64,000 nt of DNA from Acidobacteriota bacterium (GCA_016184105.1 JACPDI010000032.1:19433-83432), one strand, 5' to 3'. Counted from the first letter of the stretch, positions 1 through 64,000 are shown. Notes: generated from the letters alone by a model not told the origin. A program made the numbers and translations.

Positions 1-228
1 CTCGATCTCGGCGTCTTGAGACTTGATGGAGCGAAGCAGCGTTGCGCCATCTTCCTCGCCGGTCATCCGGACGTCGGTGACGACGACGTCCACTTCCGCC
101 TTCGCGAGGAGACCCAATGCCTCGGCCGCGCTGGACGCCTCATGAACCCGATGGCCATCCTGCTCCAGGCCGATGGCGATTGAGCGGCGCATGTTCAACT
201 GGTCGTCGACGACAAGAACCCTGGCCAT
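1..228 (-). CDS. Response regulator, receiver domain (C-terminus outside window)
   Basis: The first 76 residues of a response regulator are visible; the gene runs off the left edge. The start MARVLVVDDQLNMRRS carries the paired acidic residues of a CheY-like receiver. The phospho-acceptor Asp sits in VVVTDVRM near residue 53. The spacing and the TDVRM pattern are those of NtrC-like regulators, but any AAA+ or DNA-binding part lies outside the window, so the output type is unknown. The ATG at 228 begins 4 bp after the TGA of the histidine kinase, so the two form one operon and are very probably a cognate pair, the kinase phosphorylating this Asp. Receiver assignment is sure; the subfamily is inference. 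Confidence 0.9.
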   Translation of the reverse strand, partial: MARVLVVDDQLNMRRSIAIGLEQDGHRVHEASSAAEALGLLAKAEVDVVVTDVRMTGEEDGATLLRSIKSQDAEIE

Positions 229-231
229 CAC

Positions 232-1806
232 TCAGGCCCCCTCAGAGCCGGTCACCGCGGATGGCAGATCGATCGTGAATCGCGCACCCAGGCCTCGCAC
301 ATTCGCGACCCGAATGGCGCCTCCGTGCTCGCGGACGATTCTCGAGACAACGGCCAGGCCCAGTCCGGTTCCGTGCGGCTTGGTCGTGTAGAACGGCTCG
401 AAGATCGCCGCGACGTCGGCCACCCCGGGTCCGTTGTCCGTGACGGACACGGCCACCATCTGACCGCCATCGGCCGGCTGAGCATCGACGTCTATGGTGC
501 CTGTCCAGGACGTCGCCTCGGCAGCGTTGGCCAGCAGGTTCCAGAGCACTTCCCTCATCTGTCTTGGATCGACCATGATCGCGGGACAGTCCGCGCTGCA
601 TCGTACCCGAACTTCCAGCCGATCGATGCCTTTCCGCGCACGCTGGAACAGCTCAACCGTGCTCTCCACAAGTGTTGCGACCTCGCAAGGTACCGCCGCC
701 CGCGCGGGTGGACGGGCGAACATCAGGAACTCGCCGATGATCGTGTTCAACCGGTCGGCTTCTTCGCTGACGATGTCGAGCAGGCGTTGGTCGGCAGCCG
801 CCGCACCTGACCTTCGAAGGACGTTGATGGAGTTGACGATAGCGCCGAGGGGATTGCGGATCTCGTGGGCGATGCTGGCGGCCATGCGGCCAAGATCGGC
901 CATCCGCTCGGCCCGCGCGATCTGTTCCCTGAACTGCCGGCGCTCCGTGATGTCGTGTGCGACGCATTGGACGCCGGTCACGCCGCCAGATTCGTCGCGC
1001 AGCGGGACGGTGGTCTGCGAGAACCACCTCACCCGTGCGCCGTCGGCGTGAACCATCCGGAACTCGAGCGCCCGGAGAACCTCGCCTGACAGCATATGGG
1101 GAAGGCAGCTGGCCACCTCCTCGCGGTCGTCGGGATGGATCAGCGACAGGATTGTCAACCGACCCGCGTGAACGTCGCGCGAGCTGTGGCCGAGGAGCCG
1201 CTCGAACGCCGGATTTGCGTAGGCGATCCGGCCGTCTGGATCGGCGAGGTAAATCAGGTCCTCCGCGTTTTCAACCAGTCGCCGGAACTTCCGCTCGGAA
1301 GCGCGCAACTCGAAAAAAAGCCTCGTATTGGCGACCGCGAGGCCTATTTGCGACGCCATCGACGTCAGGAGTTGGACCTCCTCCTCGGAGAACGCCCGGT
1401 CGGCCCGGCTGTGGACGTTCAACGTGCCGTAGGTCTTGAAATTCGACCGCAGCGGCACTGACGCGAACGCCTGAAACTGCTCGGCCCTTGCAGCCATTCG
1501 GGTCAGCCTCGGATCGTCCTTCAGGTTACGAAGCACGATCGGCTCCCCTGTGAGGACGACGCGACCCGACAGCCCCTCGCCGAGCTTCAGGTGATCGAAA
1601 TCGCGAGAGGCTTCGTCAGAGAGCCCGCGATGGACCCCCAGCTTCAGTTCGCCGCGCGCCTCATCCAAGAGGTAGACGCTGCCAGCCTCGGTTCCGACGA
1701 CCTCCAAGACCTTCTCGAGCGCGTAGTCGAGCATGTCCTCGACGCTCGAGAAGCGGCCGATCGCTAACGCGACCGAATTGATCGCACGAAGGGCGTTCGT
1801 CCGCAT
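232..1806 (-). CDS. GAF-PAS sensor histidine kinase, NtrB-like
   Basis: A 524-residue soluble sensor kinase with no obvious membrane segment. Domains in order: GAF (about 20-165), PAS with PAC (about 172-290, ending in AHDITERRQ), HisKA with the phospho-accepting His at residue 314 in SIAHEIRNPLG, then the HATPase with N box (LWNLLANAAEA), G1 box (VTDNGPGV) and G2 box (GTGLGLAVV). The architecture fits cytoplasmic sensing of a small molecule or redox state through GAF/PAS, with phosphotransfer to the receiver protein encoded immediately downstream. All catalytic boxes look intact. The signal cannot be read from the sequence. The start at 1806 gives full-length GAF coverage. Confidence 0.93.
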   Translation of the reverse strand: MRTNALRAINSVALAIGRFSSVEDMLDYALEKVLEVVGTEAGSVYLLDEARGELKLGVHRGLSDEASRDFDHLKLGEGLSGRVVLTGEPIVLRNLKDDPRLTRMAARAEQFQAFASVPLRSNFKTYGTLNVHSRADRAFSEEEVQLLTSMASQIGLAVANTRLFFELRASERKFRRLVENAEDLIYLADPDGRIAYANPAFERLLGHSSRDVHAGRLTILSLIHPDDREEVASCLPHMLSGEVLRALEFRMVHADGARVRWFSQTTVPLRDESGGVTGVQCVAHDITERRQFREQIARAERMADLGRMAASIAHEIRNPLGAIVNSINVLRRSGAAAADQRLLDIVSEEADRLNTIIGEFLMFARPPARAAVPCEVATLVESTVELFQRARKGIDRLEVRVRCSADCPAIMVDPRQMREVLWNLLANAAEATSWTGTIDVDAQPADGGQMVAVSVTDNGPGVADVAAIFEPFYTTKPHGTGLGLAVVSRIVREHGGAIRVANVRGLGARFTIDLPSAVTGSEGA

Positions 1807-1985
1807 TGAACGTTAGACCACCCGATAATCGGACCTTGAAACGAGAGATTCCCCCTAGCGCCGGAATCGGCGTGATACTACACCCGCATACGGGGACTCT
1901 GCTGGAGATTTAATCGTCCCCTTCGGATCAGCGGGAACTCCACGTCAACGTTTTGCCTGGCATAGAGTGCGAACCCCAACGTGGG

Positions 1986-2012
1986 TTCTGCGTCTTCCGC
2001 GGTTTCTGCGGT
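1986..2012 (+). repeat. Three imperfect tandem 9-mers
   Basis: Three consecutive units read TTCTGCGTC, TTCCGCGGT and TTCTGCGGT. The flanks do not extend the array. Sequence of this kind, rich in CTGCG and CCGCG steps, is a familiar low-complexity intergenic repeat in soil bacteria; no function is implied. Confidence 0.55.
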
Positions 2013-2017
2013 GAAGA

Positions 2018-2045
2018 GGCGGCCCTGCGGCTCAGAAATCGCCGC
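2018..2045 (+). repeat. 28-bp dispersed repeat, copy 1
   Basis: This 28-bp segment, starting GGCGGCCCTGCGGCTC, matches the segment at 21379-21406 with a single mismatch. Copy 1 lies between genes and follows the 9-mer array directly. Copy 2 spans the stop codon of an MDR oxidoreductase. A near-exact 28-bp match between unrelated positions 19 kb apart is more than base composition should give. Confidence 0.6.
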
Positions 2046-2122
2046 GCCGGTCGGCGCTGTTGGCGAACGCTCCGAACGCGGTCCGCTTGAAGTTCGTCCT
2101 TGCTGTTCTGACATTCCGGCGG

Positions 2123-3472
2123 TCACTCGATCCCGCCTTCCGCGGGCTCTGCGCGCGTCCTCCCTCTCCAAATCAGGTACACCGGAGCGCCGGCCAGCGC
2201 GAGCCCGAGTCCCACGGCCGCCCGGCCAGGCTGGCTGACGATGGTGTTGAGCACCAGTGCAATCGCCGCGAGGATGAAGGCGAGCGGGGTCAACGGGTAC
2301 CCGGGCACGCGGTAAGGACGCTCGGCGTGCGGCATGCGCTTCCGGTAGATGAATACGCTGGCTGCGGCAAGCGCATAGAAGATCCAGCCGACGAACACGA
2401 CGTACGTGAGTAGTTGCTCGAAGGTGCCGCTCACGGCAAGCACTGCCGCCCACCCCGCTGCGCCTGCCACGGCATACGCCGGCGTCCCGAACCTGGGATG
2501 CACCTCGGCGAAGGACTTGAAGAACAGGTGATCCCGTGCCATGGCAAAACACACGCGCGGCGCCGTGAGAATCACGGAATTCGCCGCGCTGAACATCGAT
2601 ATGAGGATCACGATCGTGACGAGCCTGGCGACAGCCGGATTGATGACCGTGGCCAGCGCGGTCGCCGCCACGCGGTTCGAGCGTGCGACGCCATCCGCTC
2701 CAAGCGCCGCGACGTAGCCGGCATTGGCGACCAGATAGATCACGATCAGCGCCGCTGAACCGGCGAGAAACGCGATAGGAAAATTGCGCTGCGGGTTCAC
2801 GGCCTCACCGGCGCTGTAGGTGGCGTACTGCCAGCCTTCGTAGGCCCAGAGCACGCTGATCATGGCGACGCCAAAGCCCGAGGCGAGCGATCCCGTGCCG
2901 GACAACGAAAGCGTCGCGGCGGGCAATATCGAATGGCTTCCGAACCACAGCAGCGCGGCGCTCATCGCGAGGATGCCCGCAACCTTGATTCCTGTCGTCA
3001 CGTTCTGAAGGTTCGCGCTCTGCCGCGTCCCCCGTACGTTGACGATGCCAATCACGCCGAGGATCGCGACGGAGACCAGTTTCCTCCCCCACGGAGTGAG
3101 CTCGACCAGCTCACCCAGGTAGTTGCTGAACGCGACGGCCAGCGTGGCTGCGGATCCTGAACTGATGACGAAGAACAACGTCCAACCGAACAGGAACGCG
3201 AGGAACGGACCGTAACAGTCCCGGATGTACACGTACAGGCCGCCGGTCTGGGGCTTCATGGCGCTCAGCTCTCCATACGTCAGAGCGCCGAGAAGTGAGA
3301 GCACGCCGCCGGTCAGCCACACGGCTGCTGCCAGCGTGATGGAATTGCCGAGCGGCTGGAGGATGGCGCCCGGCACAAGAAAGATCCCGGACCCGATCAC
3401 CGTCCCCATCACCAGCAGGACCAGGTCCCACACTCCCAGAACCCGCTGCAGGTCCGCAGCAGGACGGCTCAT
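2123..3472 (-). CDS. APC-family amino-acid permease
   Basis: A 449-residue polytopic membrane protein with about 12 hydrophobic segments. The N-terminus [20 protein letters not shown] is the glycine-rich first-helix motif of the APC superfamily, whose unwound part binds the amino- and carboxyl-groups of substrates. [20 protein letters not shown] is typical of the LAT/basic amino-acid branch. The ATG at 3472 overlaps the stop of the upstream racemase gene (ATGA), so it is the last gene of the minus-strand operon. An in-frame upstream extension exists, but it runs inside the racemase and has no permease homology. Context suggests uptake of amino acids or dipeptides released by the neighbouring hydrolases; the substrate is not decidable here. 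Confidence 0.9.
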
Positions 3473-4576
3473 GAGGTCGCCGCCGTGCCGGTCGTCGCGA
3501 GCGACAGCGTGTCGGTCCACTCCTTCCGGCGCACGGTCAGGGCATCGACGCGGTCGAGGCGCACCGCGTACCCGAGCCCGGGCGTGTCGGGCACGCGGAT
3601 CGTGCCGCGCGATGACACTTCCACCGGCGGATCGATGATGTCTTCCTCCCAGTACCGGTGGCTCGCCGAGATGTCTCCCGGCAACGAGAAGCCGGGCAGT
3701 GTGGACATCGCGATGTTGTGGGCGCGGCCCACGCCAGACTCCAGCATGCCGCCGCACCAGACGGGGACCTGGTTCCGCACACAGTTGTCGTGCACCCGCC
3801 TCGCCTCATGGTGTCCGCCGACGCGACCGAGCTTGATGTTGATGACGCGGCATGCCCGAAGGCCGATCGCGGCTCCCGCTTGATGCGCGTTGTGAATGGA
3901 CTCGTCCAGGCATAAGGGCGTGTGGAGCCTGGACTGGAGGGTGGCATGATCGACGATGTCGTCCCACTGCAGCGGCTGCTCGATCATCATCAGATCGAAT
4001 CGATCCATCTGCTGTATCAGCTCGGCGTCGGCCAGCGTGTAGGCCGAGTTGGCGTCGGCCATCAGCTTGATGGATGGGTAGCGGCGCCGGATGCCTTCGA
4101 GCACCTCGATATCTTTGCCGGGCTTGATCTTGACCTTGATGCGCTGGTACCCGGCTGCCAGCTCCCGGTCGATGTTCGCCAGCAGGGCCTCCGGCTGCTC
4201 TTGAATCCCGAGCGACACGCCGCAGCCGATCTCATCCTGGGCTCCGCCGAGCAGGCGGTACAAAGGCATGCGTTCCATCTGCGACTGCAGATCCCAGGCG
4301 GCGTTCTCGACTCCGGCCAGGGCCATCTCGTGGCCGCGAATCGCGCTCGTGGATCATCGGAACGATGAAGTCCGTCAGCACGGACCAGGCTGTGTCGGTA
4401 GTCTCGCCGTTGTAGAACGGCGATTCCGGCGCCGTGATTTCCCCCCACCCCCGCAGCCCGCCAGACCGGATCTCAACCAGCAGAATGCGGCGATGCCATG
4501 TCGTGCCGAAGCTGGTCTCGAACGGCGCCCTCAGGCGCATGTGCAGCTCGCGCGCGGTAATGGATTCGATCTTCAT
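3469..4576 (-). pseudogene. Enolase-superfamily racemase/epimerase (NSAR/OSBS-like), frameshifted with internal deletion
   Basis: Two frames together encode an N-succinylamino acid racemase/o-succinylbenzoate synthase-like enzyme. The N-terminal lid domain starts at 4576 (MKIESITARELHMRLRAPFE) and is readable to FIVPMIHE near 4340. Homology resumes one frame over at [18 protein letters not shown] near 4345-4290. The barrel is complete: catalytic Lys in [11 protein letters not shown], metal ligands in [13 protein letters not shown] and CLDES, and a second Lys in [10 protein letters not shown]. Family members have roughly 15-20 more residues at the junction, so this looks like a small deletion plus frameshift. 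The start overlaps the stop of the upstream remnant (ATGA). Either the gene is decaying or the assembly is wrong here. Confidence 0.75.
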
Positions 4577-4797
4577 AGAGGACTCGCGGCGATTAGCTCT
4601 TCGATCTCGCAGTCGGTGTGCGCGGCGAGCATCCACTCGTAATAGCGGCGTGCGCGCGCCGCGTTCGCCTCCGACGCGAGGCCGGACCGCATCTCGGCGC
4701 CGGGGATCGCTCTGGTGACACGCTCGGCGAGCTCGATCTCCAGCTCGCTGCGGGTTTGAAACGAAGCCGTTGCGGTGGTGACAAACATGTGAATCAC
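4573..4797 (-). CDS. Remnant of a class III aminotransferase (glutamate-1-semialdehyde aminomutase-like)
   Basis: A 74-residue frame that begins with GTG overlapping the stop of the TPR gene (GTGA) and ends overlapping the start of the racemase (ATGA). Residues about 10-35 (ATASFQTRSELEIELAERVT, then IPGAEM) match the small-subdomain region of PLP class III aminotransferases. SEANAA resembles the following SGTEA segment. AAHTDCEIEELIAA resembles the extreme C-terminus of the same family. The roughly 350 residues between, including the PLP lysine, are absent, so it cannot be an active transaminase. The preserved stop/start overlaps argue for in-frame internal loss from an operon gene that once supplied amino acids to the racemase next door. 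Assembly collapse is the alternative. Confidence 0.5.
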   Translation of the reverse strand: MIHMFVTTATASFQTRSELEIELAERVTRAIPGAEMRSGLASEANAARARRYYEWMLAAHTDCEIEELIAASPL

Positions 4798-7700
4798 TGA
4801 CGGGCGCGTGCAGCGGCCAGCAGCCGCCGCGCCGCTTCCAAGGTCGGATCGATGGCGAGGGCCTGTTCGAGCGCAGTGATAGCCCCGGCACGATCGCCGA
4901 TCTTCCAGCGCGTAGCACCCAGTCCGGCATGGGCCGCCGCCAGATCTGGTCGCAGTTCGACGGCTCGCTCAGCGTGCGCGCGGGCCTCGTCATCGTGGCG
5001 ACCGGCGCCAAGCAGGGCGAGTGCGAGATTGATGTGCGCCTCCGCGTAGGTCCCTTCCGCTGCCAGGGCACGGCGATAGTACTCGACGGCCCGGTCCCGC
5101 CATCCGCGTTTCTCGGCAAGCAACCCGAGGTTGTTCAGCGCCTGCGGATACCCCGGTCTGAACTCGAGAGCCTGTTGATACGCGGCTTCAGCCTCGTCGT
5201 CTTGGCCAGCCAGGTCGAGGACGAGGCCGCGGTTGTAGTGGGCGGCCGCGTGCCTCGGGTCCGCTCGGAGCGCGCGGTCAAAGGCCGCCAGCGCTGCGCT
5301 GTGATTTCGTTGGGCGAGGTAGATTGATCCCAGGTTCACGAGACTTCCGACATGAGTGGGATCGAGCCGGAGGGCGCGGACGTACGCCGCCTCCCCCTCG
5401 GCCGCGCGGCCCGTGCGTCCGTAGGCAACACCCAGGTTGTATGCGGCGTCCGCATTTTCAGGCTCCAATTCGGCCGCCCGGTGCAAGGACGCCACGGCTT
5501 GGACTCCCTGGCCACGTTGGAGGAAAAGCAGCCCGAGATTGGTGTGCGCGATTCCGGCGCCAGGATTCATTGCAACAGCAAGCCGGTAGGCCTCTTGTGC
5601 CTGTTCGAGGGCTCCCATTTCCTCAAATGCAAGCCCCTGATTGAACGGGGGCTCCCAATTCCGTGGATCGAGACGGGCCGCATCCTCGAACTCACGCAAC
5701 GCGGCGCCCGTGTCTCCCTGCGACAACTTGACCAGGCCGAGGCGATTGTGCGCGGACACGTCGGTAGGGTGTTCCTTCAGCCGGCCTTCGAGCAACCGCC
5801 CCCACGAGACCTCGGTCGCACGGACGTCGCCGATCAAACGGCCGATCTGCCGATCGCCCGCATTGATCGCTTCTGCTGCGCGATAGTACGCAATCGTCGT
5901 TCGATAGTCGTGATTCCCCCGTTGAAAGATCGCATGACCGCGGATCAACCGATCGGCGGCTCGCCAATACGCGTCAAACGCGACCCGGTCACGCTCGCTC
6001 GCCGTCCGCATGGACGGCGGATGCCGCTCGCGAAGCAGGGCGAGCAGGTTACGACTGATCGTGAATCCACTGAAGCCCCTGCGTGGCACCGAGAATTCGA
6101 GAATCGGGCGAGAGTCCGTGTTGATCGGGGCGCCCTCGGCGAAGCGCGCAGCGGCGTCTGCGCCAAAGAGAAAGCCGCTCACAATCTTCCACGAATCGGC
6201 GACGCCGATCTCAGCCAGATCCTGGGCCACCTCCTTCTCGGTGAGCTGTTTGCGCACACTCGCAATGTCGATCGGGACATCACGGTCAGACCCGACCAAC
6301 AGTACATAGTGGGCCGGCACGTTGTTCATGTACCACAGGCTCATACTCGGAAAGACCTCCCGGAAGGTGGCGATTGCCACGCGGAGGTCGTCGGTCGACA
6401 ATCCTCCCAACGGCAGCCACACCACGGTGAGCCCTCCCGGGTTCAGCCGCCGTTGACAGAGCTGAAAGTACTCGCGCGTGTAGAGGGACGCGTTGCTCTT
6501 GTAACGGAGATCGGTGCAGTCGGTCGAGATGATGTCGTAGGTGCGACTCGTGCGTCGAAGGAAACTGCGGGCATCATCGAGGATGAGCTGAAATTTCGGA
6601 TTCCTGAAGACATCATGATGACTCTCCCGAAAATGGCCGGCTGCCTCCAGAACAGTCGGATCTATCTCGACGCAATCGACCTGCCGCAGGCGGGAATACG
6701 TCGTGAAGGACCATGAGGCGCCGCCCGAGCCAAACCCGACCGTCAGCGCACGCCGTGCCCGAGGGTGCAGCAACATCGGCACATGAGCGAGGCTCTTCTG
6801 GTCGGTCATCATCACTGCGTCGGTGCCGGCCACCGGAATCTTGTCAATGTGCAGCGTCTTGAAGCCACCCGCATTCTCGGCAACGCTCACGGTCGACAGT
6901 CGTCCTTCACGGTAGAACAGGAGACGACTCCCGACGTCGGGTTGGTGGAGGGGTTTCTGAATCGGCCGGGCCAGCGGGAGCGCGAGTGACATCAACGCCG
7001 CCGGGATCCCGAGCCGGAGGCCCGCCGCCCCACCGTCGGCTGTCACCAGCACCGCGGCCATCAGCAGGTTCCCAGCCGCGAGGAGCACGATGGTCTCCTG
7101 AATTCCGCGCGTGGGGATGAACAGGAACGCCGCCGCCAACGCCCCCCCGATCGCACCACACGTGTTGGCGGCGTACACACGACCTACTGCGGCGCCAAGC
7201 GGTGCGCGCGTGCCGGCATACGCGGCACACGCGAAAGGAAAGGCGGCTCCCATCACCACCGTCGCAGGCAGGAGCGCGCCGGCCGCAGCCCCAAAACCGA
7301 TCGCGGTGGCTGTGATCCACGAGGTCTCGATGGCCTGTTGTGTCGCCGTCGCGACGTGTTCCGCGAAGCGAACGTACGCGAGCAGCGAGACCACTCCCAC
7401 AATTCCGACCAGCCCCTGAACCAGCCCAAGAGCCCTCGCCGGCCGCCGAACGACGCGAGCCGCAAGGGTGGCCCCCCAGCTCCCGAGCGCCAGCCCGCCA
7501 AGAAACACGGTGAGCATCGTGGCAAACGCGTACGTTGTGCTTCCCAGACCAAACACGAGGAGGCGCGTCCATGCGACTTCCGCTGCCAGCGAACCGAACC
7601 CGGACACTGCGGCCGCCAGCGCCACCAGCCGGCGCAGTCCCGCCCGCGGCAACGTCCCAACACCGATCGCTGGCTCCGGCGCACTCGAGCGTGACTCCGC

Positions 7701-8393
7701 CGGGTTCGTGGCAGCGCTTCTCGCGAGGGCCAGCGCCGCCCCGGCAGCGAGCAGGTTGATCGCCGCAGCGACGTAGGTGGCTCGCAGCCCGATCAGGGGC
7801 AGGAGGATGAAGCCGGCCGTAAAGGCGCCAGCAGCTGCGCCAAACGTGTTGACGGCGTACACCGTTGCGACGCCGCGCGCGACGCGATCCGGAGGAACGA
7901 CCGCACGGGTCAGCGCCGGAAACGTGCCTCCCATCAGGACCGTCGACATCATCAGAACGACGGTCGAGAGCAGGAACTGCACAACGGCTATCGTCAGCGA
8001 AGGCGCCGCTGAACCGGGCTGCAACGACCCGTACAGCGGTGTGAGTACTCCGAGCAGCGGCGGAACGCTCAGACCCGCAACGGCAATCCCGGCCTCAATC
8101 GCGGCGAAGAGGCGAAGCGGCGATGCGCAGCGATCCACATAAGTGCCCAGCGCGACGCTCCCCACGGCGATACCGCCCATAAAAGCGGCCAGAACCGCAG
8201 CGGTGGCGGCCGACGTGCTACCGAGCACCGCCGTCAACAGCCGCATCCAGATGACCTCGTAAATCAACGAGGCGAACCCCGACGCCGCGATGAGGCCCAG
8301 CAAGAAGCCGTAGGCGGACCGCGAGCCTGAGAAGCCTGCCCGCAGGATCATCGCTCTCGATGTTTGTCGGTTGCGCACCGGGCCCGCTTGCAT
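4794..8393 (-). CDS. MFS-like/spermidine-synthase-like/TPR fusion membrane protein
   Basis: A protein of about 1199 residues in three parts. The first 480 or so residues are hydrophobic with about 14 helices, opening with GLIAASGFASLIYEVIWMRL, the signature of polyamine-aminopropyltransferase-like membrane proteins. A cytosolic SAM-type Rossmann domain follows (about 500-740), with VGFGSGGASW, VDCVEIDPTV and IISTDCTD corresponding to the SAM-binding loop, acidic ribose contact and catalytic region. The last 400 residues are roughly ten TPR units (AAYNLGVAYGRTGRAAEGEA is typical). The family is common in Acidobacteriota-like genomes and its reaction is not established. Start: ATG at 8393, 7 bp after the upstream stop; an internal ATG at 8351 is also plausible. 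Confidence 0.88.
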   Translation of the reverse strand: MQAGPVRNRQTSRAMILRAGFSGSRSAYGFLLGLIAASGFASLIYEVIWMRLLTAVLGSTSAATAAVLAAFMGGIAVGSVALGTYVDRCASPLRLFAAIEAGIAVAGLSVPPLLGVLTPLYGSLQPGSAAPSLTIAVVQFLLSTVVLMMSTVLMGGTFPALTRAVVPPDRVARGVATVYAVNTFGAAAGAFTAGFILLPLIGLRATYVAAAINLLAAGAALALARSAATNPAESRSSAPEPAIGVGTLPRAGLRRLVALAAAVSGFGSLAAEVAWTRLLVFGLGSTTYAFATMLTVFLGGLALGSWGATLAARVVRRPARALGLVQGLVGIVGVVSLLAYVRFAEHVATATQQAIETSWITATAIGFGAAAGALLPATVVMGAAFPFACAAYAGTRAPLGAAVGRVYAANTCGAIGGALAAAFLFIPTRGIQETIVLLAAGNLLMAAVLVTADGGAAGLRLGIPAALMSLALPLARPIQKPLHQPDVGSRLLFYREGRLSTVSVAENAGGFKTLHIDKIPVAGTDAVMMTDQKSLAHVPMLLHPRARRALTVGFGSGGASWSFTTYSRLRQVDCVEIDPTVLEAAGHFRESHHDVFRNPKFQLILDDARSFLRRTSRTYDIISTDCTDLRYKSNASLYTREYFQLCQRRLNPGGLTVVWLPLGGLSTDDLRVAIATFREVFPSMSLWYMNNVPAHYVLLVGSDRDVPIDIASVRKQLTEKEVAQDLAEIGVADSWKIVSGFLFGADAAARFAEGAPINTDSRPILEFSVPRRGFSGFTISRNLLALLRERHPPSMRTASERDRVAFDAYWRAADRLIRGHAIFQRGNHDYRTTIAYYRAAEAINAGDRQIGRLIGDVRATEVSWGRLLEGRLKEHPTDVSAHNRLGLVKLSQGDTGAALREFEDAARLDPRNWEPPFNQGLAFEEMGALEQAQEAYRLAVAMNPGAGIAHTNLGLLFLQRGQGVQAVASLHRAAELEPENADAAYNLGVAYGRTGRAAEGEAAYVRALRLDPTHVGSLVNLGSIYLAQRNHSAALAAFDRALRADPRHAAAHYNRGLVLDLAGQDDEAEAAYQQALEFRPGYPQALNNLGLLAEKRGWRDRAVEYYRRALAAEGTYAEAHINLALALLGAGRHDDEARAHAERAVELRPDLAAAHAGLGATRWKIGDRAGAITALEQALAIDPTLEAARRLLAAARARQ

Positions 8394-8400
8394 ACGGGAC

Positions 8401-10101
8401 TCAGTCGGTGCCCTCAGATCGGCGCGGCTTGCGCAACACCTTCCCGGGAAGGGCACCTGTGTGTCCGCCGCGATCGACGACGAGCGTTCCATTGACCAAC
8501 ACGTACTCGATGCCGACGGAGTACTGTTTGGGATCTTCGAAGGTCGCTCGATCGATGACGCGCCGCGGATCGAAGACGACGATGTCCGCCCAGAACCCCT
8601 CTCTCAGCAAGCCGCGATCGCGCAGTCCCAGGCGCTGGGCGGCGAGCGATGTCATCTTGCGGATTGCATCTTCAAGCGAGAGGATCCCGAGCTCCCGCAC
8701 GTAGCGACCCAGGATCCGGGGGAACGTGCCGAAATGACGAGGATGCGGGTGCCCCTGCCCGAGAGGCCCGTCGACATCGAGTGCCGATCCGTCTGAGCCG
8801 ATGCTGAGCCACGGCGCCGCCATCGCCGTCTGCACGTCTTTCTCGTTCATGATGAAAAGAACCCCGTGCACCTGTCCCTTCTCCTCCAGCAGGAGGTCGA
8901 AGAACGCGTCGGCCGGATCCTTCCCTCTCATGACTGCGAAGTCGGCGAGTGTCTTGCCCGCGAGCGTCTTGTTCCTTTCGCTTCGTGCGTCGGAAATCAT
9001 GACGCCCTTCCAGCCGCCCGACTGCTGTACGTAGTTGTGGCGCCAGCCCGGCGCGCCCTCCTCGATCTCCTTTTTCATCCGGGCGCGGAGCTGGGGATCC
9101 TGGAGCCTCTTCAACGTCTTCTCGACGCCGCCATCCAGAGCCCATGGCGGGAGCAGTGGCAGCAACGGATGAGCGCCGGCGATGTACGGATACTGGTTGG
9201 CTGTGATGTCGATGCCGCGCGCGCGGGCTGCTTCAATTGCCTTCAACGCCTCGGGAATCCGGCCCCAGACCTTGGCGCCGGACGCCTTCAAGTGGAAGAC
9301 GTCGACCGGCACTTGTGCCCGCTCTCCGATCTCGATCGCCTCGTTGAGGGCTTCCATCAACTCCTCTGATTCGCCGCGCAAGTGCGTCGCATAGATGCCG
9401 CCGTAGCGCTTGACGACCTTGGCCAGCTCGATGATTTCCGCTGTTGAAGCGAAACCCCGCGTCCCCTCCAGGGAGGTGACGAGCCCCCACGCGCCTTCCG
9501 CCATCGCCTGCGCGACCAACTGCCGCATCTCGGCCAACTCCGCCGCCTGCGGCGGTCTATTCTCGAACCCGATCACGCACGCCCGTACTTGTCCGGCCGC
9601 AACGTACGAGACGACATTCGTGGCGACGCCCTGCTTCTCGAGTCGGGCGAAGTACTCGCCCAGGGTCGCCCATGTTGGCTCAATGCCGTATCTGGCCAAC
9701 GACGGCTTCATCGCGGCGAGAGCGGGCCCCTTGATCGGACCGGCGGTCTCACCCTCACCGAGCACTTCCGTCGTGACGCCCTGCCGCACCTTGCTCTGCG
9801 CCCGGCCATCCACCAGCAGCGGGTAGTCGGAATGCGTGTGCATGTCGATGAACCCTGGCGCAACGACCTTCCCTGCCGCATCGATGACCTGAGCCGCACG
9901 AACGTCGGCGAACTGGCCGACCTTTGTGATCTTGCCCGCCTGCACGCCGATGTCCGCTGCAATCCATGGGTTGCCGGTGCCGTCGATCACCCGGCCGCCG
10001 CGGATGATGAGGTCGTACTCCGGCACCTTGGCGCCGGCTCCGCCGCAGGCGGTCACCGATGCAAGCACAACTGCGATGACGTAGAGGCTCCCGCGTTCCA
10101 T
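8401..10101 (-). CDS. N-acyl-D-amino-acid deacylase family lipoprotein
   Basis: A 566-residue amidohydrolase-superfamily enzyme with a lipoprotein signal peptide (lipobox VTAC near residue 19), so probably anchored on the periplasmic side. The body matches D-aminoacylase/dihydroorotase-like proteins: YDLIIRGGRVIDGTGNPW, metal ligands in IDMHTHSDYP, GVTTEVLGEGE, VFHLKASG with later histidines, and SDGSALDVDG near the C-terminus. The expected reaction is hydrolysis of N-acyl-D-amino acids to the D-amino acid and a carboxylate. It sits 14 bp after the HupE-like gene and 7 bp before the TPR fusion. With the racemase and permease downstream it supports a role in salvaging acylated or D-amino acids. 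The ATG at 10101 was chosen because it starts the signal peptide. Confidence 0.88.
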   Translation of the reverse strand: MERGSLYVIAVVLASVTACGGAGAKVPEYDLIIRGGRVIDGTGNPWIAADIGVQAGKITKVGQFADVRAAQVIDAAGKVVAPGFIDMHTHSDYPLLVDGRAQSKVRQGVTTEVLGEGETAGPIKGPALAAMKPSLARYGIEPTWATLGEYFARLEKQGVATNVVSYVAAGQVRACVIGFENRPPQAAELAEMRQLVAQAMAEGAWGLVTSLEGTRGFASTAEIIELAKVVKRYGGIYATHLRGESEELMEALNEAIEIGERAQVPVDVFHLKASGAKVWGRIPEALKAIEAARARGIDITANQYPYIAGAHPLLPLLPPWALDGGVEKTLKRLQDPQLRARMKKEIEEGAPGWRHNYVQQSGGWKGVMISDARSERNKTLAGKTLADFAVMRGKDPADAFFDLLLEEKGQVHGVLFIMNEKDVQTAMAAPWLSIGSDGSALDVDGPLGQGHPHPRHFGTFPRILGRYVRELGILSLEDAIRKMTSLAAQRLGLRDRGLLREGFWADIVVFDPRRVIDRATFEDPKQYSVGIEYVLVNGTLVVDRGGHTGALPGKVLRKPRRSEGTD

Positions 10102-10115
10102 AGTCAACTCCAGTG

Positions 10116-11213
10116 CTATCGCAACACGGTCCGCTGAACGAACCAGTAGAGCGCTAGAGCCGTGGTCACGAGAGATACGGCAGTAGTCAGCTGGCTCCTC
10201 CACCGGGACGAGCGCATCAACAGCAACGCCGGGAAGACAGCCGCGACAAACACGACCTGTCCGACTTCGACGCCGGCATTGAACGAAAAAAGCGAGATGG
10301 CAAGGCGCCCGCGAGGCAGTCCGAGTTCCCGCAGAACGTTGGAAAAGCCGAACCCGTGCACCAGGCCGAACACAAACGTGATCCCCCACCGGCTGACCGC
10401 GACCCTTGTGCACATGTTCTCGATCGCCACGTAAGCGATGCTGAGGGCAATAAGACTCTCAACGAGCCGGGGCGGAACCGTGACGAGGCCGAAGCTGGCG
10501 AAAGCGAGGGTGAGGCTGTGAGCGACAGTGAACGATGTGATGACCTTCAGCAACGCAAACAGGCCGCTGGTGCCCGCCAGCAAGGCCGTCAGAAAGGCGA
10601 GGTGGTCGTATCCGCTGAAGATGTGCTCAACACCCAGACGCACAAAGCTTCGCACCGTCTCCCATCCGCTCGCGCGGCCCACGCCTCCCAGGCGGGCAAC
10701 CGGTTGAGCGAAGTCAAGCAGCGCCTGCTGGATAACGCCGTCCCTATCGACCCGGAGCAGATGCTGGTGGTTCGGCTGAGTGATCTGGGGAAGCGTCGAG
10801 GCTACCGCGAGGCTGGTGACCTCCCGGCGGAAGGTGTAGACGACCTGCATTGCGAGAACATTGTCAGCAACCAGGTCATACCGCTCGAGAGTAATCGCGC
10901 TCGGCTCGTCGGGCGCGCGAAGATGATAGTGATTCTTGATCGCCCCGTAGACCGCGTCGATGCTCTCGTCGAGTTCGTCGTCACTGATGATCTCGTCCTG
11001 GTTGGCGTCGATGACAGGTCCCAAATGCAGATCGAACGGGCTCAACGTGAACACGATGCGGACCTGTTTCCCGTCCACGACCAGCCTGGAATAGCTCGTC
11101 GACCTGTCGTGAGCCGCCAGGGCAGCAACGCTCAGGACGCACACGACCGGCACCAGGACGACGGCGCTGGCTGTTCTGCGCGAGCCCGGAAGACACCGTG
11201 CGCCGAGACTCAT
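10116..11213 (-). CDS. HupE/UreJ-type membrane protein with an EF-hand-like loop
   Basis: About 365 residues: signal peptide, an extracytoplasmic domain of about 160 residues, then six or seven membrane helices. The membrane part carries the HupE/UreJ_2 signature GVEHIFSGYDHLAFLTALL, with conserved His and Asp thought to handle a transition metal. The N-terminal domain contains DANQDEIISDDE, which fits a 12-residue EF-hand loop (Asp1, Asn3, Asp5, Ile8, Ser9, Glu12), suggesting calcium binding. HupE/UreJ relatives have been linked to nickel or cobalt uptake, but the long N-terminal domain marks a different, little-studied branch. Here it could supply metal to the metallohydrolases around it. 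Start: ATG at 11213; an in-frame extension to 11282 lacks signal-peptide character. Confidence 0.83.
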   Translation of the reverse strand: MSLGARCLPGSRRTASAVVLVPVVCVLSVAALAAHDRSTSYSRLVVDGKQVRIVFTLSPFDLHLGPVIDANQDEIISDDELDESIDAVYGAIKNHYHLRAPDEPSAITLERYDLVADNVLAMQVVYTFRREVTSLAVASTLPQITQPNHQHLLRVDRDGVIQQALLDFAQPVARLGGVGRASGWETVRSFVRLGVEHIFSGYDHLAFLTALLAGTSGLFALLKVITSFTVAHSLTLAFASFGLVTVPPRLVESLIALSIAYVAIENMCTRVAVSRWGITFVFGLVHGFGFSNVLRELGLPRGRLAISLFSFNAGVEVGQVVFVAAVFPALLLMRSSRWRSQLTTAVSLVTTALALYWFVQRTVLR

Positions 11214-11303
11214 CACGACACTCAAGCGAAAACGAGGCGGCCGGAACGTCGACCTCGGCGCTCCGGCCCGAACGCGGCACACGGAATCGGCGTCTCTCGG
11301 GAG

Positions 11304-12752
11304 TCAGTCGGTTGCACCCGACAGCTCGATCACGCCTACTCCGTCGACGAATCGGATGTCGACACCGAACGGCCTCGAAAGCCTCGCGAGACGCTCGATG
11401 ATCTTCCGCGCCAGCGCCGGATGAGCCAGGCGGGGCGTCCCGCTCTGCGATCGGGGCAGCCCGTGGCCGAGATCGACGGGGTGAAGCACGATCGACTTCA
11501 GCCGCCCCGCTTCGAACCGCGATACCGCGACCACGCTCTCCCACCAGAAGTCCTCACGAAACGACGCGCCCCACCCAGGAACGGCCCCGTAGAGATCGGC
11601 AATCGTCGCGCGGAACGGATCCAGGTTCGTCCTGCTCTCAAAGACGTCATAGGCCTGCGGCTCCAGCGTCTGGTAGTGGAAGAAGAAATTCCCCAGGCTG
11701 TAGAAGATCGGCTTCCCCTTGTAGATTTCGATCCCACGCAACATGTGAGGTCCGTGGCCAAGAAACATGTCCGCACCGGCGTCGATGGCGGCGCGGGCGA
11801 AACCGGGTAGGAAGTCTGGGGGCGGCTCGATCCCATTCCCCGGCTCGTGCGCATGTATCGTGACGACCACCAGATCAGCCTGCTGCCGTGCGCTCCTCAC
11901 CTGGGCGATGATTTCCTTCACGTCACGCTCGTCCGCCACCAGCTCAACGCGGTTCCTGTCGCCTTTCTTGATGCGAGTCCCGAAAAGGTTGACTTCGTCG
12001 TCGGGGGACGGCGGCGCCTGAGCAAGCGGGGTACGCCACGATTCCGCGGCCGTCTTCACCTTGGCAAACGTCGCCGGGTCGAAGAACACCTGCCGGCTCC
12101 AGCGCAAGGGGCTCAAGCCGGGTCTTCCCTTGATGTCAACACGCGCGTAGGTGGCGCGAGACGACGGCGAGTGGGAAGACGCCGTCGAGATCATCGCGAC
12201 GCGTGCGACGGCGGTCTGGAAGTACGCAGGCGCTCGGGCGTGACCCAGCGTCGCTCCGGAGCCTGCGTGCACGATTCCGAGATCATCCAGAATCTGATTC
12301 GTCTGCAGCATGCCTTCCACGCCGTAGTCGGTCGTGTGATTGTTGGCTCTCGAGACCATATCGAAGCCGAGCCACTTCAGCTCCTTGGCCTGCGCCGGCG
12401 ACCCATGCACCCACAGGCCGCCATACTCGGCCTGCGGTGTCGGCTCGAACTTGGCGGTGTCAAACACGCTCATCTCAAAATTCGTGAAAGCGACCGTCGA
12501 CCCGCGAAGGAGCTTCAGAATGTCTGCGAACGCCGACTCGCTCTCGTACACCGACACTGGACGCAGCAGGATGGAATCACCCGTCGCGGCGAACGACAGC
12601 TCGCCCGTCACAGTTGGACCGACCGGCGGCGGTTGTTGGGCAGGGGATCCTGCGGGCGTGGATTGCGCGCTTGGCGCTTCCGGCACCCCTGCGTGGACTC
12701 CAAGCCACACGACGCAGACCAGAACGACGAACGGCAAAGCGCGCTTCATCAT
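11304..12752 (-). CDS. CapA-family metallophosphatase-like exported protein, copy 1
   Basis: A 482-residue protein with a signal peptide (MMKRALPFVVLVCVVWLGVH) and a PGA_cap/CapA domain. Diagnostic segments: FAATGDSILLRPVS, TNFEMSVFD, SRANNHTTDYG, TIHAHEPG, GADMFLGHGPHMLRGIEIY and PIFYSLGNFFF; together they place Asp, Asn and His ligands as in calcineurin-like phosphoesterases. CapA proteins are tied to poly-gamma-glutamate export or processing, but many stand-alone homologues have no known reaction. GGAGGAG directly precedes the tandem ATGs at 12752 and 12749; the second would have the more usual spacing. It lies 34 bp downstream of a close paralogue, evidently by tandem duplication. No capB or capC partner is in view, so capsule synthesis is unlikely from this locus alone. 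Confidence 0.87.
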   Translation of the reverse strand: MMKRALPFVVLVCVVWLGVHAGVPEAPSAQSTPAGSPAQQPPPVGPTVTGELSFAATGDSILLRPVSVYESESAFADILKLLRGSTVAFTNFEMSVFDTAKFEPTPQAEYGGLWVHGSPAQAKELKWLGFDMVSRANNHTTDYGVEGMLQTNQILDDLGIVHAGSGATLGHARAPAYFQTAVARVAMISTASSHSPSSRATYARVDIKGRPGLSPLRWSRQVFFDPATFAKVKTAAESWRTPLAQAPPSPDDEVNLFGTRIKKGDRNRVELVADERDVKEIIAQVRSARQQADLVVVTIHAHEPGNGIEPPPDFLPGFARAAIDAGADMFLGHGPHMLRGIEIYKGKPIFYSLGNFFFHYQTLEPQAYDVFESRTNLDPFRATIADLYGAVPGWGASFREDFWWESVVAVSRFEAGRLKSIVLHPVDLGHGLPRSQSGTPRLAHPALARKIIERLARLSRPFGVDIRFVDGVGVIELSGATD

Positions 12753-12786
12753 CTCCTCCCGCGTAGAGCACGGCGTCGAACTTGGG

Positions 12787-14193
12787 TCAATGAGTGAGCG
12801 TCTGTCCCAGATCGATGACCCCGATGTTGTTCTCGAGGCGCACGATCGTGCCGTACGGCTTCGAGAGCCTCGCGAGGCGCTCGATAATCTTCCGCGCGAG
12901 CGCGGGCGAAGCGGTTCGCGGGGTGCCCTTCTGAGCACGTGGGAGCCCGTGTCCCAGGTCAATGGGATGAAGCTCGATCGTCTTCACTGCTCCGTTCTCC
13001 CATACTGACCGTGCCACGACACTCTCCCACCAGACGTCTTCTTTGAACTCAAGCCCTTTGCCTTTCAGCGAATTGAAGAATTCCCCGATAGTCGTCCGAA
13101 AGAGATCCAGGTTGTAGGTCTCGTAGACGTCGGCAGCCTGCGGGCCAAACGTCTCAAACTGAAACAGAAAGTTGCCAAGGCTGTAGAAGATCGGTCGACC
13201 TCTGTAAATTTCGATACCGCGCACTTGGTGGGGCCCGTGCCCGAGGACCATGTCTGCGCCGGCATCGATCGCAGCCCGTGCGAACTGCTCGAGAAACGCC
13301 GGAGGCACCTCGCTCCAATTCCCGGGCTCGTGCGCGTGAATGGTCACAAAGACGAAATCCGCCTGGTGGCGCGCGCTCCGCACGTGCTGGACGATCTCGG
13401 CGACGTCGCGCTCATCGGCCCCGAGCTCCAGGCGGTTCGCATCCCCTTTCCTGACGCGCGTGCCGAAGAACATCATCTCGTCTTCGCCCGGAGGCGTCCG
13501 AGACACCTCCATGGCGATGCTTGCATTTCGCAGTGCGCCGTACGTGGAAGCATCGAGCGTCACCGTCCGCACGATGCGCAGGAAGCTCAGCCCGGGGCGC
13601 CCCCGGATGTCCGGCCGCGTGTGAGCGGCGCGCGACAGTGGCGAATGAGACGAAGCCGTCGAAATCATCGCGACGCGCCCCGCCGCCGTTTGAAAGAACG
13701 CAGGTGCGCGCGCCTCCGCGAGATTCTGGCCGGAACCCGCGTGGACGATCCCGGCTCTGTCCAGGATCCGGTTGCTTTCGACCATCCCCTCGGTTCCCCA
13801 GTCGGTCGTGTGATTGTTCGCCCGGGAAACCATGTCGAAGCCGAGCCACTTCAGCTCGTCGACCTCCGCCGGGGTTGCGAAATTCCACAAGCCCCCAAAC
13901 TCGGCTTGCGGTGGCGGAACGAACTCCCGGGGGTTAAACACGGTTGTCTCGAAGTTGGTGAACGCGACGGTGGCATCGCGGATCGTGCGAGCGACGCTTT
14001 GAAACGCGGCCTCGTTCCGGTAGACGGAGACCGGACGTGAAATGATCGAATCACCGGTGGCCACAAAGCTCATGGTTCCGGAGAGCGTGGGTGAACCCGC
14101 GCCCGCCTGCCCGAGCAGTCGCGGGCCAATCCAAACCGCCAAGGACGCGGCGCCAAGCCACGCAATTCCCCCGGTGAAGGCTCCTCTTCTCAT
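12787..14193 (-). CDS. CapA-family metallophosphatase-like exported protein, copy 2
   Basis: A 468-residue paralogue of the next gene, sharing its motif series: FVATGDSIISRPVS, TNFETTVFNP, SRANNHTTDWG, TIHAHEPG, GADMVLGHGPHQVRGIEIY and PIFYSLGNFLF. The N-terminus is a hydrophobic signal sequence starting MRRGAFTGG; its arginine pair is not a full Tat motif. The two copies have diverged mainly in the signal region and in surface loops, and all putative metal ligands survive in both, so neither looks degenerate. It follows the TonB receptor gene by about 80 bp and belongs to the same minus-strand unit. Role beyond CapA-type periplasmic phosphoesterase is not known. Confidence 0.87.
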   Translation of the reverse strand: MRRGAFTGGIAWLGAASLAVWIGPRLLGQAGAGSPTLSGTMSFVATGDSIISRPVSVYRNEAAFQSVARTIRDATVAFTNFETTVFNPREFVPPPQAEFGGLWNFATPAEVDELKWLGFDMVSRANNHTTDWGTEGMVESNRILDRAGIVHAGSGQNLAEARAPAFFQTAAGRVAMISTASSHSPLSRAAHTRPDIRGRPGLSFLRIVRTVTLDASTYGALRNASIAMEVSRTPPGEDEMMFFGTRVRKGDANRLELGADERDVAEIVQHVRSARHQADFVFVTIHAHEPGNWSEVPPAFLEQFARAAIDAGADMVLGHGPHQVRGIEIYRGRPIFYSLGNFLFQFETFGPQAADVYETYNLDLFRTTIGEFFNSLKGKGLEFKEDVWWESVVARSVWENGAVKTIELHPIDLGHGLPRAQKGTPRTASPALARKIIERLARLSKPYGTIVRLENNIGVIDLGQTLTH

Positions 14194-14273
14194 GACGTGC
14201 CTCCAGTGGCGCTATTCGTCGCCTGGGCGGCGAATAGCGCCCGGCTGGGATGCCCGCACACCAGTCCTCGAAC

Positions 14274-16820
14274 TCAGAACTTGATATCGAGCCCGAACTG
14301 CACCTGCCGCCCCAGGTCCACGCGGCTCGGTCGCCCTTGCGCCGTGAATGCCGTCTGGACGCTGATGACGTTCACCCTGTTCGTCAGGTTGAGAATCTGC
14401 GCGGTCGGCCGGATCGTGAGACGAGGCGTCCGGATGTCTCTCGAAAGGCCGAAGTCGATCGAGTAGCTGTTCGACATCCGGTAGATGTTTCGACCGGCAG
14501 GCTTGCCGTCCTTGTCGACGTACGCCTCCGCCGTTCCGACCTGTGCGTTGTCGATCGAGTACGGCCGGCCTGTGATGTACTTGAACACGCCGGAGGCCTC
14601 CACGTTGCCAGGGAACAGATAGCTCGCCGTCACCCTCGAGGCGTGCGGCGAGTCCCAGTCCATGAGCGCGTACCGATAGGGCGCCTGCAACGGCGTGAGC
14701 GTAGACGGCGTGTCCCCTTCGGTCCGCGACAATGTGTAAGACGCCAGCATCTGGAACCGCTTCGTCAAGTACTTCCGCAGCGACAGCTCCAGCCCTTTGT
14801 AGTTCGTCTCTCCGCCTATCTCGTACTCAATCCGATCGGGATACCGCGTGGCGATCTGCTGGTTGCGAATCTGACTCCACGCGAACGTCGCGGTCGCACG
14901 CGTATCGGATCGGAGCTCGCGCTCGTAAGACACCGTTCCGGCGTACGTCTTTGGGTTCTCCAGGTCGCCGAGCCGAGCATTGCGAAATTCACTTAACAAC
15001 GTCTCAGGGCCGATCAAGGATCCCGGAGGGGCGGCCACGCGATACAACCGCTGGACCTCCAGGATCCCCACCGAGTAGGCCGTGCCGGGCACGACCTGGT
15101 GCATGATTCCCCAGCTTGCAGACAGCTTGTTCCGGCCGTCGCCCGTCATGGCGTAGCTCAGCCCGATCCGCGGCTGAACGATCACATCGCCCACGACGTG
15201 CTGGTAGTCGGCACGGACGCCGTACTGGAGCGTCATGGGCCCGTGAATCCACTGGTCCTGCGCGAACGCGTCGAACCATCGGTCGTCAAGCGGGAAAGGG
15301 CTCGCGTACACGTTCGCAGTCCGGGTGAGGGACCCGCCAATGGGACGGCGGTCGTTGTAGATAGGAACCTCCTCAACCGAAAACCGGTCGCCCCATGAGT
15401 AGGAGTAATCGGCACCGACCTTGAAGGTGTGGTTGCTGGTGGCTCGCGTCAGTTTGACCGTCCCCTTGATCCGACGCTCCGTCCAGCCCGTGAAGGTTGA
15501 ATTCTGTCCCGACGTCCAGCTCCCGGTCCGGCTCACAGTCGTCACCTGCGGATTGCCGGTCCTGTGCATGATTGGCGAGGTTTGGCCCAGGTAGAAATAC
15601 ATGACCTGCGACTCCAGCACAGCCACGGGGCTGAACTGGTGCGTCTGTGAAGCACTCGACATCAGGATGTCGAAGTTCTGTCCTCCTTGAGACTCTGCCG
15701 AGACTGTTGACGACAGGTTGTTGTTCTTCTGCCGACCGCTATTGCCATCGATTTGGAAGACCCACAGATCGTTCGGGCCCTGGTTGTAGTTCAGCTTCAC
15801 GTGCATGTTGTGGTGATCGCCGGTTCGAATGTTTCGCGACAAGATGTTGCCCGCATCCTCACCGCGGAACTGGTACGAGACGAAGTAGAACATCTTGTCC
15901 CGCTTGAGCGGCCCGCCCAGGACTGCTTCCTCGAAATGCGTATCGCCCATCGCGGAGTCGACCACCTGGCCTGGGATGCCGGAAACCACTTTGCTGTTGA
16001 ACCGGTCGTCACGATACAGAAACGAGTAGGCACCCCTGACCCGGTTCGTGCCTGATTTCGTGATGATGTTGAAGATTCCGCCGGGCTGCTCACCGTACTC
16101 GGGCGCCATGCCCCCGCTCACGAAATCGATCTGCTCGATCGAGTTGGGACTCAACGTGTTTGCCGCCCGCCCCAGGTACGGCCCCAGTACGTCAGCGCCG
16201 TCCTGCCGGTAGCCGTGGCCTGTCGTCGCCTGACCGCGCACGTGGAACTGCGTGAACGTGGGGCTGTTGTCGGCGGCGGTCTGCAGGACCGCGGGAAAGA
16301 GGCTGGCGAGTTCCGCGTGGTTGCGGCCGGCCAACGGCGCCTTCTCCGCCAGACTGCTGTCCATCGTCTCCCTGGTTTCCGGACTCTTGGTATCGACCAT
16401 GAGGCGAGCGGCCCCCACCGTAACGGTCTCCTTGAGGCCGCCGATTCTCATCGAAAACTTGAAGGCCTGCGTCGAACCGGCCCCTACCGCGATTCCGTCG
16501 ATCACTTGAGTCGTGAATCCCTCGAGTTCCGCCTTGAGCTGGTAATTGGTGCCCAACGGCACATTCAGGAACCGGAACGTCCCACGCTGCTCGACGACGC
16601 CGGTTCGCGTCGCGCCGGTGCTCCGGTCCGTCAGCGTGAGGATCGCCCCCGGAAGCACCGCGCCGGTTTCGTCCGCGATCTGCACTTCAATGGTCCCGGT
16701 CGTCACCGCCTGCGTGCCCGCGGTGCGCGGCGCGAGAACAAGAAGAAGGAAAAGAAAGAAAAACACGGCATCGACTCGGGCAGGAGCCAAACCACCTTGC
16801 GGTCTTCTCTTCGTCCTCAT
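14274..16820 (-). CDS. TonB-dependent receptor with N-terminal carboxypeptidase-regulatory domain (Oar-like)
   Basis: An 848-residue outer-membrane protein. After a long hydrophobic signal segment (FFFLFLLLVLAPRTAG) comes a beta-sandwich carboxypeptidase-regulatory domain (about 35-120; IEVQIADETGAVLPGAILTL). A plug follows (SLFPAVLQTAADNSPTFTQF, RAANTLSPNSIEQIDFVSGG, EYGEQPGGIFNIITKSGTN), then a C-terminal barrel ending in the aromatic-terminated strand FGLDIKF. This Oar-like architecture is abundant in Acidobacteriota and Myxococcota. The ATG at 16820 has a strong GGAGGAGA ribosome site. The Asp-box protein lies 40 bp upstream, and the pair may act together in capturing peptides or other polymers. 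The ligand is unknown. Confidence 0.9.
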   Translation of the reverse strand: MRTKRRPQGGLAPARVDAVFFFLFLLLVLAPRTAGTQAVTTGTIEVQIADETGAVLPGAILTLTDRSTGATRTGVVEQRGTFRFLNVPLGTNYQLKAELEGFTTQVIDGIAVGAGSTQAFKFSMRIGGLKETVTVGAARLMVDTKSPETRETMDSSLAEKAPLAGRNHAELASLFPAVLQTAADNSPTFTQFHVRGQATTGHGYRQDGADVLGPYLGRAANTLSPNSIEQIDFVSGGMAPEYGEQPGGIFNIITKSGTNRVRGAYSFLYRDDRFNSKVVSGIPGQVVDSAMGDTHFEEAVLGGPLKRDKMFYFVSYQFRGEDAGNILSRNIRTGDHHNMHVKLNYNQGPNDLWVFQIDGNSGRQKNNNLSSTVSAESQGGQNFDILMSSASQTHQFSPVAVLESQVMYFYLGQTSPIMHRTGNPQVTTVSRTGSWTSGQNSTFTGWTERRIKGTVKLTRATSNHTFKVGADYSYSWGDRFSVEEVPIYNDRRPIGGSLTRTANVYASPFPLDDRWFDAFAQDQWIHGPMTLQYGVRADYQHVVGDVIVQPRIGLSYAMTGDGRNKLSASWGIMHQVVPGTAYSVGILEVQRLYRVAAPPGSLIGPETLLSEFRNARLGDLENPKTYAGTVSYERELRSDTRATATFAWSQIRNQQIATRYPDRIEYEIGGETNYKGLELSLRKYLTKRFQMLASYTLSRTEGDTPSTLTPLQAPYRYALMDWDSPHASRVTASYLFPGNVEASGVFKYITGRPYSIDNAQVGTAEAYVDKDGKPAGRNIYRMSNSYSIDFGLSRDIRTPRLTIRPTAQILNLTNRVNVISVQTAFTAQGRPSRVDLGRQVQFGLDIKF

Positions 16821-16860
16821 AGAAATCTCCTCCGCTGAACCGGCAGGATCCACCAGCGCA

Positions 16861-19800
16861 TCACGGTTGCGAGGGTTCCGTCGCGCTCCGTCTCGTCACG
16901 ATTGGCGCGATGCCCTTGCTACGGGCGAGATCGTTGAACGACCGCACGTCGGCCGTCATGGTGTGCTGCAGAACGTCCAGCCACTTCTGGAGCTCGAGCT
17001 TGATGTCGTCGAATCGCTCGGCCATTCCGCGAGTCAGCCGGCGTTCCGTTTCCGTCACCTCGCTGTACAAGGTGATGAACTGGCTGTCGAGGCGCGGCGG
17101 GAAGTTCAATCCATCCTGACCTGATTCACCTTCCAGCTGCGTCAACTCGCCTTCGACTGCGGTGAACTTGCCAGAGAGTGCTTTGGCAGCCTTCGCGAGG
17201 TCGTCGCCATAACCCTGTTTCCGCATCCGTTCGCCGAGCTGTGACGCCTGCTCCTTGATGTCGCGGACTTGTGCCAGGGCGTCGTACAACGCCGCGGTCC
17301 TCCGGCCGACTTCCATCGCAACCCGAAGCTGCTCCTGGTACTCGGCGTTGGTCGTCTTCTGGCGCGGATCCGGCCTCACTTCGAATGACTGTGTCTGACT
17401 CCAGGTCCCGCTGCGCAGGCGGACCTGGTACGTGCCGGGCACCACCTTCGGACCCGGTACTTTTCCTCCGCGGGGACCGCCCCAGAGAACGGCGCCTCGT
17501 GGAATGTCGAACGGTGGGAGGTGGCGCCGGTTCCACTCGAACCGGTTGAGGCCGACCTTGGTGTTCTTCACACGCTCCTCGTAGACCACGCCGCCGTTTT
17601 GGTCGAGAATTTCGACGTGCGCTTCGTCCTTCGTGGCGGCAGGCAGGTAGTAGAAGGCGTGGGCCGCGGCCATACCCTCCCGGTACGTAGTATCCGGCTT
17701 GAAGAGGTGCGCGGACTTTTCCATGCCGGCCCTGATCTGCCGCACAACCGCCAAATCGTCGAGCACCCAAAAGGCGCGACCCTGCGTGCTGACGACGAGA
17801 TCGTCATAGGCTGGATGCACATACAGATCGGTGACTGGAGTGACCGGCAGGTTCATCTGGAACCGCTGCCAGTGCCCGCCGTCGTCGAATGAGATGTACA
17901 TGCCGAACTCGGTCCCGGCGTAGAGGAGCCCCTTACGCTTCGCGTCCTCGCGGACGACGCGTACGAAGTGATTGCCTGGGATCCCGTTCTTCCCATCCGT
18001 CAACCGCTTCCAGGTCTTGCCGAAGTCGTTGGTCTGGAAGATGTACGGCGTGAAGTCGTTCTGCCGGTACTTATAGACGGCGATGTGCGCCCGGCCGGCA
18101 TCGTGCGCGGAGAGGTCAATCAGGTTGACGCAGCCCCACTCCGGCATCTCCCTCGGTGTAATGTTCTGCCACGTCTTGCCGTCGTCCTGCGAGACGTGCA
18201 CCAGGCCGTCGTCGCTGCCGGCCCACAGGAGCCCCGCACGGTGTGGCGACTCTTCGAACGCGAACACGGTGCCGTAGACCTCGACTGTCGTGCTGTCCTT
18301 GGTGATCCCCTTGCCGCCCGAGTAGTCCTGCTTGCTCTTGTCGTTGCGTGTCAGATCCGGGCTGATGACCTGCCAGTTCACGCCGGCGTCCTTCGTCCGC
18401 TGCACGTACTGCGACGTGTGGTAGACGATGTTGGCGTCGTGCGGCGAAATGCGGATGGGCGCGTTCCACTGGACGCGGTACTTCATATCGAGCGCCCGCT
18501 GCCCCGTGAGGAGCTGGGGGTAGGCGCGCACGCTTTCGGTCAGGCGCGTGCTTGTGTCGGTCCGCGTGATCGCTCCGCTGTGACTCCCGGCGTAGACAAC
18601 ATTCGGATTGCTGGGGTCGACGGCGATGTGTCCGCTCTCCCCGCCGCCGACCGGGTAGAAGTCGACAGCACCGCGGAACTGCGTCGGTCCGTATGCGGTG
18701 ACCGAGACCGTGCTGTTGTCCTGTTGTGCCCCGTAGACTCGATATGGAAAGCGCGTGTCAACGGCTATCCTGTAGATCTCTGCGGTCGGCTGGCCCATCT
18801 GATCGGTCCATGACTCGCCACCGTTGAATGAGACGTTCACTCCGCCATCGTTGGCGTTGATCATGACCCGCGGGTTGTTCGGGTTGATCCAGAGGTCGTG
18901 GTTGTCGCCGTGAGGCACCGCGTACGCCTGGAAGGTGCGCCCCCCGTCGATCGATTTGTAGAAGCCGGTGTTGAGCGCGTAGACAGTATCGGGAGCAACC
19001 GGATCTGCGAAGACATGCGTGTAGTACCACGCTCGCTGCTGCAGGATCCGCTGCTTGTTCACGCGCTCCCAGCTCGCGCCGACGTCATCCGACCGGTACA
19101 GCCCGCCCTGGTCTCCGGCTGCCTCCACCTGCGCCCACACGCGGCTGGGCCTTGCGGGTGAGACCGTGACGGCGATCTTCCCTACCAGTACCTCCGTCGG
19201 TAGCCCGTTGGTCAGTTTCGTCCAGGTCGCACCCCCGTCGGTGGATTTGAAGATCCCGCCGACCATGCTTCCGCTGTCGATCGTCCACGGCTTCCGCTCC
19301 ACGGTCCACATCCCCGCGTACAAGATGCGCGGGTTCGTGGCGTCCATCGAGAGGTCGCTTGCACCCGTCCGATCGTCGACGTAGAGCACGTTCTCCCAGT
19401 TCAGTCCGCCATCGCTTGACCGGAAGATGCCACGCGTCCGGCTGGCGCCGAACACATTTCCCAGCACAGCGACGTACACGAGGTCCGGGTTGGTCGGATG
19501 GATCGCGATGCGGCTAATCTGGCCGGCATCCCGCAGTCCGACGTGTTTCCAGCTCCTTCCGGTGTCCACCGACTTGTAAATACCGATGCCGGGGGAGACG
19601 TTGCCGCGCGGGCAGGCTGACCCGGTCCCAACGTAGATCACGTTCGAGTCGGATGGGGCCACCGCGATGGCGCCGATCGAGCCGGCCTCGAAGAAGGCAT
19701 CGCTGATGTTGCCCCAGGTTCGACCGGCGTCCGTTGTCTTCCAGACGCCGCCACCGGTGGAGCCGAAATAGTAGATGAGTGGATCACCGGGAATGCCGGT

Positions 19801-19995
19801 CACGGTGGTTGATCGACCGCCCCGACTGAACCCCAGCGATCGAAACTCGAGCGCCCCGTACAGCATTGGCTCGACCGTCGTGTTCGCGTCACGCGATTGT
19901 TGAAGCTGGATCCCGATCAGGGGCCGCCCGCCAGCGGCGAACGCGGCCAACATGATCAGCGATCCGAGCGCCACTCTCGCCCACCGCATCTTCAT
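16861..19995 (-). CDS. Exported Asp-box (BNR/sortilin-like) beta-propeller protein
   Basis: A 1044-residue secreted protein with an N-terminal hydrophobic signal. It contains a long series of Asp-box repeats (S/T-x-D-x-G-x-T/S-W), for example TTDAGRTW, SVDTGRSW, SSDGGLNW, STDGGATW, SDDVGASW, TKDAGVNW, SQDDGKTW and TNDFGKTW. These predict a ten-bladed sortilin/VPS10-like propeller or two stacked propellers. The last 300 or so residues are a beta-rich domain followed by a helical, charged C-terminus (about 890-1030). Related proteins occur next to TonB receptors and peptidases in Acidobacteriota; some Asp-box proteins are hydrolases, others ligand binders. No catalytic residues can be assigned. 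GGAGGAGAGG just before the ATG fixes the start, and it is the first gene of the long minus-strand unit. Confidence 0.86.
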   Translation of the reverse strand: MKMRWARVALGSLIMLAAFAAGGRPLIGIQLQQSRDANTTVEPMLYGALEFRSLGFSRGGRSTTVTGIPGDPLIYYFGSTGGGVWKTTDAGRTWGNISDAFFEAGSIGAIAVAPSDSNVIYVGTGSACPRGNVSPGIGIYKSVDTGRSWKHVGLRDAGQISRIAIHPTNPDLVYVAVLGNVFGASRTRGIFRSSDGGLNWENVLYVDDRTGASDLSMDATNPRILYAGMWTVERKPWTIDSGSMVGGIFKSTDGGATWTKLTNGLPTEVLVGKIAVTVSPARPSRVWAQVEAAGDQGGLYRSDDVGASWERVNKQRILQQRAWYYTHVFADPVAPDTVYALNTGFYKSIDGGRTFQAYAVPHGDNHDLWINPNNPRVMINANDGGVNVSFNGGESWTDQMGQPTAEIYRIAVDTRFPYRVYGAQQDNSTVSVTAYGPTQFRGAVDFYPVGGGESGHIAVDPSNPNVVYAGSHSGAITRTDTSTRLTESVRAYPQLLTGQRALDMKYRVQWNAPIRISPHDANIVYHTSQYVQRTKDAGVNWQVISPDLTRNDKSKQDYSGGKGITKDSTTVEVYGTVFAFEESPHRAGLLWAGSDDGLVHVSQDDGKTWQNITPREMPEWGCVNLIDLSAHDAGRAHIAVYKYRQNDFTPYIFQTNDFGKTWKRLTDGKNGIPGNHFVRVVREDAKRKGLLYAGTEFGMYISFDDGGHWQRFQMNLPVTPVTDLYVHPAYDDLVVSTQGRAFWVLDDLAVVRQIRAGMEKSAHLFKPDTTYREGMAAAHAFYYLPAATKDEAHVEILDQNGGVVYEERVKNTKVGLNRFEWNRRHLPPFDIPRGAVLWGGPRGGKVPGPKVVPGTYQVRLRSGTWSQTQSFEVRPDPRQKTTNAEYQEQLRVAMEVGRRTAALYDALAQVRDIKEQASQLGERMRKQGYGDDLAKAAKALSGKFTAVEGELTQLEGESGQDGLNFPPRLDSQFITLYSEVTETERRLTRGMAERFDDIKLELQKWLDVLQHTMTADVRSFNDLARSKGIAPIVTRRSATEPSQP

Positions 19996-20350
19996 GTCCT
20001 CTCCTCCGAATGCGCACTCCAGGCGTATGTGGTACGTTTCGATACGGATAGCTGCGCGGTTTCAGCAGCTCCCGCGGAGCAGACCATTCTCGTTGGCATC
20101 CGAGGGCCGCGCCGGCCGTTCGACGGAACACGACGAAGGGCACGGCCGGGACGGTGGCCGTGGGGCTTGGGCAGTCGCCGCCTGCGGCAGGAATCGCATC
20201 GCGGCGGACAGCAGAAGCAGCAGTGCGGGGGGACGACGACACCGAGCGGGCAGCGCATCGTAGACCTCCGTGTGACGCGGGAGCGGGCACGCCGATCCCG
20301 AACAGGTGTTACAGACGTCACATTGCCCTGGGTGACGATCGGAGCGCGGA

Positions 20351-20360
20351 TTATAACAAG
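20351..20360 (-). promoter_or_regulatory. Operator-like element, site a (TTATAACAAG)
   Basis: The minus strand reads CTTGTTATAA, the core shared by all sites of the TTGTTAT family in this window. Only one half-site is well conserved. It lies 76 bp upstream of the RpiR-type gene, at the left end of the catabolic island. Confidence 0.5.
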
Positions 20361-20402
20361 TCTGGTCGCCTGGTCAAATACGGGCGTTACTGTAGCAGCT
20401 CG

Positions 20403-20424
20403 TTATGATACGTTTGCATCATAA
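20403..20424. promoter_or_regulatory. Perfect inverted repeat upstream of rpiR-type gene
   Basis: TTATGAT and ATCATAA are separated by 8 bp, giving a perfect 7-bp dyad that ends 11 bp before the ATG at 20436. Its position over the likely start of transcription or ribosome site suggests autoregulation by the RpiR-type protein encoded just downstream. Confidence 0.55.
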
Positions 20425-20435
20425 AATGGCCGTCT

Positions 20436-21368
20436 ATGACAGACAAAAACCGCCGACCGCCGATTGACAAGCTCCCGCCGGAGCTGGTCCGCCGGCTCAG
20501 CCCGCGCCGGCGCGAATTGATCCGCCCCGTCCTCGACCATCCGCGCGATTTCGTGCTGCTGAGCGTCCGCAAGCTCGCCGCCGCCATCGGCTCTGACGCG
20601 ATGACGGTTCTCCGGACGATCCGCGGGATGGGGTTCGAGGGGTACCCCGAGTTCCGGCACTACCTGCACGAGCTGGCGCTCGTGCAGACGACGCAGATCG
20701 ATCTGATGCAGGGCGGCTTGGCGCGCGACTCCGATGTGCCCGAGCGCCTGCGCACCACGCTCGCGCACGACTCGAGCAATCTCGCCGCGCTCCGCCACGG
20801 CCTCGACTTCGGGCGCCTCCAGGCGGTGGCGGCCCGCCTCTACGAGGCGCGGCGGATCGTGCTGATCGCGGGGGACGTCGCCTCGGTGCTCGTGGAGTTC
20901 CTGCAGTACAACCTGGCCGTCATCGACCTGCCCGCGATTGCCTGCACCAGAACCGGCGACGTCGCGCACGCCGTCCGTTCCCTGCAGCGGACAGACCTCG
21001 TCATCGCCTTCACCTTCAGGCGCGGCCTGCGGCAGACCGTCGAAGGGCTCCAGCAGGCGCGGGCGCGCGGCGCCTACTGCGTGGCGATTACCGACACCCA
21101 CCTCTCGCCCCTCGCGCGCTTCGCGCACGAGTACTTCATCATTCCGGTGGAGGGGACGGTCTACGGGGTCTCGTACGTGGCGCCGATGGCGTTCCTGAAC
21201 GTGCTGCTGGCCGCGTGCGCCGCGACCCGACGCGCGAGGACGCTCCGGCTCCTCAAGGCCGCCGACGTCGAGCAGCGTACGGGGTTCCGCTGGTACCGCG
21301 ACGGCGATCTGCCCGACGCGACGGCGCCGGCGGCCGCCTCCAGGCGCCCGCCTCGGCGGAAGGGGTGA
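20436..21368 (+). CDS. RpiR/MurR-family transcriptional regulator (HTH + SIS)
   Basis: A 310-residue regulator. Residues about 10-85 form the RpiR helix-turn-helix (LLSVRKLAAAIGSDAMTVLR, IRGMGFEGYPEFRHYL). Residues about 120-270 form a SIS domain (VLIAGDVASVLVEFLQYNLA, TDLVIAFTFRRGLRQT, CVAITDTHLSPLA), which in this family senses phosphosugars or other small metabolites. The C-terminal 40 residues are basic and unconserved. The gene is divergent from the salvage operon and convergent with the MDR gene, so it may control the left operon, the island, or only itself through the dyad 11 bp upstream. Family assignment is firm; effector and targets are inference. Confidence 0.9.
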   Translation: MTDKNRRPPIDKLPPELVRRLSPRRRELIRPVLDHPRDFVLLSVRKLAAAIGSDAMTVLRTIRGMGFEGYPEFRHYLHELALVQTTQIDLMQGGLARDSDVPERLRTTLAHDSSNLAALRHGLDFGRLQAVAARLYEARRIVLIAGDVASVLVEFLQYNLAVIDLPAIACTRTGDVAHAVRSLQRTDLVIAFTFRRGLRQTVEGLQQARARGAYCVAITDTHLSPLARFAHEYFIIPVEGTVYGVSYVAPMAFLNVLLAACAATRRARTLRLLKAADVEQRTGFRWYRDGDLPDATAPAAASRRPPRRKG

Positions 21369-21378
21369 GCGGCGGGAC

Positions 21379-21406
21379 GGCGGCCCTGCGGCTCAGAGAT
21401 CGCCGC
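21379..21406 (+). repeat. 28-bp dispersed repeat, copy 2
   Basis: This copy matches 2018-2045 except for one base. Here it spans the last four codons and the stop of the MDR oxidoreductase on the minus strand and the gap to the convergent regulator gene, whereas copy 1 is intergenic. Confidence 0.6.
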
Positions 21407-22373
21407 CGACCGCGATCAGCGTCTTGCCGTACAGCTCGCGGCGTTCGTACGCTTCGTGCAGCTGCCGCACCTCGTCGAGCCCCACGGCCCTGACGATCGG
21501 CACCCGCCAGCGGCCCGTTCGCAGCGCGTCGTGAATGGCCGCCTTTTCCGCGCCTCGCGTCGCCGCCATCGCGACGTACACGACGAAGCCGCGCACGGCG
21601 ATGGTCTTCAGGTAGAGCTGCCGGCTGATGTCCACCGGCGGCGGGGCCCCCTGGATCGCGCCGATGTAGATCACCTCGCCGAGCGGCGCCGCCGCGTCGT
21701 AGTTTCGCGGCGCGTGTGGGCCCGCGACGCCATCGATGATGAGGTCGGCGCCCCGCCCGCCGGTGAGCCGCATCACCGCCGCGACCCAGTCGGTGCCGCG
21801 GTAGTCGATCAGGTGGTCGTACCCGAACGCCCTGGCGAACTCGATCTTGCCGGCGCTGCACGTGCCGATGACCGTGACGCCGGCCTCCTTGGCGATCTGC
21901 GCCGCCATGATCGCCACCGATCCGGCGGCTGCGTGCAGCAGGACGACATCGCCGGGCTTCACGCGGCCGACGGTGTGAACCAGGTGCCACGCCGAGTACG
22001 TCCCGGTCTGGAAGGCGGTCCCGATCTTCCAGTCGAAGCCCTCCGGGATCGGCGTCACTCGCGCCGCGGTCGCAATCGCGTACTCGGCGCAGCCGCCCCA
22101 CTCCCCGACTGACGCGACTCGCCGCCCCGTCATCGACCGCTCCACGCCCTCGCCGACCGCGTCGACAATGCCGCTGTACTCGTACCCGGGAGTGAACGGG
22201 AACGCCGGCGCGTTCCATGACACGCGCTGCGCGCGCGCGTGCGCGTCGAGCGGGTTGAGGTCGGCGTAGGCCACGCGGATGCGGACCTGCCCCGGCCCCG
22301 GCTCCGGAACGGGAATGTCCCTGAGGTGGAGCACGTCCGGCCCGCCGGCTGTCTCGGCGACGATCGCTTGCAT
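21393..22373 (-). CDS. Quinone-oxidoreductase-like MDR protein (zinc-free)
   Basis: A 326-residue medium-chain dehydrogenase/reductase. The N-terminal GroES-like domain (MQAIVAETAGGPDVLHLRDI, FTPGYEYSGIVDAVGEGV) lacks the Cys and GHE residues that bind zinc in alcohol dehydrogenases, placing it with NADPH:quinone reductases. The cofactor domain has VLLHAAAGSVAIMAAQIAKE, where AAAGSV matches the AxxGxxG loop, followed by VIGTCSAGKIEFA. It is expected to reduce an enone or quinone with NAD(P)H in the cytosol. It is the last gene of the long minus-strand catabolic unit, 30 bp after the uncharacterised gene, and may reduce an unsaturated pathway intermediate. The substrate is unknown. Confidence 0.88.
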   Translation of the reverse strand: MQAIVAETAGGPDVLHLRDIPVPEPGPGQVRIRVAYADLNPLDAHARAQRVSWNAPAFPFTPGYEYSGIVDAVGEGVERSMTGRRVASVGEWGGCAEYAIATAARVTPIPEGFDWKIGTAFQTGTYSAWHLVHTVGRVKPGDVVLLHAAAGSVAIMAAQIAKEAGVTVIGTCSAGKIEFARAFGYDHLIDYRGTDWVAAVMRLTGGRGADLIIDGVAGPHAPRNYDAAAPLGEVIYIGAIQGAPPPVDISRQLYLKTIAVRGFVVYVAMAATRGAEKAAIHDALRTGRWRVPIVRAVGLDEVRQLHEAYERRELYGKTLIAVGGDL

Positions 22374-22403
22374 GGAATTCGGCCCTCCCCTGCCGGCCTC
22401 GTT

Positions 22404-23147
22404 CTAGCGGAACCCGGCACGCCGGTCGTACTCGACCAGCTCGTAATACGTCTGCATGTAGCCCGTGCAGTGCGCTTTCAGGACGACGTACGAGCCGTCG
22501 CTGGTGACCCACGTGTGATACGGCGGGTGGCGATCGGTTCCCATGTACTCATCGTCCTCGTTCTCGCCGATGCGGAAGTGCAGCGCGTCGAACGTGCCCG
22601 CCTCGACGCTCACGCGCTCGCGGCCGACGAAGTACAGCTCGAGATCCGGATGGGTCAGCAGCGCAGGCCCGTCGGCGCCGCGGTGGTGGAGCGAGCACAT
22701 CAGGAACGACGGAACGATCTGCACCCCGGGCCCTTTGGAGGGGTCGTACTTGGCGGTCAGCCACGCGTCCGCCTGGATCGGGTGCGTGCCGAAGAACCCC
22801 GTGGGTCCGTCCAGGCGGCGCCGCTCCGAAATCCGCCCCTCGGCCACGGTGAACCCCTCGCACTCCGCCGCGTCCGGGGTGAACCGGTACCACGCCGAGC
22901 CGGCGAACCGGTCGTCGATCGAGATCTGCACGAAGGCGGAGGCGGGCCGCCACTCCCCGTCGACGTTCAGCACGACGTCGCGCAGCACGCGCGGCGAGTC
23001 CTCGTCGATGGCGCAGTGGGCGCGCAGCGCCCTGCGCCCGTCCGGGTGGAGCGTAATCGTGAAATCCTCGCCGCCGCGCACCCGGTCGAGCATGTGGGGC
23101 TTCTTCGACGTGTAGCGCAGCCGCCCGCGAATCGTATGGTGGTCCAT
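22404..23147 (-). CDS. Uncharacterised protein, island family X member 1
   Basis: A 247-residue, probably cytosolic, beta-rich protein that I cannot assign to a named family. It shares a C-terminal core with two other island proteins (at 33295 and 39371): E-x-V-x-V-x-A-G-x-F-D/x-A/C-x-H/x-F/Y, a short loop with proline, then W-V-T-x-D. Here the core reads ERVSVEAGTFDALHFRI and later YHTWVTSDGSYVVLKA. The N-terminal half (LRAHCAIDEDSPRVLRDVVL) aligns with the equivalent half of member 2. The last segment YMQTYYELVEYDRR parallels the DLEYVL ending of the others. Such a fold could bind a lipophilic ligand, but that is speculation. GAGGAC lies 5 bp before the ATG. Three copies in one island argue for pathway relevance. 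Confidence 0.75.
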   Translation of the reverse strand: MDHHTIRGRLRYTSKKPHMLDRVRGGEDFTITLHPDGRRALRAHCAIDEDSPRVLRDVVLNVDGEWRPASAFVQISIDDRFAGSAWYRFTPDAAECEGFTVAEGRISERRRLDGPTGFFGTHPIQADAWLTAKYDPSKGPGVQIVPSFLMCSLHHRGADGPALLTHPDLELYFVGRERVSVEAGTFDALHFRIGENEDDEYMGTDRHPPYHTWVTSDGSYVVLKAHCTGYMQTYYELVEYDRRAGFR

Positions 23148-23178
23148 CTGTCCTCGTTCACTCTCCGATGGGGCGCGC

Positions 23179-24513
23179 TCAGTTCGAGCCTTGCCTCGCG
23201 CGCGGTCGTGTGTCCTTGATGACCTGCCCGCCCTTGATCACGACGCTGACGTGTTCGAGCACGCGCACGTCGGCCAGCGGGTCTCCGCTGACGGCGACGA
23301 GATCCGCGTACCGGCCCGGCTCGATCGTCCCGACGCGATCGGGCCAGCCGATCGCGTCCGCGGCGCGAACGGTCGCCGCCTGGATCGCCTCCATCGGCGT
23401 CATCCCGCGCTGGACGAGGGAGGCGAACTCCCTCGCGTTCAGCCCGTGCGGGTAGACCCCGATGCCGGTGCCGAAGACGACCTTCACGCCCCCCTTGATC
23501 GCGCGGCCCAGGTTCTCGCCCGCGACGCTCGTGACCCGCCGCACCTTCTCCACGTAGGGATCGTTCGGCGCCGTGCTCTTGCCGTAGTGCTCGGCGATCC
23601 AGTCATTGAGATACAGCGTCGGCGCGAGCCAGGTCCCCCGCTCCTTCATCAGCGCGATCAGCGAGTCGTCGATGAACGACCCGTGCTCGATCGAATCGAC
23701 CCCCGCGAGCACCGCCTGGCGGATCCCTCGCGCGCCGTGTGCGTGCGCGGAAACCTTGCGCCCGAGCCGGTGCGCCTCCTGGACCAGCGCGCTCAGTTCC
23801 TCGTCGCTGAACTGCTCGGCGTCGGGCGAGTCACCTTTCGAGATCATGCCGCCGGTACCGCAGTACTTGATGACATCTGCCCCGTACTTCGCGACCTCGC
23901 GCACCTTGGCGATCACGGCAGACGGGCCGTCGGCGACGGCATCGTAGCGGTGCCTGAACTCGGGAGCGAGCAGCGTGTCGTCGCAGTGGCCGCCGGTCGC
24001 GCCAAGGGCCTGCGACGAGACGAGCAGGCGGGGACCGGGCAGCTCACCGGCGTCGATTGACTCCCGCAATGCGACGTCGGAGTAGCCGAACGAGGCGAGG
24101 TTTCTCACCGTCGTGAACCCCGCTTCGAGCGTGATGCGCGCGTTCTTGGCGCCGTACAGCGCCTGCCGCGGGACCGAGATCGAGAGGATCTTCAATCCCA
24201 CGTGGTCGGGGTCGGCGGTGATGTGGACGTGGGTGTCGATCAGGCCGGGCAGCACCGTCATCCCGGAAAGATCGATCACTTCCGCCCCCTCGGCCTTTGC
24301 GGCCAGCGCGTCGGCGGGACCGACCTCGCGCACGCGATCCCCTTCGACGAGGACCGCCTGGTTCGTCCGGACCGCACCCGCGCGCGCGTCGACGAGACGG
24401 CCGGCCTTGATCAGCACGCGGCGCGCCTCTCCGGCGCCGCGGACGGGAACGACGAGCGCGGCCGCCAGGAGCGCGGCGGCGGCCACCCGCAGAGACAACA
24501 CGCGATGAATCAT
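23179..24513 (-). CDS. Exported metal-dependent amidohydrolase with a substituted catalytic Asp
   Basis: A 444-residue amidohydrolase of the imidazolonepropionase/prolidase-like branch with a signal peptide (VAAAALLAAALVVPVRG). Metal-site motifs are visible: LIDTHVHITAD (HxH), ADVIKYCGTGG (bridging Lys), SAHAHGARG and DSIEHGSFI (two His). In this family the next ligand is the Asp of FGTDAGVYPHG; here the segment reads FGTGIGVYPHG, so the catalytic Asp is Gly. The rest of the barrel is well preserved. The protein may be inactive, use another base, or the base call may be wrong. It lies between the membrane protein at 24551 and the uncharacterised gene at 22404 in the same unit. Expected reaction if active: hydrolysis of an amide or dipeptide-like bond outside the cytosol. 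Confidence 0.88.
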   Translation of the reverse strand: MIHRVLSLRVAAAALLAAALVVPVRGAGEARRVLIKAGRLVDARAGAVRTNQAVLVEGDRVREVGPADALAAKAEGAEVIDLSGMTVLPGLIDTHVHITADPDHVGLKILSISVPRQALYGAKNARITLEAGFTTVRNLASFGYSDVALRESIDAGELPGPRLLVSSQALGATGGHCDDTLLAPEFRHRYDAVADGPSAVIAKVREVAKYGADVIKYCGTGGMISKGDSPDAEQFSDEELSALVQEAHRLGRKVSAHAHGARGIRQAVLAGVDSIEHGSFIDDSLIALMKERGTWLAPTLYLNDWIAEHYGKSTAPNDPYVEKVRRVTSVAGENLGRAIKGGVKVVFGTGIGVYPHGLNAREFASLVQRGMTPMEAIQAATVRAADAIGWPDRVGTIEPGRYADLVAVSGDPLADVRVLEHVSVVIKGGQVIKDTRPRARQGSN

Positions 24514-24550
24514 GGCATCACCCTCTTGTATGAAAGACGAAGAAGTACGC

Positions 24551-25078
24551 CTACCGGAATAAGTACGTGCTGCAGACGCTGCAGCGCAGGTTGAAGACGG
24601 AGAGGAGCGTCATCACGATGATGAGCACCCAGATCATGAAGACCCACGGCATGCCCCAGTTCATGTCCCGCCGGATCTCGGCGTTCAGCTCGGCGACGTT
24701 GGGGGCGCCCGCCTTGATGGCCTCGAGGTTCCGCAGGGCGGTTCCCGAGATCGGGATCAACACGACGGCGGAGATGACAATCAGCCCGTACATCAGGTGC
24801 TTCCAGCTCAGCCACGTGGTGGTGAAGACCGGCGTATCGGTCAGCCAGCACAGGATCAGGCCGACCGGCAGCGTCAGGATGAACAGGTACGCGACCACGG
24901 TGTCGACGCCGTGCATGACCCGGGCGCGCTCGAGCCGCTCGATGAGGTCGGCGCTGGAGTCCTTCACCTTCAAGTGCATCCAGAACACGATGAAGTCGAA
25001 CAGGAGCCACGCCGCCACCATGAAGGCGTGGATGCCCCTGAAGAAGACCTCAAGCGCGTGGTGCAGTTCCGGCGACAT
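24551..25078 (-). CDS. Uncharacterised four-helix membrane protein
   Basis: A 175-residue protein with four predicted membrane helices: about 10-33 (FFRGIHAFMVAAWLLFDFIV), 60-82, 88-112 and 143-165. Histidines lie in or near helices (SPELHHALEVF, GIHAF, FWMHLK, SWKHLMYG), which could hold haem or metal as in small cytochrome-b-like proteins; this is only a possibility. A CxxC pair near the C-terminus (RCSVCSTY) is unusual for such a protein. I do not recognise the family. It follows the 68-residue membrane protein by 18 bp, so the two probably form a complex, perhaps passing electrons from the island's flavin oxidases. Confidence 0.7.
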   Translation of the reverse strand: MSPELHHALEVFFRGIHAFMVAAWLLFDFIVFWMHLKVKDSSADLIERLERARVMHGVDTVVAYLFILTLPVGLILCWLTDTPVFTTTWLSWKHLMYGLIVISAVVLIPISGTALRNLEAIKAGAPNVAELNAEIRRDMNWGMPWVFMIWVLIIVMTLLSVFNLRCSVCSTYLFR

Positions 25079-25096
25079 CCTGACCTCCGAGTACGT

Positions 25097-25303
25097 TTAT
25101 CTTCGATGCCCGCCGCCGGCCGCGCGGCGGCGCCACAGCCGCCGGATGCGCGGCACCGCCGCGACGGCGCAGCCCAGGTACACCACCGCGTTCAGCAGGT
25201 TGACGACGCTCGGCGCGCCGGTGAGCGCCATCGTCAGCGCTGCCCCTCCCATGTAGGCGCCGCCACACAGGACGAACAGCCAGAAGAACCAGGCCATGAA
25301 CAT
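25097..25303 (-). CDS. Small two-helix membrane protein
   Basis: A 68-residue protein with two hydrophobic segments (about 3-28 and 33-52) and a very basic C-terminus (RIRRLWRRRAAGGGHRR) that should sit in the cytosol. No family is recognised. Tight spacing on both sides (16 bp to the lyase gene upstream, 18 bp to the four-helix protein downstream) and a glycine-rich first helix support a real gene working with its membrane neighbour. Confidence 0.65.
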   Translation of the reverse strand: MFMAWFFWLFVLCGGAYMGGAALTMALTGAPSVVNLLNAVVYLGCAVAAVPRIRRLWRRRAAGGGHRR

Positions 25304-25319
25304 TGCTGCCTCCTGGGCC

Positions 25320-26270
25320 TCACGCCGGCGTCGCGTCGGTCGGGTCGTTCCGGCGGGCGGCCGCCCGCGCGAACGCGGCGGCGCGCGTGCCGGCCGCCAG
25401 CACGTGGCTGGGCAGCGGGCGTCCCAGGAACGCCTGGATCTCGCGCGACGCGTTCATGATGGCTTCCACGTCGACGCCCGTGCGGATACCTGTTTCATCG
25501 AGCAGGTGCACCAGGTCCTCGGTGGCGATGTTGCCGGTCGCGCCGGCCACCACCGGGCACCCTCCGAGCCCGCCGATCGACGCATCGAACATCGTGACCC
25601 CTTCGTCGAGCCCCGCGAGCACGTTGCACAATCCCAGGCCGCGCGTATCGTGCAGGTGAAGCGACCACTCGATCCCGCCGAACTCCCACTGCAGCCGCCG
25701 CATCATCCGCGACACGGCCGAGGGGTGCGCGAAGCCGGCCGAATCGGCAATCGAGATGTGCCGGATGCCGATCTCGACCGCGCGCCCGGCCAGCCGCACG
25801 ACGGCCTCCGGATCGATCGGTCCCTCCAGCGGGCATCCGAACGACACGGCGATCACGAGCTCGACGGGAACCGATGCGGCCTTCGACTTCATCTCCTGCA
25901 GCATCGCGACCGACTGATCGACGGTCAGCCCGACGTTGCGGCGGTTGTACGTCTCGCTCGCGCAGATCACCAGCTTCACGGCGTCGGCGCCCGCGGCAAT
26001 CGCGTTCTCAGCCCCGCGTGCGTTCGGCACCAGCGCGACGCAGACGACGCCCGGGTGCCGCGCGATGCGCCGCATGACCTCGGCGGCGTCGGCCATCTGC
26101 GGGATGACCTTCGGGCTGACAAACGACGTCGCCTCGAGCTTCCGGATGCCGGCCGCGATCACCGCGTCGATCGTCTTCACCTTCAGATCGGTCGGGATGA
26201 GCTCGCGCTCCATCTGGAAACCGTCGCGCGGGCCGACCTCGACGATCGTCGCCGCCTCAGGAACGTTCAT
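25320..26270 (-). CDS. Hydroxymethylglutaryl-CoA lyase family enzyme
   Basis: A 316-residue HMGL-like TIM-barrel lyase. Diagnostic segments: VEVGPRDGFQ (catalytic Arg and metal-binding Asp), LEATSFVSPKVIPQMADAAE, ISIADSAGFAHP, HLHDTRGLG (metal-binding His pair) and the signature IGGLGGCPVVAGATGNIATE with the catalytic Cys. The family cleaves 3-hydroxy-3-methylglutaryl-CoA to acetoacetate and acetyl-CoA; homologues cut other 3-hydroxyacyl-CoA thioesters. Next to CoA-transferases, cleavage of a pathway-specific hydroxyacyl-CoA is likely. It overlaps the isochorismatase-like gene by 14 bp, implying translational coupling. All catalytic residues are present. Confidence 0.92.
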   Translation of the reverse strand: MNVPEAATIVEVGPRDGFQMERELIPTDLKVKTIDAVIAAGIRKLEATSFVSPKVIPQMADAAEVMRRIARHPGVVCVALVPNARGAENAIAAGADAVKLVICASETYNRRNVGLTVDQSVAMLQEMKSKAASVPVELVIAVSFGCPLEGPIDPEAVVRLAGRAVEIGIRHISIADSAGFAHPSAVSRMMRRLQWEFGGIEWSLHLHDTRGLGLCNVLAGLDEGVTMFDASIGGLGGCPVVAGATGNIATEDLVHLLDETGIRTGVDVEAIMNASREIQAFLGRPLPSHVLAAGTRAAAFARAAARRNDPTDATPA

Positions 26271-26910
26271 CGCTGCTCCCGGCCGCTCCGGCGAGGTGCT
26301 GGAGAACCGCCCGGATCGACACCACGTCGGCGTACTTGCCGTCCAGGTCGAGCAGGTTGGCGCGGTGCGGCCCCGGGGCGCGATCGCCGACGCACTCGCG
26401 AGGCACGATCACCCGGTAGCCGTACTGCAGCCCGTCCACCGCCGACGCGCGCACGCACCCGCTCGTCGTCACGCCCGCGACGATGAGGGTGTCGACGCCG
26501 CGCGCGGCCAGGTGCGAGGCGAGCGGCGTCCCGAAAAACGCGCTCGCGAACTGCTTCTCGAGCAGCGTCTCGTCCGGGCGCCGGCGCAGGCGCTTGTCGA
26601 GCGCCACCCACCGGGACCCGCGCACGAGGTATCGCAGCGAGGGCACCTTCTCGACGAAGACGCCGGCCTCGCGGCACTCGGCGTCGTAGGCCGTGGTCGT
26701 GAAGAACACCGGGAGGCCTGCGCGCCGGGCGGCCGCGAGGAGCCGCCGCGTGGCCGAGACTTCCGCGTCGAAGTTGCCGGCCAGCGGCGAGCGCAGGTCG
26801 GTGAATCCGACGATCAGGTCGATCACGAGGACCGCCGGCCGCCGGCCGAAGCCGACGCGCCCCAGGAAACCTTTCCGGCGGTACAGCGCGCGCGTGGCAT
26901 CAGCACTCAT
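26257..26910 (-). CDS. Isochorismatase-fold amidase, N-carbamoylsarcosine-amidase-like
   Basis: A 217-residue cysteine hydrolase. The triad is visible as Asp in VLVIDLIVGFTD, Lys in LLEKQFASAFFGT and Cys in VTTSGCVRASAVDGL. The wording TSGCVRAS around the nucleophile and the length are like N-carbamoylsarcosine amidohydrolase, which removes CO2 and NH3 from a carbamoyl amino acid. Next to HyuA/HyuB (N-methylhydantoinase-type) genes, this makes a carbamoyl-amino-acid deamidation step plausible, as in the creatinine/methylhydantoin route. Other isochorismatase-like amidases (nicotinamidase-, maleamate-type) remain possible. It starts 9 bp after the CoA-transferase gene and overlaps the lyase gene. 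Confidence 0.87.
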   Translation of the reverse strand: MSADATRALYRRKGFLGRVGFGRRPAVLVIDLIVGFTDLRSPLAGNFDAEVSATRRLLAAARRAGLPVFFTTTAYDAECREAGVFVEKVPSLRYLVRGSRWVALDKRLRRRPDETLLEKQFASAFFGTPLASHLAARGVDTLIVAGVTTSGCVRASAVDGLQYGYRVIVPRECVGDRAPGPHRANLLDLDGKYADVVSIRAVLQHLAGAAGSSDERS

Positions 26911-26919
26911 GGCCGGTCC

Positions 26920-28140
26920 TCAGATGACCCCGTCGGCGTGCAGCCGCGACCGTTCTTCGTCGCTGATGCCGAGCAGGTCGCCATAGACTTCGGCATTGTG
27001 CGCGCCCAACGCCGGGCCGGCCCAGTCGGTGCCGCCCGGCGTGGCCGAGAAGAACGGCGTGAAGGTCGGCAGCAGCACCGTGTCGGACGGGTCGGAGGGC
27101 AGCGGCACGCGCTCGAACAGGCCGCGCGCGCGGAAATGCGGATCGTTGATCTGATCGGCGACCGAGTAAATCGCGCCCGCCGGCACTTCCGCCCGCTCGA
27201 GCGCCTCGAGCACCTCGCCGAAGGTGTGGGCGCTGGTCCAGGCGGTAATCGCCTCGTCGATCTCCTGTTCGTACTGCACGCGATCGTTGTTGTGCGCGAA
27301 GCGGGGATCGGCCGCCATGTCATCCCGGCCCGCGGCTGTCATCAATCTCCGGAAGATGCTGTCGCCGTTGCCGCCGATGATGATGTACTTGCCGTCCTTG
27401 CACGGGTACGTGTTGGTCGGCACGATGCCCGTCAGCTTCGATCCCTGGCGGTCGCGGATGAGGCCCGTCTTGTCGTACTCGGGCACCATCGACTCCATCA
27501 GATTGAAGATGCCTTCGTAGATGGCGACGTCGATCACCTGCCCTTCACCCGTGGCCTTCACGTCGCGGTGGTACACCGCCGTCAGGATGCCGAGCGCGGC
27601 GTGCAGCCCTGCGATGGTGTCGCCGAGGCTCAGGTTCGGCCGCACCGGGGGGCGATCCGGGAAGCCGCAGACCTGCCGCAGCCCGCCGGCTCCTTCGGCC
27701 ACCGACGCGTACCCCGGCTTGTGGCTGTACGGGCCGGTCTGTCCCCACCCCGACACGCGGCACATGATCACGCGCGGGTTGATGCGCGTGAGATCCCCGG
27801 GGCCGAGTCCCCATTCCTCCATCCGGCCGGGACGGAAGTTTTCGAGCACCACGTCACAGTGCTCGACGAGGCGACGGACGAGGCTGCGCCCTTCCGGTTT
27901 GCGGAGGTTCAGCGTCACGCACCGCTTGTTGCGCCCGAGGATGTACCACCACAGGGCGGTACCTTTGTACATCGACCGCCACGTGCGCAGCGGATCGCCG
28001 CCGTCGGGCGGCTCCACTTTGATGACGTCCGCACCGAACCACGCCAGCAGCACCGAGGCAAACGGCCCCGCCAGCAACTGCCCCATCTCGAGGATGCGGA
28101 GCCCCTCGAGCGGACGCCGTTTGCCGCCTTCCCCAACCAT
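26920..28140 (-). CDS. CaiB/BaiF-family CoA-transferase (class III), copy 1
   Basis: A 406-residue class III CoA-transferase. Recognisable are the N-terminal LLAGPFASVLLAWFGADVIK, the Arg-rich NKRCVTLNLRKPEGR, ENFRPGRMEEWGLG, and LGDTIAGLHAALGIL, whose Asp is at the position of the catalytic residue that forms the acyl anhydride in formyl-CoA transferase. It should move CoA between two carboxylic acids. It sits between HyuB and the amidase, so the acid freed by ring opening may be its acceptor. Start ATG at 28140; the longer in-frame extension upstream is out-of-frame HyuB sequence. Donor and acceptor cannot be read from the sequence. Confidence 0.92.
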   Translation of the reverse strand: MVGEGGKRRPLEGLRILEMGQLLAGPFASVLLAWFGADVIKVEPPDGGDPLRTWRSMYKGTALWWYILGRNKRCVTLNLRKPEGRSLVRRLVEHCDVVLENFRPGRMEEWGLGPGDLTRINPRVIMCRVSGWGQTGPYSHKPGYASVAEGAGGLRQVCGFPDRPPVRPNLSLGDTIAGLHAALGILTAVYHRDVKATGEGQVIDVAIYEGIFNLMESMVPEYDKTGLIRDRQGSKLTGIVPTNTYPCKDGKYIIIGGNGDSIFRRLMTAAGRDDMAADPRFAHNNDRVQYEQEIDEAITAWTSAHTFGEVLEALERAEVPAGAIYSVADQINDPHFRARGLFERVPLPSDPSDTVLLPTFTPFFSATPGGTDWAGPALGAHNAEVYGDLLGISDEERSRLHADGVI

Positions 28141-28175
28141 CAACTCGCCCCTTCGTCCCGGAACAGCGGCGAACG

Positions 28176-30017
28176 TCAGCCGTTCGCCTTTACAATCCCC
28201 ATCGGTTCCGGTACGGGCCCGAAGGTGAACGTCCCTGCTGCCGGCCGCGACTCGCGGATCTGCCGCCGGCACGCCTCGGTCGCCGCGGCATCCAGCGCGT
28301 ACGTCTTCTTGTCGACGATGACGCCGTAGTCGCGCCGCGCCTTCTCCACCGAGACCAGCCGGCGCGCCACGTCTGCCGCGACCCGCTCGGCCGGCCGATC
28401 CAGCGGATCCTTCCACCCGCCGCCACCTGCCGTCCGGTAGATCAGCCGGTCTCCCTTCTTCACGGGCACCTGGGAGACCTTCGATCGCAGCGGCACTTTC
28501 TCGCCGCTGACGCGCACGAGCGTCTTCGTGCTGGGCGCGCCCGGCAGCCCGCCGAGGATCCCCCACGGGTGCGATCGCTCGCGGTCGTCGTGGATGGCGA
28601 CCTCGCCGTCCGACTCGAACCGGTACACCTTGTGGACGCCGTTGCCGCCGCGGTGGAACCCGGCGCCGCCCGAGTCGATGAGCGATCCGTACTCGAGGAC
28701 GGTGATCGGGTAGTAGCTCTCGAGGTACTCGCTCGGGATGTTCTCGAAGAGCGGCCACCACGAGTGGGCGTCCATGCCGTCGCCGATCGGCCGCCCCGGA
28801 ATGCCGCCGAAGGAGATCTCCATCAGGTGGAAGAACTCGCCCGACGCGTCGTACCCGTTGTAGAGCAGGTACGGCGAGGTGCCGTAGCCGGCCGCCGTCG
28901 AGAGCTCCGGCGCGCCGTGCCCGAGCGCGCCGCCGAGCACGTCGAACAGCCGCGACAGCGCGTGCGTGCGGCAGCCGAGCGGCGCGGGGAACTTCGGGGA
29001 GACCAGCGATCCGTCCGGCATGATGACGTGCAGCAGCGGGTAGAACCCGTCGTTGAAGAGGATCTGGGGGTCGAACACCATGATCAGGTAGACCCCGATG
29101 AACATCTTGAACATCTCCTCGTTCAAGAAGAAGTTGATCGGGCCCGGGGCCTGCGGGTCGGTGCCGGTCCAGTCGAAGTAGGCCTGGTCCCCTTTCCGCC
29201 AGATCGTCAGCTTCATCTTGTACGGTCCGTTGCCGCGCCCGTCGTCGTCGATGAAGTCCTCGAAGCTGACCTTCTTCTCCGGCAGGTTCTGCAGGATCAA
29301 CTGGCGCATCATGCGGCGGGTGCGATCGAGCAGCGCCTCGCAGGCGGAGAGGTAGGTCGGCGTGCCGAACCGCCTGCAGATTTCCTTGACGCGCTTCTCC
29401 GCCGTCCGGCACGCCGCGATGATCGCCATCAGGTCGAAATAGTTCATCGTCGGCATGCGGCTGTTGTTGAGGATCAGATCGAGCACGTCCTCGTTCAGCT
29501 TGCCGCCGGCGAAGAGCTTCACGGGCGGGATGCGCGTGCCCTCCCCGAAGATCGTCGTGGCGTCGGTCGGCAGCGATCCCGACACCGGCCCGCCGATGTC
29601 GATCGTGTGGCCGAACTGCGATCCCCAGCCGACCAGCTCGCCGTCGACGAAGATCGGCAGGAGCACCATCCAGTCGTTGATGTGCGAGATCGCCCCCTTG
29701 CACTTGTACGGGTCGCTGAGCAGGAAGACGTCCCCCTCGTGGATGCCGCGCTTCCACTCCTGGATGAAGCCGGCGATGTAGGAGCCGAACTGGCCGACGA
29801 CCATCCGGCCGTCCGGCGTCGCGATCAGCGGGAACCCGTCGTGCTGCTCGCGGATGACCGGCGACATCGCCGACCGGAACAGCGTCGTGTCCATCTCGTG
29901 GCGCGCGTTGCGCAGCGCGTTCTCGATGATGTCCAGCGTGATCTTGTCCACGGGCGGGAGTTTCCGGCCCGCCGCCTTGCCTCTTGCCTTTGCCTTTCGC
30001 GCCAGCATCGTTGCCAT
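28176..30017 (-). CDS. hyuB: Hydantoinase B/oxoprolinase family subunit
   Basis: A 613-residue HyuB-type subunit. After a lysine-rich leader comes DKITLDIIENALRNARHEMD, then SPVIREQHDGFPLI, LSDPYKCKGAISHINDWMVL, FGHTIDIGGPVSGSLPTDA and VLGGALGHGAPEL, all typical of the family. HyuB works with HyuA as an ATP-dependent enzyme opening 5-oxoproline, N-methylhydantoin or similar cyclic amides; related pairs carboxylate acetone or acetophenone. GAGGAG lies 8 bp before the ATG at 30017. The 23-bp gap from hyuA indicates one transcript and a complex. No extra subunits of the carboxylase type are in view, which favours the hydrolase role. Confidence 0.93.
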   Translation of the reverse strand: MATMLARKAKARGKAAGRKLPPVDKITLDIIENALRNARHEMDTTLFRSAMSPVIREQHDGFPLIATPDGRMVVGQFGSYIAGFIQEWKRGIHEGDVFLLSDPYKCKGAISHINDWMVLLPIFVDGELVGWGSQFGHTIDIGGPVSGSLPTDATTIFGEGTRIPPVKLFAGGKLNEDVLDLILNNSRMPTMNYFDLMAIIAACRTAEKRVKEICRRFGTPTYLSACEALLDRTRRMMRQLILQNLPEKKVSFEDFIDDDGRGNGPYKMKLTIWRKGDQAYFDWTGTDPQAPGPINFFLNEEMFKMFIGVYLIMVFDPQILFNDGFYPLLHVIMPDGSLVSPKFPAPLGCRTHALSRLFDVLGGALGHGAPELSTAAGYGTSPYLLYNGYDASGEFFHLMEISFGGIPGRPIGDGMDAHSWWPLFENIPSEYLESYYPITVLEYGSLIDSGGAGFHRGGNGVHKVYRFESDGEVAIHDDRERSHPWGILGGLPGAPSTKTLVRVSGEKVPLRSKVSQVPVKKGDRLIYRTAGGGGWKDPLDRPAERVAADVARRLVSVEKARRDYGVIVDKKTYALDAAATEACRRQIRESRPAAGTFTFGPVPEPMGIVKANG

Positions 30018-30040
30018 GGCTTCGCTCCTCGTGACGGCGT

Positions 30041-32113
30041 TCAGCGGCCGTTGCGGTGCCGGACGCCGTCCGGCCAGATCAGGATGTTCTCGTACGGATC
30101 CACGTCGCCGTGGTGTCCGGGCAGGATCAACGTCGTCGAGTCGTTCTGGGTGATCACCGCCGGACCCTTGATGCGGTCGCCGGCGCGAAGCGTGTACCGG
30201 TCGTAGATCGGCGCCGGCACGGTCTTGCCGCGATAGTGAATCTTGTGCCGCTGCACCGGGTCGGGGCCCGCGCGACGCCCGGTCACCCGCTGCCGCGTCA
30301 CCTCGACCTTCGGCACGACGCCGATCGCCACCGCGCGGAGGTTCACGACCTCGATGTGGTGGTCGATGTTGAAGCCGTAGTTCTGCTCGTGAACCGCTTT
30401 GAACCGCGTGACGACCCGGTCGAAGCCGTCGGTGCGGTCGAGCCACTCGAGCTGCATGTCGATCGGGAACTCATAACCCTGGCGGTGGTACCGCAGATCG
30501 ATCTGGTACTGGATCTTCCGGTTCTTGGGGGCGATGTTCTCGGCCGCCAGCCACCGCTCGGCCTGCTTGCCCAGTTCCGCGAACTGCCGCTTGGCCGTCG
30601 CGCGGTCGAACTCCCCGAGCGTGCGGATGACGGTGCGCGAGAACTCGTTGCGAATGTCGGAGTGCAGGAAGCCGAGCGCCGACAACACGCCCGGCGTCGG
30701 CGGGATGATGGACGGCCAGGAGCCGAGCAGGATCGAGAGCGCGTTGGCGTGCAGCGGCCCGGCTCCACCAAGCGCCACCAGCGCGAAGTCCGCCGGGTCG
30801 TAGCCGCGCTGCACGGACACCAGCCTCAGCGCCCCGAACATGTTCTCGTTGACGATGTCGTAGATGCCCTCGGCCGCCTGCAGGAGCGAGAGCCCCATCG
30901 CGGAGGCAATCTTCTGCACGGCGGCGGCGGCCAGCGCCGGCTGCAGCGGCATCTCGCCCCCGAGCAGCTGCGGCGGCAGGTAGCCGAGCACGACGCTGGC
31001 GTCGGTCACCGTGGGCTCCTGCCCGCCGGCGCCGTAGCAGGCGGGCCCCGGCTCGGCGCCGGCCGACTGCGGCCCGACGCGGAGCGCCCCGGTGAGCGGC
31101 ACGTGCGCGATCGATCCGCCGCCGGCGCCCACCGTTCGCACGTCCACGCTGGGGGCCTTCACCGGGTAGTACCCCACCCGCGTCTCCCGCTGGACGTTCG
31201 GCGTGCCGCCGAAGGAGATGGCCACGTCGGTGGACGTGCCGCCCATGTCGAACGACAGGACGTCGCGGAAGCCGGCCAGCTCCCCGATATAGGAGGACGC
31301 CACCGCGCCGCCCGACGGGCCGGAGAGCAGCGTGTTGACCGGGCGCTCCGCCGCGGCGTCGAGGCTCATCACCCCACCGTCCGACCGGACGATGCTCATC
31401 TTGCCGCGCAGGTGCGCGTCCTGCAGCTTCTGCTTCATCCCGTCGAGGTACAGCCGCATCTTGGGGCGCACGTACGAGTTCATCACCGTCGTGAGCGTGC
31501 GCTCGTACTCGCGGAACTCCGGCAGGATGTCGGTCGAGATCGTCACCGGCAGCGACGGGAACATCTCGAGGGCGATGTCGCGCGCCCGCCGCTCGTGCGC
31601 CGGGTTGGCGAACGCGTTGATGAGCGAGATCGTGAGCGCCTGGATCCCGCCGTCGTGCAGCTCCTGCGTGACGCGCCGCACTTCCGCCTCGTCGAGCGGC
31701 GCACGCTCCTCGCCGCGCGCGCTGACCCGCGCCGACAGCCCGCGCGTCAGCTCGAGCGGCGCGAGCGGATCGGGCTTCTGCATGATGATCCAGCCGGCGA
31801 GCGGCCCGGGCGTCTGCCCGCGCGCCACGTGCAGGATCTGCTCGAATCCGCGCGACGTGATCAGGCCGACGCGCGCCCCCTTGCCCTCGAGCACGGCGTT
31901 GGTCGCGACGGTCGTGCCGTGCAGGATCAGGCCGATCTCGTTCGGATCGATGCCCGCCTGCTCGGCAATCTTCCGGATGCCGCTCAAGACGCCGACCGAC
32001 TGGTCGGCCGGTGTCGAGGGAACCTTGGTCAGGTGAAGCTTCCCGCTCCGCTCGTTGTACAGCAGGAAATCCGTGAACGTGCCGCCGACGTCAACACCCA
32101 GTCTGTAGCTCAT
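30041..32113 (-). CDS. hyuA: Hydantoinase A/oxoprolinase family subunit
   Basis: A 690-residue HyuA subunit with an actin-like ATPase fold. ATP-site segments: RLGVDVGGTFTDFLLYN, LILHGTTVATNAVLEGKGAR and SFDMGGTSTDVAISFGGTP, followed by VGAGGGSIAHVP and LGGAGPLHA. With HyuB it hydrolyses a cyclic amide at the cost of ATP, in the cytosol. Length and all phosphate-binding loops are complete. It starts 13 bp after the nitrilase-fold gene. The mid-size (about 690 residues) matches N-methylhydantoinase/acetophenone carboxylase alpha-type proteins rather than fused eukaryotic oxoprolinase. The true ring substrate is unknown. Confidence 0.93.
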   Translation of the reverse strand: MSYRLGVDVGGTFTDFLLYNERSGKLHLTKVPSTPADQSVGVLSGIRKIAEQAGIDPNEIGLILHGTTVATNAVLEGKGARVGLITSRGFEQILHVARGQTPGPLAGWIIMQKPDPLAPLELTRGLSARVSARGEERAPLDEAEVRRVTQELHDGGIQALTISLINAFANPAHERRARDIALEMFPSLPVTISTDILPEFREYERTLTTVMNSYVRPKMRLYLDGMKQKLQDAHLRGKMSIVRSDGGVMSLDAAAERPVNTLLSGPSGGAVASSYIGELAGFRDVLSFDMGGTSTDVAISFGGTPNVQRETRVGYYPVKAPSVDVRTVGAGGGSIAHVPLTGALRVGPQSAGAEPGPACYGAGGQEPTVTDASVVLGYLPPQLLGGEMPLQPALAAAAVQKIASAMGLSLLQAAEGIYDIVNENMFGALRLVSVQRGYDPADFALVALGGAGPLHANALSILLGSWPSIIPPTPGVLSALGFLHSDIRNEFSRTVIRTLGEFDRATAKRQFAELGKQAERWLAAENIAPKNRKIQYQIDLRYHRQGYEFPIDMQLEWLDRTDGFDRVVTRFKAVHEQNYGFNIDHHIEVVNLRAVAIGVVPKVEVTRQRVTGRRAGPDPVQRHKIHYRGKTVPAPIYDRYTLRAGDRIKGPAVITQNDSTTLILPGHHGDVDPYENILIWPDGVRHRNGR

Positions 32114-32126
32114 GGCTGTTCAACCT

Positions 32127-33167
32127 CTAATCTCGTGCGATGAGTCCCCGCTCGACCAGCCGATCGATGGTCCGGCGGTGGGCCTCGACCAGCTGCTCGC
32201 GATCGCGAATCCCCTCTGGAAACTGGTCCGGCGGGCAGAACGAGTGCGCCGCGTACATCGGCGCGTACAGCTCGAAGCGCTGGCGCGCGACGACGTTCTG
32301 CATCCCGGGGTGGCAACGACGGCGGCGCAGGGCGGCGACGTCGATTTCGGCGTGGGCCGTGACGGTCTCCCCCTGTTCGGCTTCGGCGAGCACCAGCCCG
32401 CGGTCGTCGATGATCTTCGAGTGCCCGTCCGCCGAGTGCTCCGGCATCGCGGTGCCGGCTATCCCGGCGGTGTTGGCGGAGATCACGTAGGCGGCGTTCT
32501 CGACCGCGCGCGCGACCTTGGCCACCTGCTTCGGCATGCCGGCGTGCCCCGCCACGTCCGACGTCGAGTGGACGAAGATCTCGGCGCCGTGCATCAGGAG
32601 GCAGCGCGCGACCTCGGGGTACAGAATCTCCTCCGAGGCGATGGCCGCCAGCCGTCCGAGCGGCGTGTCGGCGACCGGGAACAGCTCGCGGAGCGAATAG
32701 CGCTCGCGGTACCGCGTCCACAGGTCGTGCGGCGAGAGCGCGTACAGGCTGTTCAGCCGCCGGTATTTCAGCGCGAGCCCCGCGGGACCGACGATCCAGC
32801 TCGCCTGGAAGTACATCCCCGGCCACTCCGGATCCGCCTCGTAGCTGTTGCCGGCGATCCAGATCCCGGTGGCCGCGGAGAAGGCGGCCACGCGATCGAT
32901 CTCCGGCCCGGGGATGCGGATGCACGCCTTCTCGATCCACGTGGCGGCGGATTCGCCCGCGGGGAACGAGGTCAGGACGTACTCGGGCAGGACCACAAGG
33001 CGCAGATCGGAGCCGAGGAACGACGCGGCCGCGCGCGTCGCCGCGAACACCCGCTCGAGCGCGGTGTCGATGTGCCGCTGGCTCGCGGCGCGATCGGGAC
33101 ACCCGTTCACCGCGTGGCACCGGAGCTGCATCGCCAGCGCGCGGTACGGCTGCACCCCCGCGCTCAT
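32127..33167 (-). CDS. Nitrilase-superfamily protein lacking the catalytic Cys
   Basis: A 346-residue carbon-nitrogen-hydrolase fold. The Glu (VVLPEYVLTSFP) and Lys (LKYRRLNSLYALSP) of the Glu-Lys-Cys triad are recognisable. The nucleophile segment, normally C-Y-D-x-x-F-P-E, reads SEEILYPEVAR, so Cys is Ser and the next two positions are Glu. Downstream segments (GAEIFVHSTSDV, RAVENAAYVISANTAGI) are well kept. Either this branch uses a different mechanism or it is a pseudo-enzyme, perhaps a scaffold. It is the first gene of the long minus-strand unit and has the strongest operator-like dyad 44 bp upstream. ATG at 33167 chosen; the in-frame extension above overlaps that operator. Context suggests amide or carbamoyl chemistry. 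Confidence 0.8.
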   Translation of the reverse strand: MSAGVQPYRALAMQLRCHAVNGCPDRAASQRHIDTALERVFAATRAAASFLGSDLRLVVLPEYVLTSFPAGESAATWIEKACIRIPGPEIDRVAAFSAATGIWIAGNSYEADPEWPGMYFQASWIVGPAGLALKYRRLNSLYALSPHDLWTRYRERYSLRELFPVADTPLGRLAAIASEEILYPEVARCLLMHGAEIFVHSTSDVAGHAGMPKQVAKVARAVENAAYVISANTAGIAGTAMPEHSADGHSKIIDDRGLVLAEAEQGETVTAHAEIDVAALRRRRCHPGMQNVVARQRFELYAPMYAAHSFCPPDQFPEGIRDREQLVEAHRRTIDRLVERGLIARD

Positions 33168-33210
33168 CGCCGCGCGTCCTCCGCGGTGGCCCGCCCGCCG
33201 CAAATCGGGC

Positions 33211-33236
33211 AACTTGTCATGATGTTATAACAAGTT
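33211..33236. promoter_or_regulatory. Operator-like dyad, site b (first unit)
   Basis: A perfect 10-bp palindrome TGTTATAACA (33223-33232) overlaps an outer perfect 7-bp dyad, AACTTGT (33211-33217) and ACAAGTT (33230-33236). It is the most symmetric site of the TTGTTAT family here and lies just upstream of the 11-gene minus-strand unit starting at 33167. Confidence 0.65.
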
Positions 33237-33294
33237 GACTTGTAGACCAGGACCGGCCGGTTGTCAAGCCGGAGCCGCGGCGCCACGCCCGCAT

Positions 33295-34092
33295 TCACGG
33301 CTCGCGCACCCACGACGTGAGCACGTATTCGAGATCCAGCTCTCCCCAGTCGTAGCGCACCAGGATGTCGTCCTCGCCGGTCACCCACACGTCCGACGGC
33401 GGCGACGGAACCGCGTCGGACTCGAACCGGTAGTGACGACACGTGAAGGTGCCGGCCGGCACCGTGATCGTCTCCTCCCCGAGCGCGCGCACGCGCAGCG
33501 TCTCGAGGCGCCCGAGCGGGCCGTCGGTGCCGTTCCAGCGCGTCGAGGTGTTGTAGACCGGCAGCGCCTGCTCCCCGCCGCGCTCCGCGTCGTAGGCCCA
33601 GAACGGCCATCCGTCCAGCATCACGGCGTGCGTCGTCACGTGGAAGCGCGGCGGGACCGGCACGACCTGCACGGTGTGCCCGGTGTCAGCGGTGTCCGTC
33701 GTGATGTGAAGCTGGTCTCCGGCCGTGCGGAAGTAGCCGGTGCCGACGAGGCGGTCGCGCAGCTGCAGCCGGACGAAGGCATCGCGCGGCCGGCGGTCCG
33801 CGCCGAGCGTGTAGGTGACGTCGCGCACGAACTGCGAGTCGGCGGTCATCGCGACGCTGCGCATCGTGCGAGACCCGTCCCGGTTGCGCGTCAGGCTCCA
33901 GTGCTCGACGCCGCGCTCGCGGCCGCTGGAACGCTGCCGGTAGGCAAGCCGGCCGTACTGGTACGACACGCCGGCGGCCGCCGAGACCGTGGGCGCCGGG
34001 GCGCCGGGGCGGGGCGTCTGCGCCGCCACGAGCGGCCCGCCCGCCGCCAGGGCGATCAAGAGGAACAGGAAAGGAAGACGGGTTCGCATCAT
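33295..34092 (-). CDS. Exported uncharacterised protein, island family X member 2
   Basis: A 265-residue protein with a clear signal peptide (LPFLFLLIALAAGGPLVAAQ), so probably periplasmic. The mature part is beta-rich and shows the full island-family core: GPLGRLETLRVRALGEETI, VPAGTFTCRHYRFESDAV, SDVWVTGEDDILVRYDWGE and LDLEYVLTSWV. The region from VMLDGWPFWAYDAERGGEQA to the end is closely similar to the whole of the short paralogue at 39371; the N-terminal part (RDAFVRLQLRDRLVGTGYF) parallels member 1 at 22404. I do not recognise a named domain; the fold may be a small ligand-binding beta structure. It ends the TonB/MFS/VOC unit. The ATG at 34092 begins the signal peptide. Confidence 0.78.
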   Translation of the reverse strand: MMRTRLPFLFLLIALAAGGPLVAAQTPRPGAPAPTVSAAAGVSYQYGRLAYRQRSSGRERGVEHWSLTRNRDGSRTMRSVAMTADSQFVRDVTYTLGADRRPRDAFVRLQLRDRLVGTGYFRTAGDQLHITTDTADTGHTVQVVPVPPRFHVTTHAVMLDGWPFWAYDAERGGEQALPVYNTSTRWNGTDGPLGRLETLRVRALGEETITVPAGTFTCRHYRFESDAVPSPPSDVWVTGEDDILVRYDWGELDLEYVLTSWVREP

Positions 34093-34143
34093 GTCGTGAG
34101 CACTCCGTGGTTGGGCGCCGCCGGGGGGTCTCGCCCCCATCGC

Positions 34144-35175
34144 TCACCGCCGCACCGGTCGTTCGTGAATCTCGATCCGCAGCCCGGCGGGCGACCGCAG
34201 GCCGAGCACCCGGCCCTCTCCGAAGATCGTCCGTACCTCGCCGTGCTCGGTCACGGCGCGTCCGGCCCGCGCCGCGGCGGTGCGAATGGGCGCCAGGTCG
34301 CGCGCCATGAACGCCACGCCGAGCGCGCCGGTGGCCGGGGGGCGCGCCCGCGCGTAACGGTCCTCTCCGTCCACCCCTTCGTACCGGACGATCTCGATTC
34401 GCCCGAACGGCGAACGGCGCGAGCCGAGCAGCCGCATGTCGAGCCCCGCGCCGGGCGGCAGGCCCACCATCTGCTCGATCTCCGGGCCGGTCAGCCGGTG
34501 CGCCATCACGAGCGGGAGCCCCAGAACCGACTGGAAGAACTCCGCTTCCACCGCCCCATCGCCGACCACCGTGACAATCGACGAGACGCTCGTGTAGCCC
34601 GCGGCCGTGTACGGCAGCCGCTCGCCGACGACCTCGGCGAGCACGATGTTCGTCTCGTCCGGGCCGGGCATCTGGACCTCGCGCACGCGATCGGCGTCGA
34701 TCGGGTACTCGACCCAGCGCGAGCGGAAGCGATGTCCCAGCGCCAGGAGTTCCTCGTACCGGTCCGGGAGATCGCGGGCGCGCACGTCCAGGTTCTTTGG
34801 CGCGCGCGCGGTGGGCGCCGCGCCGGCGCGGACCGGCGCCTCGGGATCGCGGAACTGCACGAAGTGAATGCGCCCGCACGCCTCGCCCGGCAGCCCCACG
34901 AGCGCCTGCGCGACGATGCGATCGGGCGCGAGCCCCCAGAGCCGCGCCAGCTCCGGATCGGCGCCGCGCCGCTCGGCGATGACCGTCAGGCCAAAGCGCC
35001 GGACCCACAGGTCGAGCGCGCGCTCGAGGTCGGCCACGCCGACGGTGATGTGCGAGGCCGCCTCGCCGATCACCACGGGCGAGTCCGCCGCGTGCAGCAT
35101 GGCGATAGCCGTCAGCGCCACCAGGACCGCCGCCGTGGACGCGGCGCAGTGCCCCGCGCCCGCGTGGGGCGCCAT
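34144..35175 (-). CDS. Two-domain VOC (glyoxalase/dioxygenase-fold) protein, copy 1
   Basis: About 343 residues with two vicinal-oxygen-chelate domains. The first begins ASHITVGVADLERALDLWVR and keeps the usual first metal His; it ends DETNIVLAE with a plausible Glu. The second begins SSIVTVVGDGAVEAEFFQSV without the His and ends SPAGLRIEIHE. VOC enzymes use a divalent metal for dioxygenation, isomerisation or C-C cleavage; the mixed ligand set leaves activity open. The N-terminal 30 residues from the ATG at 35175 look like a weak signal peptide; ATG at 35100 is the alternative and would give a cytosolic protein. No clear ribosome site decides. It lies 30 bp after the MFS gene and is one of four two-domain VOC proteins in the island. 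Confidence 0.8.
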   Translation of the reverse strand: MAPHAGAGHCAASTAAVLVALTAIAMLHAADSPVVIGEAASHITVGVADLERALDLWVRRFGLTVIAERRGADPELARLWGLAPDRIVAQALVGLPGEACGRIHFVQFRDPEAPVRAGAAPTARAPKNLDVRARDLPDRYEELLALGHRFRSRWVEYPIDADRVREVQMPGPDETNIVLAEVVGERLPYTAAGYTSVSSIVTVVGDGAVEAEFFQSVLGLPLVMAHRLTGPEIEQMVGLPPGAGLDMRLLGSRRSPFGRIEIVRYEGVDGEDRYARARPPATGALGVAFMARDLAPIRTAAARAGRAVTEHGEVRTIFGEGRVLGLRSPAGLRIEIHERPVRR

Positions 35176-35204
35176 CTGGGGCGGGCGGACGGGGGAGCGG
35201 CCGG

Positions 35205-36539
35205 TCACGCGCGAGGCGCCGCCAGCGCCTCGTCCTCGCGAACGCCGATCGGATCCGCGGGGAGCAGGAGAAAGAACATGCCTGAGACGAAGATCGGCAG
35301 GATGCCGCAGATGGTGTACGCGAGCGGCCAGCCGAGATGCGCCACCGCGTACGACAGCGCGAGCGGGCCGCTCGCCACGCCGAGATTCACCGCGAGCGAG
35401 CCGGAGAAGGTCACACCGGTGGCGCGCAGGCGGGCGGGAAAATTCTCGGCGATGAAGGTGAATTTCACCGCCGTGGTCCCGTAGAAGAAGACCGTCATCA
35501 GGCAGAAGGCCACCGCGGTCGCCGCCCACGACTCGGTCCACCAGATGAGCGCCGCGAACGCCACCGACCCGAGCCACGCCCAGACGATGATCGTGTTGCG
35601 GCGCTTCATCACGAACTCGCCGACGATCGCCGCGAGCACGTAGCCGATGGCCCCGATCCCGTACGACCAGCCGACCAGCCACACGGAATCGGCCGGAGCC
35701 CACCCGCGGTATTCCTGGAAGTACGCAGTCAGGAGGATCGTGGACCCGTACGCGAACACGTGGAAGTACTCGCCGAGAAACAGCACGACGGTGCGGAAGC
35801 GCATGTCGGGCGCGAACAGGTCGCGCATCGACGGCTGGACCGCGACGCCGCCGCCCTCCACCGCCGCGCTGCGCGCCGCCTTCGCCGCCTCGAACGCCGG
35901 CGTCTCCCGCAGGTACCGCCGAATCACCCAGAGGTACGGCACGCTGAGCAGGCTGACGAAGAACACCTGCCGCCAGCTCCAGCGGACCATCACGAACACG
36001 GCCAGCTGCGAGGCGAGGAACCACCCGATCGGATAGCCGATCTGCAGGATGCCGGTCAGCAGGCCGCGGTACCGCGGCGGCGACTCCTCGACGACGATCG
36101 TGCCGACGACGGGCGACATGATGCCGCCCATCGCGAAGCCGGTCGTGCGCAGCACCACCATCGACCAGGTGCTGCGCGCCCAGTACATGGCCGTGACGAA
36201 GAGCGATCCGACCAGCATCGACGTGCTGAACACCGCCTTCCGTCCGGCACGATCGGTGAGCACGCCGAGGGAGGCGATGCCGAGCCCGGCGAGGCTGTAC
36301 GTCACGGCAATGTACCAGCCGCGCTCGATCACCGACCAGCCGAGTTCCTTCGAGATCTGCGGGAGGACGAAGGCGAAGAGCGCCTGGTCCATGTTCTCGA
36401 GGCTGACGCCCGCGAGGCAGATCAGGAACGCGCGCGCCGGGTAGCCGCGGACGGCGCTCCACAGCCCCTCGGCCGCCGGCGGGTGGGACGGGACGGCGGT
36501 GGCCGCCGCGGGCATGCGGATCGGGTTGGCTTCAGACAT
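35205..36539 (-). CDS. MFS transporter, organic/aromatic-acid type
   Basis: A 444-residue major-facilitator protein with 12 predicted helices. LTDRAGRKAVFSTSMLVGSL carries the loop 2-3 signature (D-R-x-G-R-K/R), and the large cytosolic loop lies between helices 6 and 7. Helix-5 region LLTGILQIGYPIGWFLASQL resembles the metabolite/aromatic-acid symporter branch. It is encoded between the TonB receptor and the VOC protein, so substrate crossing the outer membrane by TonB may be taken into the cytosol here by proton symport. The start MSEANPIRMP follows a 25-residue soluble tail before helix 1. Substrate is inferred only from context. Confidence 0.88.
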   Translation of the reverse strand: MSEANPIRMPAAATAVPSHPPAAEGLWSAVRGYPARAFLICLAGVSLENMDQALFAFVLPQISKELGWSVIERGWYIAVTYSLAGLGIASLGVLTDRAGRKAVFSTSMLVGSLFVTAMYWARSTWSMVVLRTTGFAMGGIMSPVVGTIVVEESPPRYRGLLTGILQIGYPIGWFLASQLAVFVMVRWSWRQVFFVSLLSVPYLWVIRRYLRETPAFEAAKAARSAAVEGGGVAVQPSMRDLFAPDMRFRTVVLFLGEYFHVFAYGSTILLTAYFQEYRGWAPADSVWLVGWSYGIGAIGYVLAAIVGEFVMKRRNTIIVWAWLGSVAFAALIWWTESWAATAVAFCLMTVFFYGTTAVKFTFIAENFPARLRATGVTFSGSLAVNLGVASGPLALSYAVAHLGWPLAYTICGILPIFVSGMFFLLLPADPIGVREDEALAAPRA

Positions 36540-36619
36540 CCAGAGGGCTCAGGGACGACACGTGCGGGACGCCCGGGTTCGGGCCGGGCGCCCCGCATGG
36601 GATTATCCGTCGCGCCGGC

Positions 36620-39214
36620 TCAGTTGAACGCGTAGCGGATCGTCACGCTGACGCGGCGCGGCGGGTTCAGGTAGACCGACTGGAACCTCAGCGGCGCGCC
36701 GAACGTGAAGCTGCCGATCTGATACTGCTCGTCCCAGATGTTCTCCACGACCCCCGTGACCCGCACGCGGCCGTTCCGCGTCTCGTAGGCCACCGACAGA
36801 TCCCCGATCTGGAACCCGTCTTCCGACCCCGCCTCGGGGTTGCAGAACGAGTGGTAGAACTTCGTCTTGCCGCTCACGGTGCCGGCGATCGACCAGGAGC
36901 CGTTCAGCAACGCCTGGGGGAACATGTACACGCCGGTCAGGCTGTAGCTCTGGTGCGGCGACATCTTCAGCTCCAGCTTCTTGCTCCCGGTGCCGTACGG
37001 CGCGCAGTCCACCGCCTGGTTGAAGTTCACCGACGTGAATTCGGTGCGCAGCAGCGACAGCTGGCCGCTCAATTCGAGCCCCTGCACCGGGGTCGCCCGG
37101 GCCTCCAGCTCGAGCCCCTTCGTCTGCACGTCGCCGATGGTGAAGCGGCGGAAATTCCCTTCCGGATCCGTGCCGCTCCCCTGCAGATCTTTCCAGTCGT
37201 TCAGGAACGCGGCCAGGTTCACGCGCAGCCGGTGCTGCAGCCAGTCGCTCTTGATGCCCCCTTCGTAGGTCCAGAGGGTCTCCTGCGAGATCGGCTGCAG
37301 GAACGGGATCTGGCCGGCGGTCATGTTGCGGCCGTCGAACGCGCCGGACTTGAATCCCCGGCTCGCGCTCGCATACAGCATCTGGCCCCCCGAGAACGCG
37401 TAGTCCACCGCGAAACGCGGCGTCAGGCCGCTGAACGACGGCGTGAGGAACCGCTCGACCGCGCCGGTGCGCGCGCCCGCCGGATCGGTGGGCAGGCACG
37501 CCCGGCTGGCGCCGTGGAGCGAACGGCCGTCGGCCGAGTAGCAGGCCAGCACCGGCGCGCCGCTCGCCTGCAGCAGGTGGTGCGCGTAGTCCTTCTTGTC
37601 GTCGGTGTACCGCACCCCGATCGTCGCCGACAGACCGGAGGTCGGCTGCACGGTCACGTTGCCGTAGACGGCGTTGCTGTCGGTGGTCAGCGCCACGTCC
37701 GAGTAGTTGCCGCCGCGCGCCGCGCGGAAGACCAGGTTCTCGGTAATCTGCCGGTTCCGCTCGTGGAAGTAGAAGTACCCGCCGATCACCCGAACGTGCG
37801 GGCCGAGCTGCCCTGAGACCTGCAACTCCTGGCTCCACTGCTCCTGCTTCTGATCCTGGTACAGGTGGAAGAGCGGCAGCTTCGCGAGCGCCGTGCCGGC
37901 CGGGAAGGTGTTGTTGCCCACCTGCCCGTCGGCATCGACGAGGAACAGGTTGTACATGTTCCGGTACGCCGTCACCGACTTGAGGACGTAGTTGTCGCCG
38001 ATGGCGTAGCTGATCGTGCTCGATGCACCGCGCTGGAAGATGTCGTTGAGCGGGTTCGTCAGGTCGGAGGCCAGCGTGTGGACGTCGGTGTCGCCGTCGA
38101 CCTGCTGCGCGAGGTCATGGTTGCCCATGCCGGCGCCGTTGACGACCGGCGGCTGCGCGATGAGCCCGAGCGCATAGCCGGGCGTCGAGCGCTCCTGCAG
38201 GTAGTCGCCGACGAGCAGGATGTTGAAGTTCGGCACCGGCAGGAGCCGGATCGACGCGCGGCCGCCCCACAGGTCCTGGTCGTTCACCTTCCGGCCGTCA
38301 ACGATGTTCCGGTCGTAGCCCTCGTGGTAGCGGCGCATGCCGGCGATCTGGAGGCTCGTCTTGCCCCCGGCGATCGGCACGCTGACCGACCCCTTGAAGT
38401 CCGCCTGCGTGTACTGGCCGAAGGTGCCTTCGAGGTGCGCCATCACCTTGTTGCCGGGCTGTTTGCTCACCAGCTTGATCGCGCCGGCGCTCGTGTTCCG
38501 TCCGTAGAGGGTCCCCTGCGGGCCGCGAAGCACCTCGATCCGATCGACGTCGTACAGGTCGAACTGCGCCCCGATCTGCCGCGGGATGTACACGTCATCG
38601 ACGTAGATGCCGACCGGCGTGTCGGACGTGAAGAACGACTCGTCCTCGCCGATGCCTCGAATCGCCGCGCGCGAGCCGCTCGACGTCCCGGTGTTCTTCT
38701 CCATCCACAGGTTGGGTGTCTGATACGAGACCTGCTGGACGTTGGCCACCCGCTGGACCTCGAGGGCGCGGGACGTGAGCGCGGTGACCGACACCGGCAC
38801 CTTCTGCAGGTTCGCCTCGACGCGCTCGGCGGTCACCGTCACTTCCTCGACCGCGAGGGCGAAGAACTGGACCGGCGGCGTGCCCGTCGGGTCGAACACG
38901 AGCTGCACGTTGCCGTTCAGCGGCAGGTCCACTTCCGCCTCGTACTTCTTGTCCTCGTAGGCAAACACGACCGTCTGCGGCCCGGCACCGGACGGCCTGA
39001 CCGTCGTGTCGCCGCGAAAGACGTGGGTCTCCGCCTTGCCATCCGGTGTGGTGAAAGTCACGGTGACCTCGCCGCGGGGCACCACGGAGATGTTCACCGT
39101 GGCGCTGGCCCGCGCAGGAGCCGCCGCCAGCAGCACGCCGCCCGTCACGAGCAACCCCGCGACCAGGCGCGCGGCACGCCGCCCGCCCGCGGCGATGCGC
39201 AAGTTCTTCGACAT
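36620..39214 (-). CDS. TonB-dependent outer-membrane receptor, island copy
   Basis: An 864-residue receptor. After the signal peptide (LLVTGGVLLAAAPARAS) is a beta domain of about 90 residues resembling a peptidase-regulatory or PEGA-like fold, then a TonB-box-like AVEEVTVTAERVEAN and a plug (VSYQTPNLWMEKNTGT, AIRGIGEDESFFTSDTPVGI, LRGPQGTLYGRNTSAGAIKL). The barrel ends in VSVTIRYAFN. The plug wording is that of receptors for small hydrophobic or siderophore-like ligands in Proteobacteria, unlike the Oar-like receptor at 14274. GGGGAGG lies 6 bp before the ATG at 39214, and an operator-like dyad lies 35 bp further up. It probably imports the island's substrate across the outer membrane. Confidence 0.92.
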   Translation of the reverse strand: MSKNLRIAAGGRRAARLVAGLLVTGGVLLAAAPARASATVNISVVPRGEVTVTFTTPDGKAETHVFRGDTTVRPSGAGPQTVVFAYEDKKYEAEVDLPLNGNVQLVFDPTGTPPVQFFALAVEEVTVTAERVEANLQKVPVSVTALTSRALEVQRVANVQQVSYQTPNLWMEKNTGTSSGSRAAIRGIGEDESFFTSDTPVGIYVDDVYIPRQIGAQFDLYDVDRIEVLRGPQGTLYGRNTSAGAIKLVSKQPGNKVMAHLEGTFGQYTQADFKGSVSVPIAGGKTSLQIAGMRRYHEGYDRNIVDGRKVNDQDLWGGRASIRLLPVPNFNILLVGDYLQERSTPGYALGLIAQPPVVNGAGMGNHDLAQQVDGDTDVHTLASDLTNPLNDIFQRGASSTISYAIGDNYVLKSVTAYRNMYNLFLVDADGQVGNNTFPAGTALAKLPLFHLYQDQKQEQWSQELQVSGQLGPHVRVIGGYFYFHERNRQITENLVFRAARGGNYSDVALTTDSNAVYGNVTVQPTSGLSATIGVRYTDDKKDYAHHLLQASGAPVLACYSADGRSLHGASRACLPTDPAGARTGAVERFLTPSFSGLTPRFAVDYAFSGGQMLYASASRGFKSGAFDGRNMTAGQIPFLQPISQETLWTYEGGIKSDWLQHRLRVNLAAFLNDWKDLQGSGTDPEGNFRRFTIGDVQTKGLELEARATPVQGLELSGQLSLLRTEFTSVNFNQAVDCAPYGTGSKKLELKMSPHQSYSLTGVYMFPQALLNGSWSIAGTVSGKTKFYHSFCNPEAGSEDGFQIGDLSVAYETRNGRVRVTGVVENIWDEQYQIGSFTFGAPLRFQSVYLNPPRRVSVTIRYAFN

Positions 39215-39248
39215 GGTCCGCCTCCCCTGAGCGTTCATAGAGCCGTAA

Positions 39249-39268
39249 TTGTCACGTTGTTATGACAA
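39249..39268. promoter_or_regulatory. Operator-like dyad, site c
   Basis: TTGTTATGACAA (39257-39268) has TTGT/ACAA arms, and TTGTCA (39249-39254) with TGACAA (39263-39268) forms an overlapping perfect 6-bp dyad. It lies 35 bp upstream of the TonB receptor start. Same family as sites a-g. Confidence 0.6.
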
Positions 39269-39370
39269 CAGGAGCCTTTACCACGTGGCGGCGGTTTGTC
39301 AAGACCTTTGAGAACCCGCCGCCCCGGGGCGTGCGCCGCGCCCAAGACCCCTCTGTTGGCGCCCTTCACG

Positions 39371-39736
39371 CTAACTGCCGGTGCGGGACGGCTCGGTCGC
39401 GAGCGACGCCAGCACGTATTCCAGATCCGTTTCCCCCCAGTCGTACCGCACGAGGAGGCGGCTGTCCCCCGTGACCCACACCTCGGAGGTCGGCGACTGC
39501 ACCCAGTCCGAATCCAGCCGGTAGCGCTGGCACGGGAAGACGCCGGCCGGAACGGTGACCGATTCGTCACCGACGTACCGGAAGCGAACCGTCTCCATGC
39601 GGCCCAGCGGGCCGTCCGTGCCGTTCCACTTGCTCGACGTGTTGTACACGGTCAGGATCTGCTCGCCGCCGCGCTGATGGTCGTAGACCCAGGACGGCCA
39701 CCCGTCGAAGATCACTGCGTGCGGGTGCTTCGACAT
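39371..39736 (-). CDS. Short paralogue, island family X member 3 (C-terminal half only)
   Basis: A 121-residue protein corresponding to the C-terminal half of member 2 at 33295. Matching blocks: VIFDGWPSWVYDHQRGGEQ, VYNTSSKWNGTDGPLGRMET, DESVTVPAGVFPCQRYRLDS, SEVWVTGDSRLLVRYDWGET and DLEYVLASL. There is no signal peptide, so it would be cytosolic, unlike member 2. It is not a decayed fragment: AGGAGG lies 5 bp before the ATG at 39736, and it has its own operator-like site at 39766-39785. It seems to be transcribed alone. The self-contained half suggests that this core is an independent fold. Function unknown; conserved Trp, Tyr and the WVT-x-D segment are candidate ligand-site residues. Confidence 0.8.
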   Translation of the reverse strand: MSKHPHAVIFDGWPSWVYDHQRGGEQILTVYNTSSKWNGTDGPLGRMETVRFRYVGDESVTVPAGVFPCQRYRLDSDWVQSPTSEVWVTGDSRLLVRYDWGETDLEYVLASLATEPSRTGS

Positions 39737-39765
39737 GTCGCCCTCCTCGTGGGACAGTCGACCGG

Positions 39766-39785
39766 TTGTCCTATTGTTATAAGAA
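39766..39785. promoter_or_regulatory. Operator-like element, site d
   Basis: TTGTTATAAGAA (39774-39785) with an upstream TTGTC at 39766. The right half is degenerate (AGAA for ACAA). It lies about 37 bp upstream of the short family X gene at 39736 and nothing else is transcribed from it. Confidence 0.55.
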
Positions 39786-39814
39786 GCGCACATTAACCGC
39801 CGCACCCGCCCCTG

Positions 39815-41107
39815 TCAAGCGGAATCGCGCTTCCGGAGGCAGACCTGCCCGCCTATGACGCGCGCCGCGCACGGGCGCGCAGCCACCCCCTCGCCCCCTT
39901 CGACCTTCGCGGTCGCCAGATCGATCACCCACCCGTGCCAGGGGCACACCACCCTCCGCCCCGTCACGGTGCCGGCCGACAGCGGCGCGCCCAGGTGCGG
40001 GCAGCGATCTTCCAGCGCCACCACCGCGCCGGCGATCCGCGTCAGCGCCACGCGCCCGACCTCGGGTCGCGCCACCACCGTGAGGCGCCCTTCCGTCACG
40101 TCGCCCGCGTCGAGCACGGGCACGAACGCCGCGGCGGGTGACGGGTCGTAAATCTCGAGGACCGCGCCGTCCGGCGATCGAAACGACGAGGTCCTCACGC
40201 GACCGAGGGGAGGCACCAGCCCGTCGGCGGGCGGCGCGATCTCGGCCGCGCCGTTGAGCAGCGCCAGCGCGTGGCGCCGGTCGACATCGTCGGTTTCGAA
40301 CGTCATCACGCGCACGCCGCGCGCCGACGGCGCGGCGTGGGCGGAAAGGGATCGCGAGTCGGCGACGCGAGGCCCCTCGTACGCGACGAGCCCGACCTTG
40401 CCTCCGACCGCCGCCGGCGGGCCGATGAACGACATGCGGAGGCGGGTCTCCGGCGGGAGGCCGAGCGCCGCGACGAGCCCGGCGTCATCGACCACCGTTT
40501 CGGCCGCCGGCACACAATCGAAGACTCTCGCGTAGAACCGGACCGCGGCGTCGTAGTCGGAGACGATCTGGGTCGCCGCCGCGACTTCCGTGAACGCCGC
40601 GTCGCGCGATGATTCGCCGAAGGCGCGCCGCGGAACGCGGCTCATGCCGGCGAGGCTGACTTTCACGCCATCGGGCGTCGGCAGGTGCGCCTCTGTGGCT
40701 GTCACGCGGCTGCCCCACGACAATGGGTAGGTGACCGGCGGAGCGAGAAACCGTTCGCCCGCGGCGACGAACCGCTCGTAGGCGCCCGGCACGTCGTCGG
40801 TGAAGAAGTCGAGGTTCTTCACGTACCCGTGGTCGTACGTCCTCGCGCCATCGGTGATCGCCGGAGGGTTCCCCGACTCGAACCGGACCAGCCGCACGGC
40901 GCCGGATCGCGCGCCGGGCTGTTCCAGGCACGCGATCGCCAGCGGCGTATCCGAGGGAAGCGCCCAACGGCGCGCGACCGCGGCGCCCTCATCTCCCTCC
41001 AGCCGGTAGGCGGCGACCTCGCGCATCCCGAGCAGCCCGGCGTAGAGCCGGCGGGCGCGCTCGAGGTCTGCAGTGACGATGGTGACGGCGCGGACTTCTG
41101 AAATCAT
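39815..41107 (-). CDS. VOC-VOC-Rieske fusion protein
   Basis: A 430-residue protein with two VOC domains (about 1-130 and 145-300) followed by a Rieske [2Fe-2S] domain (about 320-425). The cluster ligands are in CPHLGAPLS and, 16 residues on, CPWHGW, the classic C-x-H...C-x-x-H pattern. The first VOC strand reads VRAVTIVTADLERARRLY, with Val where the first metal His normally lies; its end is DGVKVSLAG. The second ends DGAVLEIYD. A ferredoxin-like Rieske joined to VOC domains is unusual: it could feed electrons to an iron-dependent oxygenation at the VOC site. The ATG overlaps the stop of the alcohol dehydrogenase gene (ATGA), so both are coupled under site e. Confidence 0.85.
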   Translation of the reverse strand: MISEVRAVTIVTADLERARRLYAGLLGMREVAAYRLEGDEGAAVARRWALPSDTPLAIACLEQPGARSGAVRLVRFESGNPPAITDGARTYDHGYVKNLDFFTDDVPGAYERFVAAGERFLAPPVTYPLSWGSRVTATEAHLPTPDGVKVSLAGMSRVPRRAFGESSRDAAFTEVAAATQIVSDYDAAVRFYARVFDCVPAAETVVDDAGLVAALGLPPETRLRMSFIGPPAAVGGKVGLVAYEGPRVADSRSLSAHAAPSARGVRVMTFETDDVDRRHALALLNGAAEIAPPADGLVPPLGRVRTSSFRSPDGAVLEIYDPSPAAAFVPVLDAGDVTEGRLTVVARPEVGRVALTRIAGAVVALEDRCPHLGAPLSAGTVTGRRVVCPWHGWVIDLATAKVEGGEGVAARPCAARVIGGQVCLRKRDSA

Positions 41108-42174
41108 CGGCTCCCCTTCGTGTCGAGAATGTGTGCGTCGCCGCGCCAGTCGCTGAGGTCCAGCACCGCGCGGACGACCCGGTCGGGAGAGGTGGAGATC
41201 AACGCGAACGCCTCGGCGGCACACCCGGCGGGAGCGTGATGCGTGATGAGCGGGCCGGGATCGACCTCGCCGGCGGCCACCGCGGCGATTGCTTCGGGGT
41301 ACAAGCCGCGGCCCCCCTTCGCCGCGCGCACCTCGATCTCGCGCGTGAGGATGGTGACGGCGGACACCTCGACCGCCCCGCCGACGAGGACGACCGTTCC
41401 TCCCGGCCGCACCGTCCGTTCGATGAGCGCGGCGGCGGAAGGATGGCCGGAGGTCTCGACGATGACGCACCACGGATCGGCGCCGGTCTCCTCGGGGGTC
41501 CGCACGTCGGTGACGCCGCAGCGCCGCGCCGCGATCCGCCGGCGCTCGAGCGGCTCGACGAGCGCGACGCGGCGGCCGTCGCGCGCGAGCAGGCACGCGG
41601 CCACGATGCCGATGGGTCCGCCACCGATGACGAGCGCCGCGCCGGGGCGGTCCGCGATCTGCTCGCGGAGATGCAGCCCCACCGCGACCGGCTCCAGCAC
41701 GGTGGCCGTCGCATCGCTCACCGAATCCGGCAGCGGGATGGCGCGCCGCGCCGGCACCACCACCGCCTCGGCGAACGCGCCGGGCGCGGTCATGCCCATG
41801 TAGGTGGCCGCGGCGCACAGGTGGGTGTCGCCGCGCGCGCAGGCGCCGCAGAGCGCGCCGGGCACGGCCGCGCGGGCGCAGCACGCGGCGGGGTCGATCG
41901 TGACGCGCGTCCCCGGCTGCGGGCTTTCGACACCCGCTCCCACCGACTCGATGACGCCGGCCACGTCGTGTCCCGGCACGATCGGCAGCACGCCCGCCGC
42001 GCCGCGGTACACGTGCAGGTCCGTTCCGCAGATGCCGCCGGCGCCGAGCGCGACGCGCACCTCTCCGGGCCCGGGCTCCCTCACCGGGATGTCCGCGATC
42101 TCCACGCGGCCGGGCGCCGTGATCCGGATCGCGCGCGCGGCGCGGCCGGGGGCCGGGAACGAACCTCTTGACAT
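41104..42174 (-). CDS. Zinc-dependent alcohol dehydrogenase (MDR family)
   Basis: A 356-residue zinc MDR dehydrogenase. Catalytic Cys in GAGGICGTDLHVYRG, then PGHDVAGVIESVGAGV, where Asp replaces the common Glu of GHE. The structural-zinc lobe contains DPAACC, LCGACARGDTHLC. The cofactor loop is VIGGGPIGIVAACLLAR, followed by an acidic residue in VALVEPLERRR, which favours NAD. Expected reaction: oxidation of a secondary alcohol or polyol-like intermediate. It is divergent from the aldehyde dehydrogenase, and the shared operator overlaps its own start, so the ATG at 42174 would be nearly leaderless; a later start is not obvious because no further ATG or GTG lies near the N-terminal strand. 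Confidence 0.9.
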   Translation of the reverse strand: MSRGSFPAPGRAARAIRITAPGRVEIADIPVREPGPGEVRVALGAGGICGTDLHVYRGAAGVLPIVPGHDVAGVIESVGAGVESPQPGTRVTIDPAACCARAAVPGALCGACARGDTHLCAAATYMGMTAPGAFAEAVVVPARRAIPLPDSVSDATATVLEPVAVGLHLREQIADRPGAALVIGGGPIGIVAACLLARDGRRVALVEPLERRRIAARRCGVTDVRTPEETGADPWCVIVETSGHPSAAALIERTVRPGGTVVLVGGAVEVSAVTILTREIEVRAAKGGRGLYPEAIAAVAAGEVDPGPLITHHAPAGCAAEAFALISTSPDRVVRAVLDLSDWRGDAHILDTKGSR

Positions 42175-42192
42175 TGTTATATTAATATGACA
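42174..42192. promoter_or_regulatory. Operator-like palindrome, site e (divergent promoter)
   Basis: Positions 42175-42192 form an 18-bp palindrome, TGTTATATTAATATGACA, with one mismatched pair. It contains TTGTTAT starting at 42174 and touches the ATG of the alcohol dehydrogenase on the minus strand. It lies 36 bp before the aldehyde dehydrogenase start on the plus strand, so one bound dimer could control both. Confidence 0.6.
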
Positions 42193-42228
42193 TTTTCCGC
42201 GCGTTTGCGCACCTGGAGAGATTCAGCC

Positions 42229-43719
42229 ATGGCCCCCACGTCCGCACCGACGCTCCCCACCCTGTCCCCCGCGCTGCTGCACATCGACGGCCGGACGCGC
42301 GAGGGGCGCGGCGCCGCGATCACGACGCGATGCCCGGCGACCGCGGAGCCGCTCGTCACGTTCCCGGCCGCGAGCGACGAGGATCTCGATGCGGCGATCG
42401 CGGCGGCGCGCCGGACGTTCGATGAGGGCACGTGGCGCGACGCCGCGCCGGAACGGCGCGCGGCGATCCTGTCCGACGCCGCCGACCGGCTCGCCGCGCG
42501 TCACGAGGAGCTCGTGCGGCTCATCGTCGCCGACAACGGCAAGACGCTCGGCGAGGCCGCCATCGACGTGCTCTCCGCGGTGGGGGTGCTCCGTGCGGCG
42601 GCGCAGCATGCGGGCCATCCCACCGTCACCGAGATGGGCGAGGAGCGAGGGGTCCGCAAGCAGATCCGGCGCGAGCCGATTGGCGTGGTCGCCGGCATTA
42701 CCCCGTTCAACGCCCCCATCGCGTTCACCGCGCTGAAGGCCGCGCCGGCGCTCGCCGCGGGCAACTCGGTCGTGCTCAAGCCGTCCGAGCGCGCGCCGCT
42801 CGCGCCGCTCGCCGTGTGCGAGGCGCTCGCCGCTGCCGGGGCGCCGGCCGGCGTCGTCAATCTCGTGCAGGGCGACACGGCCACCGCGGCCGCCCTCGCC
42901 GGCGATCCCCGCGTGGATCTCGTGTCGCTGACCGGCGGCACGCCGGCCGGCGAGGCGGTGATGCGCGCCGCCGCGCCGGCGATCAAGCGCGTCGTTCTCG
43001 AGCTTGGAGGCAAGTCGGCACACATCCTTCTTGAGGACGCGGATCTCGAGGCCGCGATTCCCGCCGTCGCGGGGGGCATCTTCAAGAACGCCGGCCAGCG
43101 CTGCCTGTCCGGCTCGCGGCTGCTGGTCGACGCGTCGATCGCCGACGAGGTCGAGGCGCGTATCGCGGCGTTCGCCGATCGCCTCATCGTCGGCGACCCG
43201 CTCGACCCGGCGACCCAAGTGGGCGCGATGATCGACGGCCGTGCCGTCGAGGACGTGGCGGCGTTTGTCGCGCGGGCGCGCGGCGACGGGCTCGCGGTCG
43301 CGGCCGGCGGGCGCCGTGTCGCCGAACTGGCTCCCGGCTCCTTCTTCCGCCCCACGGTGATGACCGGCGCGAACCGCGGCAGCCGCGCGGCGCAGGACGA
43401 AATCTTCGGTCCCGTCCTGACGGTGATCCGGGTGAACGGGCCGGAGGAGGCGGTCGCCGTCGCCAACGACAGCCGCTACGGCCTGGCGGCGGGCATCTGG
43501 TCGCGCGACGTCGATCGGGCCGCGGCGATGGCGCGGCGCATTCGCGCCGGGTACGTCTGGATCAACACCTACGCCGCCATCTTCGGCGACATGCCGTTCG
43601 GCGGCTTCAAGCGGTCGGGACTGGGGCGCGAAGGGGGCGTGGTCGGGTACGAGGCCTACACCGAGCTGAAGAGCGTCCTGGCGGACACGACCGGCGGGAC
43701 GACGGCGTTGCGATTCTGA
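42229..43719 (+). CDS. NAD(P)-dependent aldehyde dehydrogenase
   Basis: A 496-residue ALDH-superfamily enzyme. Landmarks: PIGVVAGITPFNAPIAFTAL with the active-site Asn, LKPSERAPLAPLAV (cofactor Lys), LVSLTGGTPAGEAV, LELGGKSAHILLEDADLE (general-base Glu), NAGQRCLSGSRLLVD (nucleophilic Cys) and EIFGPVLTVIRV. ALDHs oxidise an aldehyde to an acid; some methylmalonate-semialdehyde-type members make acyl-CoA, which would suit this CoA-rich island, but the family cannot be split here. GGAGAG ends 9 bp before the ATG at 42229; the earlier in-frame ATG at 42187 lies inside the operator palindrome and is unlikely. The paired divergent alcohol dehydrogenase suggests sequential alcohol-aldehyde-acid oxidation. 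Confidence 0.92.
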   Translation: MAPTSAPTLPTLSPALLHIDGRTREGRGAAITTRCPATAEPLVTFPAASDEDLDAAIAAARRTFDEGTWRDAAPERRAAILSDAADRLAARHEELVRLIVADNGKTLGEAAIDVLSAVGVLRAAAQHAGHPTVTEMGEERGVRKQIRREPIGVVAGITPFNAPIAFTALKAAPALAAGNSVVLKPSERAPLAPLAVCEALAAAGAPAGVVNLVQGDTATAAALAGDPRVDLVSLTGGTPAGEAVMRAAAPAIKRVVLELGGKSAHILLEDADLEAAIPAVAGGIFKNAGQRCLSGSRLLVDASIADEVEARIAAFADRLIVGDPLDPATQVGAMIDGRAVEDVAAFVARARGDGLAVAAGGRRVAELAPGSFFRPTVMTGANRGSRAAQDEIFGPVLTVIRVNGPEEAVAVANDSRYGLAAGIWSRDVDRAAAMARRIRAGYVWINTYAAIFGDMPFGGFKRSGLGREGGVVGYEAYTELKSVLADTTGGTTALRF

Positions 43720-43729
43720 CACGGCGGCC

Positions 43730-44926
43730 TCAGGCCGGCTCGCGGGTCGCCCCCGATTGCAGCATGGCCGCAATCGCGTCGTCATCGAGGCCGGCTTCGC
43801 GCAGCACCTCGCGGCTGTGCTCGCCGAGCCGCGGCGGCAGCCGGCGCACGTCGCCCGGAGAGACCGAGAACGACATCGGGATCCCCGGCATGTTCAGCCG
43901 CCCCTCGGTGGGATGCTCGAACTGCTGCCAGAAACCGGTCGCGACGAGGTGCTCGTCGGCGAGCAGATCGTCGAGCGAGTTGACGATCATGGTCGGCACG
44001 TTCGTGCGCCCGAGGATGTCGAGCCACTCGGCGGTCGTGCGCTGCTCGAGGATGCGGCCGGTCTCGGCGTAGACGTCGTCGATGTGCGCGAGGCGGAGAC
44101 TGAGCGTGGCGAACCGGGGATCGGCGCCGAGTTCCGGCCGCCCGGCGACCTCACAGAAGGAGCGCCAGTGCTCGTTGAGGTATGGCAGGACGGCCAGGTA
44201 GCCGTCCTTGGTGCGATAGGGGCGGCGATGGGGGCTGAGCAGACGCGTGTAGCCGACCGTGCCCTCGGCCGGCTCGAACACGCGCCCGAACAGGTGCTCT
44301 GCCATCACGTACGAGACGAGCGTCTCGTACATGGGCACTTCGATCTCCTGCCCCTCGCCGTGGCGCTCCCGGTGGAACAGCGCCGCGACGACCGCGCCGA
44401 CGACCGCGAGCGCGGTGGTCTTGTCGGCGACGATCGTCGGCAGGTAGCGCGGGTCCTCGCCGATCATCGTCGGCAGCATGGCGATGCCGCTCGCCGCCTG
44501 GATCGAATCGTCGTAGGCGGCGCGGTCGCGGTACGGGCCCCGGCGGCTGTACCCGTACGTGCCGCAGAAGACGATCGTCGGGTTGACGCGGCGGACGGCG
44601 TCGTAGTCGAGGCCGAGGCGTGTCAGCGCGGCCGGGCGGTAATTGTGGACGAGCACGTCGGCGCCGGCGGCCAGGCGCAGCAGCGCGTCGCGGCCGGCGG
44701 GCTGCTTGAGGTCGAGCACGACGCTCCGCTTGTTGCGGTTGCACGTCAGGAACAGCGCCGACATGCCGGCGTGGCGCGACGGCCCGAGCTGGCGGTTGCT
44801 GTCGCCGCCGGGGGGCTCGACCTTGATCACGTCGGCGCCCATGTCGCCGAGGATCTGGCAGGCCCACGGGCCCAGGACCACGCTGGTCAGCTCCAGCACG
44901 CGCACGCCGTCGAGGGGTCCCGCCAT
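43730..44926 (-). CDS. CaiB/BaiF-family CoA-transferase (class III), copy 2
   Basis: A 398-residue class III CoA-transferase. Features: LDGVRVLELTSVVLGPWACQ, GDMGADVIKVEPPGGDSNRQ, NRNKRSVVLDLKQPAGRDAL, VHNYRPAALTRLGLDYDAVR and a probable catalytic Asp in IVADKTTALAVVGAVVA. It is convergent with the aldehyde dehydrogenase (10-bp gap) and divergent from the amidohydrolase operon, sharing operator site f. Three separate CaiB proteins in the island imply at least two different acids activated with CoA, or a relay from a common donor such as succinyl-CoA. Which acids is not evident. Confidence 0.91.
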   Translation of the reverse strand: MAGPLDGVRVLELTSVVLGPWACQILGDMGADVIKVEPPGGDSNRQLGPSRHAGMSALFLTCNRNKRSVVLDLKQPAGRDALLRLAAGADVLVHNYRPAALTRLGLDYDAVRRVNPTIVFCGTYGYSRRGPYRDRAAYDDSIQAASGIAMLPTMIGEDPRYLPTIVADKTTALAVVGAVVAALFHRERHGEGQEIEVPMYETLVSYVMAEHLFGRVFEPAEGTVGYTRLLSPHRRPYRTKDGYLAVLPYLNEHWRSFCEVAGRPELGADPRFATLSLRLAHIDDVYAETGRILEQRTTAEWLDILGRTNVPTMIVNSLDDLLADEHLVATGFWQQFEHPTEGRLNMPGIPMSFSVSPGDVRRLPPRLGEHSREVLREAGLDDDAIAAMLQSGATREPA

Positions 44927-44971
44927 CGCTCACCCGTCCCAGGGCGCGGCGCCGCGGGGCGCGCGCCCATT

Positions 44972-44991
44972 TTGTACTGTTGTTATTACAA
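44972..44991. promoter_or_regulatory. Operator-like dyad, site f (divergent promoter)
   Basis: TTGTTATTACAA (44980-44991) has perfect TTGT/ACAA arms; TTGTA (44972) and TACAA (44987) form an overlapping outer dyad. It lies between the minus-strand CoA-transferase (start 44926) and the plus-strand amidohydrolase operon (start 45062). Confidence 0.6.
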
Positions 44992-45061
44992 CCTGTCTTG
45001 AAGTAGTCTAGGAGCCGATCGCGGGGCTGTCAAGCCAGACGCCCCCGCGCGGGAGTTGCGC

Positions 45062-45907
45062 ATGAGGGCCCTCGACATCGTCGTCAACCTGTGGACCAGC
45101 GATCTGACGAAGAACTATACGCCGAAGCTGAACGCGTTCTGGCAGAAGGTCAGCATCCTCGGCGAAACCGCCGCCGGCATCTCGCTCGAGGAGGAGATCC
45201 GGCGCATGGACGCCGCGCAGATCGACAAGGGGCTGCTCATCGCCACCACGGGCGGCTGGCAGGGATCGGACATCTTCTTTGAAAAACCGGTCGAGCGGAT
45301 CGCGGAAGTCGTCGCGGCGCATCCGCGGCGGTTCAAGGGGGTCGTCGGCATCAACGTCACGCACATCGTCCCCTGGCTCCGGCGCATGGAGATGGCGGTC
45401 AGGGAGTACGGGTTCGTCGGCGCGCACCTGTACCCGCACTGGTTCGGCGAGGCGCCGGACCACCGGCGCTACTACCCGTTCTACGCCAAGTGCGCGGAAC
45501 TCGGGATCCCGCTGCAGATCCAGGTGGGACACTCGGCGCAGCAGTTCCTGCCGACCGTCGCCCACCCGATGACGCTCGACCGCGTCGCCCTGGATTTCCC
45601 CGAGCTGACGATCATCGGGATCCACATCGGCTATCCGTGGACCGAAGAGATGATCTCGGTCGCGTGGAAGCATCCGAACGTGTTCGTCGGATGCGACGCG
45701 CACTCGCCGCGCTACTGGGACCCGTCGTTCGTCCGGTTCATCAACACGCGCGGCCAGGACAAGGTGCTCTTCGGCACCGACTGGCCGGTCATCGATTTCG
45801 AGCGCGCGCGGCGCGAGATCGACGAGCTGGATCTCCGCGAGCGCCCGAAGCAGAAGCTGCTGTGTGAAAACGCCGTCCGCGTCTACAAGCTCGAGCAGTG
45901 GGTCTGA
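45062..45907 (+). CDS. Amidohydrolase-2 family (ACMSD-like) metal hydrolase/decarboxylase
   Basis: A 281-residue amidohydrolase-2 TIM barrel. It starts MRALDIVVNLWTSDL rather than with the usual D-x-H-x-H, so that pair of metal ligands is missing or replaced. Other motifs are present: GAHLYPHWFG, IPLQIQVGHSAQQF, IIGIHIGYPWTEEM and the closing Asp in LFGTDWPVIDFERA. The family includes decarboxylases (ACMSD, resorcylate types) and lactone hydrolases acting without water-activating HxH in some branches. The ATG at 45062 has GGGAG 6 bp upstream; a TTG at 45056 is in frame. It opens the longest plus-strand operon, under site f, and could decarboxylate or hydrolyse an early intermediate. Confidence 0.85.
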   Translation: MRALDIVVNLWTSDLTKNYTPKLNAFWQKVSILGETAAGISLEEEIRRMDAAQIDKGLLIATTGGWQGSDIFFEKPVERIAEVVAAHPRRFKGVVGINVTHIVPWLRRMEMAVREYGFVGAHLYPHWFGEAPDHRRYYPFYAKCAELGIPLQIQVGHSAQQFLPTVAHPMTLDRVALDFPELTIIGIHIGYPWTEEMISVAWKHPNVFVGCDAHSPRYWDPSFVRFINTRGQDKVLFGTDWPVIDFERARREIDELDLRERPKQKLLCENAVRVYKLEQWV

Positions 45908-45939
45908 CGCACAACGGCTGCAGGAAGGATTGAGTCGAG

Positions 45940-46794
45940 ATGGGACGCCCTCATATCGAACCGCTCGTTGACACGGACGTGCCGCGCCGGTCGCTCCCGA
46001 TGCCCGGCTGGAAGAGCGGAGTCCAGGTACGCACGCTGAGCCTCGACCCGGTCAACGGCGCGTGCACCCAGATCGTCGAGTTCGGCGGCGGGTTCCGCCA
46101 GCCGGCCGGCTTCTCCACCAGCGAGTGGGAGCTGTTCGTCCTCGACGGCACCCTCCACGTCGGCGACGAGGTGCTCCGCAAGGATCATTACCTGTTCGTC
46201 CCGGCGGGACACCGCGTCGGCGCGATCTCGACCCGCGAGGGGTGCCGCGCGATCTGGTTCTTCAACGACCATTACCCCGACTGGGTCGCGGCCGAGGGGC
46301 ACCGCGACCGGTCGGTCGACACCGCGCTGTTCACGAGCGTGAACGCGAACGACACGGTGCGGTGGACGACCCCCTCCTTCGCGCCGCAGACCGAGCCGGG
46401 CATCTTCATCAAGCTGCTCCGCCTGGACGAGAAGACCGGCGCGTTCACCGGGCTCTACAACATGTGCCCCGGCTTCTGGCAGGACAACGTGTCCTTCCAC
46501 GACTGCATGGAGGAGGCGTACCACATCTGGGGCGAGTCGTGGATGCTGCAGTTCGGCTACCTGCCGACCGGCGGCTACTTCTATCGCCCGCCGTACATCA
46601 ACCACGGCCCGTTCCGCTGCGAGTACGGCACGTACGCAATCTTCCGGACGGACAGCTGGCTGGTGAACCACTTCAACTGGAATCCGTTCACCACGCCCGA
46701 CGAATGCCGCGTCAACGTGATCGAGACGATGCGGAAGCGTCAACCGGATCTCATGAAGTGGGTGTTCTTGCATGCCGGCGAGTTCATCCCGTAA
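45940..46794 (+). CDS. Bicupin-like protein
   Basis: A 284-residue protein with two cupin-like halves. The first (about 25-125) has FSTSEWELFVLDGTLHVGDE and DHYLFVPAGHRVGAIST, matching the spacing of cupin motifs 1 and 2, with Glu and His as possible metal ligands. The second (about 165-270) has EEAYHIWGESWML and FYRPPYINHGPFRCEYGTYA, again with Glu and His. Bicupins include dioxygenases, isomerases and decarboxylases; similar DUF4437-like proteins are uncharacterised. Position 32 bp after the amidohydrolase and 13 bp before a CoA-transferase makes it a pathway enzyme. Oxidative opening or isomerisation of a ring or keto acid would fit, but no reaction can be assigned. Confidence 0.8.
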   Translation: MGRPHIEPLVDTDVPRRSLPMPGWKSGVQVRTLSLDPVNGACTQIVEFGGGFRQPAGFSTSEWELFVLDGTLHVGDEVLRKDHYLFVPAGHRVGAISTREGCRAIWFFNDHYPDWVAAEGHRDRSVDTALFTSVNANDTVRWTTPSFAPQTEPGIFIKLLRLDEKTGAFTGLYNMCPGFWQDNVSFHDCMEEAYHIWGESWMLQFGYLPTGGYFYRPPYINHGPFRCEYGTYAIFRTDSWLVNHFNWNPFTTPDECRVNVIETMRKRQPDLMKWVFLHAGEFIP

Positions 46795-46807
46795 CGGAGA
46801 CCCTTCG

Positions 46808-48007
46808 ATGGCACAACAGCCACGCGGCGCCCTGGCCGGGCTGCGCGTGATCGACGCCGCAACGTTGTTCGCCGGACCGCTGGCGGCGACCCTGCTCGGC
46901 GACTTCGGCGCCGACGTGATCAAAGTGGAGCACCCCCGCGGGGACCCCGTGCGCACGCATGGGCCGCAGAAGAACGGCGTCCCGCTCTGGTGGAAGATGG
47001 TCGGCCGCAACAAGCACGCGGCCACGCTCAACCTCGGCGCCGCCGAGGGCCAGAAGCTGATGCGCCGCCTCGCGGCGGACGCCGACGTCCTGATCGAGAG
47101 CTTCCGCCCCGGCACGCTCGAACGGTGGAATCTCGGCCCCGACGTCCTCCACGAGATCAACCCGCGGCTCGTGCTGGCGCGCGTCACCGGGTTCGGCCAG
47201 TTCGGGCCGTACCGATCGCGCCCCGGCTTCGGCACGCTCGCCGAGGCGATGAGCGGCTTTGCCGCCATGACCGGCGAGCCGGACGGCCCGCCGACGCTGC
47301 CCCCCTTCGGCCTCGCCGACGGCATCACCGCCCTGGCGACGACGGCCGCCGTGATGTTTGCGCTCGAGGCGCGCCATCGCACCGGGCGGGGACAGGTGAT
47401 CGACATGGCGATCATCGAGCCGATCCTGACGATCCTCGGGCCGCAGCCGATCTGGTTCGATCAGCTCGGCCTCGTGCAGGAGCGCCGCGGCAACCGCTCC
47501 GTCAACAACGCGCCGCGCAACACGTACCGCACCAGGGAGGGGCGGTGGGTCGCGATCTCCACCTCCGCCCAGAACATCGCCGAGCGCGTGATGCGGCTGG
47601 TGGGCCACCCCGAGGTGATCGACCAGCCGTGGTTCCGCTCCGGGGCCGAGCGCGCGCTCCACGCCGACGAGCTCGACGCGATGGTGGGCAGCTGGATCGC
47701 CGAGCGGTCCTTCGAGGAGGTCTCGTCCGCGTTCGAGGGAGCGGAGGCGGCTGTGGCGCCGATCTACGACATCCGCCACATCATGGAGGACCCGCAGTAC
47801 CAGGCGCTCCGCACCATCGTCGCCGTCGAGGACGGCGAGCTTGGCCCCGTGAAGATGCAGAACGTGATGTTCCGCCTGTCGGACACGCCCGGGGCCATCC
47901 GCTGGGCCGGGCGTCCGCTCGGGGCCGACAACGACTACGTGTACGGGGAGCTGCTCGGCCTGCCCGCCGGCGAGCGCGACGCGCTGAAGGCCCGGGGCGT
48001 CATATGA
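46808..48007 (+). CDS. CaiB/BaiF-family CoA-transferase (class III), copy 3
   Basis: A 399-residue class III CoA-transferase: LAGLRVIDAATLFAGPLAAT, GDFGADVIKVEHPRGDPVRT, IESFRPGTLERWNLGPDVLH and a candidate catalytic Asp in FGLADGITALATTAAV. The ATG at 46808 follows GGAGA by 7 bp. Its stop overlaps the start of the CitE-like lyase (ATGA), and such a CoA-transferase/CitE pair typifies pathways that activate a C4-C5 hydroxy or dicarboxylic acid and then split its CoA ester, as in itaconate, citramalate or methylaspartate metabolism. That pairing is the best clue to the chemistry here, though it stays inference. Confidence 0.91.
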   Translation: MAQQPRGALAGLRVIDAATLFAGPLAATLLGDFGADVIKVEHPRGDPVRTHGPQKNGVPLWWKMVGRNKHAATLNLGAAEGQKLMRRLAADADVLIESFRPGTLERWNLGPDVLHEINPRLVLARVTGFGQFGPYRSRPGFGTLAEAMSGFAAMTGEPDGPPTLPPFGLADGITALATTAAVMFALEARHRTGRGQVIDMAIIEPILTILGPQPIWFDQLGLVQERRGNRSVNNAPRNTYRTREGRWVAISTSAQNIAERVMRLVGHPEVIDQPWFRSGAERALHADELDAMVGSWIAERSFEEVSSAFEGAEAAVAPIYDIRHIMEDPQYQALRTIVAVEDGELGPVKMQNVMFRLSDTPGAIRWAGRPLGADNDYVYGELLGLPAGERDALKARGVI

Positions 48008-48918
48008 CCGAACAGCCCGCACGCCTGATCCGCTCGCACCTCTTCGCGCCGGGACACAGCACGCGGCTGCTGGCGAAGGTCTTCCTGGCCGGCGCCGACG
48101 CGGTGGTGCTCGACCTCGAGGACGCGGTGCCCGCGGCGGAAAAGGGGGCCGCGCGCCGCGCCGTCAGCGCCGCGCTGGCGGACCGCACGTCGGCGGAACC
48201 GCCGCTCGTGTTCGTGCGGATCAACGGTCTCGAGACCTCCTGGTGGGAGGCGGATCTCGACGCGATCGTCCAGCCCGGGCTCGACGGGATCAGGATTTCG
48301 AAGGCGCAGTCGGCCGCCGACGTGGAGCGCGTGGCGACCGTCCTCGATCGACTGGAGCCCGCGCGCGGCCTTGCGGCGGGACGGCTCGCGATCGTGCCCA
48401 CGATCGAGAGCGCCGCGGGCGTGCTCCACGCCGCCGAGATCGCCGCGGGCCCCCGGGTCCGCGCGCTGTCGTTCGGCGCCACCGACTTCGCCCGTGACCT
48501 CGGCGCGCAACCGGGGCCCGACGATCTGGAGACGCTCTTCGCGCGGTCGGCGCTGGTGGTCGCCTCACGGGCCGCCTCGATCGATCCGCCGATCGCCTCC
48601 GTGTACACGCACCTCAGCGACGACGCCGGCTTGCGCCGGTCCTGCGAGGCGGCGCGGCGCCTGGGGTTCTTCGGGCGCTCCTGCATCCACCCGTCGCAGC
48701 TCGCGATCGTGCACGAGGTGTTCACACCGTCGGCCGAGGATGTCGCGCGCGCCCGCGCGATCGTGTCGGCCGCCGCCGATGCCGCCGAGCGCGGCGTCGG
48801 CGCGTTCGTCACCGCCGAGGGGGAATTCGTGGACCGCGCCGTCGTCGATCGCGCGCGCGCCGTCCTGGCCCGCGCCGTCGCCGGCAACCCCACAGGGCCC
48901 CAGGAGCCAGCCTCATGA
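48004..48918 (+). CDS. HpcH/HpaI-CitE family CoA-ester lyase
   Basis: A 304-residue CitE-like aldolase. Segments: SHLFAPGHSTRLLAKVFLAG, AVVLDLEDAVPAAEK (metal-binding Glu/Asp), VFVRINGLETSWWEADLDAI (conserved Arg), GIRISKAQS, IVPTIESAAGVLHA (metal-binding Glu) and FGATDFARDLG (metal-binding Asp). The C-terminal FGRSCIHPSQLAIVHEVFTP is typical. It should cleave a beta-hydroxyacyl-CoA such as malyl- or citramalyl-CoA into acetyl-CoA and an oxo acid. ATGA overlaps at both ends couple it to the CoA-transferase and the cyclase. All key residues are intact. Confidence 0.91.
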   Translation: MTEQPARLIRSHLFAPGHSTRLLAKVFLAGADAVVLDLEDAVPAAEKGAARRAVSAALADRTSAEPPLVFVRINGLETSWWEADLDAIVQPGLDGIRISKAQSAADVERVATVLDRLEPARGLAAGRLAIVPTIESAAGVLHAAEIAAGPRVRALSFGATDFARDLGAQPGPDDLETLFARSALVVASRAASIDPPIASVYTHLSDDAGLRRSCEAARRLGFFGRSCIHPSQLAIVHEVFTPSAEDVARARAIVSAAADAAERGVGAFVTAEGEFVDRAVVDRARAVLARAVAGNPTGPQEPAS

Positions 48919-49727
48919 TCGAGACCGCCCCGTCCTTGTGGCGCATCGCGCAATCCGCCCGGGTGTTCGACCTGGCCCAGCCGCTCGAGCCGCTGATGCC
49001 GGTGTCGCCGAACCATCCCGGCTTCAAGATGTCGCTGATGCGCCGTCACGGCGATGTCGTGCGCGCCGACGGCGGATCGGCCGCCAACGAAATGATCGTG
49101 ATCGGCGGGCACACCGGCACGCACGTCGACGCGCTGTGCCACGTGTCGCACCAGGGGCGGCTGTTCGGCGGCGTCGATGCCGGCGAGGCGCAACGAGGCG
49201 GCCGCTTCACGGCGCTCGGCATCGAGACGATGGCGCCCGTCGTGTGCCGCGGGGTGCTGCTCGATATCGCGGCGCTGCGGGGCGTCGACGTGCTGCCACC
49301 GGGACAGCCGATCACCGCCGACGATCTCGAGGCCGCCTGCCGCCGGCAGCGGCTGCAGGTGCGAGAGGGAGACGCGGTCCTGATCCGTTCGGGGTGGGCG
49401 CAGCACTGGTCGGACCCGCAGCGGTTCATCGGGCACGCGGCGGGCGTCCCCGGGCCGGACGAGGGGGCCGCGCTCTGGCTGGCCCAGCGCCGCATCCGGA
49501 TCACCGGCGCCGAGACGATCGCGTACGAATGCATCCCGCCGGGGCGCGGTCACGCGCTCCTGCCGGTCCATCGCGTGCTCCTCGTGGAGTCCGGCATCCC
49601 GATCATCGAGGTGCTCGACCTGACCGCCGTCGCGGCGCAGGGGGTGCACGAGTTCCTGTTTGTGATGGCCCCGCTCAGGATTGCCGGCGCGACCGGCAGC
49701 CCGGTGCGGCCGCTGGCGGTGGCATGA
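48915..49727 (+). CDS. Cyclase/arylformamidase-like (KynB-type) metal hydrolase
   Basis: A 270-residue protein of the putative cyclase family. The zinc-site signature HGGTHxDxxxH appears as GGHTGTHVDALCHVSH, followed by the usual IAALRGVDVL, GDAVLIRSGWAQHW and PGPDEGAALWLAQRRI. Family members hydrolyse N-formylkynurenine or isatin, or open and close amide-like rings. Here an amide or lactam hydrolysis step would fit with the hydantoinase and HyuAB in the same island. It is translationally coupled on both sides by 4-bp overlaps. Confidence 0.88.
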   Translation: MIETAPSLWRIAQSARVFDLAQPLEPLMPVSPNHPGFKMSLMRRHGDVVRADGGSAANEMIVIGGHTGTHVDALCHVSHQGRLFGGVDAGEAQRGGRFTALGIETMAPVVCRGVLLDIAALRGVDVLPPGQPITADDLEAACRRQRLQVREGDAVLIRSGWAQHWSDPQRFIGHAAGVPGPDEGAALWLAQRRIRITGAETIAYECIPPGRGHALLPVHRVLLVESGIPIIEVLDLTAVAAQGVHEFLFVMAPLRIAGATGSPVRPLAVA

Positions 49728-51148
49728 CGAGCGCGCCGACACCCCTCGAGCAGCTCGCGGCCTTCGTCGCCGGCGTCACCTACGAGCGCCTCCCGGCGGA
49801 CGTCGTGCTCAGCGTGAAGCACCGCGTGCTCGACACGGTCGGGCTCTGCCTGGCGGCCACGCCGCTCGACACCAGCGTGCAGGCCGTGCGTCTGGCGCGG
49901 GCGTGGGGCGGCCCGCCGCAGGCGGCGGTGATCGGTCATGACGACCGGCTCGCCGCGAGCGGCGCCGCATTCGCCAACGGCGTGCTGGCGCACTCGCTCG
50001 ATTTCGACGACACGCACCTGCCCTCCGTGCTGCACCCGAGCGCGTCCATCGTGCCCGCGGTGATCGCGGCCGCCGAGGAGACCGCCGCCCCGCCGTCGGC
50101 CGCCATCGCGGCGGCGGCCGCCGCCTACGAGGTGTGCATCCGGACGGGGATGGCGGCCTACGACCGCGCGCTCGGCAATTCGGTGTTTTTCGAGCGCGGG
50201 TGGCACGCGACCTCGATTTGCGGAACGCTGGCCGCCGCCGCCGCGGCGGCGAAGCTCTACGGGCTGAGCGCGGCCGGAATCGGCCACGCGATCGCCATTG
50301 CCGCGTCCACGAGCGCGGGCATCATCGAAGCGAACCGCGCGGGAGGGTCGGTCAAACGGTTGCACTGCGGGTGGGCGGCACACGCGGGGCTGATTGCCGC
50401 GCAAGCCGCGCGCGCCGGATTCACCGGGCCCGCGTCGGTGTTCGAGGGGCGGTTTGGTTTCTACCAGGCGTTCTGCGGCGGGATCGCCGCACCCGAGGAG
50501 CTGACGCGCGGCCTGGGTGCGAGCTGGTGCGTGCCGGACGTGTTCTACAAGCCGTACCCCGCGAACCACTTCACCCACGCCGGCATCGACGCGGCGCTCT
50601 GCGTCCGCCGGCAGATCGCCAGCTCCGACGAGGTCGTCGACGCGGAGCTGGCCGTGGCCACCCCCACGCTGCGCACGATCGCGGAGCCGCGCGAATCCAA
50701 GATTCGGCCGCAGTCGGGGTATCATGCGCAATTCAGCGGTCCGTTCACCGTGGCGGCGGCGCTGCTGGGAGGCGGCGGGCTGGGGCTGTGGCTCGATGAT
50801 TTCACCGACGCCCACGTTCGCGATCCGCGCTACCAGGCGCTCGCCGCGCGCGTTCGCTGCATCGCAAGCGCCGAATGTGACGCCATCTTCCCGAACCAGT
50901 TTCCCGCCGTGCTCACCGTCACGCTGGCCGACGGGCGGCGGATCGTGGAGAAGGTGCTCGCCAACCGCGGCGGTCCCGGCAACCCGCTGAGCGAGGCGGA
51001 GCTGACGGCGAAGTTCCGCGCGAACGCCGGCCGTGCGCTCGACGAGGCGGCGGCCGTGCGGCTGGCGAACGCCATCGTGACGCTCGAAGCGCGTCCGCTG
51101 GAGGACACGCTGTCGCTCGCGCGGCCGAGTCCCGCCGCGCGGGTCTGA
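49724..51148 (+). CDS. MmgE/PrpD family dehydratase
   Basis: A 474-residue MmgE/PrpD protein. Typical segments: VVLSVKHRVLDTVGLCLAAT, VLAHSLDFDDTHLPSVLHPS (the conserved active-site loop), NSVFFERGWHATSICGTLAA, FGFYQAFCGG and PYPANHFTHAGIDAAL. Members dehydrate 2-methylcitrate, isomerise CoA-free tricarboxylates, or decarboxylate cis-aconitate to itaconate. With the CoA-transferase/CitE pair directly upstream, dehydration or decarboxylation of a branched hydroxy-acid is plausible. Start overlaps the cyclase stop (ATGA). The family is firm, the substrate is not. Confidence 0.91.
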   Translation: MTSAPTPLEQLAAFVAGVTYERLPADVVLSVKHRVLDTVGLCLAATPLDTSVQAVRLARAWGGPPQAAVIGHDDRLAASGAAFANGVLAHSLDFDDTHLPSVLHPSASIVPAVIAAAEETAAPPSAAIAAAAAAYEVCIRTGMAAYDRALGNSVFFERGWHATSICGTLAAAAAAAKLYGLSAAGIGHAIAIAASTSAGIIEANRAGGSVKRLHCGWAAHAGLIAAQAARAGFTGPASVFEGRFGFYQAFCGGIAAPEELTRGLGASWCVPDVFYKPYPANHFTHAGIDAALCVRRQIASSDEVVDAELAVATPTLRTIAEPRESKIRPQSGYHAQFSGPFTVAAALLGGGGLGLWLDDFTDAHVRDPRYQALAARVRCIASAECDAIFPNQFPAVLTVTLADGRRIVEKVLANRGGPGNPLSEAELTAKFRANAGRALDEAAAVRLANAIVTLEARPLEDTLSLARPSPAARV

Positions 51149-51174
51149 CGCTGACTGTGACAGAGGATCAAGCT

Positions 51175-51585
51175 ATGTCGAAACGACCGAACGTCCAGAG
51201 CGCGCGCGAGCGGGCCGTCGAGCGCGACACCCAGCGCGCGCGGCGGGCGCGCGACGCCCGGCTGTCCGCCGAGCGCGGCCGGCGCCGCACCGCCACGACT
51301 CCCGAGCCGACGATCACGTGCGTTGGGCGCGGGCCGGTCGGCGGATCGATTCCGCGGACGGTGCAGGCGTGGATCGATCGCGAGGCGGCCGATCAGCTCC
51401 GCCGCTACGGCCGCATCGCGGCCGAGATGGAAACGCTCGCCCCGGCGCGCGAGCGCTGGGTGCGGGAGTTCTACGAGCGCATCACCGGCCCGCGCGGGTT
51501 CTCGGTTCACGCGGGCCAGCGGCGGACGATTGCCGCCGGCGAGCTGCCGGAGCGCCCGCGCCGGCCGTGGCGCGTGGTCTGGTAG
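51175..51585 (+). CDS. Small basic hypothetical protein
   Basis: A 136-residue protein with no recognised domain. The first 55 residues are strongly basic and probably helical or disordered (ARERAVERDTQRARRARDAR). The remainder (TVQAWIDREAADQLRRYGRI, PARERWVREFYERITGPRGF) is helical with a possible compact fold and ends RRPWRVVW. It may bind nucleic acid or act as a partner of the GntR regulator that starts 4 bp later. The ATG at 51175 follows GAGG by 8 bp; a GTG at 51157 is in frame. No paralogue is seen in the window. Confidence 0.65.
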   Translation: MSKRPNVQSARERAVERDTQRARRARDARLSAERGRRRTATTPEPTITCVGRGPVGGSIPRTVQAWIDREAADQLRRYGRIAAEMETLAPARERWVREFYERITGPRGFSVHAGQRRTIAAGELPERPRRPWRVVW

Positions 51586-51589
51586 CCCC

Positions 51590-52402
51590 ATGGCGCGCAA
51601 CCATTCGACCGGCGCGGAGCGCCAGCCGCGCTCCAAGGAGTTCTTCTCGTCCGAGGTCCCGCTCTACTACCAGCTCGCCGCGGTGCTGCGCGAGCAGATC
51701 CTCTCGGGACGGTTCGCCGCCGGCGACCGGATTCCCACCGAGGCGGAGCTGGTCGAGCACTACGGCGTCAGCCGGATCACCGTCCGCCAGGCGCTCTCAT
51801 CGCTCGAGCAGGAAGGCTTCGTGCAGCGCCAGGTCGGCCGCGGCACCTTCGTCCGGGAGCGCCGCACCTTCAGCGGCGAGCTGAAGGTCGAAGGATCGCT
51901 CGACGACCTGATCTCGATCGGCCAGTTCACGTCGGTGAAGCTGGTGGACCTGCGCACCGTGAAGGCCTCGGGTGCCGACGCGGAGGTGCTCGGCGTCGAG
52001 CCGGGAACGCCGCTGACGCGCTGCTCGCGTCTCCGGTACTGGCACAAGGACCCGTACTGCCACATCGTCGTCGATCTGCCGGCCGACGTCGGCCGCCGGC
52101 TCGCGCGCAGCGACTTCAAGGGGTCGATCCTCGGCGCGATCGAGAACAAGCTCGGGATCGGCATCCGCGATGCCCAGCAGACGGTGCGCGCGTCGCTGGC
52201 CGACGCGACGCTCGCGCGCATGCTCGAGACGCGGATCGGCGCGCCGCTGCTGGCGATCGATCGCGTGGTGGTGACCGACGAGGGAACGCCCATCGAGCAC
52301 GTGCGGACCCACTATCGCAGCGACATCTACTCGTTCGCCGTGCACCTGCATCGCGACCAGGGGCGCCACGTCTGGAACGCGAAGACGAAGCCGCGCGCCT
52401 GA
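51590..52402 (+). CDS. GntR-family regulator, HutC subfamily (UTRA effector domain)
   Basis: A 270-residue regulator. Residues about 20-95 form the GntR winged helix (SSEVPLYYQLAAVLREQILS, GDRIPTEAELVEHYGVSRIT, VRQALSSLEQEGFVQRQVGR, GTFV). Residues about 105-255 form a UTRA ligand-binding domain with the chorismate-lyase fold (CSRLRYWHKDPYCHIVVDLP, APLLAIDRVVVTDEGTPIEH). HutC-type regulators usually bind GT-N4-AC-type palindromes and are released by a pathway metabolite. The recurring GTTATNAC core upstream of nearly all island units fits, making this the best candidate for the island's common regulator. Start ATG at 51590, 4 bp after the hypothetical gene. Confidence 0.91.
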   Translation: MARNHSTGAERQPRSKEFFSSEVPLYYQLAAVLREQILSGRFAAGDRIPTEAELVEHYGVSRITVRQALSSLEQEGFVQRQVGRGTFVRERRTFSGELKVEGSLDDLISIGQFTSVKLVDLRTVKASGADAEVLGVEPGTPLTRCSRLRYWHKDPYCHIVVDLPADVGRRLARSDFKGSILGAIENKLGIGIRDAQQTVRASLADATLARMLETRIGAPLLAIDRVVVTDEGTPIEHVRTHYRSDIYSFAVHLHRDQGRHVWNAKTKPRA

Positions 52403-52422
52403 ACGGCCCCAGTGAGGCGACC

Positions 52423-53919
52423 ATGACCCAGGATTCTGCCCGCCCGTTCGACACACTCATCCGCAACGTCCGCCTCGTGCGCCCGCGCGTGCCCGCCGTG
52501 GAGACGGTGGACATCGGGATTCACGACGGCCGGTTCAGCCGCATCGCGCCCGGCCTGGCCCCGGGGCAGGCCGCCCGGGTGATCGACGGCGGCGGCCTGC
52601 TGGCGTTTCCCGGCGTGATCGACGCCCACATGCACGTCGGGATCTACCAGCCGCTCGCCAAGGACGCCCCCACCGAGAGCCGGTCGGCTGCGACGGGCGG
52701 GGTCACGACCAGCCTCAATTACATGCGGACGGGGCAGTACTACTTGAACAAAGGGGGGTCGTACCGAGACTTCTTCCCCGAGGTGCTCGGGATCTCGGAC
52801 GAGCGGTTCTACGTCGACTACGGGTACCACATCGCGCCGATCGCGGCCAGCCACATCGACGAGATGGAGTGGCTGTTCACCGAACACGGCGTCTCCTCGT
52901 TCAAGATTTTCATGTTCTACGGCGGCTACGGGCTGCACGGCCGGTCCAGCTCGCAGCAGCAGTTCCTCATGATTGGCGACGAGGATCGGTACGACCTCGC
53001 GCACTTCGAGTTCATCATGCGGCGCTTGACGCAGATGATGCGCGAGCACCCGGCGGCGCGGGAGCATTTGAGCGTCAGCCTGCACTGCGAGACGGCGGAC
53101 ATCCTGAACGCGTATACGCAGATCGTCGAGCGCGAGGGACGGCTCGCCGGGCTGCGCGCGTACCACGCCGCCCGCCCCCCGCATTCCGAGGGGCTCGCGA
53201 TCACGATCGCCTCATACCTGGCGCATGAGACGGAGTGCGCCAACATCAATCTGCTGCACCTCTCCTCGCGCAAGGCGGTGGAGGCGGCGCTCGCGATGGA
53301 GCAGGCGTTCCCGCACGTGAACTTCCGGCGCGAGGTCACCATCGGGCACCTGCTGCTGGACGTGGACGCGCCGGCGGCGGTGAAGGCGAAGGTGAACCCG
53401 CCGATCCGCCCGCGCGAAGACGTCGAGTACCTGTGGTCGGCGCTGCTCGACGGCCGCATCGACTGGGTGGTCAGCGACCACGCGTGCTGCTCGGCCGAAC
53501 AGAAGTGGGATGCCAGCCAGCCGAACAACATCTGGCCCGCGAAGTCCGGGTTCGGTGGCACGGAGTACCTGCTCGCCGGCCTCGTGAGCGAGGGGCAGAA
53601 GCGCGGGCTGCCGTACCACCGCATCGCGGAGCTGCTCTGCTGGAACCCGGCGCAGCGCTTCGGCCTGCCTCGCAAGGGCGACGTCGCGCCGGGTTTCGAT
53701 GCGGACCTGGTGCTCGTCGATCCGGCGGAGCACCACACCGTGCGCGCCGCCGACTCGCCGTCGCAGCAGGGCTACACGCCGTTCGAGGGACAGACGCTGA
53801 CGGGTCGCGTGAAGCGGACGCTGCTGCGCGGCGAAGAGATCTACGACGGCCGCGCGGTGGTCGGCCCCCCGCGCGGCCGGTACGTGCCGCGATCGGTGGC
53901 GGCACCGGCCGTCGTCTAA
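52423..53919 (+). CDS. Hydantoinase/dihydropyrimidinase-like cyclic amidohydrolase
   Basis: A 498-residue cyclic amidohydrolase. Metal-site motifs: FPGVIDAHMHVG (HxH), FKIFMFYGG (Lys that is carboxylated to bridge the metals), LSVSLHCETADI and INLLHLSSRKAVEAALAM (His ligands) and WVVSDHACCS (Asp). The end, LVLVDPAEHHTVRAADSPSQ and FEGQTLTGRVKRTLLRGEEI, is typical of dihydropyrimidinase/hydantoinase. It should hydrolyse a cyclic imide or ureide in the cytosol. Together with the ATP-dependent HyuAB and the carbamoylsarcosine-amidase-like protein it points to a ring containing amide nitrogen. It lies 20 bp after the GntR gene. Confidence 0.91.
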   Translation: MTQDSARPFDTLIRNVRLVRPRVPAVETVDIGIHDGRFSRIAPGLAPGQAARVIDGGGLLAFPGVIDAHMHVGIYQPLAKDAPTESRSAATGGVTTSLNYMRTGQYYLNKGGSYRDFFPEVLGISDERFYVDYGYHIAPIAASHIDEMEWLFTEHGVSSFKIFMFYGGYGLHGRSSSQQQFLMIGDEDRYDLAHFEFIMRRLTQMMREHPAAREHLSVSLHCETADILNAYTQIVEREGRLAGLRAYHAARPPHSEGLAITIASYLAHETECANINLLHLSSRKAVEAALAMEQAFPHVNFRREVTIGHLLLDVDAPAAVKAKVNPPIRPREDVEYLWSALLDGRIDWVVSDHACCSAEQKWDASQPNNIWPAKSGFGGTEYLLAGLVSEGQKRGLPYHRIAELLCWNPAQRFGLPRKGDVAPGFDADLVLVDPAEHHTVRAADSPSQQGYTPFEGQTLTGRVKRTLLRGEEIYDGRAVVGPPRGRYVPRSVAAPAVV

Positions 53920-53951
53920 CCGCGCCGTAGCGGCGCCCCCCAGGAGCGGCC

Positions 53952-55196
53952 ATGCGCGTGTTCTACGGCTGGGTGATCGCCGCGTGCGCCTTCTGCACGC
54001 TGCTGGTGACCAACGGCCTGATCATCACCGGAATCAACGCCTTCGATGCCTCGCTGCTCGCCGAGTTCGGCTGGTCCCGCGGCGGCCTGAAGTTCCGCGA
54101 CCTGCTGACGTTCATCGCGGCGGGCCTGCTGGCCCCGGTCGGCGGCGCGCTCTCCGATCGCTTCGGTGTCCGGCGGATGATGCTCACCGGCGCCGCGCTG
54201 CTCGCGGTCTGCCTGTGGGCGTACTCGCACATCCACTCGGCGGCCGGCATGTACGCCGTGCACGTGCTGTTCGCGGTCGTGCTGGTGACCTGCGGCCTCA
54301 TGGTGTGCGTGCTGCTCACGTCGCACTGGTTCGTGGCGGCACGCGGAACGGCGCTCGGCTTCGTCATCATCGGCACCAGCCTGGGCGGCGTCGTCTTCCC
54401 GGTGCTCAACACGGTCGTGATCGCCGCCTACGGGTGGCGCACCGCCATGCAGCTGCTCATCGCGGCGCCGCTCCTGCTGTGGGTGGCCATCGCCGCCCTC
54501 GTACGGGACTCCCCCGCCGACAAGGGGCTGCAGCCGTACGGGGCCGGACGCGCGGTTCCGGCGGCGGGCACGACCCGCCGGCAGCCTGAGCGCAGCGTGC
54601 CGTACGGCCAGGCGCTCCGGACCACCACGTTCTGGGCGCTTGCCGTGACGGCGATGTCGACCTTCTACGCCATCCTGGCGACGCAGGCGCACCTGATTCT
54701 GTACCTCCGGAGCCTGGGCGCGAGCCCCGTGAAGGCGGCCTCGGGGCTGAGCACGCTGTTCGTGATGGGGATGATCGGCAAGTTCCTGTTCGGGATGCTC
54801 GCCGACCTGTACGACAAGCAGCGCGTGCTGCAGGTGAACCTGCTGGTCATGTGGATCGGCGGCCTGGCGCTCGCGTCGATGTCGCCGGGCGCGGTCTGGT
54901 TCGCGATCGCGCTGTTCGGCCTCGGCTGGGGCGGGATCTACACGCTGCTCCAGGTCATCACGATGACCGCCTTCGGCCTCGCCGCCGGCGGCAAGATCCT
55001 CGGCACCATCACCGTGCTCGACGCCATCGGCGGCGGGCTCGGGATCTGGCTCACGGGACTGCTGTACGACCGCACCGGCTCCTACGCTTCCGCGTTTGCC
55101 ATCGTCGCCGGCCTGATCACGCTGGCGGCGGGGGCGTCCACCCTCGTGAACGTCGGCCTCGGCGCGGACGGCAGACCGGCGATCAGCGAGACCTGA
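53952..55196 (+). CDS. MFS transporter, oxalate/formate or monocarboxylate-like
   Basis: A 414-residue major-facilitator protein with 12 predicted helices. The opening FYGWVIAACAFCTLLVTNGL and LSDRFGVRRMMLTGAALLAV (loop 2-3 signature) are characteristic of the OFA/monocarboxylate branch. The large cytosolic loop between helices 6 and 7 carries AAGTTRRQPERSVPYGQALR. It is the last gene of the plus-strand operon and is separate from the MFS at 35205, so the island can move two compounds or one compound in both directions. Substrate unknown; an organic anion is likely. Confidence 0.88.
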   Translation: MRVFYGWVIAACAFCTLLVTNGLIITGINAFDASLLAEFGWSRGGLKFRDLLTFIAAGLLAPVGGALSDRFGVRRMMLTGAALLAVCLWAYSHIHSAAGMYAVHVLFAVVLVTCGLMVCVLLTSHWFVAARGTALGFVIIGTSLGGVVFPVLNTVVIAAYGWRTAMQLLIAAPLLLWVAIAALVRDSPADKGLQPYGAGRAVPAAGTTRRQPERSVPYGQALRTTTFWALAVTAMSTFYAILATQAHLILYLRSLGASPVKAASGLSTLFVMGMIGKFLFGMLADLYDKQRVLQVNLLVMWIGGLALASMSPGAVWFAIALFGLGWGGIYTLLQVITMTAFGLAAGGKILGTITVLDAIGGGLGIWLTGLLYDRTGSYASAFAIVAGLITLAAGASTLVNVGLGADGRPAISET

Positions 55197-55222
55197 GCGC
55201 GCCGGCGGCCGCCCGGGCCGAC

Positions 55223-55243
55223 TTGTTGATATTGTTATGTCTT
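55223..55243 (+). promoter_or_regulatory. Operator-like element, site g
   Basis: TTGTTATGTCTT (55232-55243) preceded by TTGTTGATA at 55223. The left half-site is conserved, the right half is poor. It lies 30 bp before the start of the flavin-oxidase operon and after the MFS stop, marking a new transcription unit on the same strand. Confidence 0.5.
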
Positions 55244-55272
55244 TATGTCAATCTACCCCGGGAGGTCCCCCC

Positions 55273-56865
55273 GTGCCTGAAACACTCGCCAGCCTGCCCG
55301 ATACGCTGCGCCACGATCTCGTCAAGACGATCGGCGCGGCCCACGTGCTCGTCGACGAGGAGACGCGCGCGTTCTTTTCGCAGGACATCGGCCGCGCGGC
55401 CGACGTCCCGGCCGCCGCGGTCGTGCAGCCGGGCACCGTCGAGGAACTCTGCGCCGTCGTCGCGTCGACGACCGGCGCCGGGTTCGCGGTGATCCCGCGC
55501 GGTGGCGGAGCCTCCTACACCGGCGGCTACCTCCCGGAACGCCCGAACGCCGTCATCGTCGACACGCGCCGGCTCGCGCGCGTCACCACGATCAGCCCCG
55601 AGGACATGTACGTCACCGTGGAGTGCGGCATGACCTGGAAGGGCATGGCCGATGCGCTGCGCCCTTCCGGCCTGCGAACCCCGTTCTGGGGCCCGCTCTC
55701 GGGGGCGTTTGCCACGATCGGCGGCAGCCTCTCGCAGAATTCGATCCTCTGGGGATCGGCGCGCTACGGCGTGTCGGCCGACAGCGTGCTCTCGCTCGAC
55801 GTGGTGCTCGCCGATGGGACGCTGCTGCGCACCGGCTCGGCGGCCGTCCGGACGTCCTCCCCGTACTTCCGGTACTACGGGCCGGACCTCACCGGTCTTT
55901 TCCTCGGCGACACGGGGGCGCTCGGCATCAAGGCGCGCGCGACGATGCGGCTCATGCGGCTGCCGGCCGCCGTGCAGACGGCATCCTTCAGCTTCGAGAC
56001 GCACGACGACCTCGTCGGCGCGATGGCGGAGATCGCGCGCGAGGGGATCGCGACCGAGTGTTTCGGCATGGACCCCTCGCTCCAGCGGCAGCGCATGAAG
56101 CGCGCGAGCCTGGCGAAGGATCTCAATGCGCTCAAGGGCGTGGTCACCTCCGCGCGCAACCTGGCCGAGGGGGTCAAGGAAGCGGCCAAGGTGGCGCTGG
56201 CGGGCCGTCGCTTCCTCGACAACGTTCCGTACTCCATGCACGTCTGCACCGAGGCGCGGGACCAGGCCGGGGCCGACGCCGCGCTGCGCGACATCCGCCG
56301 GATCGCGGCCGAACGCCGCGGGCGCGAAGTCGAGAACACGATTCCGAAAGTGATGCGCGGCGAGCCGTTCATGGGGATGCTGTCGGGCATCGGGCCCGAA
56401 GGCGAGCGGTGGCTTCCCGTCCATGCCGTGCTGCCACTCTCGCAGGCGGCGGCCACCTGGTCGGCCGTCAAGGCGCTGCTCGAGCGGCACGCCGACGCCT
56501 TCGCGCAGCACGGCATCGTGGTCGGCGTGCTGACGGCGATTGTCGCGCCCAGCGCGTTCGTCCTGGAGCCGGTGTTCTACTGGCCGGCGCCGCGGACGCT
56601 GTACTACGAGAAGGTGTTCGACCGCGCGACGCTCGCGCGTTTCACCGACTTCCCCCCCAACCCCGAGGGGGAGGCGCTGGTTTTCGACGTGCGCGGGAAG
56701 CTGAAGGAGCTGTTCCTCCAGCGCGGCGCGACCCACCTGCAGATCGGGAAGACGTATCCGTACCACGAGGGGCTCCGGCCGGAAGCGTGGGCGCTCGTGA
56801 ACGCCGTGAAGAACGCGGTGGATCCGCGGCACCTCGTCAACCCGGGCAGCCTCGGCCTTGCGTGA
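55273..56865 (+). CDS. VAO/PCMH-family FAD-linked oxidase, copy 1
   Basis: A 530-residue FAD enzyme. The PCMH FAD-binding domain is visible as VIPRGGGASYTGGYLPERPN, VTVECGMTWKGMADALRPSG and FATIGGSLSQNSILWGSARY. The C-terminal substrate domain contains RGEPFMGMLSGIGPEGERWL, FVLEPVFYWPAPRTLYYEKV and the closing VDPRHLVNPGSLGL. Length and the C-terminal pattern fit the 4-cresol dehydrogenase/vanillyl-alcohol oxidase/eugenol group or 2-hydroxyacid dehydrogenases. It would oxidise a C-H or C-OH next to a ring or carboxylate. GTG at 55273 with GGGAGG 7 bp before it is preferred to the ATG at 55237, which overlaps the operator. A close paralogue follows at 58655. Confidence 0.89.
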   Translation: MPETLASLPDTLRHDLVKTIGAAHVLVDEETRAFFSQDIGRAADVPAAAVVQPGTVEELCAVVASTTGAGFAVIPRGGGASYTGGYLPERPNAVIVDTRRLARVTTISPEDMYVTVECGMTWKGMADALRPSGLRTPFWGPLSGAFATIGGSLSQNSILWGSARYGVSADSVLSLDVVLADGTLLRTGSAAVRTSSPYFRYYGPDLTGLFLGDTGALGIKARATMRLMRLPAAVQTASFSFETHDDLVGAMAEIAREGIATECFGMDPSLQRQRMKRASLAKDLNALKGVVTSARNLAEGVKEAAKVALAGRRFLDNVPYSMHVCTEARDQAGADAALRDIRRIAAERRGREVENTIPKVMRGEPFMGMLSGIGPEGERWLPVHAVLPLSQAAATWSAVKALLERHADAFAQHGIVVGVLTAIVAPSAFVLEPVFYWPAPRTLYYEKVFDRATLARFTDFPPNPEGEALVFDVRGKLKELFLQRGATHLQIGKTYPYHEGLRPEAWALVNAVKNAVDPRHLVNPGSLGLA

Positions 56866-56874
56866 GGAGAGCTG

Positions 56875-57654
56875 ACGAGATCGTTCTGCCGGACCGAGCT
56901 CGGACAGGCGCACTACGCGACGGCCGGCCCCGCCGCCGGGCCGCCGCTCGTGTTGCTGCATCAAACGCCCCGCTCGATCGATGAATTCGCCGAGCTGATA
57001 CCGCTCCTGGCTCCCACCGCGCGGGTCATCGCCATCGACACACCGGGATACGGCTGTTCCGATCGCGTCGCCGGCGCCCCGTCAATCGCCGACTACGCCC
57101 GGGCGGTCCTCGCCGTGCTCGATCGCGAAGGCGTTCAGCGGGCGCACGTCTTCGGCCATCACACCGGCGGGGTCACGGCGGTGGAACTGGCCGCCGCCGC
57201 CCCTGAACGCGTCGCGTCGGTGGCGCTGTCCGGCCCGATCTATCTCGACGAGAGCGGGCGCGCGGCGCTGCGGCCGCTGTTCAAGCAGTGGCACGCGCAG
57301 GCGGATGGCGCGCACCTGATCGACAAGTGGCAGAAGATGTCCGGCTGGACGACGCGCGACCCGGGGTTCGTGCAGCGCCTCGTGCTCGACGTCTTCCGCG
57401 CGGGCGAGACGAGCGAGCAGGGACACTTCGCCGCGGCGGCGTACCGGATGGAAGACCGGCTGCCGCTGGCGCACTGCCCGGCGCTGCTGGTCTACGGCAC
57501 GCATGATCCGTTCGCGAGCCCGGCCAACGCCGGCACGTTCGCCGCCTCCTTCCGCCCCTGCCGCACCGTCACGGTCGAAGCGGGGATCTTCCTGCCGAAC
57601 GAGGCGGCGGAGGCGCTGGCGCCGGAGCTGCTCTCGCTCGTGACGACGGCCTGA
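56875..57654 (+). CDS. Alpha/beta-hydrolase-fold protein with unusual nucleophile elbow
   Basis: About 259 residues of an alpha/beta-hydrolase. The first strands are read upstream of any normal start codon (CRTELGQAHYATAGPAAGPP), then LVLLHQTPRSIDEFAELI (oxyanion region), VIAIDTPGYGCSD, HVFGHHTGGVTAVELA, YGTHDPFASP (acid) and a C-terminal region without a clear catalytic His. The elbow reads GHHTG, where a catalytic Ser would be expected, so a normal esterase mechanism is doubtful. The only start that keeps the full fold is a non-standard one: ACG at 56875, 5 bp after GAGGAG. The first standard codon, GTG at 56950, cuts off the first strands. It is probably translated by coupling to the oxidase stop at 56865. 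Confidence 0.75.
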   Translation, partial: TRSFCRTELGQAHYATAGPAAGPPLVLLHQTPRSIDEFAELIPLLAPTARVIAIDTPGYGCSDRVAGAPSIADYARAVLAVLDREGVQRAHVFGHHTGGVTAVELAAAAPERVASVALSGPIYLDESGRAALRPLFKQWHAQADGAHLIDKWQKMSGWTTRDPGFVQRLVLDVFRAGETSEQGHFAAAAYRMEDRLPLAHCPALLVYGTHDPFASPANAGTFAASFRPCRTVTVEAGIFLPNEAAEALAPELLSLVTTA

Positions 57655-57695
57655 AGCGCGAATCGAATTTTCGCACCGTACGGGAGAACGTGCAC

Positions 57696-58658
57696 ATGTG
57701 GGTCAGCGAGATCCGGTACGCAACGATCGGCTGCTCGGACCTGGAGGCGTCGCTCCGGTTCTGGCGGGATGTCGTCGGGTTCGAGCTGCTCTCGCGCACG
57801 CCGGCCGGCGGCGCCGGCCTGGAGCGCGCGTGGGGGCTCGAGCCGGGAACGGGCGCCGAGGTCGCCGTTTTGCGATACGCCGGCATCGCGACCGGGCAGC
57901 TGCGGCTCGTGCAGTTCACGACGCGCAGCGGCGTGCACGTTCGCACGCGCGCCGACGACCCCTGGGCGATCGGTATCGGCGCCCTCGACTGCAACGTGCG
58001 GGATCCCGAGGGGACGTTCCGCCGCCTGCGCGACGCCGGATATGAATCCGAGGCGCCGCATCCGCACTATTACGTGATCGATGGGCTCGAGCAGTCGGAG
58101 GTCGTGTTCCGCACTCCCGACCACGTCAACCTGGTGCTGGTCGGCGCGATGAACTACCCGCCCGCGATGGCGCGGCCGAATCTGCCCGGCGACTTCAGCG
58201 CTCTGACCGTGGTGTCGCAGTTCGTTCGCGACATCGACGCCAGCGCGAAGTTCTACGGCGACGGGCTCGGGCTCGAACTCGCGTTCGATGCGTGGGTGGA
58301 CGACCGCACGCGGCCGCTGATCAATGCGATGGTCGGCATCCCCGCGCACGCCGATCTGCGGCTGGCGGCGTACCGCACGCCGGGTGAGCCGGACGGCAAG
58401 ACGCTGCTGCTGCAAACCAAGGGCATTCCCGTTACGAGCATCGCAGATCGCATGCGCCCGCCGCACCTGGGCGTCGTGATGTTGAGCCACGCCACCGACG
58501 ATCTCGACGGCCTGCGGCTGCGGCTGCGGCAGATCGGCGGAACCCCGGTGACCGTGCCGGGCCTCGTTCCGGGCGCCGGCGGGTCCGTGCGCAGCTTCCT
58601 GGCGCGCGCGCCGGGCGGAACGATGCTCGAGTTCTACGAGGAGGCGCGCGAGCAATGA
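57696..58658 (+). CDS. Two-domain VOC protein, copy 3
   Basis: A 320-residue protein with two VOC domains. The first opens SEIRYATIGCSDLEASLRFW and the second LTVVSQFVRDIDASAKFYGD; the position of the usual first metal His is Thr in one and Gln or Val in the other. The domains end HVNLVLVGAMN and GGTMLEFYEEA, the latter with a possible Glu ligand. The SRTPAGGAGLERAWGLEPGT insertion is shared with the other island VOC proteins. ATG at 57696 lies 9 bp after GGGAG; GTG at 57690 is the alternative. Its stop overlaps the start of the second flavin oxidase (ATGA), so the VOC protein and the oxidase are made together and may act on the same intermediate. Confidence 0.83.
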   Translation: MWVSEIRYATIGCSDLEASLRFWRDVVGFELLSRTPAGGAGLERAWGLEPGTGAEVAVLRYAGIATGQLRLVQFTTRSGVHVRTRADDPWAIGIGALDCNVRDPEGTFRRLRDAGYESEAPHPHYYVIDGLEQSEVVFRTPDHVNLVLVGAMNYPPAMARPNLPGDFSALTVVSQFVRDIDASAKFYGDGLGLELAFDAWVDDRTRPLINAMVGIPAHADLRLAAYRTPGEPDGKTLLLQTKGIPVTSIADRMRPPHLGVVMLSHATDDLDGLRLRLRQIGGTPVTVPGLVPGAGGSVRSFLARAPGGTMLEFYEEAREQ

Positions 58659-60217
58659 CGGACCTGATCGCGGCGCTTCAAGCGATTGTGGGCGAGCCCT
58701 ACGTGCTCACCGATCCGGCGGAGCGCGCCTTCCACTCCATGGACGCGTTCTGGACCGGCGAGACGGCGGCGGCGGTGGCCAGGCCCGGCACCGTCGCTGA
58801 ACTCTCCGAGATCGTCCGGGTGGCGACCGGCGCGGGATACACCGTGATCCCGCGCGGCGGCGGGCTGTCCTACACCCGCGGCTACGTGCCGGTCGAACGC
58901 AAGACGGTGATGATCGACATGCGGCGCATCAACCGGGTCACCGAGATCGACGCCGAGGACATGACGGTCACGGTGGAGGCCGGCTGCACGTGGAACGAGC
59001 TGCGGAACGCGCTGCGCCCGCACGGGCTGCGGACGCCGTACTTCGGCCCGATGTCGGGACTCGTGGCGACAATCGGCGGCACGCTCTCGAACAACTCGAT
59101 GTTCTACGGATCGGGCGTCTACGGAACGGTTGCCGACAGCGTGCTCGGATTGACGGTCGTGCTCGCCGATGGGCGCGTGCTCGCGACCGGCTCGGGAGCC
59201 ACTCACGGCCACGATCCGTTCCACCGCCATTACGGCCCCGATCTGACCGGCCTGTTCCTGTCGGATTGCGGCGCGCTTGCGATCAAAGCTGCGGCGGCGC
59301 TCAAGGTCATTCGCGAGCCCGCGGTGACCGCGTTCGCCTCGTTCGCGTTCGACGACTTCGAGCCCATGTTCGAGGCGCAGTCGGAAATCGCACGCCAGCG
59401 TCTCGCCGCCGAATGCTTCGGCCTCGACCCGTTCCTCAACAGCCACATGACAGACCCGGGATCGACGGGCGAGGCGCTGCGCGTTCTCGGGCGCGTCGCG
59501 CGCGCCGGGCGTTCGCTGGCGGCGGGCGCGAGGGACGCGGCGCGCATCGTGTTCGCAGGACGGCGGTTCATGGAAGGCGTCGCGTGGTCGCTGCACGTCA
59601 CGGTCGAGGGGCGCAGCCAAGCCGCGGTCGCCGCGGACATGTCGACGGTCCGGCGGATTGCGGGGCGAGCGGGTCGGCGGATCGCCGCAACGCTTCCCGC
59701 GGTGATCCGCGCCACGCCGTTCCAGCCGGTGGGGCCGTTTCTCGTCGGGCGCAACGGCGAGCGGTGGGTGCCGATTCACGCGTGCCTGCCGCTGTCGAAG
59801 GTGCCGCGCGCGTACGCGCTCATGCGCGAGGTCTTCGTGCGGCACGCCGATAGGTTGGAGCAGTTCCACATCGCCACGTCGCTCCTGACCGCGGTGGCCG
59901 GCACCGAGTTCATCTTCGAGCCGGCGTTCTACTATCCCGACGCGCTGACCCCGTATCACCTGCGTTACCTGGACCCGGCCGATGCGGCGCGCTACGCCGC
60001 GCATCCGCGCGTCGAAGGGGCGAACGACGCGGTCATCGCGCTGCTGAACGAGCTGAAGAGCGCATTCCTCGAACTGGGCGCCGTCCACCAACAGATCGGC
60101 AAGTTCTATCCGTATCGCGACAGCCTCGATCCCACGCCGCGGGCGGTGGTCGCCGACCTCAAACACCTGCTCGATCCACGCGGGCTGATGAATCCCGGCG
60201 CGCTGGGCTTGCGCTGA
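58655..60217 (+). CDS. VAO/PCMH-family FAD-linked oxidase, copy 2
   Basis: A 520-residue paralogue of the oxidase at 55273. FAD-domain segments: VIPRGGGLSYTRGYVPVERK, VTVEAGCTWNELRNALRPHG and VATIGGTLSNNSMFYGSGVY. C-terminal segments: TEFIFEPAFYYPDALTPYHL, VHQQIGKFYPYRDSLDP and LLDPRGLMNPGALGL. The two proteins share all landmark positions but differ in substrate-domain loops (HDPFHRHYGPDLTGL against SSPYFRYYGPDLTGL), suggesting related substrates or a heteromeric enzyme. It is coupled to the VOC gene before it, and followed 15 bp later by another VOC gene. No covalent-FAD residue can be named with confidence. Confidence 0.89.
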   Translation: MTDLIAALQAIVGEPYVLTDPAERAFHSMDAFWTGETAAAVARPGTVAELSEIVRVATGAGYTVIPRGGGLSYTRGYVPVERKTVMIDMRRINRVTEIDAEDMTVTVEAGCTWNELRNALRPHGLRTPYFGPMSGLVATIGGTLSNNSMFYGSGVYGTVADSVLGLTVVLADGRVLATGSGATHGHDPFHRHYGPDLTGLFLSDCGALAIKAAAALKVIREPAVTAFASFAFDDFEPMFEAQSEIARQRLAAECFGLDPFLNSHMTDPGSTGEALRVLGRVARAGRSLAAGARDAARIVFAGRRFMEGVAWSLHVTVEGRSQAAVAADMSTVRRIAGRAGRRIAATLPAVIRATPFQPVGPFLVGRNGERWVPIHACLPLSKVPRAYALMREVFVRHADRLEQFHIATSLLTAVAGTEFIFEPAFYYPDALTPYHLRYLDPADAARYAAHPRVEGANDAVIALLNELKSAFLELGAVHQQIGKFYPYRDSLDPTPRAVVADLKHLLDPRGLMNPGALGLR

Positions 60218-60232
60218 GAGGCTGGGAAGAAG

Positions 60233-61087
60233 ATGCCGCTCGGATCGATCGTCGAGGCCGTCGTCGCCACGAGCGATGTGACGGCCGCTGCCCGGTTCTA
60301 CTCGCGGGCGTTCCAGCTCGAGGTCCTCGAGGATCGGCCAGGCGACGTCCTGCTTGGTGTGGGTGGATCGCCGGCGGGGCGACTCCGCCTGCAGACGGCC
60401 GTCGATCCGGGGCTGCCGCCGCCGGAGTTGTGGGAGCCCGGACCGCGCCTCCTGGGCATCTACTCCCGGAATCTCGAGCGCACGAAAGAGCTGGTCGAGG
60501 CCGCAGGCGGTACGGTCGGGCCGATCGTGACGTACCCGTACGCGCAGTCGATGCGCGAATGCGTGCTGCGGAGTCCGGACGGCATGTGGTGGACGGTGCC
60601 ACAGGTCTCGCCGCGGCGCCCCAGCCCTGCGCTCGATGCCGACCCGGATCGGCTGCACGGGGAACTGCACTCGGCCGTCCTGGTGGTCGGCGACGTTGAC
60701 GCGGCGCTGCGCCTGTTCGCAACGGCCGGCGGCCTCAAGGTGCTCTTTGACGGAACGCTCACCGGCGATCCCTTCGACAGGATGCTCGGGCTGCCGGCAG
60801 AAGCGACGTTCCGCCTCGCGTTTCTGGCGAGCGAGGACGAAGCGCCCGCACGTTTCGAGCTGATGCAGTTCTCCGGCGTGCCCGATGGAAAAGTTGCGGG
60901 CCGCACGCTTGGCCTGCGGCGCCTCGCGTTTGCCTGCTCCGGCGATTCGGTTCACGAACGGCTGGTCGCGGCGGGCGCCGAATCGATAGGCCCACGCCTC
61001 GTGCGCGGGCCGGACGGGGTGGAAATCGAGCTGCGCCCGGTCGATCGTCAGAGCGTCCCGCTCAATGCCCCCCACCCCCCGGCCTGA
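60233..61087 (+). CDS. Two-domain VOC protein, copy 4
   Basis: A 284-residue two-domain VOC protein, the last gene of the island. The first domain opens IVEAVVATSDVTAAARFYSR and the second LHSAVLVVGDVDAALRLFAT; the usual first metal His is absent from the first (Val) and displaced in the second. They end DGMWWTVPQ and PDGVEIELRPVDR. It shares with copy 3 the DRMLGLPAEATFRLAFL-type middle of the second domain. GGGAAGAAG precedes the ATG at 60233. Its stop lies 3 bp from the end of a truncated toxin gene on the opposite strand, which marks the right border of the island. Confidence 0.82.
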   Translation: MPLGSIVEAVVATSDVTAAARFYSRAFQLEVLEDRPGDVLLGVGGSPAGRLRLQTAVDPGLPPPELWEPGPRLLGIYSRNLERTKELVEAAGGTVGPIVTYPYAQSMRECVLRSPDGMWWTVPQVSPRRPSPALDADPDRLHGELHSAVLVVGDVDAALRLFATAGGLKVLFDGTLTGDPFDRMLGLPAEATFRLAFLASEDEAPARFELMQFSGVPDGKVAGRTLGLRRLAFACSGDSVHERLVAAGAESIGPRLVRGPDGVEIELRPVDRQSVPLNAPHPPA

Positions 61088-61090
61088 CGG

Positions 61091-61180
61091 TCATCGCGAC
61101 AGCAGCCGCCCCCGATGGCCAGCGGTGCGGAGAGCGGTCACCACGCCGAAATCGCAGCTCTCGTCGGCGAGAAACCGCAC
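61091..61180 (-). pseudogene. Truncated DUF5615 (PIN-like) toxin remnant
   Basis: The minus strand encodes VRFLADESCDFGVVTALRTA followed by GH, the N-terminal strand-helix of DUF5615 PIN-like toxins with the first catalytic Asp and Glu (ADES). Homology then stops; seven unrelated residues lead to a TGA. Full-length members are about 110-130 residues, so only the first quarter survives. GTG at 61180 is one codon after the antitoxin stop, the normal order for DUF433-DUF5615 modules. The break lies at the right edge of the catabolic island. The frame is too short to be caught by ordinary gene finding. Confidence 0.65.
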
Positions 61181-61183
61181 CGT

Positions 61184-61435
61184 CTACTCTCGATCGTGGG
61201 CCGAGCGTTTGCCGATGAAGACGACTTCCTCGTGCGCCAGCGTCTCGGCCGCGTACCGCATCGCGGCCTGGATGTCCTCACGTGTGAGGCGCGGGTAGGC
61301 CTCCAAAAGGTCCGCCTCGGAAGCACCTTCGCTCAACTTGCGAAGTATCAGCTCAACCGGGAGCCGCGTCCCGCGGATGACTGGCTTCCCAAGCATCACG
61401 TCGGGATTTACCTCGATGCGGTCCGTCAGCATCAT
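61184..61435 (-). CDS. DUF433 antitoxin-like protein
   Basis: An 83-residue DUF433 protein: MLTDRIEVNPDVMLGKPVIR, GTRLPVELILRKLSEGAS, LLEAYPRLTREDIQAAMRYA. DUF433 domains have a helix-turn-helix-like fold and pair with DUF5615 PIN-like nucleases as presumed type II toxin-antitoxin modules. It is intact, while the toxin downstream is truncated. AGAGG lies 6 bp before the tandem ATGs at 61435/61432. It follows the LysR gene by 120 bp on the same strand. If the toxin is dead, the antitoxin may persist as an orphan. Confidence 0.87.
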   Translation of the reverse strand: MMLTDRIEVNPDVMLGKPVIRGTRLPVELILRKLSEGASEADLLEAYPRLTREDIQAAMRYAAETLAHEEVVFIGKRSAHDRE

Positions 61436-61555
61436 ACGAAGCCTCTGCCCAGCATACACCGCAACGACCCTCGATATCGCCACCCTTCACCGCATTGGCG
61501 AGTCGCTCCAAACGCGGATTCGTGCCTGGTTCCGCGCTTCTTGCGGTGAAGCGGA

Positions 61556-62521
61556 TCATCCCTTCGCACCCGCGGCGACCCGGCGACCCGCGAAGGTGAC
61601 CGCCCGAATGTGGAGCAGCGCGGCTCGCGCCGGTTCGGTGTCGCGGATGGTGCGCAGAGCCAGATCCACAAACGCCGCCGCCGTTTGCGACATGGTGGCG
61701 CGGCTCCGCGCCACCAGCCAGATCTCGCGTCCGGCCGCGGGGCCGTCGAGCGGGATCGCCACGAGGCGGCGCTGCTGGACCTCGGTCAGCACGCACCGGC
61801 GCGACATGATCGTGATCCCCATCCCCGCCTCGACGGCGCGTTTCAGCGCATCCAGCGTCGGCACGCCGAGCACGATCCGGTGCTTGACGCCGCACGCGTC
61901 GAGCAGCGCGAGCACGCGCGTGCGGTCCGGCGACGGTTCATTGTGCGCGATGAGCGGCTGTTCCGCCACGTCGCGCAGCCGGAGGCACGATCGGCTGGCG
62001 AACTCGTGGGAGGGCGGAACGACGACCAGGAACTCGTCGCGGTCGAGCACGATGCTCTGCAGGTCCTCCGCCTCGGGCTTGTCCATCGCCAGGCCGACGT
62101 CGAGATCCCCCTTGCGGACCAGGCCCGCGACGTCGCGCGACCGCGTTCGTTTCAGGTCCACACGGGTATCCGGGCGCTGCTGGCGAAAGGTATCGATGAG
62201 CGGCAGGGCGACGCCCGCCAGCGAGTCGTTGGCCCCCACGAGCAGCTCCGTCCGTCCGATCTGTCGCAGGTTGACGATGGCGGCATGCGCCTCGGCGGCC
62301 ATGTCAACGATCCGCCGGGCGTAGGCGGCGAGCCGCTCGCCGGCGGACGTCAGCCGGACGGCGCCGCGGTCCCGAATCAGCAGCGTTGTGCCCGCCGCGC
62401 TCTCGAGGCGTTGGATCGCGACGGTCACGGCGGGCTGCGTGCGGCCCAGTCGTGAGGCCGCCCGGGTCAGGCTCGTCTCGTCCAACACCATCACGAACGT
62501 GCGCAGATCGGTCAGGTTCAT
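61556..62521 (-). CDS. LysR-family transcriptional regulator
   Basis: A 321-residue LysR regulator. The winged helix occupies about residues 1-60 (MNLTDLRTFVMVLDETSLTR, AASRLGRTQPAVTVAIQRLE). The effector domain (about 90-300) has the standard two-lobed layout, with VGLAMDKPEAEDL, FLVVVPPSHEFAS and GVPTLDALKRAVEAGMGITI. The start at 62521 gives the normal N-terminus; an in-frame extension (MMAFFIFWWL) runs through the terminator stem just upstream and is probably not translated in full. The gene is preceded by a leader peptide and attenuator of branched-chain amino-acid type, so its expression may respond to charged tRNA-Leu, -Val or -Ile. Its targets are unknown. Confidence 0.88.
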   Translation of the reverse strand: MNLTDLRTFVMVLDETSLTRAASRLGRTQPAVTVAIQRLESAAGTTLLIRDRGAVRLTSAGERLAAYARRIVDMAAEAHAAIVNLRQIGRTELLVGANDSLAGVALPLIDTFRQQRPDTRVDLKRTRSRDVAGLVRKGDLDVGLAMDKPEAEDLQSIVLDRDEFLVVVPPSHEFASRSCLRLRDVAEQPLIAHNEPSPDRTRVLALLDACGVKHRIVLGVPTLDALKRAVEAGMGITIMSRRCVLTEVQQRRLVAIPLDGPAAGREIWLVARSRATMSQTAAAFVDLALRTIRDTEPARAALLHIRAVTFAGRRVAAGAKG

Positions 62522-62535
62522 AAGCCACCAGAAAA

Positions 62536-62571
62536 TGAAAAAGGCCATCATCCCGGGTGGGTGATGGCCTT
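62536..62571 (-). terminator. Intrinsic terminator/attenuator hairpin before the LysR gene
   Basis: On the minus strand AAGGCCATCA (62571-62562) pairs perfectly with TGATGGCCTT (62550-62541) around an 11-base GC-rich loop, and the stem runs into TTTTTCATTTT. This is a standard intrinsic terminator. It lies only about 15 bp before the LysR start codon and 30 bp after the leader-peptide stop. Confidence 0.8.
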
Positions 62572-62607
62572 GGTCGTGCTCTCGATTCCTCGCCGCCTAC
62601 ATCACCC
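62559..62607 (-). promoter_or_regulatory. Antiterminator pairing of a putative amino-acid attenuator
   Basis: GGGTGATG on the minus strand (62607-62600), which includes the leader-peptide stop codon, is perfectly complementary to CATCACCC (62566-62559) in the ascending arm and loop of the terminator; one more T-A pair extends it to 9 bp. The two pairings exclude each other. A ribosome that reaches the stop would mask the first segment and let the terminator form; stalling earlier would free it, as in classical attenuation. Confidence 0.65.
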
Positions 62608-62763
62608 AGCCCTCATCGCCGGCGTAATGCCGACCACGACCACGAGGGACAGGACGAGGACGAGCACGGACGACAGGCGGGCGAGAATCCGCCCGGACGC
62701 AGGCGCCGGGGCGGCGCTCGGCGCCGGTGTGCGAGGCGTGTCCGTGAACGAAGACGGCGTCAT
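62602..62763 (-). CDS. Leu/Val/Ile-rich leader peptide
   Basis: A 53-residue frame too short for usual gene finding. Residues 1-25 are Pro/Ala/Thr-rich. Residues 33-44 read VLVLVLSLVVVV, eleven branched-chain residues of twelve, flanked by Ile at 26 and 46, and the peptide ends ITPAMRAG. Such runs just before a terminator characterise ilvB-type leader peptides, where slow decoding of Leu/Val/Ile codons prevents termination. The ATG at 62763 has no clear ribosome site and a later start is possible. A small membrane peptide is the alternative, but the adjoining antiterminator and terminator favour a leader. Confidence 0.6.
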   Translation of the reverse strand: MTPSSFTDTPRTPAPSAAPAPASGRILARLSSVLVLVLSLVVVVGITPAMRAG

Positions 62764-62904
62764 GTCTACGCGCATCGTAGCCCGGTTCGACGCGCGGCGA
62801 CAAGGAGAGAGGCTGTCATTTATGGAAGGCAGAAGCGCAATTTATGCCAAGGCTGCGACATCTGCGACGACCGCTTCGTACGCCGCGCGGCCTCGAGGTG
62901 CACC

Positions 62905-64000
62905 CTACGCCGCCAGCTTCGCGTACACCCCGCGAGCCCGGCGCCAGAGCTCGATGACTTCCCGCTTCTGTGCCGGCGTGTCGAACGCGTCCGACTGCTC
63001 CAACAGCCCCAGGACGTGGTCGATCCACCGGAGGAAGTAGCGCGCATCTTCGGGAGACCGCGGCCGCGAGCCCTCCTTGGCCAGGTACACGGGATTGGTG
63101 TGCGCGTACACGTAGCTGTCCATCAGCAGGTGCTGGCGCTCCGGCCCGGTCACGCGTGCCGCGATCCAGCCGCTCTGCTCCACCGGCACGCTGCCGGCGA
63201 ACGTCGCGTGGTACGGATCGGCCGGCTTGATCGACCGGACGACAGCGCCGTTCTGGACGATGTCGAGCGTGTCCATCGGAACGATCGACCGCGCCTCCAC
63301 CTCCACCTTCACCTGCGTGCCCCTGCCGGCCGGGAGCGCCAGCTCCTCTCCGGGCTCGCGTCCGTCCACGCGCATGAACAGCAGCGGGCCGTTGGTGACG
63401 AACGAGCGTCCGGCCGTCAGGCCGCGGATCCAGTCCTGATAGTTGAGCGGGGACGCGCTCCGAACGTATACGCGGGTGGTGCCGATCGCCGGCGCCCGCC
63501 AATAGTTGGTCATCGCGTCGGTGCCCGCAGAGGCGGGCACGCGGAATCCGAGGTTGAGCACGCGGTACCACACCTTGGCAGACACGTACTCGTCGCTCCA
63601 GATACACATCACGTCGTAGTAGTCGACGTTGCCGAGCGCGGCGTTCACCGGAAACTCGCGCGCGCCGCTGTAGTTGACCTCCTCCGGCTCGCGCTTCGGC
63701 GTGGTGAACGGGTGAACGTAGCCCGCGACGCCCCCCTGCGCGTGCACGGCGTCGAGCACGAGCGCGTTGGGCGGGTAATGCCCGCCGAGCGCGGTCCCCT
63801 GGTTGCCGAGAAACTGCGGCCACACGAAAGACGTGAGATTCAGCAGCGCCATGTGGCCGGCGAACCCGGGACGGTACTCCTCGTTGAAGTACATCAACCG
63901 GTTCGGCTTCGAGATGGCGTTGAGCTTCCCCTCGAAGTACTTGAGATCGTGAATGCGGGTGCCCGCCTGGTTGGCGATCAGATCGTTGACGACGTGCAGA
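62905..64000 (-). CDS. CehA/McbA-type (PHP-like) metallohydrolase, N-terminus outside window
   Basis: The C-terminal 364 residues of a large hydrolase; the frame continues past the right edge. Visible segments: LHVVNDLIANQAGTRIHDLK, FNEEYRPGFAGHMALLNLTS, VHAQGGVAGYVHPF (metal-site His), VPASAGTDAMTNY (Asp) and WIRGLTAGRSFVTNGPLLFM, all typical of CehA/McbA family proteins with a PHP-like metal site. McbA/CehA were described as carbaryl hydrolases; most relatives are uncharacterised exported hydrolases. The last 120 residues are beta-sandwich then helical (PEDARYFLRWIDHVLGLLEQ). It is separated from the leader peptide by about 140 bp in which I see nothing. Confidence 0.82.
   Translation of the reverse strand, partial: LHVVNDLIANQAGTRIHDLKYFEGKLNAISKPNRLMYFNEEYRPGFAGHMALLNLTSFVWPQFLGNQGTALGGHYPPNALVLDAVHAQGGVAGYVHPFTTPKREPEEVNYSGAREFPVNAALGNVDYYDVMCIWSDEYVSAKVWYRVLNLGFRVPASAGTDAMTNYWRAPAIGTTRVYVRSASPLNYQDWIRGLTAGRSFVTNGPLLFMRVDGREPGEELALPAGRGTQVKVEVEARSIVPMDTLDIVQNGAVVRSIKPADPYHATFAGSVPVEQSGWIAARVTGPERQHLLMDSYVYAHTNPVYLAKEGSRPRSPEDARYFLRWIDHVLGLLEQSDAFDTPAQKREVIELWRRARGVYAKLAA

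Follow-up and report, generated by a model that had tools for sequence, protein, structure and literature searches.

We find that the window, the whole 64,000-nucleotide stretch of Acidobacteriota DNA analyzed here, carries an island of breakdown genes with three proteins of one family, P0002, P0003 and P0004. We tentatively propose, with confidence somewhat short of even, that P0002 and P0003 are LolA/YmcC/EipB-type barrel proteins acting as cofactor-free enzymes in the island's breakdown pathway, with P0004 as a retained half. The three genes lie where an earlier note on this DNA had placed them, all on the minus strand:

22404-23147, minus strand: P0002, 247 aa, without a signal peptide; family type B, grouping with sphingomonad plasmid proteins
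33295-34092, minus strand: P0003, about 265 aa with a predicted Sec-type signal peptide; family type A
39371-39736, minus strand: P0004, 121 aa, half-length sister of P0003, with the H-x4-D..S core and the AG-x-F motif

The P0003 reading frame extends to 34140 (281 aa), with the ATG at 34092 the likely start. GAGGAGG precedes the ATG of P0004, giving it the strong ribosome site of its own that the note had described, and a longer GTG reading frame, to 39805, would overlap the promoter.

The three proteins are significantly homologous to one another and form a single family, with P0004 matching the C-terminal half of P0003 at 67% identity over 111 aa (E 6e-56) and P0002 matching P0003 at 31% identity over 215 aa (E 6e-20); a search of the organism's own genome (4.24 Mb) finds no fourth copy. 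Our alignment of 16 rows falls into three types, with type A comprising P0003, P0004 and six other acidobacterial proteins, type B comprising P0002 together with five sphingomonad proteins at 41-46% identity to P0002, and type C consisting of two Novosphingobium proteins; types A and B are connected by profile comparison at E 8.5e-30. The tree joins P0003 and P0004 as sisters (support 95/88) and groups P0002 with proteins from sphingomonads (98/94), which indicates that the island's set arose from two lineages brought together plus one duplication. A recent triplication of all three genes is ruled out by the placement of P0002. The earlier view of three members of one family holds, with the nuance that P0003 and P0004 are a recent pair and P0002 a deeper paralog from a separate, old lineage. 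With P0003 as the sole query, a relative is found in one other genome among the 193 searched in the class, while the alignment query finds relatives in 8 of 396 genomes of the phylum, the organism's own genome and one weak match included; eight sphingomonad plasmids carry a relative, at 25-31% identity to P0003. The weak match, an outlier of the family search, is a long reading frame (G425, L025:3541-5325) in which a thioredoxin-like region precedes a C-terminus resembling DUF3108.

The family had been described as unrecognized, and this holds insofar as no Pfam or NCBIfam model scores above cut-off for P0002, P0003 or P0004, NCBIfam giving no match at all. It needs qualifying insofar as Pfam DUF3108 (PF11306) is matched below threshold and the pJE1 homolog is annotated as a "DUF3108 domain-containing protein". 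Against a DUF3108 gathering cut-off of 26 bits for the whole-protein score, P0002 and P0003 each reach 20.2 bits (E 0.0006) and P0004 16.1 bits (E 0.01); the best match among the 16 rows has an E-value of 2.4e-5, and every family member with a printed score falls under the curated cut-off. Comparison by hhalign of the type A and type B profiles, which are narrow, with seven true DUF3108 proteins gives E 0.084 and 0.026 over short stretches. By these scores the island family would fall outside DUF3108 as formally defined; the AG-x-F hairpin and the fold make a distant relationship plausible. DUF3108 and DUF6134/DUF3108_like proteins share with the family the E-x-V-x-V-P-A-G-x-F hairpin motif and a YmcC-like fold (3fzx, 4fvs). 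However, the canonical DUF3108 proteins that we inspected mostly have signal-like starts, which the island family mostly lacks, and show D-x-L-x-A-L/I-Y/F-x-x-R at the position of the island family's H-x4-D. Canonical DUF3108 proteins occur in 10 of 20 related genomes, this one included. The profile search did not yield the well-characterized domain that would have spoken against a new family, because DUF3108 is itself uncharacterized; the passages on DUF3108 available to us concern other matters, and our literature search found no paper on plasmid pJE1 or on the island's gene set.

These sub-threshold matches, together with the envelope role of EipB, a periplasmic integrity protein of the same fold encoded in an envelope gene locus (PMC10787603), raise the possibility that the three are ordinary envelope proteins of canonical DUF3108 type that merely happen to lie in the island. 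We regard this as very unlikely: the family looks cytosolic except for P0003, canonical DUF3108 gives no significant score in the profile comparison, the operators and synteny described below connect the family to catabolic genes, and the organism already has two true DUF3108 genes on another contig.

Structure prediction places P0003 in a known fold. The AlphaFold2 model, built on four sequences, has about 15 strands curving into a barrel; its mean pLDDT is 71, with most barrel strands at 75-95. The signal peptide and parts of segment 175-207 are uncertain, and with this moderate confidence the model matches LolA/YmcC/EipB-type beta-barrels over most of the domain. The best solved match is EipB (DUF1849, Brucella, PDB 6NTR; Z 16.9 over 201 residues), followed by a DUF1089 protein (2h1t, Z 14.8), YmcC-like lipoproteins (4fvs, Z 11.4; 3fzx, Z 10.7), VioE (Z 9.9) and, more weakly, the LolA/RseB/ependymin-related group (Z about 7-9.5). 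A sequence search of solved structures gives nothing significant, 4fvs appearing through its AGTF motif at E 0.36, and no family member has a Pfam match to DUF1849. We set aside low-probability Foldseek matches (TM 0.14-0.15) to a 25-phosphosteroid lyase and kievitone hydratase. P0002 is expected to adopt the same fold as P0003 given their 31% identity over the whole length. P0004 modeled alone reaches a pLDDT of only 45, as could be expected of a half barrel without its partner or with too few sequences.

The likeness to each of these relatives has its limits. EipB is 7% identical to P0003 and belongs to an envelope locus, whereas the neighbors of the island family are catabolic. LolA/LolB, RseB and ependymin-related proteins share the curved beta-sheet and hydrophobic pocket, but are lipoprotein or lipid carriers or stress sensors of the periplasm or lysosome. 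VioE, of violacein biosynthesis, is a cytosolic enzyme of LolA-type fold (PMC6363788); it is biosynthetic and 7-8% identical, and its likeness to P0003 is one of fold. The shared fold fits the ligand-binding or chemical role suggested in the earlier note; that this role is central to the pathway is not supported.

The core motif given there is right in substance, reading ETITVPAGTF..WVTGE..DLEYVL in P0003, ESVTVPAGVF..WVTGD..DLEYVL in P0004 and ERVSVEAGTF..WVTSD..TYYEL in P0002, except that P0003 has I-x-V for V-x-V and P0002 ends in T-x-Y. A longer core, H-x4-D-G/A-W..YD..G-x-Q..S..G-x-DGP-L, is common to all three. In P0003 numbering, the residues H171, D176 and S199 are retained in all 16 rows, across three subfamilies, as are a glycine, the A-G-x-F motif and a leucine. 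The three polar residues lie in the segment between the barrel halves, within the part kept by P0004 and modeled in P0003 at a pLDDT of about 50; the H-x4-D motif is absent from the true DUF3108 proteins inspected.

A hydrophobic ligand pocket is what unites the LolA-type superfamily (PMC6363788), most of which binds or carries lipids. This counts against an enzyme and is consistent with a non-catalytic binder or shuttle, in which P0003 would pass a hydrophobic substrate from the TonB receptor through the periplasm to the MFS permease while P0002 holds a cytosolic intermediate. The apparent export of P0003 and its probable co-transcription with the MFS, VOC and TonB genes agree with such a scheme. 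That the polar residues H, D and S are strictly conserved, however, suggests more than hydrophobic binding, and a shuttle is less needed in the cytosol, where nearly all relatives appear to reside. We consider a binder a real possibility, if less likely than not, and slightly favor a cofactor-free enzyme because H/D/S are invariant, almost no member has a signal peptide and the neighbors are catabolic; conservation of H171, D176 and S199 can only suggest VioE-like catalysis.

As to compartment, a signal stretch is absent from 15 of the 16 rows, with P0003 the sole carrier (the start of one relative, L031, is uncertain) and the other full-length type A members without one. The different cellular locations noted earlier are thus borne out as predictions, P0003 alone having the hydrophobic stretch. 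The VOC protein at 34144-35175 also begins with a hydrophobic, signal-like stretch and is probably exported too, and an amidohydrolase (23179-24513) has a signal-like N-terminus; the starts of these three proteins suggest that some of the catabolic pathway may take place in the periplasm.

Three genes near P0003 are probably co-transcribed with it:

34144-35175, minus strand: VOC (glyoxalase-fold) protein, Pfam Glyoxalase, directly before P0003
35205-36539, minus strand: MFS transporter; three other genomes encode relatives of it, 51-71% identical, close to a family member
36620-39238, minus strand: TonB-dependent receptor, assigned by sequence and by BLAST to an annotated TonB receptor in pTomTYG65b

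Comparable gene sets surround relatives elsewhere. In one acidobacterial genome (G017, L009), nitrilase, VOC, family member and MFS genes are adjacent, with CaiB, CitE-like and cyclase genes close by, and its nitrilase, CitE-like, cyclase, MFS and CaiB proteins are 48-73% identical to their counterparts in the window. Two more genomes (G481 and G314) have MFS relatives (51% and 67%) and VOC genes near the family member, and another (G406) has VOC and aldehyde dehydrogenase (59%) genes. The type B member carried by plasmids pJE1 and pTomTYG65b occurs with isochorismatase, HMG-CoA lyase, CaiB, FAD oxidoreductase, MFS, TonB receptor and alcohol dehydrogenase genes, the same kinds of genes as in the window. 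Two of the six acidobacterial relatives (G439 and G453), which count against our proposal, have no such catabolic set around them; neighbors are mostly, not invariably, VOC, MFS, FAD-oxidase, hydrolase or TonB genes. The idea that members always sit beside VOC, CaiB or TonB genes thus fails, and the association is frequent, not constant. Recurrence in similar clusters elsewhere is supported, and its spread over acidobacterial and sphingomonad-plasmid clusters points to a real step of a breakdown pathway.

Several other features of these neighborhoods were observed. The G017 contig (C257) is a partly syntenic version of the island from another family of the same class. The pJE1 and pTomTYG65b clusters (L030 and L032) are closely similar to each other and also hold two leuCD pairs and two polysaccharide deacetylase genes. 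In two acidobacterial genomes the family member has a small DUF3598_N protein next to it or close by (L024:9644-10087, E 2e-6; L022:17240-17686, E 4e-9), and a small membrane protein without a Pfam match is encoded near family members both in the window (24551-25078) and at L022:4970-5455 (30% identity, E 5e-21).

A shared set of operators ties the family genes to the rest of the island. The palindrome TTGTTATAACAA, allowing up to one mismatch, has four sites in the 4.24 Mb genome, each reading on both strands and all inside the island, while its reversed control has no match in the genome. These four and one weaker site are:

39774-39785: P0004 operator, minus-strand sequence TTCTTATAACAA, 37 bp upstream of the ATG, with TTGACA beginning 33 bp upstream of the operator
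39257-39268: operator of the TonB-receptor unit, TTGTCATAACAA; TTGACA 34 bp before
33222-33233: operator ahead of the nitrilase-hyuA-hyuB-CaiB run, with TTGACA 34 bp upstream of the operator
44980-44991: operator between CaiB2 (minus strand) and amidohydrolase 2 (plus strand); TTGACA 42 bp before
42174-42185: weaker operator-like site with two mismatches, between the alcohol and aldehyde dehydrogenase genes

A further weaker operator-like site is seen at 20348. The restriction of the operators to the island and the near-fixed TTGACA spacing agree with the shared regulon proposed in the note, and the island may well be a self-contained regulon. The P0004 site is, as claimed there, an operator of its own, and TTGACA at 33-34 bp before the operator at three sites suggests that P0004 has its own promoter of the same build as the regulon promoters. 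Two regulators are candidates:

20436-21368, plus strand: RpiR/SIS-type regulator, Pfam SIS, RpiR HTH just under cut-off; candidate for the operators
51620-52402, plus strand: GntR/UTRA (HutC-type) regulator, alternative candidate, with homologs in three sphingomonad clusters

Palindromes of the form TTGT...ACAA are characteristic of the HutC-type GntR group, a lead at most to the regulator.

Whether P0004 functions is a question separate from enzyme versus binder. It may be a decaying duplicate, a gene fragment without its own function still transcribed through a surviving promoter, and we hold this to be a substantial prospect, if not quite an even one. The first half of the barrel is missing, the half may not fold, as the poor model indicates, P0004 is more distant than P0003 from every outgroup, and no half-length copy is found in any other genome searched. 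An open frame alone proves nothing, because in neutral simulations of one branch of 40 changes the frame stays open in 32%. Against decay, the operator and TTGACA stand at the regulon spacing, the ribosome site is strong, every invariant residue is retained, and changes are biased to third positions, with GC3 at 0.91. The P0003/P0004 pair has dN 0.22 and dS 0.72, with differences of 22/15/44 by codon position, a pattern indicative of constraint, part of it that of P0003; the putative regulated promoter and the retained core are better evidence for P0004 than the open frame. The best reading is a duplicated half, either kept under selection or slowly decaying. The different lengths need not imply different functions, as P0004 is a truncated sister of P0003.

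On our preferred reading, that of a cofactor-free enzyme, a compound would enter through the island's TonB receptor, and P0002 and P0003 would serve one step of its breakdown by turning over, as VioE does, a pathway intermediate held in the barrel, with His171, Asp176 and Ser199 as working residues. The ancestral protein would have been cytosolic, with P0003 gaining its signal peptide in its own genome and now exported, probably together with its VOC neighbor; P0004 would be a duplicate in which the first half is gone and the conserved core survives under its own regulon promoter. A bolder version, which we consider unlikely, is a new LolA/YmcC-barrel enzyme family with an H-x4-D...S active segment, catalyzing an undescribed cofactor-free catabolic step in Acidobacteriota and on sphingomonad plasmids, with the P0004 half-barrel as a separately regulated dimer or partner.

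Lipoprotein carriers and envelope proteins are the chief known examples of this fold, to which the family would add a branch that is catabolic and mostly cytosolic; the family may also help to locate related breakdown clusters in two phyla. Because the family has an operator set of its own, the putative regulon and its inducer can be tested directly, and P0004, with what appears to be a dedicated promoter, lends itself to asking whether a half-barrel of this type works alone.
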